From positions 89,012,160-89,076,159 of the forward strand of contig NC_088202.1 of assembly GCF_037126465.1 (NCBI RefSeq): a stretch of DNA of 64,000 nt. Direction: 5' to 3'. The stretch's first letter is position 1. Each line of letters begins with the position of its first letter. Below are positions 1-64,000 of this stretch, piece by piece. The stretch comes from Ornithodoros turicata (Eukaryota > Arthropoda > Arachnida > Ixodida > Argasidae). Both the position numbers and the translations under genes were made by a program. The notes beneath the pieces are model-generated. The model searched no databases. It was not told where the DNA came from and saw only the letters and a list, made by a program, of their open reading frames with translations.

Positions 1-861
1 TGGGCACCTTGCCTGCACTTAGGCTATGACAGCAGAGGTGCTACCACTATTGGAAGCCGCTACAAAAGGCTCAAGCAGCGTCAGTCGGCTGTAGGCACAA
101 CTGCCACGGATGCAACACCGAGTTCAGTGTCATCAATTCTAGCCTCACCAGGCACTGAAGTCTTTCCACTATATAATTAGGAATTATCCTATGATATTTA
201 TGTCATTTCAGTCTAAGTTGATGACATTAACCAACAAATTTCAGAGCCTTTTGATGCTGATGCCCTTTCTGATGACATGCCAAATACGAGTACAAAGGTA
301 TATGCCCCTGAGCACCTGCATTGTGGTCATTGTATTTCACTAACATTGGACTAAAGTGACCATATTTTCAGGATCCTTGAAGTGACAACCACAGTGTATG
401 TGTGTGTGTGCTGGGTACAATACTTCTGTAGTTTTGACATCTGCCGATATTTCCAATGTTCACATCCTGTTTGCAGAGACATTGTGTTTTTTCTTGTTTT
501 TCCTATACAGATATCACAAGGGTGTACGAGACATCCGGAAGATCGTTAATAACTACTGATGGACTACCACCTCATGTTATTTTCTTTTTCTTTGCGCAGG
601 TTGCCAAACTGGATTGGCATGTGCTGACATCAGAAGGATGGAAGAAGAGCTTGTGCACCACAGTGCAGAAACTTGCCAGCTTAGAGACGCTGCAAAGGCA
701 ACAAAATTCACAGAGGAGGCACTGCAAAGTGACGTACACTGAACTACCGTCATTTCTGGCCCTCATGCAAGTATTCAATATTTTGGAACAACACGTGCAG
801 CAAACCTGTGCCAACACCTTAACAAGTTTTTAAGAAATCATGGAGTTCCTCAAGCGCCTAA
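1..861. other. Unassigned left flank, possibly part of the transposon relic that follows
   Basis: I recognise no domain here. A 125-codon open frame runs at 456-833 on the + strand, and several pyrimidine-AG sites precede open stretches (before 476 and 600), so it could be intron-broken coding sequence. It sits directly upstream of a transposase relic and may belong to the same element. No function is assigned. Confidence 0.25.
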
Positions 862-1150
862 GGCTACGGATTTGTATGCAAGGGCTCTCTTTACGTTCCA
901 CCGTTCACCAGGGGAAAGCGTCCATTGAGTGCTAATGAAGTTGAGCACACGAAACAGCTGGCAAACGTCCGGATTCATGTTGAAAGAGTGATCGGACTGG
1001 TTAGGAACAAGTACATGATTTTGAAACGTTGTCGACCGGGCATTGAGGGTATTGAGGGCATCTAAGGATGGTAAATCACCAATCGACAAAATTGCTGTCG
1101 TGTGCTATGCTCTGACGAATCTGTGTAACTCAGTGGTGCCTAGAGATTAA
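862..1150 (+). pseudogene. DDE superfamily (DDE_Tnp_4-like) transposase, C-terminal relic
   Basis: Translation from 862 gives the end of a DDE_Tnp_4-type transposase: an [15 protein letters not shown] stretch, then E-V-E-H-T-K-Q-L-A and [10 protein letters not shown], the conserved block around the last catalytic Glu in PIF/Harbinger and THAP-associated transposases. The frame breaks near 1060 and resumes from 1077 (K-S-P-I-D-K-I-A ... C-Y-A-L-T-N-L-C-N) to a stop at 1148-1150. An in-frame stop precedes 862. The earlier part of the catalytic domain is not recognisable, so this is a broken, truncated copy. The family is known from motif recall; the break is seen directly. Confidence 0.6.
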
Positions 1151-2335
1151 TCTGGACATTGTTGCTCGTACTCTCAAATCTTGCTAGCTGGACACACAAT
1201 TTGCGACTGTTTCGCTTGGAAATAATTATGCGGTGATGAATACAACAGGAGCGTACTGAATAAAGCTGTTGAATTCGACATGCCCACGTAAGTCTGAAAC
1301 GCTGCGTCAGCCTTTTGGGCTTGAGGAGAAAGTGAATGTCCAAATTGCACAGTTACTTCCTTTTTTAGACGACATCACCAACGGTTGACCATGTCATCAT
1401 TCGGTAGTGACGGTCACTCAGAACATGTGAAAATAGGGTGGCTGGTCGTAAAATAGTTAGCTGGCAACTAACATTCAGGTTTAACTCTAGAATGGTATGG
1501 ATCGACAATCTTAGCCGGTTCCACATTGAAAACGTGGAATTTGCAATATAGAAAAGAGTGGAAAGTTGAAGTTGAAATTCTGGCGTCAGCACCTTTTTCC
1601 TGAGTGGTTCGAGTGAGTGCTATTCTTATTTTGACGTTAACAGACTTTTCTTGTAATAATATGCTGTCTTGAACTCTATGTGTGATGAAATGGTTTTTAT
1701 GATTTGGCACCAATAAAGTCTGCATTGCCAACATATCGTACGTATTCGCCATTGACTTAATGCATGATGCATAATACACTCACAAACATCTGCTGCAACA
1801 TAAGGCTTTAAGAGGGCATACCAGCTCTTCGTCCCGATGTATTTCCTGTGGAACAGTTTTTATGCTTTTTCTCGGTAACCACCGCGCAGATTTTGACGCG
1901 GGTAGTTTCATCATAAAGAGGAAGACGAGGTGGAGATATTTACACTACTAGATTTCTCATACATGTCGTATGTATTTTACGGCGACGCCACGGATGCGAA
2001 AAAAATACACAATTTTTCTCCTCCCTCTTTGAACAGGTTTTATTAAACTTCTATAGCCATTTCAAAAAAAACTTTCCATTTACTTTCTCTGGAAATATTT
2101 CAGGAATCGATAGACATGAAATTTATATGTCTACCACTTTCCGTTTTTATAAAAAAAAAGCATGAAACGTGAGTACGGATAAATACCGTCTCAAAGCCCC
2201 GTAAACCGCGTCATTTTGTGTCGCCCTCTAGCGCGTGCGTATGCGGCGCGCACGCGCACCATAGTGGTGGCTGTTACGAATGGTGTGGGAGTGTGGATGC
2301 TCAACCTACTTTCGAGTTGGGTTGTGCGCTTGGTC
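1151..2335. other. No gene recognised
   Basis: This holds an AATAAA at about 1712 that could be the old poly(A) signal of the transposase relic, A/T-rich runs near 2140-2160, and a short GC-rich alternating purine/pyrimidine stretch at 2225-2260. No coding or RNA feature is supported. Confidence 0.4.
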
Positions 2336-2655
2336 TGAGGAGGAGGAGGAGGAGGAGTGTCGTTGGGAGGAACCCGAGAGGTCTGCCTGCCTGATTAGGC
2401 GGCATGTTTCTCGGGAAGGGAAAGGTGGTGGAGAGGAGGAGAGGAAAGGGTGAAGTGGAAGACCGAGCGGAATCCGCTCGGGGGGAGGATAGCTGCGTCC
2501 ATGGGCCGACTTCAGGGGAACTGTGCCGGCATACGCCTATTACACATCTGAGGGAAACCCAGGAAAAACCCCAGACGGCACAGCCGGCCCGCGGATTCGA
2601 ACCGCAGACCTCCCAGTCTCCAAGCGCACGCGTTACCGCTGCGCCACCGGAGCTG
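2336..2655 (-). repeat. tRNA-derived SINE, family A, with (TCC)n tail
   Basis: Read on the minus strand from about 2655, the copy starts with a tRNA-like head containing an A-box (GTGGCGCAGCGG) and a B-box (GGTTCGAATCC), i.e. an internal RNA polymerase III promoter. The shared body motif GGGGTTTTTCCTGGG follows, then a distinctive 3' part, and the copy ends in a TCC repeat at 2336-2357. Related copies lie at 46111, 47640, 56373 and 58697. Some open frames here are artefacts of this repeat. Confidence 0.7.
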
Positions 2656-2939
2656 GTGCGCTTGGTCTCGCTGCGATGGCTCGAGGATTTTGTGTACGGA
2701 AAGCATAAGCGGAAGAAGATGCTCATGGCGGATTTAGGTCGCACAGGTATTCGTGTTCAACGGTCTGGAAATTCATCTGTTGAAGGTGCAAATGAATTAT
2801 GTAATGTTGCATGTTTGAGTGAAAGTCCTCCTGATATTAGCGCGTGTTCCGCTTCGACGAGTTCGGATCTCGTATCCATTAATGCTGACGCTATATAATT
2901 TTTCGAGCTGTTGTTTCTGATCCGGCCCTTCCTGTTGAT

Positions 2940-3420
2940 GTTGGCGATAAAACTCAAACTGATACCTTCGTGCTTGACGGGCGACGTATTGTCGAGATTG
3001 AGCATTCATCTTTGCAAGCTTTGTCTGTACATAGTCCATTTGGTTGTGGCCTGGGTGATATGTACGTCATATCGGTACAACGGCGAGGTCTCTGTAGTTT
3101 TTTTGTGGTTGAAGTACAAGATGTGTCTCAGGGAAGATGTTGTCTCGACGGAGAAATCACCTGGACAGCTTGTCCAACAGCGCCTAGACGTGAATTCGGC
3201 AGCTGTAAGCGGAATTGTGTCCATAGGTTCTGGTTTCTCTGGTCTTTCTGAGTTTGTTGGTGCTCTCGATATACCCTGTATGGCTAGTGGCACATACAGT
3301 GCGTATCAGAAGAGCGTTGCGAAGGCAATCGACAAAACCGCTTGGGAAGAAATGAGAAAAGCAGGCCTTGAGGAAGCTCGTTTAGCTAGCGTGAACCTGT
3401 GGACGCCCATAGTTCACAGC
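2940..3420 (+). pseudogene. MULE / Mutator-like transposase-domain relic
   Basis: Two overlapping frames together give the N-terminal Mutator-like domain common in arthropod MULE proteins. From about 2970 one frame reads G-R-R-I-V-E-I then F-G-C-G-L-G-D-M-Y-V-I-S and R-R-G-L-C-S-F-F-V-V-E. Near 3120-3135 the sense shifts to another frame, with S-T-E-K-S-P-G-Q, V-N-S-A-A-V-S-G-I-V-S-I-G-S-G-F, D-I-P-C-M-A-S and A-W-E-E-M-R-K-A-G. No catalytic core follows. The frameshift and truncation mark it as a dead fragment. The family call is from motif recall. Confidence 0.55.
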
Positions 3421-4752
3421 GCCCAGCCGATCAGTTCACAGTTCCAGGCGATTTGCATCCTCCTCCTTGGAAAATATACAGATGACCCCTATGGACGACA
3501 GTTGCTATGCACATGTATACTTGTCTGTTGCCTACAATAAACCATAAGTTGTACTGTATATGTGTTGCTGAACTTTCTCGATGGCTGCGGGGGTTAGAGT
3601 ACATAACATTGTGTTAGTATAGTGGTTTGGTATTCAATGTTGCATGAGAGGGAGAATGCAGTGTGCCGCAAATAGTCACATTTTGCTACTCCGGCAATGA
3701 GGGTTCGCAGGTTATAATAGGCCGTACAGACTCACCAATTTCCACATAATTACGAGCACATGCACAAAGCCACAATTTTTTTCACGTAAAGTCAGAGATA
3801 ACAGAACTGCAGATAGCAATCAGTATTTCAGATCTAACGCTGCAATCTGTTAGTTTACATGCGTGTATTACAATGTCGAAAGCAATGTTGGAAGCTCATA
3901 TATTCCACCACCACATTCTCTCTCTTTATGTGTGTGTGTCAAAGTTCATTTCCTTACTCACGATAAACAACAAATAAGAAACCACACCCAGTTACTCTGG
4001 AAAGAAAAGAGCACTGGGGAAAAGGCCCCTGAAGTAAACGCCGCACGAAACCTAGCGATCGGCACGAATATCAAACGCGTGCATTATGCAAGCTGTTCGG
4101 AATCTAACCTCAGTATCTCAATTGTATGTAGCGCAGCAATGTGATGTATGACTTGTGAGAAATCATAATCAATAAGCATTTTCCAATGCCTGATACGCCT
4201 AAGTTGCTGTTAACTATTCTTTAATTACTGTATATTATTTTACTGTTTGTTGCAATTTTCGTCTTATCCCCTTATTTTTACCCACTGGTTGAATTGTCCA
4301 ATGAGCAACCGTCCGCACCCCCACTGACGATCCCACTTTCTTTTACGATTCACACTTCTGGATTAGAAATTAATCTTCCAACTTGGGAAGTGAAGAAATT
4401 AATCTTCCACCTTGAAGCGCTTCCCTTGTCATTAGAGGGTATTTCCACGGACATTTTCCCTCGAACGAAACGACCAATCCGAGTGCTAATTACAATTATA
4501 ACAAGAAATACCGCATTGTAGAGGCGGTATCTTTATGAGCACAAGAAAACAAGATGTAGGCACCAGCATGCTTGGAAAGTTGCAGTAGCTGTTCCTCAGT
4601 ACGTAATGTTGGGCTCTTTCCAATGATATCCGCCACCAACGCCTTTTTTGTACAGCTAGGACTTGCGAAAAGTAAATGCCCTCTGCAGGGATACAACTAC
4701 TTTGGCCATTCCAGACCCAGGCTTGTTCATCTCTTCTTTCATTAGTTGCAGG
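3421..4752. other. No gene recognised
   Basis: There are scattered short frames only and a short (TG)n near 3930. I see no domain, tRNA or repeat end that can be supported. Confidence 0.4.
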
Positions 4753-4867
4753 CATAGGTCGGCGCGATCATGATCGCGGCAGCCTTGCCAGTGCTTCGTG
4801 ATTGCACTCATGATCGCGATCATCAGGCTTTGATAAGGCATTGCGATCATGATTGCGCCGACCTATG
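4753..4867. mobile_element. 115-bp hAT-type MITE with perfect 8-bp target-site duplication
   Basis: The element begins CATAGGTCGGCGC and ends with its inverted complement. The inverted repeats run about 25 bp with one mismatch (GCGATCATGATCGC versus GCAATCATGATCGC). GTTGCAGG lies on both sides (4745-4752 and 4868-4875), a perfect 8-bp duplication. An 8-bp duplication is characteristic of the hAT superfamily. It is too short to encode a transposase, so it is non-autonomous. Confidence 0.85.
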
Positions 4868-7690
4868 GTTGCAGGTGTGTCTCGATAATTTTAACAAATG
4901 AATAAAAGTACGAGGCTTCACTGATGCATAGTCTGGAAGAACCCCGTCATAAACATTGGGGAGTGAGGCCAACATCCCTCCATGAAGGGAGTGCACGCAA
5001 TAGGAAATCATCATGCACAACAGACATCCGTTCTGCTTTGGTACAGCTTGCACATATTTGCTTTACTTGTTTCACTTTACTACGCCCCTCGCTTCGATTT
5101 TGGAGGAGCAGCTGACTATATTTGTGTGCACAAACTCTGCTTTTGACGATGTACGAATAGCAGAAAACACTTGTATGTTATAGGAGGTAGTGATGACTCC
5201 ATTCGATCTGCCACTCAGAACAGAAAGTCGCGGCGTTCTATCGAGCTATCTATCCAATGCTTCTATCGGGGCGTCTTCATTTGTTCCAAAACGAGAAACC
5301 GTTTATGAGAGTCACTGACACGATTGAAATTTTCTATTCGCTTGACCCGAACTCATCGCACATCATGATCATCAATAAGGCCCGATACCAATAGCACAAG
5401 AAGTGCGAGTTGCGTAGCAGCGGTTGTACGTGAGCAAAGAAAGGAAAGAAGAAAGAATACTTGAAAAAGAGGGAACCAATGAGAAAAGAAGGGGAACAGA
5501 AAGACAGGAGTGTTACGTAAATGAGACAGACGGACCGAGGCTCCAGATGACTAACCCCAACAAACTTTAATCAACAAGTGCCCAGAATCCCAACTCGAGC
5601 CAGGCGCCGCGCGCTCATCGCAATCCCATGCACCTGGCCGCCCATCGTCCTCCTCTAAGTTATGCAACGAGGAGTACATAGAACAGAGAAGGAATCAGTG
5701 TGGGCGACAGCGGAAATATGGACGTACAATAAAAAACGAGAAAAAGAAGAGCAAAAATAGCGTCCTTCCCAACGCCATTGCGCCATACCGTAGTTCTCGT
5801 GGCTAAAGGCAACCATAATACGACTTATGCGAATTACATATTCGAAGGCTAATCACGTACTCAAGCGCTGATAAGACACCGCCGGAAATAAGCAAATGGC
5901 GCGCCGTTGTAGCAGTTGGCGTTTGGTCACTCACAGAGCCTATCGCGATGTTCCAGATAACGTCGCTACAAGTAGATGCAAAACGCAAGGTTGCTTTCTT
6001 AGCGGTGAGGAAACATTAGGAAAAGTTATCGAAGTGTTATTTTTTACGACTTTATTGCTGTCGGACTGTATCTCATTCCCATATCATAATGGCCCACAAC
6101 GCATGAAACTAATGGCAAGGTTCGCAGGAAACATTCAGGCACAATCAGCATTCGTATGAACATCTGGTTCCATACGAATAAAACTACGTTACATATAAAA
6201 TTGATCTTTGTTATTTCTCCGCTCGACTTCAACGAGCCTCCGTTGAAAATTTTATTTTGCTGTCACATCAGTCACTGGCTTGGCCTTGTTAGGCGCATTA
6301 CCCCTATGAATATATCAAACGCGACAGCAGATTCAAAACACGGATACAGGGAGGACACAGGGCACAGAAAAGAAAACACCAAATCAACAAGCCTACCTCC
6401 TTTGCCATAAGCACAATAGAGGGGATGCTGACGTGCATCCCCGGAACACTAATTTGTTCAACCTCAAGTATCTCTCGTGTCAGTCTGCTCTCACATGTAT
6501 AAGTGACATCACGTTCCTGAACCAGCAGAACACAATTCGTACAACGCAACGCCAACCACCTGTGTTTTCCCACCTTCTACATTTCGACGTCCTGGGTCCT
6601 TGTAAACGACGTCGTCTGCATGGGCGTACTGAGAGGGGGCACGGCCCCCTTTGCCCCCTCTCGGTACGCCCATGTAGAAAAGTTTCACGTTAAGCTCCAA
6701 AGTCACTTGTGAAAATAGTGTGCTCTTTAGTAATAGGTCTTCATGATTATTCTCAGATGTTCTAATATGAACTTCTGACCACGCGCGGAGTCCGCAGCGT
6801 CCTGTCCAGAAAAAGAGGGGGGGGGGGTTGCACGCTTTGACCCCTGTGGCAGGACTTTGCCCCCCTTAGAAAAAATCCTGGGAACGCTCATGTTTGTCTG
6901 CATACTCAAAATATGGATGTTATGTTTGTAATCGCGAATTCCGCTGGTCGTGTTCGTGCAGCGCAGTTCAGTGTACCGGTGTGGGTTGAGTGTAGAAACG
7001 AACATAGAGTGAACGGAACGATCAATGAAACGCGGCGCACATTGCACTGAAGCGACAACTGTAACATGCACACTCCAGTCAGTGTAAGATTTTGTACACT
7101 ACAACTACCAGACACAGTTGACTTGCGACGTAAAGCCCGGAATTATTAATTAAAAACTACCGCTGGAATTCGCCATAGACACTCCACTGATATTTGGCTC
7201 CTGTTGCTGGACTTGCACAAATCAGTTAGTTTGAGGGCTGGAAGCACGAGACACGGAAGAACAAAAAAATCTCTCTGATGATTTTTTTTTTCTTCCGTGT
7301 CTCCGGTTCCAGCCCGCAGTGTGCACCAGCTTGTCTGCGCTCTCACTTCTGTCACCTAGTTTGTGTGGAGCCGAAAAGCCCACCTTGTGAGCAATCTCAT
7401 CCGTTACGAATAACGAAGATGAGATTTCTCGATAAGATCGTCTTTGTTCTTTCATGATGCCGACCTCCGATTGGCACGTTACAGCTTGAATTCGATAAAT
7501 GCAGACTGGTGATAACAGTGGCGATACTATCTGTTATCACGAGTTACTAGTTAGATTGATATGCTGATTCATGGATCTTGATGGAGGTTGTGAAATATCG
7601 CGAAAATTAGCAATTTCATATCCTTGTCAGTATGATCAGAACCTGTATGCACGAGCCGGAATAAAGGTAGAAAACCTGGAAAACAGCAGC
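4868..7690. other. Intergenic region upstream of EST-A; no gene recognised
   Basis: No coding domain is recognised in 2.8 kb. It contains an inverted repeat at 6619-6674, and near 6820-6895 a G-run and a GGGGG-rich stretch that resembles a transposon end. Distal promoter elements of EST-A would lie at its right end, but I cannot identify them. Confidence 0.4.
6619..6674. repeat. Foldback hairpin, 23-bp arms
   Basis: CATGGGCGTAC(T)GAGAGGGG at 6619 onward is repeated inverted at 6652-6674. The 23-bp arms differ by one mismatch and enclose a 10-nt C-rich loop. It is probably a palindromic transposon relic. Confidence 0.6.
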
Positions 7691-7694
7691 GGAT

Positions 7695-7705
7695 TGTTCA
7701 GTCGG
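7695..7705 (+). promoter_or_regulatory. Initiator-like motif upstream of EST-A
   Basis: GTTCAGTCGGC surrounds a TCAGT sequence, matching the arthropod initiator consensus, with the putative +1 A at 7700, 63 bases before the ATG. The core CAGTCG also occurs 62 bases upstream of EST-B and about 72 upstream of EST-C. An AATAAAGG at about -40 is a poor TATA candidate. A possible 47-nt leader intron (donor GGG|GTGAGAT at 7714, acceptor TTTGCAG ending 7760) lies between this motif and the start codon. Confidence 0.35.
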
Positions 7706-7762
7706 CTCTCGGGGTGAGATCCGCGTGGAGCACGGAGCGCTGCCATTTTCCTCTTTGCAGTC

Positions 7763-9339
7763 ATGGGTACCTACCTGCTAACAACATTCGCGTTGTTTGT
7801 GTTTTGTGCGTCCGTTTTATTCCATTGCAGCGCTGCAGTTCAAGACCAGTTAAATGTTCGGACGGAAAACGGACTTGTGGAAGGGCAAAGGATTACGTAC
7901 AACAGCAAAGAATTGGACGTATTCTACGGCATCCCATACGCTAAACCACCCGTCGGTGACCTCAGGTTTGAAAAACCACAGCCGCCAACATCGTGGACTG
8001 GAACTTTGAAAGCCACGCGTAAGCCAACTGCATGTCGACAAATCGATCTAGTTTTTGCCGAGAACATTACATTTAGTTATCAAAACTCATCCGAAGACTG
8101 TCTGTACCTGAACGTCATCAAGCCAGCGTGCTCAAATGGGACGACCTGCGAAGGACGTCTGCCTGTCATGGTTTTCATTCACGGCGGGGCGTTTCAGTGG
8201 GGAGATTCCAACTTAGTTTTCTACGATGGAAGGAACTTCGTGGCTACATCGGATGTTATATTTGTATCGTTCAACTACAGAGTTGGAGTGTTCGGCTTTT
8301 TGTCGACGGAAACTGAAGAACTTCCTGGCAATCTAGGACTCTGGGATCAAAACCTCGCACTGAAATGGGTGAAGAACAACATAGGTCACTTTGGGGGAGA
8401 CCCAGAGGAGATCACTCTATGCGGACAAAGTGCAGGAGGAATATCCGTCGGCATGCATGCCCTTTCGGCTCACAGCAAAGGTCTGTTCAAGAGGATTATC
8501 ATGCAGAGTGGTACAGCGCTCTCAGGAATACTGTCGCAATCGTACAAAAGTGTAGGCAAATTAGTGACCCTCGCAGGGTCGCTCGGCTGCTATCAAAATG
8601 ATAAGAGTTGGAACGAGCAGGTGTCAAACATTTTGCACTGCCTAAAATCTCTAGACGGAGGACAAATCATCGACGCATTGAAAACCCAAAGGTACGCAGC
8701 CCAGATATTTGTGCCTGTGACCGGCGACGATTTCCTCCCAGATGAGCCGCGCAAGATGGATCCTCTCGTGGTGAGATCTGCGCAAGTGTTTGCAGGGACC
8801 AACCCAAATGAAGCGGCTTTGATACTCAGAACCATTCGCTACATTCTGCCTGGGTTCCTGGAAGCCATAACTTGGGATTATCGAACCGGCGTTGCTCTCG
8901 CTGCCAGTACACTTGCTGGTCTGTCTCTAAGTGAGAGCAGAAAAATTGTTCACAGTTACTTCGGCGATCATGATGTCAAACACAGCAAAAAACAAGTGAT
9001 AGATACTATTGCGGAAATAATTGGTGACGTCGTTTTCCAGTGTCCTACACATTTCTATCTGCTGGCTGCTTCAGCACAAGGAATTGACTCATATAGGTAC
9101 ATGTTTGCGCACAGGTCCTCTTACAGCCTATGGCCCAAGTCAGTAGGTGTCACGCATGCAGACGAGTTGCCATACACATTGGGTTCTTTGCCCCATATAA
9201 AAGAAAGACTGCAGACACTATCCCCTGAGGAAGCCTACCTGGCGAAATTATTCGGTGTGTCCAATTTTACCTACACGGCGGACGAAGACCACTTCATGGG
9301 CGAGATTATTGGCATCTGGAAGTCCTTCATGCTTAATGG
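7763..9339 (+). CDS. EST-A exon 1 (catalytic domain)
   Basis: This exon carries codons 1-525 plus two bases of codon 526. It ends in G-G before the donor GTGAGT at 9340. If the donor is not used, the frame stops at once (GGG TGA). N-glycosylation sequons are visible at Asn101, 108, 125 and 501. The ATG is preceded directly by a good acceptor-like TTTGCAG-TC, so a leader intron may end at 7760. Confidence 0.9.
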
Positions 9340-12300
9340 GTGAGTACGAGGCCCGCTTTATTATGTATTCCCAGCACCGTGTTACAGTACCCAACACAAA
9401 TAACGACATACATGACCGCCGTGTTGAACGCGGAAAACATTACGCGGTATTTGCAGGCGTCATTAACAGCCGAGGCAAAATAATAATTATGTAGGTTAAT
9501 AACCATTCTTTCAGTGCGAGACTGCGAGTGTTTTGTTGTAGCAGGAATATTTGACGCATTCACCTGACTGGGACCGCATGGACACTTGCTTGTGTGTAAT
9601 AACCTTTATTTGGAACAACTCCTGATCCCTGCCACGATCGCACATGCACGTGTCTGCGTTGTTCTGTAAAGGTCTCAAAGCTAGCTAGTATAATACGTTG
9701 AACTAACCAGCGGTAGATGAGGTGAATTATCCACCCTAGTGGGTTTCTCAGCACTGTCCTCCTATTTGAAAATTTGGGGCTTCGGGCTAATTCATTATCC
9801 AAGCTAGAAAAACCCGAAAACACTCAAAAATATTCACTGAAAAACATAGGACAAAACTGCAACAATAGATCTAAATATGGAAAGGCACTTTTGAAAAGCC
9901 AAGGTTCCAGTATATCGAACCGCAATGACGCGTGGGTGATTAAATAGCTTGAATTTCTATACCGGTCGAAAACAAGATGACGTGATTGACCTTTTCGAGA
10001 TTTTTCTTATGCTATCACCTTGACGCAAAACAACGAGACAAACACAGCACCAGTGGGACGAAAATAAGACATAATCCTGCTGTTTTTTCGTCGCTGTCCG
10101 TTTCTCAAACTCTGTTTCGTCCCAGAGTGCTTAGCGTCGCTTTGACCTGTGGGAATTTACTAATACGAAAGAAACGGGTGTCCTCCAAACTGTTCCGATT
10201 TCTGCCCCACCGGTCCATTGTCCACGACGTGTCAAGGTCAGAGAAAGCGAAATGGGAATGATTATTCTTCGTTCCCCCGTTCAGCAAGCGCCCAGGATGC
10301 AATGCGTGCGCAAAGAGCACTGGGATTTTCTGAACTCGTGTATTCGGTGTTGCTATACGTTGGAACATGGTGACGTGACCCAGTTCCAAGAATACGGAGG
10401 AACTCGCGCGGAGTATGCTCTTTGAATGACATCGTTTCGTGTTCAAGACGCTCGCTAGAAGCAAAATAATTTCATATTTGGATATCGTGAGCTACGTTCT
10501 TTCACTGGGCATAATAATTGGAGAATGTTATCGCCCTGTTTTGTGCCCCTTTAGGAGCATAGCGGAATAGCGAAAGATAAATTTTGTGAAATTACGTAAA
10601 CGTGAATGCCGCTGCGAACGCGTCAACATGAGATGTGGGCTTCCAGTTATGAATTTGAGTCAATGAAAAGTTCACTTGTTTCTCGGGATGCCACCTAGAG
10701 CACATAAAACGTTATCTATGGCTAGTCAAGAGAACATAGTTTCACCGTTTCACCATATGTAGTCAAATGCCGTGATGCCAACAAGACATTCATGCCAAAT
10801 AATCCATAGAAGTGCCTTGCCTTGACAAATATGAAAAAATGAGAGACAGAGAGAGAGAGAGAGAAGGAAGTAATGTATTTTGTTTGTTTTTTTACTACAG
10901 GAATTGGTCTGCGTGATAATGGTGCGCGGAGCCGTAAACATGCAGCTACTACACACGATGTTCATTTTACGACACTAAATTGCCTAGAAAAAAAATATAT
11001 ATATATATATGTGACGACAAACCAGACTTGTGCGTAACGCGTTACTAGTAATTGCGTTACTTGTAATCAATTACCTTTATGAGTAATTTTTAGAGTAATC
11101 AGTTACTTTACTGTCAAAGTAATTTTTCGAGTAATCAATTACTTTTCTGAGTAATCGATTACTCAGTAATTGATTACTTTTCCGGTAGAGATTAACTCAT
11201 CTTTCAGATGTTCTGCCCCAAGTCAAGACCCTGGTGCAGTGAGCCTTTTTTGGACCGTTCTACTATACCAAGCGGAGGTCATTGTAATAAGGTTATGGAA
11301 TTTCAGGGTCTCTCTCCCTAATCTCTTACTACACCAGTGTGGTGGTACCATTGTGGTAGCCTTGGAGGTGTAGTGAGTCATGGGAAGATCCACGCAATGC
11401 TCTTCCACAATCGGGTCAACGTCTTCCCAGGCGATACATACAGTAGACGTACAGATCTACTTGTCCTGCGCGTTTTTTTGTTTTTCGTGTTATTTGAGTT
11501 GTTCCGCTGTTTAACGATTTCTTTCTTTCTCTCCCCCCCCCCCCTCTGAGGCACACAAAGACGGGTATAATTAGCGTGAATGCAGAGTAACGACCGGAGT
11601 AACGCGTTACTTTTCTACTCGTTACTCAATTACATTTGGAGTCCAGTAATTGGTAACGGTAATCAGTTACTTTTTCCGTACAAGTAACGGTAACGGTAAT
11701 CAATTACTTTTTTCGAGTAACGGGCACAAGTCTGCGACAAACAGAGAACGTTCGTTCCCGATGGAGTTGCTTCGAATTAGTGTCCATGCGCGCGCCCGCC
11801 CCGCGCCTCTTCTTTCATATGTCACACTCCCCCCCTCCAAGGTTAGCACACATGGGTGGATGGTATCGGCGCAGTTTACAAATGTTCACGATGTCCGTAG
11901 CTCTTCCGAGAGGCTGCACAGGACGGTCGATTTCGTAGTTCACCGGTGAAGCTTTGTGTATGATTGTGTATGGACCCTCCATGACTGGCGCAAGTTTCCC
12001 TCTGTTGGCCTGCCATGGCGTCTCGTAGAGAACATGATCACCAGGGCTGAACTCAGTGGGAATGAACCTCTTGTCATATAGCACCTTGTTTTTGTTGTGG
12101 TAGGCCAAGGAGTTCGAGACGGCTTTCCGTCGTGCCTCTTCTAGCGGCTCCAATGGCTGAGAAAGAGGTGGCTGGTATGAAGGAAATCCAAAAAGCAGGT
12201 AGCTCGGGGCGAACGCGGTGACCTCGTGTGGGGTGCGGTTGTACTCGTCCATGACCTCCGTCAACAATTCCGGACATGGCGTTCGCGGTCTCTCATTGAT

Positions 12301-15300
12301 TTTGCACTTGAGACGCGTGATGATTGTTTGATTGGCACGTTCATTGAGCCCATTGCATTGTGGGTGCTGCGGCGATGTGAAGAGCTTATGTATGCCGTGG
12401 TTCTTCAGGAAACGCTTGAGCTTATTGGCAGTGAACCCCGTTCCACGGTCCGAAAGGAACTTCCGAGGTTTGCCAACTGTGAACGTCTCTCGTAGGCACG
12501 AAATGTAGGTGTCGGCATTTTCGTGTTTGTGCGGAAATGCCCATGCATACCGTGTGGCGTGGTCGACCAGTAAGTGAATAAATCTTTTGGGAGAACCATA
12601 ACCAACAAGCCCTCCTATTGTGTCCATGGCGAGGACATCAAACGGCTGATCCGCTGGTGGCAACGATTCTAGGCAACCAAATTTCTTCGCTTTCGATTTC
12701 TTGCATCGCTGACAAGTATCACAATGCTTCACGTAGTTAATTGCGTCGGATAGTAAGTTCGGCCAGTAATAGTGTGGGGAGATTAGAGATACCGTCTTGT
12801 TGACGCTGACATGCCCGAAATGTTGGTGAGCGTTCTGTAGGATCTTGCTACGGAGCGAGGCTGGAACGTAGATCTTGCTAATGCCTCGTTTCCTTACCAT
12901 GGGGACACTATTGAGCAACGTGTATGGTCCACGAGGCCTATCCGTCGGATCCTCCTGCAGCTCCTCGAGAGTCAACAACTGCACAGTCGGTATCCGCGAT
13001 AAGGTATCAGCCTCGACGTTGGCAGTGCCTTTTTGGTACCTGAGGGTGACGTCATACATCGATAATTTAAGCGACCAGCGGAAAAGTCGCCCAGTTGGGG
13101 TTTTTATGGTCTTGAGCCATTGAAGCGCGGAATGGTCTGTTACTACCGTGAAAGGATGCCCGTGGAGGTAACAGTGCCATTTGTATACGGCATCGACAAC
13201 GGCAAGGCATTCCAATTCGGTGACTGCATAATTCCGTTCATGTTTGAGGAGTTTACGTGAGTGGTATGTGACTGGGTGTTCCGTGCCATTGTCGTCAGGT
13301 TGCTTAAGAACCGCGCCAAGACCAGTGGAGGAAGCATCACAGTAAACTGTACATGGGCGGTACGGGTTAAATATCTGAAGGACGGGAGCACTAAGCAGAC
13401 AGCCTTTAAGTGTAGTGAAAGCTTGCTCACGCTCTTCGGACCACTCCAACTTGACGTCCTTTTGCAGAAGGGCAGTGAGAGGTGCGGAGATGTTGCTGAA
13501 GTGTGGGACGTACTGTCGGTAGACATTGATTGTCCCAAGGAAGCGCTGTAAATCCTTCGCAGTTTGGGGAACTGGAAAATTTCTGATAGCTTCCACGTTG
13601 CCCTCTTTGGGGGACATCTTCCGGTGTGAAATCGTGTGACCGCGATAGTCAATAGGTGGTGCGAGCAAATCGACACTTCTTGAGTTTAAGCTTGACATTT
13701 TCCGTGGCCAATGCAGTTAACAAGGCGTGAAGACGCTGAAGATGTTCTTCAAAGGTCGCGGTATGGACCACGATATCATCGAAGCAGTTAACGACGTTGT
13801 GGAGATTATGCTTGTCAATGATGGCCTTGATGGCTCTCTGAAAAGTGGCTGGCGCGTTTTTAAGACCAAACGGCATTACCAACCATTCATAATGGCCGTT
13901 ATGGGTGACAAACGCAGTTTTGGGGATGTCAGCGGGGTTCATCGGCATGTGCCAATAGCCTGAAGTTATGTCAAGTGTAGTAAAGTATTGTGAAGGACCC
14001 AAGGAATCCAGGACATCGTCGATGGGTTGATAATCGGGCACTGTTACGGCGTTGAGCTTTACACATCCTCGTTCTCCCTTCACCGTTCTTCTCAGCCATG
14101 ATAACTGGGGATGCATAGGGTGAGAACGACGGTCTGATAAGGCCCTGCCGCAGTAGCGACTCGACTTGCTTTTCAATCTCTGCTTTATCCGCTTGTGATG
14201 TCCGATATGGGGTCCTACGGATCGGCAGATGGTTAGACAGCGAGACACTGTGCTGCTCAATGGTAATGGTGCCTATGTCCGTTTGCGACTGGGAAAACAT
14301 TGGCAAAAGTTTCCCGATGAGCTGTTCCAGAGCCTTGTGCTGAGTTGATGTCAGATGAGAATAGTCAGGGTGATCCGATGGCGGAAGTACCGAAGGAGGT
14401 TGATTGAGAGCGGGCATATCCAATGAGCGATGAGAGCAGTGTGAGCGTGAGCTTGGATTCAGAGGGGTCTCCCCTTGTGAAAGTGTGAGCGTAGGCAAAT
14501 CCAATGATAGTCCGAAATGTGAGGCGTTGTCCAAACCGAGAAGTAGTTCAGTTTTCATGCCACGGAGCACATGTACCTCCACTTCCCGTATGACTTTGCC
14601 AATTCGGAGGTTGGATAATGACGCGACCCAAGGTTTGCGACGGTGTTGTTACTTGATGAATGGAGATACGTGAGTTCTTTATCAATTGAAGTTGGAGTTC
14701 CTTGTAGACGTGTTCGTTGATGCAGGTGATCGTTGCTCCCGTATCAAGAAACGCGCGTACTTGATGGTCATTTACGAATGCGTCGAAGTAAATGACCTTG
14801 GGTCGCCTTCCCCGTTTCCCTGGTCCTCAGTAATGGTGGAAACATTGGGTCGGTATGGGCACACGTTTTGCCAATGGAGCTGCCCATTCAGACCGATGTT
14901 CGCGCAGTGTCGGCACTCGGCCCTGGAAAGAACTATATATATACAGGGTGTTACTTCTTAGCTGCAACAATTCTTCATAGAAAGGGGAGTTGCCTTAGGA
15001 CGGTTTTAGCTTTCTCGTTGGACTACTAATACTACTAGGAAGCCGTATATTTTCTCAGTTAGGGGACTAATTAACAGAGATATTTTAGTCAACTTTCTAA
15101 TTATTGACTTTAGTGAGCACATTGCAATTGCGATATTAAAAACTCATGTTCATCACATGATGCGCTCGAACCACTGATGAAGCACAAAAGTAATCACAGC
15201 GCGCGCTACGGACCTAACTATTTGACCTCTGCCGTCTGCTGCAAACCGCAAGTGGTCGGCAAAAGAGCGTCAGCGACATTGATATCTCCGCCCTCACTTA

Positions 15301-18300
15301 ACGTCACAGAAAAACGTCATACGCGGTGTAGGGAACCCTTATCGCGGCTTGCCGCGAGTTTCCTTAGGACGGTTTTACTTTTCTCATTGGATTGCTCGAC
15401 GAGGCTGCTACTAGGAAACCGTATTTTTTTCTCATTAGGGGACTAATTATATTTAGGGGAATAATTATAATTAACCGATATATTTTAATCAACTTTTTAA
15501 TTATTGACTTTAGTGAGCACATCGCAATTGTGATATTAAAGCCTGATCTCCACATGATCCGCTCGAACCGTTTATGGAGCACAGAAGTAATCGCAGCGCC
15601 GCATTACAGACCTGACTATTTCACCTCCTCCGTCTGCTTCAAACCGCAAGTGATGGGCAAAAAGCGACAGTCACGTCGATATCGCCACCCCCACTTAACG
15701 TCACAGAACGACGTCATACCCGATTCAGGAAAGGTCTTACCGCGATGTGTCCCGCGATCTTGTTTTGTGTTTCTTTTTTGCTTGCAAGCACCTTTGAGCA
15801 TCACCACTATATATCAGCGCTTATCGTACCGGTAAAGGACAAAAGCCGTGTCCAGCAGGGTGAAAGGAGTGGTACGGCGAGCGACTGCGAACACAAGAAG
15901 GAAGAAAAGAAAGCCAAACGGAGAGACAAAAAGATTCTAAAACATATCGCGATAAAAGGTTTGACTGAATCGCATATGACGTTTTTCTGTGACGTTAAGT
16001 GAGGGCGGAGATATCGACGTCACTGTCGTTCTTTTGCTGATCACTTGCGGTTTGCAGCAGATAGCGAAGGCGAAATAGTTAGGCCCGGTTTCACCAACGC
16101 CGGTTAGCTTTGAACCGCGATCGAGGGTTTTTAAAACTCGCAGTGAACACTCAATTCTTTTTTACAAACGTTAGTTGGTGACGTGGTGAATGTTTCAGTG
16201 ACAATAACTCCCATTAGTGAAGCAGAGTTAAGCGTTACATTCAACTTAAGCGACCGTTGATTTTACTTCACATGCTAATCGGCGTTAGTGAAACCGTGCC
16301 AGGTCTGTAGAGCGCGCTACCATACTTTGGTGCTCCGTCAGTGGTTCGAGCGAATCATGTGGAGATCAGGCATTAATATCACAATTACAATGTGCTTCCT
16401 ATAGTTAATAATTAAAAAGTTGATCAAAATATATCAGTTAATTAGTCCCCTAATTCAGAAGAAAAAACGGTTTCTAAGTAGCAGCCTCGTCAAGCAATCC
16501 AATGAGAAAAGTAAAACCGCCCTAAGGCAACTCCCTTATTATGAAAAAAAAAAAAAAAAAATTGCAGCTAAAAAGAAACACCCTGTGTATACGATATAGG
16601 ATGTAACGCTCGCCTCGTGTCTGTTAGTATAGTGATGAAACATATCTTCTATTTTCGTAACTAGACATAAAATCTGAAAATCACAGCTTAGCTGCTTCTG
16701 TTTTCGTGAACGTCAAAAGGTTTCTAATTATCTTGTACGACTTAGGGGCGCCGGTGATCGTTTTACGGCATCAGCACTGAGACAACTGTGCTAATATGAA
16801 TATTTGTAGCAGATAAAGATATTTTGTGAAGGCACATTCTTCCAGTACAAACAATGCAAATAAAGAGATAGAATATTACTACTTTCCGCGCACGAACACG
16901 AAAAACACTTGATATGCACAAAGCGTCTCTGGAATGGATTCCCTTATGAGAGAAAGAGAGAGGAAATAAAGAACTTTGATCCCCTAGTTTTTATCATTTC
17001 GTACGTTTTCAACGATAAAAAACAAAGCAGCAGCGCTGCAGAAGCATCTCTCTCGTCTCGGTGACAAACGCGTATTGGGCTGCTGAGAGGAGACCGTGTT
17101 TCCATTTTTCGACGTCTCGTGACACCCCTGGCTTCCTGCCAATGGACAACTGACATTCTCCCTCCATCTATGCTGAGAAGAGACGATGCAACGCTCGCTT
17201 TCCGCATGCCACGAAACACCTCTCGTCAAGATGCTGATTAATTCATCGAGTGCGACTCGATGTGACTTTTACAGCTCAGTGGTGTTACCGCATGAGACAA
17301 GTTGACTCTCCCAGGTGCTGTCACTGCGGTGCTCTAGAAGATCTAGAGCACAATCTTCTTCATTGCCCACACTACCAACCTTCCCGGACTGCACTCTCCG
17401 GGTCTCTTAATCACTTGGACTCTCTCCCCCTCTCTCTCTCAAAATTGTTTGGTCCCTGGCGAAGTCCAGCCTACCAACGCGCTGCCCTCAAAGCTCTTTT
17501 TACTTTTTGAACACAATATGACTTCTAGCCTTATTGTGAAAGGGCTCATTATTTACTGCCCCACATCACCACCAGTAATGGGGTAAAGTCTCGCCCCTGG
17601 CGATGAAACTCCTCATTCATCATCTCAAAATACCGTTGTTGTCACTAAACACTGTGTAATTGGTCTTGTTCATCTTGCTTATCCTACCGTAGGCCTCTGT
17701 TGGAATTAAGGTATCGTAAGAAGAATAACGGAGGCCAGTCTAACCAATATATCTATTTTTCAGTAAGCCGACAGTGCCCCTATCATCACAACAGTGGCCG
17801 AAGTACTCAGTGAGAAACCCTGAGATGATCTACTTACGGCCCCAAAATTATACCAAGGGTACTGCACCTCGGAGGGACCGTTGCAAGCTGTGGAAAAAGT
17901 TTCTTCTGAAGCAGTAAGTAGACGACGGATTCACAAAAAGAAAAAGAATGCCTTGTTCGGGTAACTTATCTGAACGAGTCAAGAGCATGGCCTTGTACCC
18001 ATTATAAGTACTACTCACTTTCGGAAATACATAGGACAAAACAGGCACAACACAATCCTGCACTTGCAACTCAGTTTGCAACACGGAACTACTACCATAT
18101 TCACCCCAAGAACGGTGTTGCTTGTGCTTTACCCCCCGTGTTGAACTACTAAACGATAACATAGTGCTGGAAACGTTGCATATGTACTTTCTTCAGGTCA
18201 TACTACCGTTTGAACCAAGTTGTTTGCGCAGTCTAGTGTAATATGAGTATCTGATGCAGTTCTTCAGCACCCGAGGTGCCACTGTTAGGTTCGATGCGAC

Positions 18301-20192
18301 TACACACATGAGCGAATACTTATTTTAAAAGCTAAGCGAGTAGTTTTAAAACAAAATGGAATACGAATCGAATAGTTGTATAATCCGACCGGATACACAT
18401 GCAGCACATGTACGGATATAGGCATGAGTAGAGCGTCCACATATACGCGATATTTTCATAACGGTCGGAGTATGAAGTGGCGCTCACTTTGTTTTATACC
18501 ATCTCTTATGCCGTTTTCGGCATTACGTGTGGAGCTTCGGAATTACTTGTATATATTCGGCTTGGAAGAAACATCTATTCCATTCGAAATTCGAATATAA
18601 AATTCCGTATTCGATTCGCAAATTGAGTCGGATACATAATTATTCGCTTTAGCGTTCGAATAATTCGAATATTGGCACTGACCTAGAAAAGACCTAGAAA
18701 GACGAGGGTATACTAAAAGCGATAAAAACCCTCAGGCAGGAGGGACGAGAAAGGACAACACAGATGAAGGGCTTTCATCGCTTTTAGTGTGCTTCACAAA
18801 ACAGGCCAGTTTTTAACCTTATTTAAGAAGGTAAACCTGTTTCGGTTGTTATGTGTGTTTTCATTGTTGCTTGTGTCTAGGAAACTCAGTTGGAAGTTGA
18901 GCATTGTGTCGTACCTGTTGTCCGCGTCATTTTGCTTACTACTTGAAAAGTGTTTCTAATGAATCATCACCAACCATCGCTTGTGGGTACCTTGGTTCGT
19001 ATTAATGTACTTGGCCTATTGCCACCGCAATTACATTTAGTCATTCTAAGATGCGAGAGATTTCTGTGATGGCGAGTTTTACCAGTCATTTTTGGTATAG
19101 GGCATTTGGCATATTTCATGTGTAGGTGCTTTCGATATTTAATGACCAATATAATATTTTATAGGGTTCTAAATGTTTAAAAAAAATGGTTATTCTTTGC
19201 TGTCCTATACTGGCTACAGTGGTTTGCACATATGAATGCAATGTTTTGGATGGTTCGTTACGTCCTAGCACACCTGAGTTACCCACGGTAGTCAGTGGTA
19301 AACGCTGCTAGTTTTCTGTCTACCGTCTATACTGCGAAGTCAACGGTTAGTTTTCTACCACTTAAACAACGAGATTTGGCCGAGGCAGACCAACAATTAG
19401 GGACGACACAGACAAGTAAGCCTCAAACGCCCAGAAATTAACGAAATGCAAACAACTCAGGGAAAAGAGGTGCTGACGCCAGGAATCGAACCTGGGTCTT
19501 CTGATTTCCGGTCAGATATGCTAAGATAGTTGTTTGCTTTTCTACCACTTGTTGTCTAGAGTCCAGAACAGGCTCTTTAGTTTCAATCGCCCACTAAGTT
19601 ATATCTGCACTCGCGCGTTGTCACCCCTCACTCGTTTATTGCAAAGAGGTAACAGAAACACATGTGAAATGGCATAAGAATTAATCCAAATTGGTTCACT
19701 CACCGTGAAGAGGATTCCGTAATAATCACCCTTACTCGTTCACTTGCACGCACAAGTGATTTGGTGTACACGGCACCTCGTTGTGGTAGTCGAAATTTCC
19801 ATTTTTTTTTCTTCCCAAACCTGCCTAACCTGAGATTCCCCAGGTGCCGCCCCCTCCACTCCCCAGGAAAGCCTTGCGGTCGTGCGTTCATGCGTAGTTG
19901 TCCGGCCGTGTAGAGTATTTCCTCCTTGAAAGCAAGCATAATAAATTTAACAAGATCGAATTTACCCTCGTTTTTTGACTGACTGTTTTCTCGTCCTAGG
20001 AACGTCGAAGGTGGCCGCTCAGGATCGAAATCTTCGACATCTCGAAAGACGAAGAAGCCAACGCAGCTGCAGAAGGCTTACAAGCCATTGTACAGCACAA
20101 TTGCGTCGAAGGCTTCTCAGTATCTCTCGTCTTCCTTCTTGTTAATGTGTTTCTTCTTGAACGCGACACTTCTGAAGCTCTGTATAACATAA
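7763..20192 (+). CDS. EST-A: secreted, probably GPI-anchored type-B carboxylesterase / cholinesterase-like protein (3 exons)
   Basis: Joining 7763-9339, 17764-17913 and 20000-20192 gives 1920 bases, a 639-residue protein. Residues 1 to about 25 form a signal peptide. The alpha/beta-hydrolase domain follows, with oxyanion loop H-G-G-A-F (140-144), nucleophile elbow G-Q-S-A-G-G with Ser223, Glu350 (N-P-N-E) and His465 (T-H-A-D-E). Cysteines 91/113, 276/293 and 427/exon 2 match the three cholinesterase disulfides. The position of the choline-binding Trp, ten residues before Cys113, is Thr, so true acetylcholinesterase activity is unlikely. Both introns are phase 2. Exon 3 supplies a Lys/Ser/Thr-rich stalk and a hydrophobic end suggesting a GPI anchor. 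Intron 1 (8.4 kb) is filled with transposons. Substrate and tissue cannot be told from sequence. Confidence 0.88.
9340..11014. other. EST-A intron 1, left part; no gene
   Basis: There is a (GA)n microsatellite at about 10842-10863 and an (AT)n run at 10994-11010 just before the LTR/MITE boundary. No coding or RNA gene is recognised. Confidence 0.4.
11010..11826 (-). repeat. Probable 3' LTR (or LTR remnant) of gypsy element 1, split by the hAT MITE
   Basis: Reading the minus strand, a purine-rich tract (GGAGGGGGGGAGTG) follows the end of the integrase frame. Then comes a segment starting TGTGACATATG and, once the MITE is removed, ending TCGTCACA just before the (AT)n run. Ends of the form TG...CA with a short inverted repeat, directly after a polypurine tract, are what an LTR shows. 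The reconstructed length, under 100 bp, is short for an LTR, so internal deletion is possible. No 5' LTR partner is visible for comparison. Confidence 0.45.
11023..11734. mobile_element. 712-bp hAT-type MITE with GTAAC-rich subterminal repeats
   Basis: The left end reads CAGACTTGTGC and the right end GCACAAGTCTG, an 11-bp perfect terminal inverted repeat. The same 8 bases, CGACAAAC, flank it at 11015-11022 and 11735-11742. Inside each end are arrays built on GTAAC/GTTAC and GTAATCAATTAC, the kind of subterminal repeat that binds hAT transposases. No transposase frame is present. It has inserted into the terminal sequence of the neighbouring gypsy element, so it is the younger of the two. Confidence 0.88.
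11815..14930 (-). pseudogene. Ty3/gypsy retrotransposon 1: protease, RT, RNase H, integrase with frameshifts
   Basis: In minus-strand order: a zinc-knuckle-like CX2CX9HX4C near 14900; an aspartic protease D-T-G-A at about 14740; reverse transcriptase with L-D-I-T-S-G-Y and the catalytic F-D-D-I near 13770; RNase H with C-D-A-S-S and T-D-H-S-A-L; the H-H-C-C zinc domain of integrase near 12760; and core residues in M-D-T-I, S-D-R-G-T-G-F and N-E-R-A-N. At least three frameshifts (about 14600, 14080 and 13660) break the polyprotein. The gag side is cut off at an AT-rich junction with the foldback element at 14944. There is no envelope gene. It lies antisense in EST-A intron 1. Confidence 0.85.
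14944..16587. mobile_element. 1.6-kb foldback element with ACAGGGTG ends and repeated internal arms
   Basis: The left end ACAGGGTGTTACTTCTTAGC is mirrored at the right end (about 16563-16587) with two mismatches over about 25 bp. Just inside, a block beginning CCTTAGGACGGTTTTA occurs twice in direct orientation (about 14996 and 15362) and once inverted (to about 16535). Each copy carries the same sub-blocks: TTAGGGGACTAATTA, TTATTGACTTTAGTGAGC and CCGCAAGTG. The inverted copy is interrupted by a second small element (16082-16300). No transposase frame is seen, and the right end is flanked by a poly(A) run. Confidence 0.7.
16082..16300. mobile_element. About 219-bp MITE nested in the foldback element
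   Basis: GGCCCGGTTTCACCAACGCC at the left and its near inverted complement at the right (GGCACGGTTTCACTAACGCC on the other strand) give terminal repeats of about 26 bp with three mismatches. Comparison with the two uninterrupted copies of the host block shows where the insertion starts and ends. The target duplication is ambiguous (one to three bases), so I do not assign a superfamily. Confidence 0.65.
16588..17054. other. EST-A intron 1; no gene recognised
   Basis: This is A/T-rich intronic sequence with no coding or repeat end I can support. Confidence 0.4.
17055..17645 (+). pseudogene. LINE 3' fragment: RNase H end and cysteine/histidine motif
   Basis: This + strand sequence matches, with many substitutions, the 3' part of the LINE on the minus strand at 41.6-42.6 kb. 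The frame from 17250 has F-T-A-Q-W-C-Y-R, then C-C-H-C-G and H-N-L-L-H-C-P-H-Y, the CCHC-like motif downstream of RNase H in I/R1-type LINEs, and ends after L-F-G-P-W. The upstream part (17055-17235) is frame-broken. A 3' UTR and GTTGTTG-type tail end near 17645. It is 5'-truncated and dead. Confidence 0.7.
17764..17913 (+). CDS. EST-A exon 2
   Basis: A TTTTTCAG acceptor is followed by 150 bases (1 + 49 codons + 2), then the donor GTAAGT. It encodes the end of the esterase fold: W-P-K-Y, M-I-Y-L-R-P-Q-N-Y-T-K-G and R-C-K-L-W-K-K-F. These equal the conserved cholinesterase C-terminal block, with the Cys that pairs with Cys427. EST-B and EST-C exons of identical length and phase support it. Intron retention here would end the protein at once (CAG TAA). 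Confidence 0.9.
17914..19368. other. EST-A intron 2, left part; no gene
   Basis: It contains an ATTCGAA-rich low-complexity stretch (about 18300-18670). An imperfect inverted pair, CTAAAAGCGAT near 18712 and ATCGCTTTTAG near 18778, suggests another small foldback relic. Confidence 0.4.
19369..19552 (-). repeat. tRNA-derived SINE, family B, Ser-like head
   Basis: On the minus strand a 5-bp anticodon stem, TCTGA/TCAGA, encloses loop CCGGAAA (anticodon GGA, Ser-like). A perfect T arm, CCAGG-TTCGATT-CCTGG, follows. Downstream is a body containing TTAATTTCTGGGCG and TTGAGGCTTACTTG, related to the body of the SINEs at 59.1-59.5 kb. The 5' (acceptor/D-arm) half is degenerate, so this is a SINE, not a tRNA gene. 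Confidence 0.65.
20000..20192 (+). CDS. EST-A exon 3 (stalk and GPI-type tail)
   Basis: TCGTCCTAG acceptor; 193 bases ending in TAA. It encodes a Ser/Lys/Thr-rich stalk (G-S-K-S-S-T-S-R-K-T-K-K-P-T), then small residues S-K-A-S and a strongly hydrophobic end (S-S-S-F-L-L-M-C-F-F-L-N-A-T-L-L) with no charged cytoplasmic tail. That is the layout of a GPI-attachment signal. The length is identical to EST-B exon 3 although the sequences have diverged. Confidence 0.82.
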
Positions 20193-21990
20193 GATGCGGC
20201 ATGGTCGTGTACTGTAACAGTGTAAAAAAGGTTTTCTTAAATGGCGAAGGGAGCTTCACAGAAGAAATAGGTCGAAATCTCCTATGACAGCGAACTGTAA
20301 TCGATTAATATAATTTCACTATGATCACCCCCAGCACTCGCGCAGTGGCAATGGGACAGATGTCAGCCTGGATGGTAGACAAAAGACCCACATCATCACA
20401 TCTTTATGTGTGCTTGACAGCGACGGAAGTCATTGGTAAGGAAGCTATCGCGATACCAAGTGTATTTGTGGGACATAATATATATTATAGAGGTAGATAT
20501 TGTAAGCCTATCGCAGTCCCGCGTACGGTAACCTACAAGCCTGTCTGTACAACTGTGCATGCATTGTAGCCTTGTTCAACCTACTAACTCTGGCGGCCCC
20601 TTAGAATATGTCACGTGCGAGTAATAAGCGTCACATGAACGCAAGCCCTTTCATGAGAGGGCGACGAGAGCTGCAGTGAGACACGAGAACGCAACAACAG
20701 AGAACAACTACAAGGAACAGAGAGCTCAAAGGAAACACGACTTGTCTATGTGGTCTGTCCATGTTTTCTTCACGCTCGTTAATCATGTTTCAGGTGTCTT
20801 TTACCACATTTAGCACAATACGCGTGTTTTAATGCGACAGGAAAAAAGATACCTGCAGTTTAGGTCAATCAGAGACAGATCTGCGTGTACTGTCCAGCTA
20901 AAGAGCATACCTACAGCAACCGTGCCTACGGCTAAGAGTGATTCAGAATTCAGAGTATTTCAGAGACGGTGGGGTGGTCTGCTCGTTCTAACTGAACGTC
21001 AAGTGAGATAACCTCCTGTGATGGTGTGGACAGTTAAGCCTCACCAGGAGAAGAAACCAACAATATTTGCCATTTTAATGACGCATGTGGACATAAGAGG
21101 AACTACTTTTATTGGCTATTTCTGTCTGCCATGTTGTAAATTATTTCCACACCCACTTTGATGCCTATCCATAATAAATTGTCTGTGCATAATAGCGTTT
21201 CAAACATTTTGGAGAGGCGACGTGGTCAAACATTGTGTCGTGTCCCACCTAGACTCCCACAGAATACGCTGTAATTGCTTGACATCTGCGGTGGCGTATG
21301 TATTTATCGAATCATAACAACAACAACTACTACTACATGAATTACGACGGACGAGGTGTTTCACTGCAGCAATTGCGATACCATACGTCAGTGCACGTGG
21401 GTTAATATGTGAATGGGATGGCGATGAAAAAGATGAGACATACACAGACGCACACACACATCACAGAACACATAACAAATGAGAGAATATACACAGCAAC
21501 AACGACAAATAATGATGATGAATGAGGAAATTCGCCACGGACACGGTTGCGACTATACACGGTCTCAAAACACCAGCGAAAATCTCGATATCCTCTTGTG
21601 TGCTCTCTCTCATCATTGGAGAACGAAGTGATTTTTTAAAACAACATAATGGAATGGAACAAGTAATGGAAGACCTAACCCTTCTGGTTGTTGCTTTCAG
21701 CGCCTTAATTCTAGCATTAACCTGCGCGTCCGTAACTTTCACCTCCAGCGTTTTCATTTACTTCCTGTTTCAACCAATGTTATATGCGTTCTGACGCATT
21801 TTCTAGGCGACTTCCTTGATATTATCAGCTCGCACCCGTCACAGCTACAATTACTTCCGATCATGCACTGTCAGGGTCTTGGCATTACGTCGTCACTTTA
21901 CGTATGGGTCGCAGGGTTGAGGAGAGCTATTAACCTTGCCTCTGCGTAATGAGATCTGCATACATAAGGCACTGGGATGCAGACCGCCCG
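20193..21990. other. EST-A 3' flank / EST-A to EST-B spacer
   Basis: No gene is recognised. The first good poly(A) signal after the EST-A stop is AATAAA at about 21174, which would give a 3' UTR near 1 kb if used. A (CA)n stretch lies near 21445-21465. Confidence 0.4.
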
Positions 21991-22005
21991 CACGAGACAT
22001 TCGTA

Positions 22006-22014
22006 TCCAGTCGC
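22006..22014 (+). promoter_or_regulatory. Initiator-like motif upstream of EST-B
   Basis: ATCCAGTCGCC contains the CAGTCG core also found upstream of EST-A and EST-C, here 62 bases before the ATG. A TTTTTCCTGTTAG acceptor-like site ends at 22066, four bases before the start codon, so a small leader intron is possible here too. No convincing TATA box is seen. Confidence 0.3.
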
Positions 22015-22070
22015 CCTCTCGTTAGCAGTGCCGTCGCATGATCTAACGTGCGATTTTTCCTGTTAGTGTA

Positions 22071-23647
22071 ATGGCTCTTCATACCTACACGACTACGTTG
22101 ATTTACGTCTTGTGTTCGGGTGCTTTGCTTTGTGTGTGTGCTGACGACGAAGGGCGTCCGGTTATCCGTACGGAATATGGACCTGTGGTGGGACAAAGGA
22201 CTACCTACAACAATACAAATTTGGACGTGTTTTACGGTATTCCATACGCAAAACCGCCCCTCGGTGACTTGAGGTTCCTGAAGCCACAACCCCCAACTCC
22301 TTGGGAAGACGCTTTGGACGCTACCCGTAAGCCAACAGCGTGCCGACAGATTGAGCTCGTGTTTTCTAAAAATGCTACATTTAGCTACGCTAATGCCTCC
22401 GAGGACTGTCTCTACATCAATGTTATCAGGCCAACCTGCTCCAACTCAACAGCGTGCGAGAAGCCTCTGCCAGTCATGGTCTACGTTCACGGAGGCGCAT
22501 TTCAGTGGGGAGACTCGAGCTTAGTGTTCTTCGATGGACGAAATTTCGTAGCTGCTACCGGAATTATACTGGTGTCATTCAACTACCGTGTTGGAGTGTT
22601 CGGCTTCCTGTCTACGGAAACTAAAGAACTTCCGGGTAATATGGGCCTCTGGGATCAAAACATGGCATTGAAGTGGGTCAAAAACAACATCGCTAGTTTT
22701 GGAGGAAACTCCGAAGAAATTACGTTGTGCGGGCAGAGTGCTGGAGGCATGTCTGTTGGAGTGCACGCGCTCTCGCCTCACAGTAAGGGATTATTCAAAA
22801 GAATTATCATGCAAAGTGGCACGCCGCTCTCCAGCATCATGTCGCAATCGTACAGGGGCGTTAGCAGGCTGCTTACCCTCGCAGGACTCCTCGATTGCTA
22901 TGACAGACATAGGAACTGGATGGAGCAACTTCAAGACATGCTGGATTGTCTCAGAACGAAAGACGCTGGTGATATCATTGCCACGGTGAGGAGGCAAAAA
23001 TACACGCAACAAATATTTGTCCCAGTGGTGGGCGATGATTTTGTTCCTGAAGAACCAAGGCACATGAACCCACTCGTTGTGAATTCTGCTCAAGTGTTTG
23101 CTGGAACTACCCTAAACGAAGGTACTCTCCTGGTTGAGAATTTGCGATACATCTCCCCCGGCCTTTTTGAGGCTCTCATGGGAGACTACCGAATGGGAAT
23201 CACTCTCGCCACTAGTGTACTAGGAGGACTTACCCTAAGCGAGAGCAAGAGAATTGTTCACAGCTATTACGGAGGATACGATGTTCAGCACAACAACCAG
23301 AAAGTGATTGAACTCCTCGCCGAAATGGTTGGAGATGCCGTTTTCCACTGTCCCGCCCATTTCTATCTTTCAGCTGCTTCTCAAAAAGGAGTCAAATCGT
23401 ATCGATATATTTTTGCGCACAGACCATCTTACAGTGTTTGGCCAGGGTGGATGGGTGCCACTCATACAGATGACATACCTTTTACTCTCGGTTCCTTACC
23501 ACACATAAAGGAGCAGTTTATGAACCTCAGTTCACGGGAGACGTCGTTGGCAAGACTACTTGGCATGAATGACTTTACGTACACCCCAAGTGAGGAGCAG
23601 TTCTTGCACGAAGACCTCATGATTTGGAAATCTTTCGTCGTGAGCGG
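22071..23647 (+). CDS. EST-B exon 1 (catalytic domain)
   Basis: It is 1577 bases, phase 2 at the end, with donor GTAAGT at 23648. Read-through into the intron stops after one codon (GGG TAA). The ATG opens the signal peptide, and nothing in frame upstream extends it. Confidence 0.9.
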
Positions 23648-25949
23648 GTAAGTCAGTGCAGCTCGATTTCCAGTTTGATTGCATAACGTGAGATAGTTCT
23701 GACCGTTTCTGGTACACGTCATTGCAGTTTTGCTGTGATCAATTTCGAATGCGAAATCATAAGCTTGATACTTGTCGGCCTAACTGTTGTGCCTCACTTC
23801 ATGTCGGCCTCCTAATCACTTGAAGGTAACTATTAAATCATCACTCACTCACGATACCAGAAAGGAAAACTTGGACAATCTGTATCCCTGCAGAGAAGCG
23901 TCGTTCTGTGCCTGAACGAGATTGCACGAATAAAAAATAACATCGTGTTTAGTAAGAACCATTATTCACTTGCGTCTTTCGCTCTACTGCTTGAATACTT
24001 TTGCTTCTCTGTCTGCAAATCTGAGAACTATTATATAGACCGTTCTAACAGTACTGACGACGGTAACTTTGGCTTGGCCCCATTTTCCTCTTGTCAATGA
24101 AGGCACACTCGACAAATTAAATTCGTCTTCTGCGGAGAAGGCAATTACCGTATTTTCACGCGTATTAGCCGCACCGCAGATAAGCCGCAGGACTCGTTTT
24201 AGATACATTTTGAAAATGTTTTTGCAGATAAGCCGCACTCGCAGATAAGCCGCGGGTAATACGACGTGACTGCTTTGTGCGCTAAACCAGTGATGCACAT
24301 ACAAAATCAACAGAGACGCTCAACGCTCGTCAGCGCCGTGCTCCCTGCCAGCTGCCCTGTTCCCGTACTTGTCCGCGAAGTCGACGACTTTTAGTTTGTA
24401 GCCGCTGTCGTGGCTGTGCCTCAGCGTTGGAGCCATGCCTCACCTCTAACTGCCGTGCCCGTGTCCACGAATGCTGCTGCTCTCGTCAAATGAGAACTGA
24501 CGCTTAGCTGACCACGTTTTATCCCGATGTCAGGTGTATTGAGCCCTTCCTGTGGGTCTGCCGACAAAGGAGACCGTGGGGAAGGCCACAAACCCTGTCC
24601 ACATTCCAGTGTTGGCATGATGTATAACAAAGGAGGTCAGTTCTAGTGATCTACTAAGATCGGATTGTGCCCTTGTTGCGTGTTCTTCGTGGATTGACGG
24701 GTTAGTCCACTCGAATGTGGAGTGGACCCGCCCCTGTTCGGTATTGTTCGTGCACTGGCAGGGCGGTCCTGTTCCGAAAAACATGAGGCACTGTCGGCCC
24801 TTTCGTTTAACCCGGGGCATGGGGAAAGTACCAGGGAAAAATAGTCAATAGATAAGCCGCACCCACGGATAAGCCGCAGACCGTCCGCGAAAAAAATAAA
24901 TCGCGCATAAGCCGCGGCTAATACGCGTGAAAATATGGTAATACACGCTGCAGTTTGCGTGCGTCTTTTTTCTCACGTTCACCCGAAGTAAGTGAAATGA
25001 TACAATTACTCGTTGATTTTCAGGACACCAACAATACCGTCATCGGACGATGCATGGCCAGAGTACACTGGAAGCACGCCGAACTTGGTATACCTGCGCC
25101 CTCAAAACTATACCAAAGGTCCAGCCCCCAAGCACCACAGATGCATGATCTGGAAGAAGTACTTAACGAGGGAGTACGTATGATTACGATGCTCGTGCTT
25201 GTCATAAACTGGGCTACAAGTTGACGTGGGACTTGATACTGCCACTATGCAGTTGTGCTGGCTGTAGCCAAAACGCTCTACAGATAGTTCACAGCTTGCA
25301 GTTTGCAAGCGAACGGCTCTGCACGCATGGGTTCTGTCGGGCGATGAATTACAAACAGGCAAATCAAGAAATCTTATCCAGTTTATCACTGTTCGCTTTG
25401 TTATATCCGCTATGCTCATTTCCTTGTATAGCTATACCGCATCTACGCTCGGAAAAAGAACGCCCACAAGAGATTTCCTTGTGTGCTTGTAGTGGTCGAC
25501 ATACCACGTTCACATTCTGATATGAGTACCAAAGTGAAAGGATGGTTAAATAGCAAGCGAGCTGGTGATGACAATCCATGATAACTAACTTCGTGACGAA
25601 GGACAAGTTGTGTATACAAGAAGGTCGAGTGTGTATGTCCCTTGTTGTCCCTCGTCTCGGATGAGTACGACAACACGCAACGTCTTTAACTATGCTCACG
25701 TCCAGTTACGTTCACGTCTACATTCATAACTAATTCCTTTTCTGTTTCCCTTGCAGTAATGTACACAGCGAGGTATCCACACCAAAGCTCGGGAAAGTGA
25801 AGCCGAGCAAGAGCCCCAAACAGAAGACGAAACGTGTGAATGCAATTGACGATAACATAGCGTCAAAGGCTGAAATAGTCCTTCCTTCCACAATCGTATT
25901 TCTTAGCATTTCTGTTAGCTCCATTGTTTTGAGGTCGTTTGCGGCGTAG
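22071..25949 (+). CDS. EST-B: secreted, probably GPI-anchored type-B carboxylesterase / cholinesterase-like protein (3 exons)
   Basis: Exons 22071-23647, 25024-25173 and 25757-25949 join to 1920 bases, 639 residues, the same exon lengths as EST-A. The signal peptide probably ends near residue 24 (C-V-C-A). The oxyanion loop H-G-G is at 140-142. The catalytic triad is Ser223 (G-Q-S-A-G-G), Glu350 (T-L-N-E) and His465 (T-H-T-D-D). Disulfide cysteines sit at 91/113, 276/293 and 427/exon 2. As in EST-A, no Trp occupies the choline-binding position. Sequence around 95-110 and 344-370 is closer to EST-C than to EST-A, suggesting B and C arose by the later duplication. Intron 1 (1.4 kb) holds one inverted-repeat element; intron 2 is 583 bp. 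Confidence 0.9.
24144..24942. mobile_element. About 800-bp inverted-repeat element with AGCCGC-rich ends
   Basis: ATTACCGTATTTTCACGCG at the left is mirrored at the right with one mismatch, continuing through GTATTAGCCGC. Both ends carry repeated ATAAGCCGC units (left at about 24179, 24226 and 24244; right at about 24853, 24870 and 24907). If the flanking TA dinucleotides are the duplication, it is a Tc1/mariner-pogo-type element. The middle (24260-24840) shows no intact transposase. It lies wholly inside EST-B intron 1. Confidence 0.7.
25024..25173 (+). CDS. EST-B exon 2
   Basis: Acceptor GATTTTCAG; 150 bases; donor GTACGT, a less usual form. It encodes W-P-E-Y, L-V-Y-L-R-P-Q-N-Y-T-K-G, then R-C-M-I-W-K-K-Y-L-T-R with the conserved Cys. 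Retaining the next intron would add only Y-V before a TGA stop. Confidence 0.9.
25757..25949 (+). CDS. EST-B exon 3 (stalk and GPI-type tail)
   Basis: Acceptor TTTCCCTTGCAG; 193 bases ending in TAG. A basic stalk (K-V-K-P-S-K-S-P-K-Q-K-T-K-R) is followed by I-A-S-K-A and a hydrophobic end (I-V-L-P-S-T-I-V-F-L-S-I-S-V-S-S-I-V-L), then R-S-F-A-A. This fits a GPI signal; a tail-anchored membrane helix is the alternative. Confidence 0.82.
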
Positions 25950-27550
25950 GGTCCTCGTACATAGCGTATTTACCTTTATGCGTGCATTTCATCACCCTCT
26001 CATAGCGCGATGTTCCTTTGAAGTGCATCGTCCTAGATTGACAAACATTCACATCAAGTGTCGGCAACATACAAGGTGTTTTGTTTTTCTTGTATCCATT
26101 ACATATTTTTAGTAAACCAGCTATAACAGCATTACCGATGACAGTGTTGCAGGCCCATTGTACTGCAGGTTGGGCATTCCGTCGATGAGAGTATGGAAGT
26201 ACTAGATGGCTAATTCACCTCAAACTCCTGAATTAACATTTTAGTTATGGCTTTTCCGGGAAATGTCAGATAGCAGAATTGGAGCCAGTCATTTTTCCAA
26301 GGTACCGTATTGTTACAAAATTAGGGAACAAGCAAATACTTTAAAATATCAATAACAAAATTTTACTATGTGAAATGAACCGAACCCGAAAGAAACGCTT
26401 CTCGAGCGCTGCGGGAACAACGCACTTTGCAACGATGGAGCTGATAGTCGCCGAGCTGAGTAGTCGCCGATCCATTGGCCAGATAAGCCTCGTTGTACGT
26501 GGTTCAGAGCAGCCGCCAAAGGCAAAGATCGTGCCCTTGCCCTTACCTTGCGCTGCCGATGCGCTATTCAGCCCACCTGCATGGCAAAATTTGGCGATGG
26601 ATACATCAAAGTACCTGCCCGACTCTGGATTTTTTAAACAGGAGACTTTTTTAAATTGAAAATTAGTAGTAGTTACATATACTCTCTCCGATATGATCTC
26701 CGCCTGCCTGCACAATTGGCTTGCAAAAACGGCATCTGTGCTACTCTCATAGCTGTATTGTAAAAATACTAACGGATAAAAAGCACCCTGTATTTTTTAT
26801 TTATTTTTTTCACAACTGGAAATCAGGGAAAGGTGCCATGCATCGTCGCTTCATGAAAACATGGTCACCGTCACCGTCATGTCCCAACATGCCTAGTAAC
26901 GGCATTCGTCACGCGAACGTTTTTGCGGTAATGCTCTTTAGCGACCTGTTAGCCAAGAGCATCCGGAAGGCATATTGTAGGCTCACGGGTCATTCATACA
27001 CAATCAAACTCACTGTACACTCGACCACATCGAACTTGTTCATTATTATTGTCACAATCCTGTACGTTAATAAACCATAACTTCACAGTGATTCGTACTC
27101 TCTGTCAGCTGTTTAGCGCAAGTTTTGTCCCGGCACAGCGGCATTTAAACTCTGGAGCGCTTCTGCACATTTGTTTGAAATGCAATTAGACTGGCTTTAA
27201 AGTATACCCAGTCTAGCAATACCATCGCCTTCGGTGGTACAAGAGTCGCCGCAGTGTGCTGTCTCAATCGCTGTGGATTACGTGCTCAATGAATCATCGA
27301 CAAGTTGTTTTTTCAAACGATCTTATGAGTCTTATGACATTCGGACGTTCCCATCCGTGGGCTCGCCACGCGCGGTGTTATCGCCGTTTTTTGCACCCTG
27401 GAAATCTCATCCTCGATCAAGAATTTCAAGGTCGCCAACTATAGTGGTGGTGACCTCAACCGTTCGCCGCTGGCTATAAAAAGATCTGTTACCTGCGTTT
27501 TCCCCTTTCAAATGACCATATGCCTGGTCCGAAAGGGTAGAGATTGTGGA
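25950..27550. other. EST-B 3' flank / EST-B to EST-C spacer
   Basis: An AATAAA at about 27069 could end the EST-B transcript. A TATAAAAA at about 27474 lies about 87 bases upstream of the EST-C initiator-like motif, too far to be its partner in the usual spacing. An open frame at 26375-26659 (+) has no recognised domain. Confidence 0.4.
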
Positions 27551-27556
27551 AGCGCG

Positions 27557-27566
27557 GTTCAGTCGA
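27557..27566 (+). promoter_or_regulatory. Initiator-like motif upstream of EST-C
   Basis: GGTTCAGTCGAGC repeats the motif at EST-A (GTTCAGTCGGC), here about 72 bases before the ATG. TATAAAAA at 27474 is the only TATA-like box nearby. Shared position and core in three paralogues suggest a shared promoter start, although recent duplication alone could explain it. Confidence 0.35.
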
Positions 27567-27632
27567 GCGACCCATTGCCGTCTTGAAAGGCGAGTTGTTT
27601 CGTGGTGTGACGTGAATTTTCCTGCCTGAATG

Positions 27633-29209
27633 ATGGGCACGAATATTTTAGCAAGAATAGCCACATTCCTGCTCTGTGCGTGCGCGTTGTGTTGTTTAGG
27701 TGTTGGTGTCAGAGAGCAGCCAGTTGTCCGAACGAAAACGGGACAAGTGGCCGGACAAAGGATTACCTACAATAATACGGATTTGGACGTTTTCTACGGA
27801 ATTCCATACGCGCGACCTCCTCTGGGCGATTTGCGTTTCTTGAAACCACAACCTCCATTATCATGGGAAGGAACCCTAAACGCTACACGTAAGCCAACCG
27901 CATGCCGTCAAATTGAACTTGTGTTTTCCAAGAACGCTACTTTCAGCTACGTCAATGCATCTGAAAACTGTCTCTACGTTAATGTGGTCAAACCATCGTG
28001 TTCTAACTCGGCGGATTGCCTGGAACCTCTCCCTGTCATGGTGTACATTCACGGAGGGGCATTTCAGTGGGGGGACTCAAGTTTGGTGTTCTTTGATGGC
28101 AGAAACTTCGTAGCCACAACCGGTATTATACTGGTCACATTCAACTACAGGGTAGGATTGTTCGGGTTCTTGTCCACAGAAACTCCTGAGCTTCCTGGCA
28201 ACATGGGTCTCTGGGATCAGAACCTTGCACTAAAATGGGTGAAGGACAATATCATTCACTTCGGAGGCAACCCGGAAGAAATAACTCTTTGTGGGCAAAG
28301 TGCAGGAGCGATATCCGTGGGAATGCACGCCCTATCTCCTCGTAGCAAAGGATTGTTCAAGAAAATTATTATGCAAAGTGGAACACCCCTGTCAACAATA
28401 ATGACGCACTCATACAGAGGTATTGGCAGACTGCTAAGTATCGCAGGACTACTAGGGTGCTACGACAAAGACAAGAGTTGGACGGAGCAAATATCCAGCA
28501 TGTTGGATTGCTTAAGAACGAAAGAGGCAGGAGACATCATTGCCACTTTGAGAACGCAAGAATACACGCACCAAATATACGTACCGGTCGTCGGAGACGA
28601 TTTTCTTCCGGAGGAACCACGGGAGATGGACCCTTTCATCATTAACGCAAATGCGGTGTTTTCTGGGACTACTCTCAATGAAGCGACCGTATTAGTGGAT
28701 AACCTGCGTTATATCTCACCCGGACTGTTCGAGGCTCTGTCGGGTGACTATAGGATAGGCGTCACACTAGCGATAACGGTACTAGTTGGTCTCACGCTTA
28801 GTGAGAGTAAAAGGATTACCTACAGCTATTACGGAGGCTACGATGTAGAACACAGCCAGCAAGAGGTTATAGACATTCTGGCTGAGATAATTGGGGATGT
28901 TGTGTTCCAGTGCCCAACGCATTACTACCTGGTAGCGGCTTCGAAGAAAGGAATCGATTCGTACAGATACATGTTTGCTCATCGGTCGTCCTACAGCCTG
29001 TGGCCTGAGTGGATGGGTGTGACACATGCGGACGACATACCGTACACATTCGGTTCTTTGCCACACATCAAAGACGCAATCCAGAATCCAACACCGAATA
29101 CGGTATCTTTGAAAGGAGTGTTCGATATTGGTAATTTTTCCTACTCTACGACTGAAGAGCACTTCATGAACGAGATACTAAATATATGGAAATCCTTCAT
29201 AGTGAATGG
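27633..29209 (+). CDS. EST-C exon 1 (catalytic domain)
   Basis: It is 1577 bases from the second ATG, ends in phase 2 and is followed by donor GTGAGT. Read-through meets TGA after one codon. In place of S-A-G-G, EST-C has S-A-G-A at the nucleophile elbow, as EST-D does. Confidence 0.9.
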
Positions 29210-32200
29210 GTGAGTATATGCATGTTCTATGCACGATCTTGTACGGTGAGCATGGATCGACGGGCGTGGATCATTCCTTTGTCTTTGTGAAATGCCTAGA
29301 TAGCGCTCTGTGCGTGTCATTGGTTTTCGCTTGCGTGCCTCCTTAAGGTGCCACTTCGGACTAAACAAATTATATTTATTTTATTTCGTAATGTATTAAT
29401 CAACCTCACTCGAGATCTGGGTACGCAAACGCAAAGTAACAACGGCGCTCTTGCATTTCCGCTCTCCGCCCCACGTTGTAAGATTGCCATCTGATGTGAT
29501 GAGAAGAGAGAATGGTGTAAATTGGGTAGGGTACGGAAGGCATGAGATTTAGTGTGTCGTGGTACTTTAAATGTGAAAACCGCTTTTGTGGTGTTCAGGC
29601 ATTGGAACGTTCTCATAGTGTCACGTAATGGATCGTTGGAGTCTACTGTATCAGCGACACATGCAGAACAACTTTTGATTCACCAGTAACCGAGAGCCCT
29701 GCAAGAAAAAATAATGCCCTGATGACCGGTTGAAGGGGTTCGTTTCGTTTCGACGTGAATGCATTTTCAGGTCATCCGACTATTTCACGGGTCTACTTGA
29801 AGACGTCCTGCACCTACGGTTTTCCTCTCCCCTTTTTCTCTCTCTCACGTTCCCCCTTCTCCTCTAAGTGAACAAAGCAGCGCAGCTGACACACAAATTG
29901 TCTTCCTGAAAGCCCAGCTAGTTGCTGCGAAGCAGACAGTAAGATGGGACACAAGCGAAAGCTGCCTGGCGACTAATGCCGAGTAATATCCGGATTTTGA
30001 CCTGCTCACGTTGCCAGAAAATAGTTTATAAAGATCTTGCTGTCTGCAAGTTCTCTCTCTCATAACAGTGAGCGTTTTGCAAAGCTGCCACTCAGACAGG
30101 ATGGCCTGTAAGTAGGCGAGCTGGTGATGACGGACATCCATAATGCAAGGCCTGAGACTGAGGTACACACAAACGACACAACACAAGTGCCGTGTCCGTT
30201 TGTGTGTACCTCAGTCTAACGGCTTTGATTATGGATGACAACCTCTCATTCTTTTTGGAAGTATCTCGTTTCAAAGTCCAGGCTTTTCGTCCGAAATTCG
30301 GATATTAACCGAGTTGTAAAAAATAAACGACGAAAAGCTCTGTTTTTTTTTTATTGGGAAATAATACACTCCCAAAATCGCCCACCAATTATGGCAAAAA
30401 TAAACTCTGAAAGCCCAGAACCCTACTTATATCTAGGGTTCCGGGTTTTAGGATTTATCGGAAAAAATCCGAAAAACGTACTCCGGTAAAATTTTAAGCA
30501 ATTCGGATTCATCTGAAACACTCCGCATTTGTGGGTACCAGTAATCGCTAACCGAGCAAGAAAAGCCATGCCTTGATGACTGGTTGTCTTGTTGGATCGT
30601 TTCCTTTGGTGTCGAGATTACCTCGCATCGCCGGTTACCAACCCCTGCGACAAGGAAGAGTGGCTCTGTTAAACAAAATCCACCGTGCAGCTATCTTTCG
30701 CGAAGTATCCGTGTAATGCGGTGAACTCTATCCTTGCCTAGAGGTAATTCGCCATTTTAGTCTCTGAATAGGGTACTTTGTTTAGTGACACTATTCGACA
30801 TGAGGGTATTTTGAGGCCATTTAAGCCATTTCCTAGATCTGCTTGAAAACGTCCAGCGCCTACGGTTTGCTTTTTGTGTTAATCGTGCTTTCCCGTCAAA
30901 GTGGACAAAGCAACACAGATGGCATACAAATTGCCTTCGTGAATGGGCAGCTTGATGTTGATTTACTCCAGGCAGGAATGGAGATATTCGTAGAGAAAAG
31001 CGCAGTTAGCTTTCACGTGCAAAGACATGCATAGATGTCGCCTGTATATTGGTGGAAGCCCACAGGAGCAGGTGACACATCACAGGTTTCTCGGCGTAAC
31101 TCTATCATGGAATTTGTCGTGGAAGCGCCACATAGACGTTATTGAAAAGAAGGACCAACGCTGGGTGAACGTCATTCGTCACTTCGCAGTTATGAGATGG
31201 GGGCGAGACGAGAAGGATCCCCTCATGCTGCACAATGCCTTGATTCGTGGCTCAGTGATGTACAGTCTTCCCGTCCTGCACGGACTTCCTCAGACACTGA
31301 TCCAAAGGATTCGAGCCCTTCTCGCGCGAAGCCTTCGGGTATGTCTCGGGGTCCCACGAGGCGCTGAAACCCGTCTAGTAGTGGCTGAGGCCAGGGACAA
31401 CCCCATTGAGCTTCTCCGTACTCGGCAAATTGCACGCCACTGCGTCTACGTGCTCATCATAACCGTCACTCTCTGATTCGCAAGCTTCACGCTAGACGGA
31501 ACGCGACGGTTCATGCTGCTGTGACATCATTCAGACCTCATATCCCGAAATTCATAATCGACTCGACGGCACCCAAAGTGCCTCCATGGACGTTGCCATC
31601 GCCGCCTGTCACTGTCTCCATACCCGGCCTCAAGGACAACAAAAAGAGCTATCCTGATACCACGACAGTATCGCTGTATACACGGATGGATCGTCGACCA
31701 GGGACACTTCATCTTCAGCCTTTGCCATTCCATCAGAGTCCGTTCCACGTGGGTGTCGTCTGTCTCACCGTACCTCATCGACATCTGCTGAACTTTATGC
31801 TATTGTGAGACTGAAGGAGATGCAGACGCATCGCTATCGTTGAGTGGTGACCTGTAGCCCGCGGCGCGAGATTCGATATTCCGGTTTTACAGGCTTTTCA
31901 TCACAAAAGGCCGCTTCTGTGGCCTGTAGCCCGCGCCGCGGGCTACAGGGTACCAATCAACGATAGCAATGCGTCTGCATCTCCTTCAGTCTCACACTAC
32001 CTTGTTATTCTTGACATATGCGGAAGACAGTGAACCGCGGCACTGGGTAATTTACACTGACTCCAAAGCAGCTCCCCTGTGCATTAAAAACATGGGCATC
32101 CGCGGTTCCCTTTCCTCAGTGGTGATAGATATCCTGCGCGCCCTGAAGTTCCTACAAGATCGCTTTCACTCTGTTGCCTTTCAGTGGGTTCCAGGGCATT

Positions 32201-35200
32201 GCGGAATAACTGGGAAACACGAGGCCGACGCTGCCGCTGCACATCAACAACGGCCTTCTATGCCCATTATACTCTCGAGAGGAGACAGAAGATCCCTCCT
32301 CAGGCATTTCTCCGATTCCTGGTCTACCTTACAGTGGGACCACGGCATTCCAACTAGGTCCTCTTTGGGAAGTGTAGATCCAATGCTGTCATACCGGCTG
32401 CCTGCAAAGCTTCCTCGTCCTCTGAAGTCGCTCATCCACAGGCTCCGTCTGAATGTGGCCTTCACTCCGTTCTGTCGCTACCAGCTAGGCTGTGAGGCTA
32501 GCCCTATGTGCAACGAGTGTGGTGTACTTACCAACGTAGAACATATACTCCTCCGCTGCGGACCTATATCAACGAGAGGCGTAGTCACAGCTTGCCACCC
32601 TTGGCCGCCGCCCCTTCAACTTGTCGACCATCCTCGGCCCTTGGGACACCGCAGCCCACTCTGGGCGGCCTTAGGTCATTTAGTTGGCTTTTTTGAGGCG
32701 ACAGGCCTAAAGGACTCATTATGACCCCAGCAGCGCTCGCGGACATTCCCACCATCACCACCATGTTCAGCATCGCCATCGCCGCTCCGATCATTCCCGT
32801 CATCTCTCATCGTCATCACTCATCATTGTCACCACTCATATTAGGCTCCCTAGCTATGGCGTAGCGTTCCACTCCTAGAGTGGAAAACATCCCCACTTCA
32901 TCATCAGAATATATATGTTGTTGTTGTTGTTGATGTCGCAACACTGACAGCATGATCGGACGAAAGCGAGAGCCGCCAAACGATTATGTAGAGGAATGGA
33001 TTGTAGAGAATGGATGCTACCTGGATTATTCTACTGCTGTGATGTACGAACTACTCCACCTTCAGACTTTTATGTAGAAGACCCGACCTGTTGTCGCTTT
33101 CCGTTCACCATAATTCATCTTCTCATATTAACCTCTGTGGAGTGGGGTATAGGGTCATTTGGCTACCACGGGGAAATAAACCATGTCATCATCACTTCTC
33201 CTTCATTTATTGTTGTTGTTGTTGTACGAGAATAATAAACCCAAGGCGTTCATGTCGCCAGCTGATCGCGGCATAGATGTCGTTGTCTGTAAATTCTGCA
33301 GCATGACAGTGATCGTTTTCGTGTGGCACCACGGGCGTGAGTGATGAAAAGAGTAACTAGAAGAATAAGATAGCGCGGTGTCACGTTCACTCCACCCCCA
33401 CCCCCATTTTTGGGCCTGGGCTCCTGCATAGCTTGGTTCCAGCTGCTTGGGATTTCGCGAGGTTTCCTCTTCTTTTCTTTTTTTTTTTTTGTGTGTGTGT
33501 TTTCATGCATATTTTCCGAGATTGCTAATATGGAGCAGAGCCGTATATCGAAGAGGGAGTCTGGCCATTGGGAGGAATCCCAAAAAGATGCTCGACCTGT
33601 CAATCACAGTTCCGGGCCTCTGATTGGTTTACTTTTTACCACGGGGGTCGCCCCGTGGTAAAAAGTAAACCCAGCCCAGCCAGTAAACGTGCGCATAGCG
33701 TCTCATCATTTTTGTGAATATGTCGTTGTTTCAGTGCTATTTTCTTTTTCTCCGGACGTCGGATATTAACAGAGGTATGATAAATAAAAGACGAAAAGCT
33801 ACCAATCCTCGGAACATGTCATGAACTTCGAAAAACATCCTCCGAAAATATTCCAAAAAATAAACTCTGGAAACTCGGAACCCTACAAGTTATGCTTTAT
33901 TAGACGATGGTTGCCAGTGAACTAATCGAATGCGAATGCAATAGTGAATAACATATAATTGGACTTCAATAACATTTCCACACATTGACGCTTTGTGGAA
34001 GAGAACTGGGAAGCACCAAAAACGATCAGCTCAATATGTTTATGTTTGCGGAGCCAGCATCACGCACACACACTCACATACATAAAGAGACCATGATTAG
34101 ATGGGGCTGATGCCGGCCAGGCTGCCCATGGTGGGCCCCAGTGCCATTTGTAGATAGTGAGAGATGAGCCCCATGGAGATTAGGATTCAAGTTATCCAGG
34201 CCAGCAAAGTTATTGCGCGGATACTGGAAGTGAGGGATTTACGTAGGATTTTCATCTTGGGAAGTGTCGGAATTCCGCACGCGGGGTGACACAGTATCCG
34301 CTGCCTTTTCGTGCTTTTCTGTCTTCTGGGAGGTACTTTAGAGGGGAGGGGTGTTACGGCACGGGGAAGGGAGTGCTGGTGAGATTTATTTTTCGGTGTT
34401 TCGTATTTCGATATTTAGATTCAGTTTGACCCCGGTGCAGCCTTGTGTGTTTCTTGTACCGCATGTTTCATGCCCTGTAAGAGTAAGACGCCGATTTTCT
34501 TAGCCAATACGACATGTATCAGAAGTGTATTTGCAGTGAAGCAGGTGAGACCATCCACTTCGCAGAAGTTTGAAAACGAAACTACATTATTAAATATCCT
34601 TATTAACCAGCTTATTTGCGTTTGCATGTATGCACTCTTTCATGTGGAGTGAGTAGCCTATTGAGAAATATTGAGCTCCTAACGTGATAGCAGCAGTACT
34701 AGTTATTCTACCTATCTGGCCCTTTGCATGTTATTGTGTTCACCTGTTCGACCGAACTCCCAGCAACATTAGTTGTTATTTATATTCGATAGCAACAAGA
34801 GAAACTGGGGCCATTATTGGTTATTTCGAGCATACACTGACTTTTGAATAAAGCCATGCACACGGCAATATAAAGGTGCACCCATTGGTATTTTTACTGG
34901 TCCAATATTGTCATTATCATAACCATGGATTGCGCTTTCAGGAAACCTACAATACCTTTATCAAGTGACAAGTGGCCCGAGTATTCCCTGAGCAATCCCA
35001 GCCTAGTCTACTTGCAGCCCACAAACTACTCCAAAGGACCTGCTCCTAGAAAAGATAGGTGCACGCTGTGGAAGAAGTATCTACTGAGGGAGTAAGTACA
35101 CAATTGAACATGCAATAAGGGGATAAGTCGACTTATCCCATTTTTACTATTTTTGTTGCAATGACATCTACATACCAGTATGCACCTGCTAATGAAAATT

Positions 35201-36164
35201 TTATGACGTTATTGCGATTTGTTGGCCTGATACTGCATGGTAAAAAACGGGAAATGCATGTGTCAATGCATGTGTCAAATGCATATGTCAATGGGACGGA
35301 CAATCAGATCAGGCTCCTTTTCTCAGTTTGGGATTTTTCGACTCATCCCCTTATTGCATACAGAGGTTCAATTGCATAATCACAATGAGCAGCCGTAGGT
35401 GAGATGAATTGCAGAGGAGAAAGAGTTGGTATTGAAATACTTCACCTGGACCTTATCCTCCTTCCTGATTACCTGATCGGTGACAAAGGCGGTTGGGAAA
35501 ACTAGCTTGGGAATTTTCCTTTTGTATACCAGGCGCAATTCGTAGCCGGTGGCTTGTGACAATGCTTGAATTTTTAACTCAAGTAACCCGGCCAACCCGG
35601 TATATCCAGCCAAAATGCAACGTAATACCATTACTCATTAGTCCCCACTTCTAAAACATATACATTGAAAACACCATGAGAGATCTCCGCAGTTAGGCTT
35701 GAAGTTGATGTGCAAGGTGGCTCATAAGCTAAACGTCAGGGGAATTGCTTAAAATACAGTAACGTCTGAGCTGGTTGGCATACTTCCATGTTGAACGACA
35801 ACAAGTAGACGGGATGGACGGCAACTGTGTTAGTTCATCGCCCATTCCGTCTGCTTGTTGTCGCTTCAACATGGAACTGATTAAAATGTTGGTGTTAAGT
35901 CTCTTTTCTTGTTAGTTCATGCAGTAGCCAACATTGCCTTTATTTTTCCTCTGCAGGCAAATACAAGACGGTCCCTCTACAGAGAGGCCATCACCGCCGC
36001 ACAAAACGAAACCAACAAGGAAGCCAAAGCCGGCACGAAGGCCCGGGAAGCCTCTTGATAACACAGTAGCTTCAAATGCGTCTACATCGTTTGCGTCTAT
36101 TATTACGTTTCTTGCCAGTTTCATTATCTCTGTCCGAGAAATATCCAGCTCATATAGCCTATAA
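27633..36164 (+). CDS. EST-C: secreted type-B carboxylesterase / cholinesterase-like protein with C-terminal tail exon (3 exons)
   Basis: Exons 27633-29209, 34942-35091 and 35957-36164 join to 1935 bases, 644 residues. Two ATGs stand in tandem at 27630 and 27633. I chose the second because it has A at -3 and G at +4 and gives the same 526-residue numbering as EST-A and EST-B. The catalytic residues are Ser223 (G-Q-S-A-G-A), Glu350 (T-L-N-E) and His465 (T-H-A-D-D), with oxyanion loop H-G-G at 140-142. The signal peptide is Cys-rich (residues 1-24). The cysteine pattern matches the paralogues, and the choline-site Trp is absent. Intron 1 is 5.7 kb and contains a LINE with a nested palindrome. 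Confidence 0.9.
30135..30238. repeat. 104-bp foldback hairpin in EST-C intron 1
   Basis: CATCCATAAT at 30135 is mirrored by ATTATGGATG ending 30238. The inner arms GACTGAGGTACACACAAACG and their exact complement are 20 bp long and enclose about 20 nt. It is probably a palindromic MITE relic; CGAGCTGGTGATGAC just upstream also occurs at about 25555. Confidence 0.6.
30285..30430. repeat. Dispersed repeat, copy 1
   Basis: The segment shares blocks in the same order with 33755-33885: TCGGATATTAAC, GACGAAAAGCT, AAAATAAACTCTG and GAACCCTAC. The two copies are in direct orientation in EST-C intron 1 and bracket the LINE. The repeat class is unknown. Confidence 0.5.
31027..32935 (+). pseudogene. LINE (I/R1-like) relic: RT C-terminal part, RNase H and 3' tail
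   Basis: The 31027-31476 frame shows R-F-L-G-V-T-L-S-W-N-L-S-W-K-R-H-I and a thumb region ending R-A-L-L-A-R-S-L-R-V-C-L-G-V-P, typical of the RT C-terminus of non-LTR elements. After frameshifts, 31969-32724 encodes RNase H (Y-T-D-S-K-A, W-V-P-G-H-C-G-I, H-E-A-D-A-A) and the downstream C-x2-C...H...C motif. A (GTT)n tail ends near 32935. A 191-bp palindrome interrupts RNase H. Endonuclease and most of RT are missing: a 5'-truncated dead copy in EST-C intron 1. Confidence 0.75.
31805..31995. mobile_element. 191-bp palindromic insertion inside the LINE RNase H
   Basis: GTGAGACTGAAGGAGATGCA at 31805 is mirrored at 31976-31995. The arms run 39 bp with one mismatch, and an inner inverted pair (CCTGTAGCCCGCGGCGCG versus its complement) follows. 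LINE coding sense stops at A-E-L-Y-A-I-V before it and resumes after it, so it is a later insertion. The target duplication is not clear. Confidence 0.6.
33120..33238 (+). repeat. Second LINE 3' tail
   Basis: TGTGGAGTGGGGTATAGGGT, a short 3' UTR-like stretch, and a (GTT)n tail at about 33212-33227 resemble the ends of the LINEs at 17.6, 32.9 and 41.6 kb. No coding part remains. Confidence 0.4.
33626..33671. repeat. Perfect 21-bp hairpin with 4-nt loop
   Basis: GGTTTACTTTTTACCACGGGG (33626-33646), loop GTCG, then the exact complement to 33671. A perfect arm this long with so short a loop would form a very stable stem in RNA or cruciform in DNA. It is in EST-C intron 1, so it would be transcribed with the gene. 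It is probably a transposon palindrome. Confidence 0.75.
33755..33885. repeat. Dispersed repeat, copy 2
   Basis: This is the direct-orientation partner of 30285-30430, with the same ordered blocks and about the same length. Confidence 0.5.
34942..35091 (+). CDS. EST-C exon 2
   Basis: Acceptor GCGCTTTCAG; 150 bases; donor GTAAGT. It encodes W-P-E-Y, L-V-Y-L-Q-P-T-N-Y-S-K-G and R-C-T-L-W-K-K-Y-L-L-R with the conserved Cys. Intron retention gives GAG TAA, an immediate stop. Confidence 0.9.
35784..35876. repeat. 93-bp foldback hairpin in EST-C intron 2
   Basis: TTCCATGTTGAACGACAACA at the left is mirrored by the right end (ending TTCAACATGGAA at 35876) over about 35 bp, with one single-base indel and two mismatches. 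It is likely a small MITE. Confidence 0.6.
35957..36164 (+). CDS. EST-C exon 3 (Pro/Lys-rich stalk and hydrophobic tail)
   Basis: Acceptor TTTCCTCTGCAG; 208 bases ending in TAA, 15 longer than in EST-A and EST-B. The stalk is Pro/Lys/Arg-rich (P-S-P-P-H-K-T-K-P-T-R-K-P-K-P). The hydrophobic core (F-A-S-I-I-T-F-L-A-S-F-I-I-S-V) is shorter and is followed by R-E-I-S-S-S-Y-S-L, so it is a weaker GPI candidate than the other two. An ATTAAA at about 36433 may be the poly(A) signal. Confidence 0.8.
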
Positions 36165-38630
36165 AAGCACAGCATATGTACAATGTCAGAGTCCACATCC
36201 CCTACTTCCTCTGGCCGTCAACGATAAAATCTCAAGGGCATCGTTACCCGGCTTGTTTTGCAAAGTCCGGACTTGACCTTGCTGGTGCACGTGTAGTTAC
36301 TATTTAATTGCAGGGTGCCAAACATAGAAAGGCACACCAATTTCGCTGTCATGAGGGGACCTGAAATATGCTGACAAATGTTCATGGAGTGGGATTTCTG
36401 CTATGAATCTGCAGCGCTTAACTCTTGAAAGTCTATTAAACTGAAACAGATCACAAGACAGCAGTTGACATCGCATCACACCGCCACGTAATATTTTTCT
36501 TGCTGTATAGTGCTGCTTCGTTGATGTTGATGTTGACGAAGAAAAATAATCGAGATGTTATGCTTTTCTCTATAGTTATGATCCAGAATACATTGAGTGT
36601 CTTGCCTGAACGCTGAGCACGAATCACAATGGACCATTTCCTAGTAAGCGTATGCGCATGCGTAGCCCCTACAGGCGACATCCATGTTAGTTGGGAAGAA
36701 GTCAGCGACTGCGAAGTTATGTGGGGATTTGTGGCTGAGTCTTGACGACGCTTTGTACTCGTAATGACCAAGATGCTCTTTTACTCTTTCCGCATTCTTC
36801 TTGCAATCTTCTCTTGCTACCTTGCCACGCGACGTGCCAGTGTGTATGAGCGTCGCCGGTTATTGGGGGCAAAATACAACATGCGACATTTCGTCGCTAG
36901 TGGCGACGCAAATATGGAAATGGTCCATTCCATGAAATAATTGAATCTGAGATTCTTCTTACTGAGCTTCATATTAGCTGCCACTGCATATATAAATTTC
37001 GCGTGAACAAAAAGAAATGAACATGAAATGAACACAAGTGTCCTTAGCAAGGAATATTTGCTGTGTATTAGCGAGCACACGGATGTATTTGTGCTCTTAC
37101 GACTCTACCCACGAGCACATGTGTGAGTACAGACTGCGAGAAGACGTTCCGAAAGTCTCAGCTCATCAACACAACGTAGAAAGTGCGTCCGGATGCATGC
37201 AGCGCAGCATCCGCAACAGCTAATATCTCGTGCACCACGGCATTTCTGCTGCTCCGTTAGTTTGCGGACGGTGTCGAACAAAGCCTGTCTAGCAGGACCG
37301 CAGACGCCGCTGCGCCAAAATAAGACGTGCCTTTGCAATACAGTTAAAACTTACGGCAAATTCCTACTAATGCATTTCCAGCGGCAACATTTCTTTTATT
37401 TTTTGCTCCTGGGCAGAGAATGCGTGTCTCAGTGGACGATCAGGAGCGGATTCGCATGCTGTGCTGGTCCGTTGAGATCGACTCATTCCAGGGAGCGCGC
37501 TTTCTTGCTAATCTCGGATTCGGACTTGCAAAGGCAAGAGCGAGCGTTGAGCCGACTCGTTGCGACATGAATTTGCCGGATGCGTACAACGACTTCTCCT
37601 AGCTCGTGGCTGGAGTGCGATTGCTTTTCGTTGGTGGATTCGGGTACGATCCCTCGTTGCTGGATCTTGTTGCCCTGTAGCGTATTCGGATGCTAGCTCC
37701 AAATCGACCAGTGGAATTCGTCATTAATCCTTCTTCCATTTCCCGGAGAAGGTATGCTAAGTGCGCTCTAACGTGATCTACATGCCACACGAGACATTAC
37801 GTTTAACCTTCCGGCGATCAGGCGATGGAGTTTTTCTATAACTCCAGTTGTTGCTCGCTTACAAAAGTCGAATGACTCGCGTGGACTCACGCCCATAAGG
37901 TAATGATTTACTTGTCAACATTATTCTATTGCGTGAAAAGTCTAGGTACCCATTTAATGTGTGGGCACGCTTATTCTTAAGCTCACATTTTCATTTTATT
38001 TCGCTCGCTTTCTTCTATTTCTCTACTGTATTCGTATTCCATCTATTTTGTATTGAATTCTCATATTTCTATTCTGGTTATAGTTTTTGCAGTCTCGGAC
38101 ATCAGGAGTGTATTCCTCGCACATGGTTTGAACGTAAAAGCGCATGTTTCTTCTAATGTTAGGAAACAGCTTCACGCACGACCTACTCAGCAAATCTTTA
38201 TACTGGAAAGAACTATTCCTCAACATGTTAGAAGCGCTGCCAAAACGTGCTATCGCGAAGCGGACGAGCCCATTGACGCCTGCAGTAGCATTTCTAAAAA
38301 TAGAAATTAAGAAAGCTACAATGTACTTTGTTACGAGTTGTGCATATTACAGTGAAATTCCGTGTCACATCACATGGCAAAACAATGGTCTGTCAAGCAT
38401 TTTGAAGAAGAGTAGAGTTTCACTGCAGCGCGACAAGCGAGAGAGAATCATCATGATACAAGATATGGTTTTAAACAAGAGCACTTTAAGGAAGTAGTTG
38501 CGTGGTACACATTTTCTTATTTTCTGTAGGGCAACGTAAGGTTTCGGTTGTCGCTGTGAGGCTCATCATCATATTCTCACCAAATTACCGCGAGCAATGG
38601 GGTGGAGTAACCCTTGCGGCTGTAAAAACC
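36165..38630. other. EST-C 3' flank; no gene recognised
   Basis: There is one open frame worth noting: 37420-37602 (+), 60 codons after a CCTGGGCAG acceptor-like site, with no recognised domain. Otherwise nothing is supported. Confidence 0.35.
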
Positions 38631-38780
38631 CCAACATCATCATCATCATCATCAAAATAAAGTTGTTTGTTCCTTTTTAGTCCTCTACACTAGTAATGCT
38701 TCTTGCTGTGTGGTCTGGCTCATTGTTCATGTACTGCGCAGCAAAACTGGTGTGCAGCCAAAGAGGCTGCCTTCTCTAAC

Positions 38781-38840
<60 letters not shown>
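38560..38840. repeat. (ATC)n and (TTA)n microsatellites, the first at a LINE-like 3' tail
   Basis: An (ATC)n run at about 38637-38656 follows a short sequence resembling the 3' end of a retroposon (CGCGAGCAATGGGGTGGAG). A pure (TTA)n array fills about 38781-38840. Long poly-Asn or poly-Leu frames here are artefacts. Confidence 0.7.
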
Positions 38841-39162
38841 GTGCTAGCGCAATCTTCAATACATTTGCCGTACCTTCGGGCGTGTCTTCCCACAAGATTT
38901 TTTATCTGCGGCACGCTCCAGGTCACACACGCCTCACCACACCTAACATGAGACTGTCGATACTAGAACGACAATTCTGACAGTTTGCGGTATTGCATGA
39001 CACACTTCTCTGCAATGTGGAAATTCATCGCTCTGGGCCTGTGCCACCCAGTCAAGAGGGCAGAAAGACAAGATTACCTAAAATAATAATAATAAAGAAC
39101 AAGAATAGGATTATTAGTCTCTATTCCGAGCTAGAATGCCCGTGGGAGGGATTCCCACAAAT

Positions 39163-39180
39163 TGGCGCCCAGCGTGGGAC
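39163..39180 (+). other. Orphan LTR-retrotransposon primer binding site (tRNA-Lys type)
   Basis: TGGCGCCCAGCGTGGGAC matches the complement of a tRNA-Lys 3' end, as used by many LTR elements, with one difference from the common TGGCGCCCAACGTGGGAC. It is preceded three bases earlier by ...CCCACA, a possible LTR end, and AATAAA lies about 75 bases upstream, consistent with an LTR between about 38.95 and 39.16 kb. No gag or pol follows, so this would be the 5' remnant of a deleted element. Confidence 0.5.
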
Positions 39181-41029
39181 TCGATTAGGTGTGCCACCGA
39201 ACCGTGATGGCCCTTACAGGTCAGTTCTATTTCTGCCGACATTGCACATCAACGATTGTTTACTTTTACTGCCTGCGTTCGTCCGGATTCTGTTGTTGCT
39301 CCAGGGCTTGTTTACCTTTTTTCCCCTTGCTTGGGTGATACGCAAATGTCTTATGCTCCCGCGTTGGAGCGGTAGTACGAGTAGTTCAGACTCATGTTTT
39401 CTTTTTCTTTTTTATGTCGGGAAAGGGGTGCCGGAAGCATTGGTTTATCAAATTGGCTTTAAAGGGTGCCGGAAGTTGCTGTACACGTACCTGCAACCGT
39501 TTCGGGGATATACGTATGCGGATGGGGTTGACTACATACGGCAGGAGGTTTTTCGGTGTACTTGAGCGCACAGAAACGTTCCAGTTTTTCACCCAAGGAC
39601 GCAGCGATAAGAAATGTGCCTTCTCGGTGCGTAACACCTGTATTACGTGCGACCGACCAGACCGCCGGTGTACAACATGCGTTCATGCGTTGATTCCTCA
39701 ACGGAGAGTGAAATGACGAACTGGCACAAAGGGTACTTCTGTGTACTTGCTGAGTCAGGTACTTGATTTTGTGCTTCACGTTTGGTCAACAACTCGCCAA
39801 GCATTTCATGTTCCCTCCCGCCAGTGTGCCACGAGCGGTTGGCCTGGCAACATGTGGGCGATGGTTTGACGGTGAACAGTCTGGCCCACGTTGGAGATGA
39901 CTACAGTTGCTTATGGACAACCGGGCCTGCTTCTGACATCGATACGTAATATAATACGTTTCCGGGAATTTTGAATGGCCGAAAAGAAAATCCCTGTTTC
40001 TTTCACGTTTCCATATTTTCTTTTCAAAAAAGTGATTTTTTTTTTAAAAAGGAAAAGTAAGCGTGCCTCGCCCATACTTATTCCTATGAGAAGTGCAGCA
40101 TTTCATGAAGTTCAGGGCGACAGACAGGAAACCAGCAACGAAGCAAATGTTCATTGCTGGTTTTGAGTGTGTGCTGTCCTTCCGCGTCTCCTCACAGTCA
40201 ATGAAATATGCCCTTCTCGGCTGTACGCCAGCCAGCTTGCATTCACCTACATTCTTGCACTTTGTTCACAATTTATTCCGTAACACTGCACATTTTTAAA
40301 AAGAAAAGCTTAGTTCTCGCACAGTTTCTTGAAACGCTGTCTGACTGTGAGTTGTTCTCACGTAGCGAGGAAACGTTTCCCTGTATATCACTCGATGCTT
40401 TTTCCCAAATCGGGGTCGTGGAGCACGTATAGCCTAACCTTCGCTCGCTTTCCCCCGAGACCACTTTGCGTAACACGGTAAGGACATTTACAAAGCGAGC
40501 TGAGTTTCGTAGCATGACGCATATGCCTGCCAGGACAACGGAGTAAAACGTGCCACACTGTACAGTGCTTGCAGATTGCTCGTCTTCTGCCTGGAGTCGA
40601 TTATTCGCGCATGGTGCTACATGTGTCCAAGTGTCCATAGGCCCCGCGCACGAACCGCTTTGCAAAAGTCCACTACAATCGAAGTGCAATCCGAAATTGA
40701 TCTTTCTCTGCTTCACCTTGAGGTCATTGTTGGCTTTTGAAGACGATGGTCTGCTAGTAAGCATCTAGCGTCCGTCAAATATGGTTTGCTTTACAGGTGA
40801 TTCGCACCATGGCGTATACACATAACGCAGCCATTAACTTGGCTTTGGCTCAAAGACGCTCGTCTTTATTCACCGAAGCTGAATCGCAGAACTTGCGATC
40901 GTAGCCCTCGTGCGTGGTTGCTCAACGCGACACACACACACACACACGTGTAAATGGCATGATGATGTGGTGGGTCATTCTCCGCCGTTATGGCGATACA
41001 CTGCCTCATTGCGCTTGTGGAACGAATGA
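39181..41029. other. No gene recognised
   Basis: Only short frames without domains are present. A (CA)n stretch lies at about 40930-40946. The first part may be the leader of the deleted LTR element. Confidence 0.35.
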
Positions 41030-41345
41030 GAAAGTGATGATGATGGAAAGGTGTCCTGTTAGAGTCCGTCCATTAGTCCAGTACTGGAGAGGAACTCAGC
41101 CACAGCTCGTAGGCCTTGCATCAGATGTAAGGGGTCCGACCATGGCCCGAGAATTTTGGCTAAGTCGAACTGGCGTTGGTCGACGCGTTGGAGAGAAGTT
41201 TCCATGAGGGCGGCTCGCGATCGTACTGTCCGCAGTTCAGGAGGACGTGATGGAGGTCACCGCGCACACCACACGTGGAACAGAGTATGGACGCGTGACA
41301 CGCGACAACGCGACAATAGAGGGTATTAGTATACTGTTTTTGCAT
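41030..41345 (-). pseudogene. LINE 3' fragment (C-terminal Cys/His motif)
   Basis: Minus-strand sense shows C-S-T-C-G-V-R-G-D-L-H-H-V-L-L-N-C-G, the C-x2-C...H...C motif. After a frameshift it gives L-G-P-W-S-D-P-L-H-L-M-Q-G-L-R-A-V, then a stop. The layout matches the end of the other LINEs here but the sequence differs clearly, so it is a separate family member. Confidence 0.65.
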
Positions 41346-41629
41346 CTCCGATGGGATACCCGCTACGGCGTGGTCTCATGGCGCACGCGATGGGTAAATG
41401 AAGAACGTGTTCTCGTGATAGAAATGGTAGGTGATATTCTCACTTTAAGTCCAGTTATTAAAAGGTTATAATGGTTTATTGATTTGGTGGTTTATTCATA
41501 TAATGGTTTATTTATTAAAGGTTATAAGGTTGTATCATGGCACATGCATCTGTTACTAAGTGCACATATTGCTACCGCGTGCATGTATTGCGCGCCCTTA
41601 GCGACAACAACAACTTTATTTTTGACCTT

Positions 41630-42575
41630 GGAGAGTGGGGAGTTTCATCGCCACAGGCGATACTCTACCCCATTCCTGGTGGGAATGTGGGGAATAAAAT
41701 AACGAGCCCCTTCACAATAACGATCGAAGTCTGAGTCCGATGGTGTCCAGAAATGTCAGAAGAGCTTTGAGCGCAGAGCGTTGCTGGGCTGGATTGGGCC
41801 AGGGACCAAGCAATTTCGATAGGGAGGAGGGGCGAGAGTCCAGCTGACGAAGAGACTCGGAGAGTGTGGTTCGGGAAGGTTGGTAGTGAGGGCAATGAAG
41901 AAGAATATGCTCCAGATCCTCAAGCAGACCACAGTGGCAGCAGGTGGGGGAGTCAACTTGTCTCAAGCGGTAACACCACTGAGCTGTAAAGGCCACATCG
42001 AGGCGCATTCGGTAGATTAATGCAGCATCTTGACGAGAGGTGTTTCGTGGCATGCGGAAAGCGAGCGTTGGATCAACTCTGCTCAACATAGAGGGGGGAA
42101 GAATGTCGGTTGTCCGTTGGCGGGAAGCCAGGGGTGTCACTAGGCGTCGCAGAATTGAACGGCAGTCTCCTCTCAGCAGAACAATACTTGTCCGTTTCCG
42201 ATACGAGAGTGCTGCTTCTGCGGCGCTGTCGGCCTGCTCGTTTCCTACGTCACCACAATCGGCTGGAACCCACTGGAGAACTAGCCTGTGGCCTGCTGCG
42301 TATATAGTGTGGCAATCCATTAACACATCTGTGACTACGGGTGCGGATGGGCCTCGTATGCCGGAATTTTCAATTGCTTGAAGTGCAGATTTGGAGTCTG
42401 TAAAGACTGCCCATTTCCGGGGTGTAAAATCAGCGATGTGTTGTAGAAAGAAAAGGATGGCATAGAGTCCCGCAGCTGTGGAGGAGGTTGGATGTGAAAG
42501 GCGTCTTCCGTGCACTGCGCCTTCGGATGGTATGACGAATGCTGAGGCTTCATAACTAAGGACACTATACCGCCG
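41630..42575 (-). pseudogene. LINE (I/R1-like) 3' part with largely open RNase H frame
   Basis: A 267-codon frame (42515-41712) encodes RNase H (F-T-D-S-K-S-A-L-Q-A-I, W-V-P-A-D-C-G-D, N-E-Q-A-D-S-A), then C-C-H-C-G...H-I-L-L-H-C-P-H. H-C of the usual G-H-C-G motif reads D-C. A 3' UTR and a (GTT)n tail (41615-41600 region) follow. It is truncated near 42.58 kb, upstream of RNase H. It is the best preserved LINE end in the window and guided recognition of the 17.1, 31.0 and 55.5 kb copies. Confidence 0.75.
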
Positions 42576-42609
42576 GAAGCCCCCTGGTCTCTACCGGTAC
42601 CGCCCACTT

Positions 42610-42765
42610 TTGTACGCCTCCCAAACCTTCTGGAAAGAAGAGATCAGGTCCCCCCCTCAAGTTCTCCGAGCCCATTTTCATGCTCTGGTAGACGAGAAGC
42701 TTTCTGCGTTTACGGCAGCATATACCGATGGCGTCCTTAGCGAGTCGGTAACGTTGGGGCCCAAT
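42610..42765 (+). pseudogene. Short LINE RNase H start fragment on the opposite strand
   Basis: The + frame contains H-A-L-V-D-E-K-L-S-A-F-T-A-A-Y-T-D-G-V, matching the run-in to the first catalytic Asp of LINE RNase H (Y-T-D-G). Coding sense is lost after about 42760. It abuts the minus-strand LINE in inverted orientation. Confidence 0.45.
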
Positions 42766-43404
42766 CTTGAACTCGCACGTAACGAAAGTTACCGTTATTT
42801 TTTTATATTTTTAAAGTTGGTACCCTCCCCACGTCACGCTGCGGAGCGTGAAAACCGTTTTGACACACTGGGCTTCTAAATAAACGTTCCGATTGGACTT
42901 CTCGCGAGAGCTCGTTGCGAATCAGGGAGGAAATGACTCATTCAACGCTTGCTACTAAATGTCGACAAGGTGAAGATTTGGGTCTACCGTATCTTATTTA
43001 AGGTGGTCTCTCTTCTTAAGAAAGTGTATGGGGAATTTTTGTTCGCAGGGTCCCCGTAAACCTCACGAAATTTCTGGACGAAACAAGTACAGGCGTGTTC
43101 TCCTTGAGTTTATCTAGTGAATGTCACATTTTTGAAGGCCTGACGCGATCTACTGATTTTTAGCGAATTAAAATTTCTAAAATTTTCAATACATGAGAGT
43201 CTATGGGAGATGCAACAAAAGCGCTTCTCTCTGCCCGCCCGCCTGTGATGTTTGGGCCAAAATTATGTCATTCCCTATAGTAACAGTCTGGGAATTGATT
43301 GCAATCAACAAATTCGACAAGCTTGCTGCAGTTTTCCAGATCCCTGCGAATGAAAATAATGGCTTTGTCGTTTCCTAGCATGTTCTGCACACTGGCGCCG
43401 GTTA
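42766..43404. other. No gene recognised
   Basis: A/T-rich sequence without supported features. Confidence 0.4.
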
Positions 43405-43619
43405 TACAGGGTGTTCAAAATTAAGCTTTCACGAGCGCTACGCAAACACAGCGATGATAGGAAACCGGATGATAACTTTAGGCTACTTGTGTAAGAAACA
43501 GGTGCTGCTAATTACGTAGCACCTGTTTCTTACTCAAGGAACAGAAAAAATAGCACCAGTTTTCTTTTGTTCGCCTATTTATAAAGTGCTAGTGAAAGCT
43601 TAATTTTGAACACCCTGTA
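43405..43619. mobile_element. 215-bp foldback MITE, copy 1, with TTA duplication
   Basis: TACAGGGTGTTCAAAATTAA begins the left end, and the inverted repeat is perfect for 28 bp. TTA flanks both sides (43402-43404 and 43620-43622). In the centre is a long palindrome, TAAGAAACAGGTGCT...AGCACCTGTTTCTTA. The other copy at 49796-50010 has the same length and central palindrome. There is no coding capacity. Confidence 0.85.
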
Positions 43620-43622
43620 TTA

Positions 43623-44789
43623 CCACCTTAGAGCGCGCGAGAAAAGCAAGCGAAGAAAACAATTTTGGGACGGTGCAGCCAACCCCCGTCCGGAAACGAA
43701 CGTTAACTAGATCGCATGCGCCCGCCTTAATGGGTTACAGTTGTGATCATCGTGTAGTGTATGCAACTCCTTTCTCTCTGCGACAGCTATCATCACAAGC
43801 GTTCCGTTTTCAGATATGTTTCGTATCTGACGACCGACTATAACGCGAGAGGCAAGTTTTTTTCTGAATCAGCCTGCCTTTTGAGGAACGCGGTACGGTG
43901 TGACCAGGCACAAAGATCACTGCGTGTACGAGACCTGCTAGATTTGCCCAATCACTTTCTCGGGGTGCCGGTGACGAATAGGTGTAAGCCATCTCTAATG
44001 GTGGGCGGCGAAACTTTGCACTAAAACGTTCACGGCAGCTTTCCTGCACTTCAATGACCAATAAGAATTCGTTGTAAGTATACTGTTAAATATTAAGTGA
44101 CTAACATAGACTATACATCACTGGTGCTGCATATGCTACTGTGCTCAATATTAGTAACCCATGTGTATCTAGAAATTGTAGCTTGTCCATGATTAATGTT
44201 TTCCATTCAAGCATTCACCATGCTGGAATGGCAAACTTGATGTCTCACATAGCAGCGTAGAGGCGATCATCGTGAGACAAAGCTTAGATATGGGACATAT
44301 AGACCCTTTTCACTGACCTCATTCCGTCCGCCATACTTTTGTTTTCGCACGCGCTCTCACCACAGTTAAAGCTGGTAGTGTGCACGCGCCATGCACAAAA
44401 GTATGGCTGCCACAAGCAGGGGGAAAGGCTATGCCGTCTGCGACAGTGACGTCAGATGAAAAGAGTCTATTGTGCAAGAGAGGGAGAGAGAGAACCGATC
44501 TCCGTACGCCAATAGTTAGACGATAGAATACTACACTGATATCATGGTTGCGGTCGATTCCCGGTTGAGGACGCCGTCGGTCTGTGGCGCCACGATATAA
44601 ATTTCTTATGAGTGTCCCGTCTTTTTTTTAGGGATGTTCAACACTGAGTGTTGTTTACTGAACTTCCGACCAGCGGAACCCACGCATGGACAAAATTACA
44701 GATACATTGTTCTTCGTGCAATCGCTGGTGTGAAGTTTCGTGTATTGTTTATGACACTGAACAGCAACGATGCTGCAATAACGGTAATT
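43623..44789. other. No gene; possible degraded tRNA-like SINE head
   Basis: GGTCGATTCCCGGTTGAGGA at about 44551 resembles a B-box within a decayed SINE head. A pair of similar stretches at 44330 and 44390 (CATACTTTTGT and ACAAAAGTATG) forms a small inverted repeat. Nothing else is supported. Confidence 0.3.
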
Positions 44790-45908
44790 AGACTTGTGCA
44801 GTAAGTTGGGTAGAGTATTTCAGTTACGCAGCTTAAATACTTTGGCGAGTAACTTGGTATCTTGCAAGTGCTTTTAAAGTCTGTATCTAGTAATCTCACA
44901 CAGATACATTTTTCAATAACTTCTAGTCATTTTGGCAGTTACGTCGAAGAACTACTCTGCGCGTGAGTGAAAGATTTTCTTTTGTCTGTTGTCTTGGCAA
45001 TGTGCTTTATGCTGTATATTTGCTTTAGTGTCTGGAGTAGGTTTACCCGTAAGGTGTGTCAGCCGAGTGCGAAGACATGCTGCACACACAAGGTAGGACT
45101 TTGGATAATTTCGACCACATGCGGCTCTTTTGCGACGTACTGTGCTGGAAGCAATGTTTTCGTCCCCTCACATACCGTCCTCGGCAAGTACTGAACCCGC
45201 GATGGTGGGTTTCTGCAATCTAACACGCTACCGACTGAGCTACCGAGGTCAGCACTGTAGCGTCTGGGATATTGGGAACATCCACGTCCCTCTTGGAAAG
45301 CAGTAGCGTGCAGCGCCTCGGCTTTGGGAGTGTGCATGAGACGGTGTGTTGTCATGAAGGATATGACGGTAAATCATTGAGACCCCTATCAGGCAGGATA
45401 AAAGACCCGTGGCGAAAGCCTTAGCGAGAGAGGGCTCGTAAAATATAAACAGCTCTTGATGAGCAACAATAAGGAGAAAACACGACAGTAAATTCTGTCG
45501 TTTCTGTAGAGCATTCGTCTGCATCTATAGAGCGCCTGTTCAATATAGGTGCTAATGTGTTCAAAAGAGAACGAGGCATGCTATCGAATAGTATAACTTT
45601 GAAAATCAGTTAATCCTTCGAGATAACAAAGCTTTTTGGCAATGCCATTTTCAAAGTAATTGGAGTAGATTTACGCGTAAGTTGTGTCAATGCCATTTTC
45701 AGCTTCACGCTCTTCGTATTTGTTTGATAGCGAATTCCAACTGTGACGTCAAAGTAACTTGCAAGCAACGAGTTACTTTTAAGAGTATTGGATACTCTAT
45801 CTTAAATACTTTTCAACGTTTTATACTTAGTACCCTACTCAGTTACTTTTTTGCCCGGTACTCGATAACTTAACTTAAATATTTTTTGTGTGTATCTTGT
45901 ACAAGCCT
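44790..45908. mobile_element. Probable hAT-type non-autonomous element, about 1.1 kb
   Basis: The left end AGACTTGTGCA and right end TGTACAAGCCT are inverted with two mismatches and resemble the CAGACTTGTGC ends of the MITE at 11023. AGTAACTT / TTAAATACTTT repeats fill both flanks, as in that element. The 8-bp duplication is not recognisable, so the boundaries are tentative. Confidence 0.5.
45179..45249 (-). repeat. tRNA-Cys-like sequence, probably SINE-derived
   Basis: On the minus strand it starts CCTCGGTAGCTCAGTCGGTA and ends GCCGAGG, so the acceptor ends still pair (CCTCGG/CCGAGG). The A-box is good, and GCA stands at the anticodon position. The anticodon stem does not pair and the T arm is degenerate, so a functional tRNA is unlikely. 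Confidence 0.4.
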
Positions 45909-46110
45909 GAGACGGATACATATGCGGAAGCTAAAATGTGCACCTAACACGTCACACTTCTATCGAATTCATCAATGCAACTATAAATGAGCAACATACT
46001 GCGATGCACTTCGCAGATAGCCTATAATGTAAGCAAGTGCGCATTGCAGAACATATCAACGCGCTCAATTTGTCGATTTCGTGCGTGTGTACAATTTCAT
46101 ATACTATTCT

Positions 46111-46289
46111 GTTCTGGGTTTTCCTCAGATGTCTTTCAGACATATGTCGGCACAGTTCCCTTAGAAGTCGGCAAAGGACGCACATTCCCCCAGGGCGTAA
46201 GTCGTGACGTTGCCCACCTCTGTGAGGCCGACAACGGAGAACCCTTTCACCATCACCACCACCACCACCACCACCACCACCACCACCAT
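46111..46289 (+). repeat. SINE family A, 5'-truncated copy with (CAC)n tail
   Basis: The body starts at TTCTGGGTTTTCCTCAG and continues through GGCACAGTTCCCTTAGAAGT and CGTGACGTTGCCCACCTCTG. It ends in a (CAC)n tail at about 46243-46288. The poly-His frame is an artefact of the tail. Confidence 0.75.
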
Positions 46290-47168
46290 ATATTCTGTTC
46301 TGCTATATTGCTATCAAAAATGGCGGTTATTCTCTGACAACTAGCCACTGGAGTCAGGGTCATCAGAAATCAAGAAGACGCTGCTCTTGCGGGTAATCCA
46401 GAGGGGAAATGCGGGGAAGAACACTGTTTTCGTTCAATGGCACATGCGTTGTGTGGCATTGGGAAACAAAACGCAACAGCAGCAAGGAAGGAAGCTTGCG
46501 CTGGGGTCGCTATGCACGTGTGAGATAGCGAATAAATAGTGACAGGAGGGAACTCGCCGATAATGGGATTCGTGCCAACCACAGGGACCTTGATCCGGTG
46601 GACGTGTTTCGTAGGTTCGCTAACAAGGGGATTTCCTACAGGAAACGTGCATCTCTTAGTTTTTGACACGTGACACTGTTCGTCAGGTCAGTTACACACT
46701 GGAACAGGAATCTGTTGCTGATGAAGTTGATTTCTCGTGAAGATATTTCCTTTGAACAAATTCCTATTCTTTTTTTCGTCGTTCACTGAATAATTATGCT
46801 TTGAGAATCGTCAAATAATATCGAGCTTCAAAAAATTGTCAAGCGAAGGAATCTTTTATTGTGATATTTAACTAGCACACGTTCATTCCAGCGGCGTAAG
46901 CAGGAAGTCATGGTCACCCGAAACTCACCAGGCGAAGCTGCGGCTACCTAACGTGCAGCATCAATGCAACTCGTACCCAGAACGTTAATGGAGACACAAA
47001 GAAAGTGTACGACGTGAGTATTTAATTGCGTTCTTCTATTCAGTTCACCGTACAAAAATGTCCGCTGTCCGAATAGCCTCTGCGGATGAAGGCAGGACCA
47101 TAATAATGTTCTACCAAAACTGTACAATAGATGAATGAGTAATGAATACTGAGCATGGTATTTGACTA
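46290..47168. other. EST-D 3' flank
   Basis: On the minus strand AATAAA (TTTATT at 46855-46860) lies about 310 bases past the EST-D stop and is a plausible poly(A) signal. No other gene is seen. Confidence 0.45.
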
Positions 47169-47316
47169 TCACGGCTTCAGGTAGGTTTTCCAGAAGTTGC
47201 AACTCTTTTCGTGAGGGCCTCTTCCGTAGCCGTATTTTTTGGGATTCAGCTCCATGTACACTTGATTCTTTCCGTTGTATTCGGGCCATGGGTTTCCGGC
47301 AATGTCTGGAACTTTC
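47169..47316 (-). CDS. EST-D exon 2 (terminal)
   Basis: Acceptor TTATTTTCAG on the minus strand; 148 bases (1 + 49 codons including TGA). It encodes P-W-P-E-Y, V-Y-M-E-L-N-P-K-K-Y, G-R-G-P and K-S-C-N-F-W-K-T-Y-L-K-P, closely following the general cholinesterase C-terminus with its last Cys. The stop falls where EST-A, B and C carry their second donor. Confidence 0.87.
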
Positions 47317-50300
47317 CTGAAAATAAGTTGGTACTTTTGTTAATGTACCGACTACACACACAAAGAATAATGTACAAACTCTCATGTACGAACGCGCTAT
47401 CCGAGCTTGATTGGCAAGTTTCGCCATATACACAGCAGTCTCCAGGTGAAGCAAACGTGAACTCTTGTCTTTCGTGAACATAACATACCACATTTCTAGA
47501 CGCCGACGTTGTCTTGTTCATTCATTCATTGTTTCCGGCAATGACCAACCAGGATCACAAGCAACCGAGGTGCACATGTTGTGTACAAGGAGACCAACTA
47601 GCGAAGTTTAAAATGGAACAAGTAGGGTGTAGGTGCCAATGAAAGAGCTCGCCGTTGTCGGCATCACAGAGGTGGGCAACGTTACGACTAACGCTCTGGG
47701 GAAACGTGCGTCCTGGGCGATTTCTAAGGGAACCGTACCGACATATGTCTGACAACGCCTGAGGAAAATCCAGGAAAAACCCCAGACACCACAGTCGGCA
47801 CCGGGATTCGAACCCGGGTACCTCCCAGTCTGGACGTGACATGGCCAGCAGGCTAACCACTCAGCCACGCGAGCTTGTGGAACGAGTAGTCTTTTCTTGA
47901 TGTACCAACATCGACAACCGAGGAATGTACACTTTCTGTATATTTCTGTCTATATTTGAATGTATGCTTATGTATATTTCTGTGCACTTTTCTTGGCATT
48001 TGCATTTATTTAGCATTTTAAAAACACACACAGGATGTGTTGTCTCTCCGGAGGTCACACGGAAATTCTGTGGTAATGGGGGAGTTGGTATTTTTGGGGC
48101 AGTCTAGTTTGGGAAGGTTCGATCCTGCCGTCCTGTTCTTTTAGCTCAGCGAAGCAAAATGCCCCATTTTTGCGGATGACGAATAGTTTCGGAATCGCTA
48201 CGGCGTGGAAAGCGAAACCTGCATACAATGTTTACTCATGTGTTTGAAGAAAATGCACATGTGGTATGAAGAAAAATATGTAGTATAAGTACAAGAGAAA
48301 AGAAGTACATGTAGTATAAGTATCTTAATAAAGGTTGCGTTGTTGTATCCATAAGTGCCTCATTTTGGCAAGGCGACGGGTGCGCGGAAACGCTTCTGTT
48401 GCTAAATTTGGCGTGTGTGGAATGCCGTCTGGCAACCGTGCCATTGTTTTGAAATTGTGTGAACGCTCGCGTGCGTGCTCCAAGCCTCCAACAAAGTTCA
48501 CCAAAAAGAATGAGGTTACGTTCAGTTCAATCAGCAACGTACAGCTTTTCTCTGGACAATTCTAGCGCGAGAGTTGTTCGTCAAACGTGTGGCTCATTGT
48601 TTTCTGTTGTTCATCGAGGCCACAGTGACAGCTTTCAGCCTATCACGAGTCAGAAGCGTACGATCCCGGATACAGAACAAAGCATAACCTGTGAGTCCCA
48701 CCGTTTCTTCGTTCTTGTTTACAGACACCGATGCTAACAGTGTAGCCACAGCATGAGCGTTATTTGCCTACCACGACACAACCCGCAACCAGGGGTATTT
48801 CTAGTTTTTGATCTCGGGGGAGGTGTCCCGTAGTGGGTGTGCGCCATTATATGCTGCTTTTGTGGAGTTTTTGGCTTTTCTGGCCTGGATTTTCAGGGGA
48901 GTTACAATGTTCTTTTTTGGGGGTTACGGGGGTGCTGGGAAAATCCCTGCTCGCAACACATTGCTTTGAGTTCTATGACACCGTCTGCATGGGATAAGCC
49001 TTGCTTCCGGTCTTCGGCACAAGGAGAAACACGCAGCAGGGCCACCGCCTGATTCCGCAAAGGAACTACGGTTGTGCCCTAAAGAAAATTATACTGTGTT
49101 CCTGTATGAAACACACACAAAATCAGTAGGTCCCGTTTTCTACATGAGGAATATCGTTGCCTTACTCATGGGAAAACTGGTTCATCAGACCCGCTTTATC
49201 AGCATCTACATATTCGGTCCTGCACCCAATAACAGATAGTACCATGCGAATACACATAATACGAACAGATAATACGAATACTGTACGAAAGGAAATAGTA
49301 CGAAAGAGTACGAAAAATACACATTAAACAAGCTACATATTCGGAAGTCAAAGCCCAGTTTGTCATTTGGAAGTGTAATAGCAGATAGACCCGCCTGGAA
49401 AGGGGGGTGCTGGCAGGTGGTGTGGGCAGCAGCAGAATGTCACATATCAGGAGTTGCATTATCAATGTCAACGCTTGCTCGATGCGGCGTGATACCTTCA
49501 CTTTTGTATAAGGAGTTTAACACTATGTCCATGTGTCTTAAGCGAAATTCGTGCCAACGTGTTAAACCTGTCACTTTCAATGCTTGTTTAAGCATGTTCT
49601 AGCCTACCAGCGGCATGGCTGAGAGTGTAAAAGCATTCGCTCGCTGGTAGTAGCTGAGGTCGCGTTGAGACCGGGGCGGGGTGGTCGGTTCGAATCCTGC
49701 CGCCAGCTGTGTTGTCTGTGACGGTTTGCGGCAGATTTTCGTAGCCTAGTAACACGCACGAGAACGCTACATGAGCCATTCCCTACAACGTAATATACAG
49801 AGTGTTTGCTCTAACGTGTCCAGAAATTTTATTTAAAGCGAGCGGTAAAAGAGAAACGAGCGCTGCTGTTCAGCTACTTGACTAAGAAACAGGTGCTACT
49901 AGTGAAGCAGTACCTGTTTCTTACTCAAGTGGCAGAAAAGTACCACTTGCTTTTCTTTTATCGCTCGCCTTAAATATAATTTCTGGACACGTTAGAGCAA
50001 TTACCCTGTATATTAATGATAATAATGAGATATATAAAGCGGCGCTTCATGTGTAGGTAAGCCATTTAGTTCGTGATATGTAATGATGAGCGGGACATAC
50101 TGTTGCCACCGGTTATTTGGTTGTCGTACCGGCTGCCGGTTTAAAGGCAATACCAGAAGCGTTTTGCCGGTATTTTACCACAGAAGGCGTCTCACGGAGA
50201 TATGCTGTATTAGTGGAACAAGCTGGTGTAGTTGGCACATACTTAAAAATATTCAGCAGAAGAACAGACGACGGCAACAGTTGAGAGTTCGCAGTCATCC

Positions 50301-52651
50301 GCGTCACTACGTTTGCTCGTCATAGCCACCTTCTTGTCTTAGTCTGTTCTGATGCCAAGTATTTCTAACTCTCACGGATAACTTTCAGCAAATTTCGTGA
50401 GCCCATGGAAGGAATTTCGAACTGGCCCAATGCCGCTGTGGTGGTGGTAGTACTTTCTCTTGTTTCCAATATGAGTCTGGCTTTCAATCGATGTTGCGTG
50501 CGTTGCCTACAGCACAAACGGGGACAAACAGTTCTCTCTTTTTTTTTTTCTTTTGCTCGCGACGTGGAATGAATGGTTTGTCTCCTGATGCGCTTCTCTT
50601 TCGCCCTCTCCTATTCTCTTTCTCCCTGTCTTATGTATCAGTCTCAAATTCCATCTCCAATTCCTGTACCCATTCTCCTCTCCCTCTCACTCACTCGTCC
50701 AATGTTTTTCATTGCCAAAGACGGCAACCCTCGATGAATGTCATTCGCGCGCTTTTCGTGTTTTGACGAGCACAATAACAGCAATCCTAAATTAGTTCAA
50801 AATTTTGTATCATGTACGCAGTTTAGTCCTATAGTTCTAGACACACACGTTTATAGCGCATGTGCATTACTTTTGATAGAAGAGTTTCAGGTAAAAGTAT
50901 GCAAGACCTTATCGTAAGGTAGAAGTTCCTTACCCTGTCTTTGCGAAAGTTGTCCACGTGTTGATCATTAGTTTTGAGAGTTCCCTCTCTTCATCTGTAG
51001 CAGTTGTGGGCCGACTGAATGGCTCTCCAAGGACGAATGGCACCTCGTCCCCATGTGTCGATCCAACCCATCCGGGCCACGTGCTGAACGTTGAACGATG
51101 TGTGAAGTGGTAGTAATGGACCCTGTTATTTGCTGATGCAAATTTTTCAGCGAAGTATTTTGTTGGGCACAGAATTGCGAAGTCTCCTACAGCCTCAGCA
51201 GCCTTCTGAAGGGCTTTGATGTTCTCTCTTTCCGGAACATGTTCCAGGTAGTAGTTTCTGATTGGCCGAACGTTCTTTCGGAGGAGAAGCGACAAGCCGT
51301 ACGTAATGTACAGGTCGATCTCGTACTTTGTAATCCTGTCAGCTTGTTCGAGTGCTAGCACCCGACCAAAAAGGTAGAATAAGAAGTAGCCACCTTCATC
51401 CTTGTTTGTTCCAATCAGCATATCCGCTTTGTGGAACTTCTTTTGTTCCATCAGCTTGTACGGATTGTCGGGAACGAACTCATCTCCGTGTATAGGGAAG
51501 AAGGTGTGAGCGTGGACGCCGAAAATGGTGACGGCCATATCGAGTAATTCCTTTCCATCCTTTTTACGAAGACATTCTACCATTTCTGACATGTGTCCGG
51601 TAAGCGTCATGTTGACGGTAGCACAAGACAGTGCACGCGCTAGTTTCTCAACTTTGTGAGGTCCATCTCTCGTATTATCAGACACCTTGAAGTAAGGGCT
51701 ACCACTTTCCATAATGACTCTCTTAAAGAGCCCTTTGCTCAAAGGCGAAACTAAATGAAGCCCTATCGAAATGGCTCCAGCACTTTGACCAAATAGTGTA
51801 ACGTCATCCGGATTTCCGCCGAATGCACGAATGTTGCTTTTTACCCACTTCATGGCAAGGAGTTGGTCATAGAGCCCAGCATTGCCAACGGTTCCTGACA
51901 TGCCGCTGTTCAGGAACCCCATGGGGCCGACTCTGTAGTTCATGCTGACCATAATAACGTCTCCCCGAGATGAGAACTCCTTTCCATCGTACCAGTCCCA
52001 TCCGGTCCCACCGAAGCTGAACGTTCCACCGTAAATATACACCATAACTGACTTTAGTTGACAGTTAGACTTCCCAAGGACGCAGCTCTTCGCAGGTGTC
52101 CACACGTTGAGGTAGAGACAGTCTTCCGTGGAATTCGTTGATATGACGGTGACGTTATTATTCACATAGAAATCCGACTGCAGGCAAGGGAAAGGCTTAT
52201 GCGTGGCTTGGTAAACTTTGGTCCACGGTTTGACAGGAACTGGTTTTCGGAACCTCAGTTCCCCGAGAGGAGGCTCGGCGAATGGAATTCCTAGGAAGGC
52301 GTAGATGTCTTGAGCTTGAGGCTGGAGCCTCATACCTTGGATTGGGCCAGTCTGTGTCTCCACAATCGGCGAATCTTCCGTTGATGTCGGTAATGTAGTT
52401 GTGGTTGGTTCTGGTACTACGTCTGGAGGTGATGTTAACGACAGTTGTTCGCGGGTAGTGGATCCTGGTTGAGCTGTTGTGGGTAGTGTGAAATCAGTTG
52501 CCCTTGTAACGTTTTGAGGTGCGGAGAGCACTTGCTTCTCTTCTGTGATTTGAACGCCGACGTCATCAGGTTGGTAAATGTAACACCGCGCGAACGTACT
52601 CTGAATTGCATAGCTGCTAAACAGCAATATAAGCAGCCTCCTAGTCTTCAT
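47169..52651 (-). CDS. EST-D: secreted type-B carboxylesterase / cholinesterase-like protein with Thr/Pro-rich stalk (2 coding exons)
   Basis: Exons 52651-50934 and 47316-47169 join to 1866 bases, 621 residues. I start at the ATG at 52651 because it opens a signal peptide (M-K-T-R-R-L-L-I-L-L-F). An acceptor (TTTGCAG) lies 15 bases upstream of it, although an upstream in-frame ATG exists at 52753. Residues about 45-95 are Thr/Pro/Ser-rich, probably O-glycosylated. The esterase domain follows: oxyanion loop Y-G-G (207-209), Ser290 (G-Q-S-A-G-A), Glu419 (N-K-D-E-G), His533 (T-H-G-D-E), cysteines 156/178, 343/360 and 495/exon 2. No choline-site Trp. It ends in L-K-P-stop with no tail exon. Intron 1 is 3.6 kb, phase 2 like the other genes. 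It faces EST-C tail-to-tail and is clearly more divergent. Confidence 0.88.
47640..47874 (-). repeat. SINE family A, full copy with tRNA-like head
   Basis: On the minus strand, the head has GTGGCTGAGTGGTTAGC (A-box) and GGGTTCGAATCCC (B-box). Then come GGGGTTTTTCCTGGATTTTC and the conserved body GTTGCCCACCTCTGTGA...GCCGACAACGG. It lies upstream of EST-D exon 2, inside intron 1 and in the same orientation as the gene. Confidence 0.8.
47875..49610. other. EST-D intron 1, middle; no gene
   Basis: GGTTCGATCCTGCC at about 48117 is an isolated B-box-like site. A GGGGG/TTTTT-rich stretch at 48790-48960 resembles a decayed transposon end. Nothing coding is supported. Confidence 0.35.
49611..49745 (+). 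repeat. tRNA-derived SINE head with long variable arm
   Basis: GCATGGCTGAGAGTG (A-box) and GGTTCGAATCCTGCC (B-box), separated by an enlarged region as in class II (Leu/Ser) tRNAs. A short body CAGCTGTGTTGTCTGTG recalls family A. It is opposite in orientation to EST-D and too degenerate for a tRNA. Confidence 0.55.
49796..50010. mobile_element. 215-bp foldback MITE, copy 2, with TA duplication
   Basis: TACAGAGTGTTTGCTCTAAC starts the left end, and the right end ends GCAATTACCCTGTA. The arms share AACGTGTCCAGAAAT. The central palindrome AAGAAACAGGTGCTACTAGT...ACCTGTTTCTT is nearly the same as in copy 1 at 43405, while the outer arms differ. TA flanks both sides. The length is identical to copy 1. 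It is in EST-D intron 1. Confidence 0.78.
50934..52651 (-). CDS. EST-D exon with catalytic domain
   Basis: It is 1718 bases from the chosen ATG, ending in G-G before donor GTAAGG at 50933. Read-through would stop immediately (GGG TAA). The exon's 5' edge is probably at 52666. N-T-S-type sequons occur at Asn47, 166 and 173. Confidence 0.88.
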
Positions 52652-52666
52652 GGCGTCTGTTGCCAC

Positions 52667-55460
52667 CTGCAAATACAAAATTCCAGAAGTGTAATATATG
52701 GATTGTGTAACATACCAAACATCCAACGGTAGTAAAGACGTAGGACCTTCCACGCCTACGGAACTACGCTCTTCTTTAAAGTCAGCAAAAAGCCAATGAG
52801 TGACTCTTGCTTAAATGAGTGACTAAAAACATGTAAGAGTGAATGGATAGATCTTTCTTTCAGAGACCTCTTCTTGTGTGAGGCATCACATCACACGAGA
52901 GCGACTTGGTGGTGTCGTGTAGTCTGAAACATACCGAAGCTTCGAGCGCAAGCAGTAATTAGTTATTTCGTGAAATAGAATAATTACGAGGATGCTTACA
53001 ACGGACTTTACACGTACATCATAATGGAAGTCACAGGCAGAATTGCAACAAATATGTACATTAATATATACGGAAAATATTATAATATGTATATATGAGA
53101 CTCGCATCCCTTTTTTTTTTTCTTCTATCCATCATGTAATATTGCACACTCTTCTGTGCATGGATAGCTGGAGAGAGAATGTGAGCTAGGAGTTAATACG
53201 AGTGTGACATTGCACGTTGAAAACACACGCCGCGAAGAAAGATGATGATGATGGAGTTTTTATGGCGGAGAAGCAACCGAGGCCATAGCGCGCCAACACT
53301 ATGATGAGGGATGTGACTAGCTAAGTGTAAACGCAGAAAGATGAAAAGCTACATGAAGAGATAGGTGAAACACACGCACTCCAGAGCAAGTCGTAGAAGC
53401 GACTTACCAGTTGGGTGCTATTGCAACGGTGTGTTGTATTTTTGAAGTAAACACAAAGCCAAGCCCATGTGTAAATTATGAATAGGGTGGATTATTTCCA
53501 GCAGGCAACGTTTCCTATCGAATTCTGTTTTCTTCGTTTCCTGTGCTGACCTGGTGACATACTTCGATACGGTATATGATAATGTGCTGTACAAATTTCT
53601 TCTGGTTCGACGCATCCGAGCTAAAATTAGATTCTAACACAAATGTGCCTGCACTTTTACGTCGCCCAGGACGTTATCGGCTGAAAGCACGATGTTGTGA
53701 CCTTCATTTCATCAAAGTGATGCATGTCTCCAGGGGGCCACAGGAGCAGGATGCTTCTACCTTCGCCTGCTGGATAAGTGTTAAGAATTTACCGACCTTT
53801 TTGCTTTTAGCGGTCAGAATTCACTCACGGGTTGGATGGTGTCACGCTGAACTGCAGTTTTTCTGGCTTTCGGCGTAATATTATTATTCCGAGATGTGGT
53901 TTTCGATGGCTATCACAATTGCAAGTTCACGAAAATACAAGCGCTAAAGTTAAAGCGATTTATTGTATATAAGTGCCCTTCGTGGTTATTTCAAATACAT
54001 ATCCGCATGCATGAGAGGTGGGTTAAGATACACCGACGTCTGTATGGTTTATCTCATGTACTTTCTATTAATGAGTACTTCGCGCCGCTAACTGCTGCCT
54101 GTATTTTCCTGGCTAACACAAAAAAGCATAAGTGAATGATTTCAAAATTTGTCTTAGACGTTTGGATAAAACGGTTCGATGCCTTTAGAGCGAATAAGTC
54201 ACCAGTTACGGCACTGTGCTGAGGCTCCGTAACTTTGGGATTCGCGAAACATTGTGCCGCGGTGTTTACCTTCGAGAGGATAAGAGCAGTTTGTTTCGAA
54301 ATTCGCCCTTCACGCAATACTATAGGGAACGAAAACAAACTCATCTCTCCTTTATAATTGTGCACGCTTTAGTGGCATCTGTCCAATCAAGCTGCCTATA
54401 GTGACATGCCTTGGGGCCCCGTATCCTATTCATGCACCACAATTATCCACGAAGTGTCATCAGTCTGTAAGAGTTGCAGGTAGTGTACTAACGTGGAAGT
54501 GTCCTTTGTTCAACATGAATTGCTGGTTGAGTTTGTAGAGAGAAATAAACAGAGGTTCTCCTCCTGAAGACCAGACCCAACAACACGCTGGTGTATATAT
54601 AGGAACTAATGCAGTCAAATTATGTAGGTGTCTGCAAGTGTCTTTTCTCCTTTCTCATGGCCAAACTGCTTTCCATTTGATAAGCTATATACCACAAGAG
54701 AATTGACGCGCTAACCCCATTTACGTGTATTTATAGAAAATCACCTTAAATCGCAATTATTCCCCTGGTGCACGTTAACAACAGCTAATGATACATGGTT
54801 TGTAGACAAGGTTGGGATTCCAGAAGCGACTTACCTCGCAGGTCCCTGGCTGCGAGTGATATTCCGAGATGCTCCTTTCGCAGTGAGTGACCGTGCAGGG
54901 ACTGAGCGACCGAATGCCGAATTGACTTTCACCGCCATCCTAAGTAGGTCGCGCACTATTTAGAGCCCGCAGTCCTCTGGTAGTTTGTGCGGTCACCGGC
55001 TTCCTGGTGTGAGAGCGAATCGGGGAGCGGCCAATGACTCCTTCCTCTACCGCTCTGTGTCGCCCGTGTGTGCAGCAAGCGGGTGTACAGGGAAACGCAT
55101 TCTGAACTGATTCTACGGGGCTCCTAGCAACCTGTATAGGAAAGCGCTATGTTTAGAAAACACGATGCAATCCGTTCGCCCTTCTGACCCCAACTTCATG
55201 ACGCTTTCTTGCATTGACTGGGAGGTAAATCAGATGCTGGTATGCAGAGCTTCCGCGGCTTCTTTGCAGGTCGTGAAGAAAGTGAAAGCTGAGCATGTTT
55301 GTTTCTCCTTCTGCTCGTAATTGACTGTTTCCCGTATATCGAAGGACGCACAAGGTGATAAAGCGATAGCTCGTTTCACGGGCAGAATAAATGCTGAGCT
55401 GTAAAATGTACAGCAGGCGATGCTTCTAACAACACGCGTATTTTGTAGATGGTGATACGG
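52667..55460. other. EST-D 5' flank; no other gene recognised
   Basis: EST-D leader exon(s) and promoter should lie here, but I cannot place them. A weak donor (TTTG|GTATGTTAC) at about 52712 would imply a 46-nt leader intron. At 53246-53300 a GATGATGATGATGG stretch resembles an antisense retroposon tail. The rest is unremarkable. Confidence 0.4.
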
Positions 55461-55600
55461 GTGTTTTGTCGCGAGAGGCGATACTCTACCTCAAGGCTTG
55501 TGGTGATTTGGTGAAAATTGAATGAGAAGCCTCACAATCAGGACTGAAGTCCTATATTGTTCAGAAAGGTTGTGCCGTGGCTTCAGCGCATCATTTCATT
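55461..55600 (-). repeat. LINE 3' end fragment
   Basis: GCGATACTCTACC and the following about 130 bases align with the 3' UTR and last codons of the minus-strand LINE at 41.64-41.77 kb (for example GACTGAAGTC versus GATCGAAGTC). Coding capacity is lost. Confidence 0.5.
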
Positions 55601-55844
55601 TTCATTTGTCTTTCCCCGGCATTGGGCTCTCCAGGTTAGCGTCCTTCTAGAGGTGTAACACTGTGACCAGAAATGTCTTTACCAGCTTCCGCAGCAGAGT
55701 GACTAGATGTAGGAGTGGCTGGCGCACCAATTGAGACCGACAAGTGACTTGGGTTTCAATCTCGTCACTTGTCTGAACGCTTTCCCTGGGATCTCTTCAG
55801 GCGCCCTAAGGCCATACCTCGGCAAAACTCGCCCATGAGCATGC

Positions 55845-56025
55845 TCGGTGTGGCGAATGAGCTGAGCATGAGTGAGCAAACGGAAAGCTGAGCGCGAGAT
55901 GAGTGAGCAAAGGAGAATAGCACAAAAGCAAAACTCACTCATGAGCTAACGAGGAGATCAGCATGAGGAAAGCTCAGAATAGTCATTCAGGGTGTGGCGA
56001 ATGAGCTGGACATGAGTGAGCTGGA
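55845..56025. repeat. Local direct repeat (GGTGTGGCGAATGAGCTG unit)
   Basis: GGTGTGGCGAATGAGCTG followed by (A/G)CATGAGTGAGC occurs at about 55846 and again at about 55990. Many ATGAGTGAGC and GAGCATGAG variants lie between and after them. It looks like an eroded tandem repeat. Confidence 0.5.
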
Positions 56026-56372
56026 ATTATACTCAAAATTAAGGGAACTGAGCATGAGCGAACTTGAGTAACGCCCTCGCACCGTGAACTGAGCAGTCTG
56101 ATGCCTCCCCCCCCCCCCCCTCCCCGTAGCTGCGATTCCGGATAAAGCACAGCCTTTTACATCTTGCATCACAACCTTTCAGTTTTACTTCACTTGACCT
56201 TACCCCCCTCTCCCAACCTATTTCACCCTCACATTATCCACATCACATGAACTCAACTCTCTCTATATAATGCTTTACACGCTCTTTATAACTTAGTGAC
56301 GTGTGAGATGAGACAGCAAACCAGGATCGTATAGACAACTCCTTGCGCGCGAGCGTGAGCATCTACGGAACT

Positions 56373-56612
56373 GTGTGACGCCTCCCGGCTTTGGAATTAG
56401 ACGGAGCACGGCTGAATCCCGGCGAATCCCGGTGCCGGCTGTGCTGTCGTGGGTTTTTCCTGGGTTTTCCTGAGACATTTTCAGACATATGCCGGCACAG
56501 TTCCCTTAGAAGTCGGCCCTGGACACACATTCCCCCAGGGCGTCAGTCGTGACGTTGCCCACCTCTGTGAGGCCGACAACGGCTGCCCTTTCACCACCCA
56601 CCACCACCACCA
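56373..56612 (+). repeat. SINE family A copy with (CAC)n tail
   Basis: A decayed head with AATCCCGGTGCCGGCTGTG is followed by GGGTTTTTCCTGGGTTTTCC. The body AGTTCCCTTAGAAGTCGGCC ... CGTGACGTTGCCCACCTCTG comes next, and a CAC/CCA tail ends near 56612. The body is almost the same as at 46111. Confidence 0.75.
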
Positions 56613-57424
56613 CAGAAGCGCATCACCGCTGGCACATTATGCTGTTGGTTAGCACGGGAAAAGAAATTGCACTATCGTTAAAATAATAATAATAATAATA
56701 ATTTCTTATTAAAACATTTGTCGTGTTTTTGGTATGCATTTCTGAGTGATTTTGAGATCTGATCGAGTGCAGCATCTGGTTTTTCTGCCGACCAGATATC
56801 AAGAAAAAAAAGTACATGTATAGGAAAACGCAAACACGGACGAACTGTTCCGTTATTATGAAGCCGTTGTCGTGCAGAACTCATGCGTACAATGGGCTAC
56901 TACTTATGTGTCTTGTCTGAATGTCTTTTTGTATGGTCACGTTCATTTCAACAGGGATGTATACAGAGGATACTCTGCTGCGCCTATGCCATGCCACCAG
57001 GAAAGGAACACAATGGAAGTGTGTATTATTCTGCAGCGAATCAACTAAATGACGGGTACTGCATATTCCCAAACGCCAGCGTTGAACATTTCGTGTGTCA
57101 CGCTGTATTGTAAGAACGTAAACGAAGCCAATGTGACGATTTTTGACATGGTGCTCTCCTCTGCCTGGAAGGCGTACATTTCAGCTCACAAATATCCGAC
57201 AGCCCAGCGGTGATACACAATGCGATGGGAGAGAAGGATGAAATGTAGTGATTCTTTCCGTTGTGATAACAAACGCGGCTTACATGGCGCTGACGTTGAT
57301 CACAAAAGCAAATCTATTGTGAGCGAGCCCGGTTTGCTTTGCAGTACTAGGGAAGCTTTGCAACATATTTTGTGGCTACCAGAACCCAGCGCTGAAACGT
57401 TACTCCGCGTATTCTTAAACATAC
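56613..57424. other. No gene recognised
   Basis: It contains an (AAT)n run at about 56681-56701 and nothing else supported. Confidence 0.4.
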
Positions 57425-58262
57425 ACTCTGAGAAAAAAGGAGTAGCGGAGAAGAAACTTACTCCATTTTCACTCCCCTATCAGTTACTTACACTCCCGTT
57501 CTTGCTGCATTTGCCGTGTAACTCCATCACTGGCAACTAGTTACTCCCTCTTGCTGTCCAACTACTGTCCAAATTTTAATCAACAAGTGATATGTAACAC
57601 CACTCGCCTTCTTGTACCGTAACCTTTATAGACTTGTGTAGTACAGTGCAGCCATTCAGATATCTCGTTGTTTTTGTTATATATTCGTCGGCTTTGCATA
57701 GGACCCTCAGTTGGTGAAGTTCTCACGCTTACGTGAGTACATATCGTGACGTGTGACATCCTGACACAGTGATGCTTTTCCCAAACTTCACCGCGTTCGA
57801 GGGCGCTTCCCAGTGAAGGTTGTTTGAAGGGAGGGTTGCTAAGGGAAGCTCGGATGCTTCCTCTGATGAGTAGTGTGGACTCAAATTTCAGACAAAAATT
57901 GTATTGTATTGCACCCCCTATCTCCTCCGCACCGCCATAATACTTCCCTTCGTCTTTCGCGCACAACGTTTCGCATCCACATCAAGCCTTGCAGCCATTA
58001 AGCTTCGGCTTTGACTTTATTATATGCGGATACACAGAGAATTCCAAGGTCGGAAATGTCATTCAGGGTTCCAAAGCAGCTGGAGAGGTACCTGTCTCAC
58101 GGTGTCAGGATGACACCTATAGCTGGTGTCATGGTTACTCCTGGAAATGAAGTAAGTTTTACTCAAAAAGGGAGTGTTCTTAGGGACAAGCTACTTACTC
58201 CCTGAAAGGAGTTGTGGCGGTACCTTTTCTTCTTCTTTTTTTCTTTTTTTTCAGAGTGTAAC
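57425..58262. mobile_element. Possible inverted-repeat DNA element with ACACTCTGA ends
   Basis: ACACTCTGAGAAAAAAGGAG at the left and TTTTTTTCAGAGTGT at the right are inverted. CTTACTCC / GGAGTAA-type words recur inside both ends. The flanking duplication is not clear and there is no transposase frame, so this is tentative. Confidence 0.35.
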
Positions 58263-58290
58263 TTAAGTTGTTATAATACCCTTGTCACCA

Positions 58291-58440
58291 GAGGTGGGCA
58301 GTAAATACCTTTTTCGTAGTTTAACTACGTGGCTACTACTTGAAATTGTAGCTTAATTACGGGTTCAACTACATATTAGCAGGTGTAGTACAAAATGATC
58401 TTTGTAAACTGTAATGTTGTGTATAGCTACATTTTTAACT
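58291..58440 (+). mobile_element. Single hAT-type terminus
   Basis: CAGAGGTGGGCAGTAAATAC followed by GTAGTTTAACTAC and TAGCTTAATTAC repeats resembles the 5' end of hAT elements. No matching right end is seen, so it is a truncated remnant. Confidence 0.4.
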
Positions 58441-58696
58441 CCTGTGGCCCATTTTCCATTCTATTTGCATTTCAGTTGCATCTGCCATTTTTATTTCCAT
58501 TCTGTCCTTTACACGCACATAGACGCAGCACCAAGGAGCCTGAGGAGCGGCAAAAAGTGTAGCCGTCAGGATATCAGGAAAAAGTCTTGCGGGTGCAGAG
58601 CTGGGTAGGGCCGAAATCTTGGAACTCCACATAGCAAGCGTTATCGTTATATTTAAAGTTCGCGCACTCCAAAGCCGTTTTGGTTGGCTCGCGCAA

Positions 58697-58770
58697 GAGT
58701 CTTGACGTTGCCCACCTCTGTGAGGCCGACAACGGCGAGTCCTTTCACCACCATCACCACCACCATCGCG
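58697..58770 (+). repeat. SINE family A, 3' end only
   Basis: GACGTTGCCCACCTCTGTGA through GGCCGACAACGGCGAGTCC to a CAC/CATCAC tail. The 5' two thirds are missing. Confidence 0.65.
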
Positions 58771-58991
58771 GGCGAAGTGATCCATCTATAACTCGCGTTT
58801 TGGGATAACGACATGTAGTAGATCAAGTCACGGACGTGGAAGGTGACTGGTCCTGTGTCACATTGGGCGACGAACTTCGGCATAAGCTCTGGTGACAGTC
58901 CTTGCTTCTGGAGGGTCGTCTTCGAGGACATGTCGCCAACTTGAATTGGGGCTGGAGAAATGCTGGAGGCTGGGGCATATCCAGATCCTCG

Positions 58992-59090
58992 ATGAAGGAT
59001 GGAAGTCACTGAAAAGGCTAGCCAGCTGTAGGACTCGAACCCACATCTTCTGGGTTACCAGTCCAGGGCTCTACCAATTGAGCTAAGCTA
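58992..59090 (-). repeat. SINE family B, Thr-like head, minus-strand copy
   Basis: Minus-strand TTAGCTTAGCTCAATTGGTA starts a tRNA-Thr-like head: loop with GGT at the anticodon and T arm GTGGG-TTCGAGT-CCTAC. The SINE body CCTTTTCAGTGACTTCCATC follows and is cut short at about 58992. Confidence 0.7.
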
Positions 59091-59222
59091 AATGTGGGTT
59101 CGAATCCTACAGCTTGGTATAGCCTTTTCAGTGAATTCCATCTTTCATCACTAATTTCTTAGGCACTTGAGGCTTTGTATGCATTTGTCCTTTCTATGTG
59201 TTCCAGCCTCAGAACATCAATT
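59091..59222 (+). repeat. SINE family B, 5'-truncated plus-strand copy
   Basis: It begins in the T arm (GTGGGTTCGAATCCTACAG), directly abutting the minus-strand copy head-to-head. It then follows the same body as the copy at 59366 (CTTAGGCACTTGAGGCTTTG, TTTGTCCTTTCTATGTGTTC). Confidence 0.7.
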
Positions 59223-59365
59223 GTCTCATGTTCAAATGATGCCGCATGCGTGTGTATGAATGTGCGTATGAGCGAGAAAACTGTAAGAGTGAAAGGGGGA
59301 TGAGAGAGAGAGTGGTTGGTTTGTCCTTTCAAATGACGCACTCTTGGAAGTCGCTGGGGAGATGA

Positions 59366-59545
59366 GTTAGCTTAGCTCAATTGGTAGAGCCCTGGACCGG
59401 TAATCCAGCAGATGTGGGTTCGAGTCCTACAGCTGACTAGCCTTTTCAGTGACTTCCATCTTTCATCATTAATTTCTTAGGCACTTGAGGCTTTGTATGT
59501 ATTTGTCCTTTCTATGTGTTCGAGCCTCAGAACATCAGTTATCCC
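59366..59545 (+). repeat. SINE family B, full copy; head folds as tRNA-Thr(GGT)
   Basis: 59366-59438 folds as a complete cloverleaf: acceptor GTTAGCT/AGCTGAC (one G-U pair), D stem GCTC/GAGC, anticodon stem CTGGA/TCCAG with loop CCGGTAA (anticodon GGT, Thr), T arm GTGGG/CCTAC. It runs straight into the same body found after the 59091 copy, so it is best read as a young SINE with an intact tRNA-Thr-derived head rather than a tRNA gene. Confidence 0.7.
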
Positions 59546-59719
59546 AGATCCTCATTTTTGTGGTGGTGGTGGTGGTGGTGGTGGGGAGGGGTTCTTTGTC
59601 AAAGCGTGTAGCGGGGAAGGGGAGAGGAGGATACCTAATGTGTAGCTCGATGTTGTGAGGACGATCGCACAACCACCTCCATCCACGCCCCCCCTGTGTC
59701 CGCCACCTTGTGGAGGACG
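59546..59719. repeat. (GGT)n microsatellite and short spacer
   Basis: A pure (GGT)n run at about 59562-59583 begins the spacer before the integrase relic. It may be a minus-strand (CAC)n SINE tail without body. Confidence 0.5.
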
Positions 59720-60245
59720 CAATACAGCGAAGGTGGTGATGCAGAATGACGAGTCATGCTTGATTCACAGCTTCGACGACGTGGTGTGGAAGCTGACGCA
59801 AGAACGGTGCATTGTGGTCTAGTGCCAGCTGTCTGTGCAAAACGGCAGGGCGACCGTACACCAAATAAAACGGTGTCGAACCAGTGGTACCTTGCTGGGC
59901 AGCAATGATGGCAAATGCGTCGTATGGCATATACGCATCCTAGTCAGTGTGGTCCCTGTTGACGTACGCTTAGAGGACGTCAACGAGAATGCGGTTGATT
60001 CTTTCGATGCAACCGTTCGTCTGAGGGCGGTGAAGGGAAGCCTTTTCATGAGTAATGCCTCGTTGGTGAACGTACGAGATGTGAATGGGTGTGCCGCGGT
60101 CCGTGATGGTCATTCACGTCACACTATGTCGGTGAATAATTTTTTCTCGCAAGAATGTGGCGATGTGGTGAGCTGCTGTAAAGGGAATGTAACGATCTGC
60201 AACGGTCCAGGAGGTGGCAACGAAGACTAAGGAACCGTAGGACAG
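59720..60245 (-). pseudogene. Ty3/gypsy integrase-core relic (element 3)
   Basis: Minus-strand sense gives A-T-F-L-R-E-K-I-I-H-R-H, then I-T-D-R-G-T-P (second catalytic Asp), H-R-P-Q-T-N-G-C-I-E-R-I-N-R (catalytic Glu) and Q-G-T-T-G-S-T-P-F-Y-L-V-Y-G-R-P. At least two in-frame stops and a frameshift are present. It has the same orientation as the gypsy element to its right but a different sequence class, so it belongs to an older element. Confidence 0.7.
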
Positions 60246-60249
60246 CTCA

Positions 60250-60376
60250 GAGAACTTGGGACCGTGCGCTACCGGCATCGAACTCCGGATCACTTCGTCG
60301 CTCGTGCCTTGCACACGTGCGCCCTGTTTTATTTCTTCTGTGGCAACACATCGCACAACATTACATCCCTTCCCCC
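60250..60376 (-). repeat. Polypurine tract and probable truncated 3' LTR of gypsy element 2
   Basis: On the minus strand GGGGGGAAGGGA (about 60376-60365) is followed by TGTAATGTTGTGCGATG, as expected of a polypurine tract and LTR start. AATAAA lies about 35 bases in. Integrase sequence of the other element begins by about 60245, so the LTR is short or cut. Confidence 0.45.
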
Positions 60377-60443
60377 CATACCCAAACACATAGATAGGTT
60401 CAAACACAAAATGAAAACTACCCAACAATGAACAGTCAAGTCT

Positions 60444-63400
60444 TTACGGCTGATACCGGTCAACTGGTCGTCGTGGACGAGTAGACCGCCGCAGAACGGG
60501 CTGTGATGGTGCCGCCATAGCCACTTGCGATGGTTCAGCATTAGCAATTGCGTCTGGGAGTGGACGGACGTTATCCCGCCCAAGACTCAACGCAGCAGGT
60601 GCCGCAGGAGGGGGAATCAGGTCCGCGGTTGGTGACGCAGGCATGGATGGCGCCGCCCGGACAGGACTTCCAGGAGGACTCTGCGAAGTGCTGTTGTTTT
60701 GTGGTCCCCTTACGAAGTCGGAATGTCTATGCCAGGTGCTACCATCGGAGAGCCACAGGTTCACAGACGACGAACTTGCCCTGTGGGAAACTTCACCTGG
60801 AACCCAGTTTGGTCCTGGTCTGAAATTCCGAGCATAGACTGTATCCCCTGGCAACAACTCTGGCTATTCCTAGCATGCTGATCGTGCCATATCTTCTGTT
60901 TCAGCTGGTGATAGGCCACGTTTTGCCGCAAGGCGGGGCGAAGACAGTCCAACGCCGTTTTTAGCTTCCTCCCCATGAGCAGTTCGGCTGGTGTCCGTCC
61001 AGTAACCGCATGTGGTTGGGTGCGGTAGTGCAACAAAAACCTGGCGACCTGCGTCTTGAAATCCCCCGTAGTACGTTTCTTCAGCTTGGCCTTTGCCGTC
61101 TGCACTACCCTTTCCGCCGCGCCATTTGATGCAGGGTGATATGGTGGAATGAGCAGCTGTCTGATGTTGTTCCGCTTAAGGAAAGCCCTGTACTCACTGC
61201 TCACAAATGCAGGCCCGTTGTCTGAGACCAAGGTATCCGGCAGGCCATGCGTCGCAAAGATGTCGCGTAAACACGCGATCGTTGTGGTCGCCGATGGTGA
61301 CGTCACTGGTATGACCTCAACTCACTTGGAAAAAGCATCGACCAACACCAAGAAATAGTGTCCCTTGAACGGTCCTCCGAAGTCGATGTGGAGTCTGCAC
61401 CACGGCTTTTCTGGGTACGGCCACGAAGTCATCACGACGCGCCTAGGCATGTTCTGCTGTTGCTGGCACACGCTACAACCTCGGACGGTTTCGGCTACGT
61501 CACTGTCCAGTCCCGGCCACCATACATGACTTCTCGCAACAGCTTTCGCCTTTTCAATTCCGGGGTGTCCTTCATGTAGGACTTGCAGTACCGCCGCGCG
61601 GAGTTCCTTGGGAATGACCACTCTGGCTCCAAATAGTAGGCATCCATCATGCAAGCTGAGATCCTGGGAACGAGCTCTATATGGAATGAAACATGCGTCC
61701 ATTGGGAGCGAGATCCCATGCCTTACGGTTTCTCGCACGCTGTGAAGAATGGTGTCCCTCGTTGTCGCTTCCCGCACAACGGTTGGTGACAGAATGTCCG
61801 AATATGCCCTTTCCAACATGAATATTTCCGCTGGGCGGTCAATTTCCTGGGGCTTGGTTTCCAAGGGAATGCGACTCAGCTCGTCCGCGTGGGCGATTCG
61901 GTCCCGGCCCTATGAACCAGCTCGTACTGATACGATGACAGGAGTAGTGCCCACCGCAGGAGTCTCGGCGACCCGTGCAAAGGTATCGGCTTCTCTGGCC
62001 CGAGAAGACCCAGCAGCGGCTTATGGTCAGTGACAATCTCGAACGCTCTTCCCCAGAGGTACTGGCGGAACTTTGTAACGCCAAAAACGACACCCAGGGC
62101 TTCCTTGTCGAGCTGGCTGTAATTAACTTCTGCCGGTGCCAAACGTCTCGATGCAAACGCAATCGGACGTTCTTCTCCAGATTTGTATCGGTGGCTCAGT
62201 ACCGCGCCAACGCCATGAGGCGAGGCGTCACAGCAAAGGATAAGCGGAAGGTCCGCATTATAGTGTACACAGACCTTAGCTGACGTCAGTAGTTCTTTGC
62301 ATTTGATGAAGACAATTTCATGCTTGCTTGTCCATTCCCACGGCACGTCTGCACCAAGGAGTTGATTGAGTGGGTGTAGCAGAGCTGACAAGTTCGGCAG
62401 GAATCTCCGATAGAAATTAATGAGCCCAAGATAGCTCTGCAATTGCTTGACATCTTTCGACCGTGGCGCCTTGATGACTGCTTCTACCTTCCGCGGATTT
62501 GGATGTACTCCCTCGGCATCGATTATGTGCCCGAGGTATTCTGCTTGCAGCTCGGAAAACCTGCATTTCTCCAACTTCAACCGCAATCCCGCCTCTTCAA
62601 GTCGAGAAAGGACACGCTCCAGGTTGTCGACATGGTCTTGGTCTGATGTCCCGGTTATCAAGATATCGTCCAAGTAGACTACGACGTGCCGCATTCCTCG
62701 AAGCAGATTCTCGATTTCCCTTTGGAAAAAGGCTGGCGCGGAGGTTATTCCAAAGGGTAATCTGTTGTACTCAAACAGTCCGAGCTGCGTGTTGATAGTG
62801 ACGTACCTCCGCGATTCTGGATGCATTTTAATTTGTAAATATGCGTCCCGCAAATCCAGCTTGGTGAACCACTTCCCTCCAGCGAGCTTGGTGAGGAGTT
62901 CCTCTATTCTCGGAACAGGGTACTTTTCCGCCTGTGTAACGGGATTTATTGTAACCTTGAAATCCCCGCAAAGCCTGATCCGGCCATCTTGTTTGAGAAT
63001 GGGAACCACTGGGGCTGCCCATTCAGCCGTGCGCACTGGAGATATGATACCTTCTCTTAGAAGCCTTTCAAGTTCGTGCGCTAATCCTTCCTGAAGTGCC
63101 AACGGCACGGGTCTCGGCTTGAAAAACTTGGGTTGGGCATCTGGTTTCAAGTGGATCTTGGCTTCTACGCCTTGGAATTCGCCCAATTCGCCCTGAAACA
63201 ACGCGGAATGTCGGGCAACGACGTCCTGGACCGAAACTGTTCGGGCCTCCTCCCACTGTAGTGATGGCACCAGCAACTCTTTCATCCAGGTTCGCCCAAG
63301 TAAGCTGGGACCCTTCCCTTTAACGACGAATAAGGGCAGAGCGCTTCTCTTCTCCCGGTACTTCGCCCAAACTGTCGCTTTCCCGACGACCGGCGCTAGC

Positions 63401-64000
63401 TCCCCGGAGAAACTGCGCAGCAGGACTGACGAAGCCTCGACCTTAATACCTGGACAGTGCGTCTTCAAGGTCTCTTCCCCCATGACGCTGACACTCGCCC
63501 CTGTGTCGAGTTCCATCTCAATCGGCTTGCCCTCAATTTCGACATTTACAATGAACGGATCGACGGTGCCCCGAGCCGACGCCGACCACATGGCATAAAC
63601 AACCGTGTCCGACGACTCGTCGCTATCATCGACATTGTGGACATCGCCCTGGTTATAACGGGTGCCTTTCCCTTTCCTAGGACCTCTGTTCTTCCGTCGC
63701 ACCCGTTGTCGCACCCGTCGCCAATCACTGTGACGTCCGGAATCTTCCTCTTGGCACATCCGAGCGAGATGCCCCCTCTTCTTGCAGCGGAAGCAGGCGG
63801 CATCCGAGAAAGGGCAGTCATCTGGTGGATGCTTCCCGTTGCAGCGGTAGCAATGCGGTTCCCGCGGGCGTTGCTGCGCTGAGTTGATGGCGCACGCCCC
63901 TGCAGAAAGGTTTTCCGTCTTGCTGATTTCCCGTGAATCTTTCTGTGCTGTCTCCATGGCCAACAGCGTCTTGACTGCGAGATCATAGGTCAGATCTGGC
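60444..64000 (-). pseudogene. Ty3/gypsy retrotransposon 2 (K02A2.6-like), gag end to integrase, open at window edge
   Basis: A 695-codon frame (63963-61876) holds, in order, two zinc knuckles (C-Y-R-C...C and C-F-R-C-K-K-R-G-H-L-A-R-M-C), a protease with L-D-T-G-A-S, RT with K-L-D-L-R-D-A-Y and Y-L-D-D-I, and RNase H with C-D-A-S and T-D-H-K. After a frameshift near 61870, 61864-61322 encodes the integrase zinc domain (H-E-G-H...C-S-V-C) and the first catalytic Asp (H-I-D-F-G-G-P). After a stop near 61310, 61306-60761 gives S-D-N-G-P-A-F and N-G-A-A-E-R-V. A Pro/Ser-rich C-terminus ends at 60444. Only two or three lesions break it, so it is a fairly recent insertion. It continues beyond 64000, and no envelope gene is seen. 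Confidence 0.88.

What the first reader, a model, noticed from the sequence alone, without database searches (positions are those of the whole stretch)
7763..36164. Three collinear tandem esterase genes, each completed by two small downstream exons
Seen directly: EST-A, B and C have first exons of 1577, 1577 and 1577 bases, second exons of 150, 150 and 150, and third exons of 193, 193 and 208. All junctions are phase 2 with GT-AG borders, and catalytic residues fall at identical numbers (223, 350, 465). Single-exon predictions would stop at residue 526 and miss the last disulfide Cys and the tail. The exact agreement of three independent joins makes the models strong.
Basis: partly seen in the sequence, partly recalled or inferred. 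Interest (0 to 1): 0.8.

Follow-up and report, generated by a model that had tools for sequence, protein, structure and literature searches.

The report
Tick esterase cluster with modular exons
Three neighbouring tick genes for cholinesterase-like esterases, probably tethered to the cell surface, really do have one big catalytic exon plus two small ones, and a nearby stretch of the same cluster appears to let five different catalytic exons share a single set of end exons.

Summary
In the soft tick Ornithodoros turicata, EST-A, B and C each join a 1577-base first exon to a 150-base and a 193/193/208-base exon; all joins are GT-AG and phase 2. Spliced A and B equal public predicted proteins letter for letter; C lacks only one start Met. 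All keep the Ser-Glu-His triad but lack the choline-site Trp84 and Glu199, so they are probably not acetylcholinesterases, despite their public names. Exon 2 supplies the last disulfide Cys; exon 3 encodes a stalk and a hydrophobic tail resembling a GPI signal. An inverted fourth gene, D, stops in exon 2.

They belong to a cluster of at least 16 esterase matches in 525 kb. About 71 kb beyond the window, five open catalytic first exons accompany one detectable exon 2 in 90 kb, and two public isoforms join different first exons to the same exons 2 and 3. Proteins of other ticks, some from unnamed contigs, show different heads on near-identical exon 2. This UGT1-like layout is the novel part; RNA proof is missing.

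The parts
7763..9339 (+). EST-A exon 1: start, signal-peptide-like N-terminus and most of the esterase domain (S223, E350, H465)
   Evidence: PF00135 E 2.1e-121
17764..17913 (+). EST-A exon 2: end of the catalytic fold, last disulfide Cys566
20000..20192 (+). EST-A exon 3: Lys/Ser/Thr-rich stalk and hydrophobic tail, stop
   Evidence: spliced A identical to P0004
22071..23647 (+). EST-B exon 1
25024..25173 (+). EST-B exon 2
25757..25949 (+). EST-B exon 3
   Evidence: spliced B identical to P0003
27633..29209 (+). EST-C exon 1 (public model starts one codon earlier, at 27630)
34942..35091 (+). EST-C exon 2; most of it predicted at pLDDT 90 or more in the model of C
35957..36164 (+). EST-C exon 3: low-confidence stalk, then a C-terminal helix of moderate confidence
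   Evidence: C = P0001 minus one Met
50934..52651 (-). Fourth esterase, D, exon 1 (own model), inverted; phase-2 intron in a Gly codon at the same aligned place
   Evidence: PF00135 E 1.6e-137 for the ORF
47169..47316 (-). D exon 2 with stop: supplies the last Cys, no exon 3, no hydrophobic tail
   Evidence: ends like hard-tick relatives P0122, P0124, P0125

Best explanation
EST-A, B and C are three open, anciently duplicated genes for secretory-pathway carboxyl/cholinesterases that have probably lost cholinesterase specificity. Shown: one large exon holds the triad and five of the six conserved cholinesterase-type Cys; a 50-residue exon closes the fold and brings the sixth Cys; a last exon gives a basic, Pro/Ser/Thr-rich stalk and a hydrophobic C-terminus. 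Inferred: the tail is a GPI signal, so the enzymes sit on a stalk at the cell surface and hydrolyse esters other than acetylcholine. The first join lies at Torpedo-numbered Gly480, and all 16 first exons of this cluster that I read end in GG|GT in a Gly codon, phase 2. Because that phase is constant, any first exon can join any of the mapped second exons in frame. In the window the arrangement is one-to-one. In the neighbouring array at C2:89.147-89.194 Mb, five first exons most likely share one exon 2 and exon 3, by alternative promoters and cis-splicing, as in vertebrate UGT1; promoters and splicing there are inferred.
For: Joins and residues. Identity with public predictions. Domain; solved cholinesterases are the best matches by sequence and by fold. 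Trp84, Asp72, Glu199 absent in A-D, present in P0218, the likely true O. turicata AChE; 0 of 114 counted relatives show Trp84, 109 of 114 have Ser-Glu-His. Exon 2 is part of the confident fold. 23 of 35 'lgn' relatives run through exon 2 into a long tail. Cluster. Sharing: P0115 and P0236 map to first exons about 25 kb apart and to the same exons 2 and 3; five first exons and one second exon in 89142000-89201999, next candidate E 0.71, none in the 30 kb below; all five open, with Ser, Glu or Asp, His, five of six Cys and a GG|GT donor.
Against: No RNA reads could be mapped; the public isoforms are predictions. No GPI predictor was run, and C's hydrophobic stretch is followed by a polar end. 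Loss of Trp84 and Glu199 lowers but does not exclude hydrolysis of choline esters. In the array three of the five first exons have Asp for the triad Glu, and one (89152345) has Phe in place of an oxyanion-hole Gly, so not all five need be active. A second exon too divergent for the profile could be missed; exon 3 was sought only by tblastn in 89142000-89201999 and not in the 30 kb below. More than 200 kb of the 525-kb cluster was not read.
Confidence: 0.82

Rival explanations
1. They are genuine acetylcholinesterases, as the public names say, duplicated to raise dosage.
For: Public names 'acetylcholinesterase-like'; intact triad; cholinesterase fold.
Against: Trp84, Asp72, Glu199 and Trp233 all absent from A-C and the segment around Trp84 shortened, whereas P0218 keeps them; the tree sets P0218 with hard-tick P0213 and P0208, far from A-C.
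Confidence: 0.08
2. The real products are the single-exon ORFs of 526-527 residues; the downstream exons are chance.
For: The ORFs end cleanly; P0255 is a public model of that kind, and 28 of 114 relatives show no last Cys.
Against: The stop is the phase-2 donor read through (GG|GTRA). It would leave a conserved Cys (427) without its partner; exon 2 is conserved at protein level, and 53 of 114 relatives carry the last Cys and at least 30 further residues.
Confidence: 0.02
3. The shared tail of the neighbouring array is an artefact: the predicted isoforms are chimeric models, or the extra first exons are dying duplicates that lost their own exon 2.
For: Isoforms X1 and X3 are predictions; one first exon, P0255, is annotated as a separate single-exon protein; one first exon has a changed oxyanion hole; two of the five had no public protein among those I retrieved.
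Against: All five are open for over 500 codons at 34-46% identity to each other, with Ser, Glu/Asp, His and donor. Elsewhere, P0040/P0051 and P0042/P0059 have exon 2 at 100% and 90% with first exons at 44-46%; gene conversion of 3' exons could also give that, and P0040, P0042 and P0059 come from unnamed contigs.
Confidence: 0.25
4. The three joins agree only because A-C are recent copies of one another.
For: They are tandem neighbours and form one group.
Against: pS 0.71-0.84 in each exon and intron flanks at 22-31% identity.
Confidence: 0.03

Closest known systems
Cholinesterases with an H-type (GPI) C-terminus, e.g. Torpedo AChE-H and medaka atypical BChE (PMC3045457, passages read)
   Same: Alpha/beta hydrolase fold, triad, Cys pattern, splice sites after the catalytic core, hydrophobic C-terminal peptide
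   Different: Trp84, Asp72 and Glu199 lost; a long basic stalk before the tail; an extra Cys pair (123/129) seen in 107 and 104 of 114 counted relatives
Acari-specific carboxyl/cholinesterase clades J' and J'' (PMC4965064, passages read)
   Same: Lineage expansion in mites near AChE, most with a triad, some in tandem arrays
   Different: No sequence known to me as J' or J'' was in my tree, so membership is open; the passages seen do not describe stalk, tail or shared exons
75 carboxylesterase/cholinesterase-like genes of Ixodes scapularis (PMC4748124, passages read)
   Same: Family size of the same order: 84 matches here, many of them fragments
   Different: The passages give counts, not exon structure
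UGT1 and other multiple-variable-first-exon clusters (PMC1885805, abstract and outline read)
   Same: Tandem variable first exons with one constant 3' exon set, in an enzyme family linked to chemical defence
   Different: Here nearly the whole catalytic domain, triad included, is in the variable exon; the constant exons give the last disulfide and the tail. A-C themselves are one-to-one

Membership tests
Carboxyl/cholinesterase family (PF00135) | Profile match above the curated cut-off over most of the domain | tested here: met
   Exon-1 ORFs of A, B, C, D at 403-460 bits against a cut-off of 27
Carboxyl/cholinesterase family (PF00135) | Ser-Glu-His triad and GxSxG elbow | tested here: met
   S223, E350, H465, GQSAG in A-C
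Acetylcholinesterase | Choline-binding Trp84 and Glu199 | tested here: not met
   Absent / Gln in A-D; present in P0218
Acetylcholinesterase | Peripheral-site residues Asp72 and Tyr121 | tested here: not met
   Leu and Gln in A-C
Acetylcholinesterase | Hydrolysis of acetylcholine | not testable with these tools
   Needs the enzyme
Cholinesterase gene architecture | Introns near Torpedo residues 480 and 535 | tested here: inconclusive
   A's joins fall at 480 and 531 in the alignment; the vertebrate positions are recalled, not from a call. PMC3045457 quotes Combes 2000 that C-terminal AChE splice sites are conserved in insects, nematodes and vertebrates; but exon number varies in arthropod AChE genes (2 and 6 in Tribolium; 8 and 5 in salmon louse)
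GPI-anchored (H-type) enzymes | C-terminal hydrophobic signal after an omega site | tested here: inconclusive
   Best 14-residue hydropathy near the C-terminus 2.0-2.3 in A-C, -1.0 in D; 51 of 53 long-tailed relatives at or above 1.2; no predictor, no PI-PLC assay
Acari clades J'/J'' | Clustering with known J' or J'' sequences | not tested
   Mite rows P0128, P0129, P0150, P0154 were in the tree, but their clade is not known to me
Multiple-variable-first-exon cluster (UGT1 type): window genes | Fewer downstream exon sets than first exons | tested here: not met
   Four first and four second exons in the window
Multiple-variable-first-exon cluster (UGT1 type): neighbouring array | Several open first exons, one downstream exon set | tested here: met
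   Five first exons, one second exon in 89112000-89201999; exon 3 sought less thoroughly
Multiple-variable-first-exon cluster (UGT1 type): neighbouring array | Transcripts joining different first exons to the same downstream exons | tested here: inconclusive
   Two public predicted isoforms do; RNA not available
Multiple-variable-first-exon cluster (UGT1 type): neighbouring array | A promoter before each first exon | not tested
   Not examined there

The most novel reading that the evidence does not exclude
Tick esterase clusters use the phase-2 cholinesterase junction at Gly480 as a swap point: several first exons, each holding nearly a whole catalytic domain and presumably its own promoter, splice to one constant exon set that completes the fold and adds a membrane tail, so that one locus yields a set of surface esterases of different specificity. 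The layout is shared by soft and hard ticks. A-C would be the dispersed, one-to-one state of the same system.
Probability: 0.68. Interest if true: 0.7.

Novelty: new variant of a known kind. Interest (0 to 1): 0.52.

Why it matters
Cholinesterase-like genes of ticks are often discussed for detoxification and saliva biology, yet many listed relatives are named acetylcholinesterase without the choline site, and a good part of the public models lack the end exons (28 of 114 show no last Cys, 33 more have little after it; some of these may be real). Correct models change which proteins are called secreted or anchored. If first exons share constant exons, gene counts for the family need revision, a knock-down aimed at the shared exons would hit several enzymes at once, and a UGT1-like layout would exist in an arthropod enzyme family unrelated to UGTs.

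Tried and rejected
Considered and dropped: single-exon proteins; recent duplication as the reason for equal lengths; true acetylcholinesterase; further second exons inside the window (only the four of A-D reach E below 1). Whether A-C also share exons with one another cannot be told without RNA. A paper search for the BCHE exon map gave nothing usable, so vertebrate intron positions remain recalled. Two paper searches for variable-first-exon esterases (15 of 18 papers listed; 12 of 58 listed) showed no such esterase among the listed ones; the library is open-access only. Rows dropped: from the alignment, 11 proteins outside 380-720 aa (6 of them from the 120 listed, leaving 114) and the raw D frame. 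One search used 86 proteins with a recognisable exon 2 starting at residue 450-640. Trees are quick searches with SH-aLRT support only, on 79 and 43 chosen rows.
Full report
CHECK OF THE OBSERVATION. The catalytic Ser, Glu and His are residues 223, 350 and 465 in A, B and C, and the last conserved Cys, 566, lies in exon 2. The open frames end at 526, 526 and 527 codons, because a phase-2 donor GG|GTRA reads as a stop if the intron is kept. C begins ATGATG; the equality 1577 needs the second ATG. A and B, spliced, are identical to public proteins P0004 and P0003, and C is P0001 without its first Met. These are predictions for Ornithodoros turicata, so they confirm the reading, not the transcript. 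The window lies at G000:C2:89012160-89076159, on a contig of 150,342,175 bases, the contig length given for those three proteins.

MORE THAN CHANCE. With A's exon 2 as query, those of C and B are found in the 64-kb window at E 4e-24 and 2e-19; with A's exon 3, at 6e-5 and 3e-3. Exon 3 alone would be weak. DNA beside exon 2 is 22-31% identical between copies without gaps; exon 2 itself is 58-66% identical, with the third codon position changing most (27-31 of 51-63 differences). Synonymous differences are near saturation (pS 0.71-0.84) against pN 0.17-0.30 in exons 1 and 2 and 0.45-0.49 in exon 3. The duplications are old and the exons were kept as coding sequence, exon 3 most loosely.

WHAT THE PROTEINS ARE. 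All four window frames are PF00135; the best solved relatives of C are cholinesterases by sequence, and human and mouse cholinesterases lead the fold search. In an alignment numbered like Torpedo AChE, A-D keep the six cholinesterase Cys and the triad but lack Trp84, Asp72, Glu199 (Gln) and Trp233; P0218, another O. turicata protein, keeps all four and is the likely true AChE. Of 114 relatives counted from the 120 listed, none shows Trp84, 109 have Ser-Glu-His, and 91 have Gln before the Ser. The public records of A-C are among the 114. The characterised Amblyomma cholinesterase AaChE1 (PMC10178864, passages) has triad spacing 125/113; six rows of the alignment share it, among them P0208 and P0213, and A-C (127/115) do not. 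The name acetylcholinesterase is therefore misleading for A-C; that they do not hydrolyse acetylcholine is an inference.

EXONS 2 AND 3. In the predicted structure of C (mean pLDDT 87.9) most of exon 2 scores 90 or more; exon 3 is a low-confidence stretch followed by a C-terminal helix of moderate confidence. Best 14-residue hydropathy near the C-terminus is 2.0-2.3 in A-C and -1.0 in D; 51 of 53 long-tailed relatives reach 1.2. A GPI signal is the natural reading, untested. Of the 114 relatives, 53 have the last Cys and at least 30 further residues, 33 have the Cys but less after it, 28 show no Cys in that column. Some short ones come from 'lgn' contigs and may be truly tailless or cut. Of 35 rows with source tag 'lgn' (longest contigs 1.8-3.3 kb), 23 run through exon 2 into a long tail. 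I take these contigs to be assembled transcripts; that is an inference from their length.

GENE D. A fourth esterase lies on the other strand: exon 1 52651-50934, exon 2 47316-47169, with the stop in exon 2. Its first intron interrupts the aligned Gly codon in the same phase. Its length (621) and last residues match hard-tick proteins P0122, P0124 and P0125 (620-621 aa), and it groups with them and with mite proteins P0128 and P0129. No O. turicata record equal to D was among the 120 listed.

TREE. In a quick tree of 79 rows (SH-aLRT only) A, B, C, P0007, P0008 and P0006 form one group (100); P0218 groups with hard-tick P0213 and P0208 (99), far from them.

THE CLUSTER. The genome search gave 84 PF00135 matches (84 of 206 candidates scored; many are fragments); 16 lie in C2:88669247-89194244, about 525 kb, and 12 in C3:96445653-96560529. 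I read 254 kb of the C2 cluster outside the window; more than 200 kb remain unread. With profiles built from relatives, the stretches scanned (window included) hold 16 first exons and 10 second exons at E below 1e-4, the weakest at 9.3e-5. In the window the ratio is 4:4. All 16 first exons end in GG|GT within a Gly codon. P0007 and P0008 map to their own exon sets at 88979723-88989440 and 88926142-88945688.

THE NEIGHBOURING ARRAY. In 89142000-89201999 five first exons lie on the minus strand with one exon 2 (89148097-89147948, E 1.6e-19; next candidate E 0.71). The same profile finds second exons as divergent as D's (3e-18) and others at 1e-12 to 9e-5, so its reach is fair but not unlimited. 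One exon 3 (89147500-89147303) was found by tblastn and by mapping. The 30 kb below, 89112000-89141999, hold no further first or second exon; exon 3 was not sought there. Public proteins P0115 (isoform X3) and P0236 (isoform X1) use first exons 89194322-89192760 and 89169417-89167825 and the same exons 2 and 3; their first exons are 35% identical. P0255 is a third first exon, annotated as a 527-aa protein that ends at the donor. For the other two no public protein was among those retrieved. All five are open, 34-46% identical to one another, with Ser, Glu or Asp, and His, five of the six conserved Cys, and a donor after GG. Three have Asp for Glu, and 89152345 has Phe in place of an oxyanion-hole Gly, so activity may differ. 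The sixth Cys must come from an exon 2. Distances to the shared exon 2 are 2.7 to 44.7 kb. A similar case may lie at 88875233-88876768: an open first exon with no second exon up to 88925001 (best candidate E 0.12), the next known one being P0008's; P0008 is itself called isoform X2. The matching isoform was not seen.

OTHER TICKS. Among 86 family proteins, pairs with first exons below 60% identical have median exon-2 identity 32-42% by bin (95th percentile 46-56%). Of 3473 pairs below 55%, 12 reach 85% in exon 2. They include P0115/P0236, P0040/P0051 (exon 2 100%) and P0042/P0059 (90%, tails 96%), with first exons at 44-46% in the last two. P0051 is Dermacentor silvarum; P0040, P0042 and P0059 are from unnamed 'lgn' contigs, placed with hard ticks by the tree. 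By eye, P0051's tail looks like P0040's in another frame. Other pairs among the 12 join different species, so they show a slowly changing exon 2, not sharing within one genome. The soft-tick exon 2 of P0115 is 88% identical to that of Ixodes scapularis P0220, their first exons 46.5%. In the tree, P0237 and P0257, two Ixodes hexagonus proteins on contigs of equal length (156,299,317), group with different first exons of the array, so its two main head types are probably older than the soft/hard tick split. Gene conversion of 3' exons is an alternative for the cross-species pairs, not for the shared coordinates.

HOW IT LIKELY WORKS. Shown: positions, phases, open frames, shared coordinates of two public isoforms. 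Inferred: a promoter before each first exon, cis-splicing to the next available exon 2, GPI addition, and ester hydrolysis outside cholinergic signalling. In A-C each first exon has its own nearby pair. The constant phase at Gly480 makes both arrangements possible.

KNOWN AND NEW. [quoted passage not shown] vertebrate introns near 480 and 535 are recalled, A's joins are at 480 and 531. Against a universal layout: Tribolium Ace genes have 2 and 6 exons (PMC3281121, passages), salmon louse genes 8 and 5 (PMC4418574, passages). Expansion of such genes in Acari is published (PMC4965064 and PMC4748124, passages). Variable first exons with constant 3' exons are known from UGT1 and others (PMC1885805, abstract and outline). 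Two searches listed no report of it in cholinesterase-like genes. A-C are new members of a known kind; the neighbouring array, if borne out by RNA, is a new variant.

Noticed in passing
47169-52651 (-): Gene D: a two-exon esterase without tail, with close hard-tick relatives of the same length; no equal O. turicata record was among the 120 listed, so it may be missing from the public annotation.
   Followed up: partly
G000:C2:89147303-89194322 (-): Five open catalytic first exons with one detectable exon 2; two public isoforms share exons 2 and 3.
   Followed up: yes
G000:C2:88875233-88876768 (+), L011: Open first exon with donor but no exon 2 found up to 88925001; may use the exons of P0008.
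   Followed up: partly
G000:C3:96445653-96560529: A second cluster of 12 esterase matches within 115 kb; exon structure not examined.
   Followed up: no
A, B, C residues 123 and 129: An extra Cys pair, present in 107 and 104 of 114 counted relatives, outside the usual cholinesterase Cys; perhaps a family-specific disulfide.
   Followed up: partly
A, B, C residue 220: A Cys three residues before the catalytic Ser223; 9 of 114 counted relatives have Cys there.
   Followed up: no
upstream of 7763, 22071, 27633: A CAGTC (initiator-like) word 64, 63 and 73 bases before the start codons of A, B and C.
   Followed up: no
11815-14260 (-), 60761-61864 (-), 61876-63963 (-): Retrotransposon-type frames (reverse transcriptase, RNase H, integrase matches); the first stretch lies inside A's intron 1.
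   Followed up: no
15036-16533: Overlapping inverted repeats with arms of 70-132 bases inside A's intron 1.
   Followed up: no
59019-59093 (-) and 59365-59439 (+): Two oppositely oriented tRNA-Thr (GGT) predictions, also called tRNA by Rfam; a third ARAGORN call at 47792-47875 has no Rfam match.
   Followed up: no
P0002, P0005, P0044, P0046, P0112: Public tick models of 752-1069 aa that match the esterase first exons more than once, probably fused neighbouring genes.
   Followed up: partly
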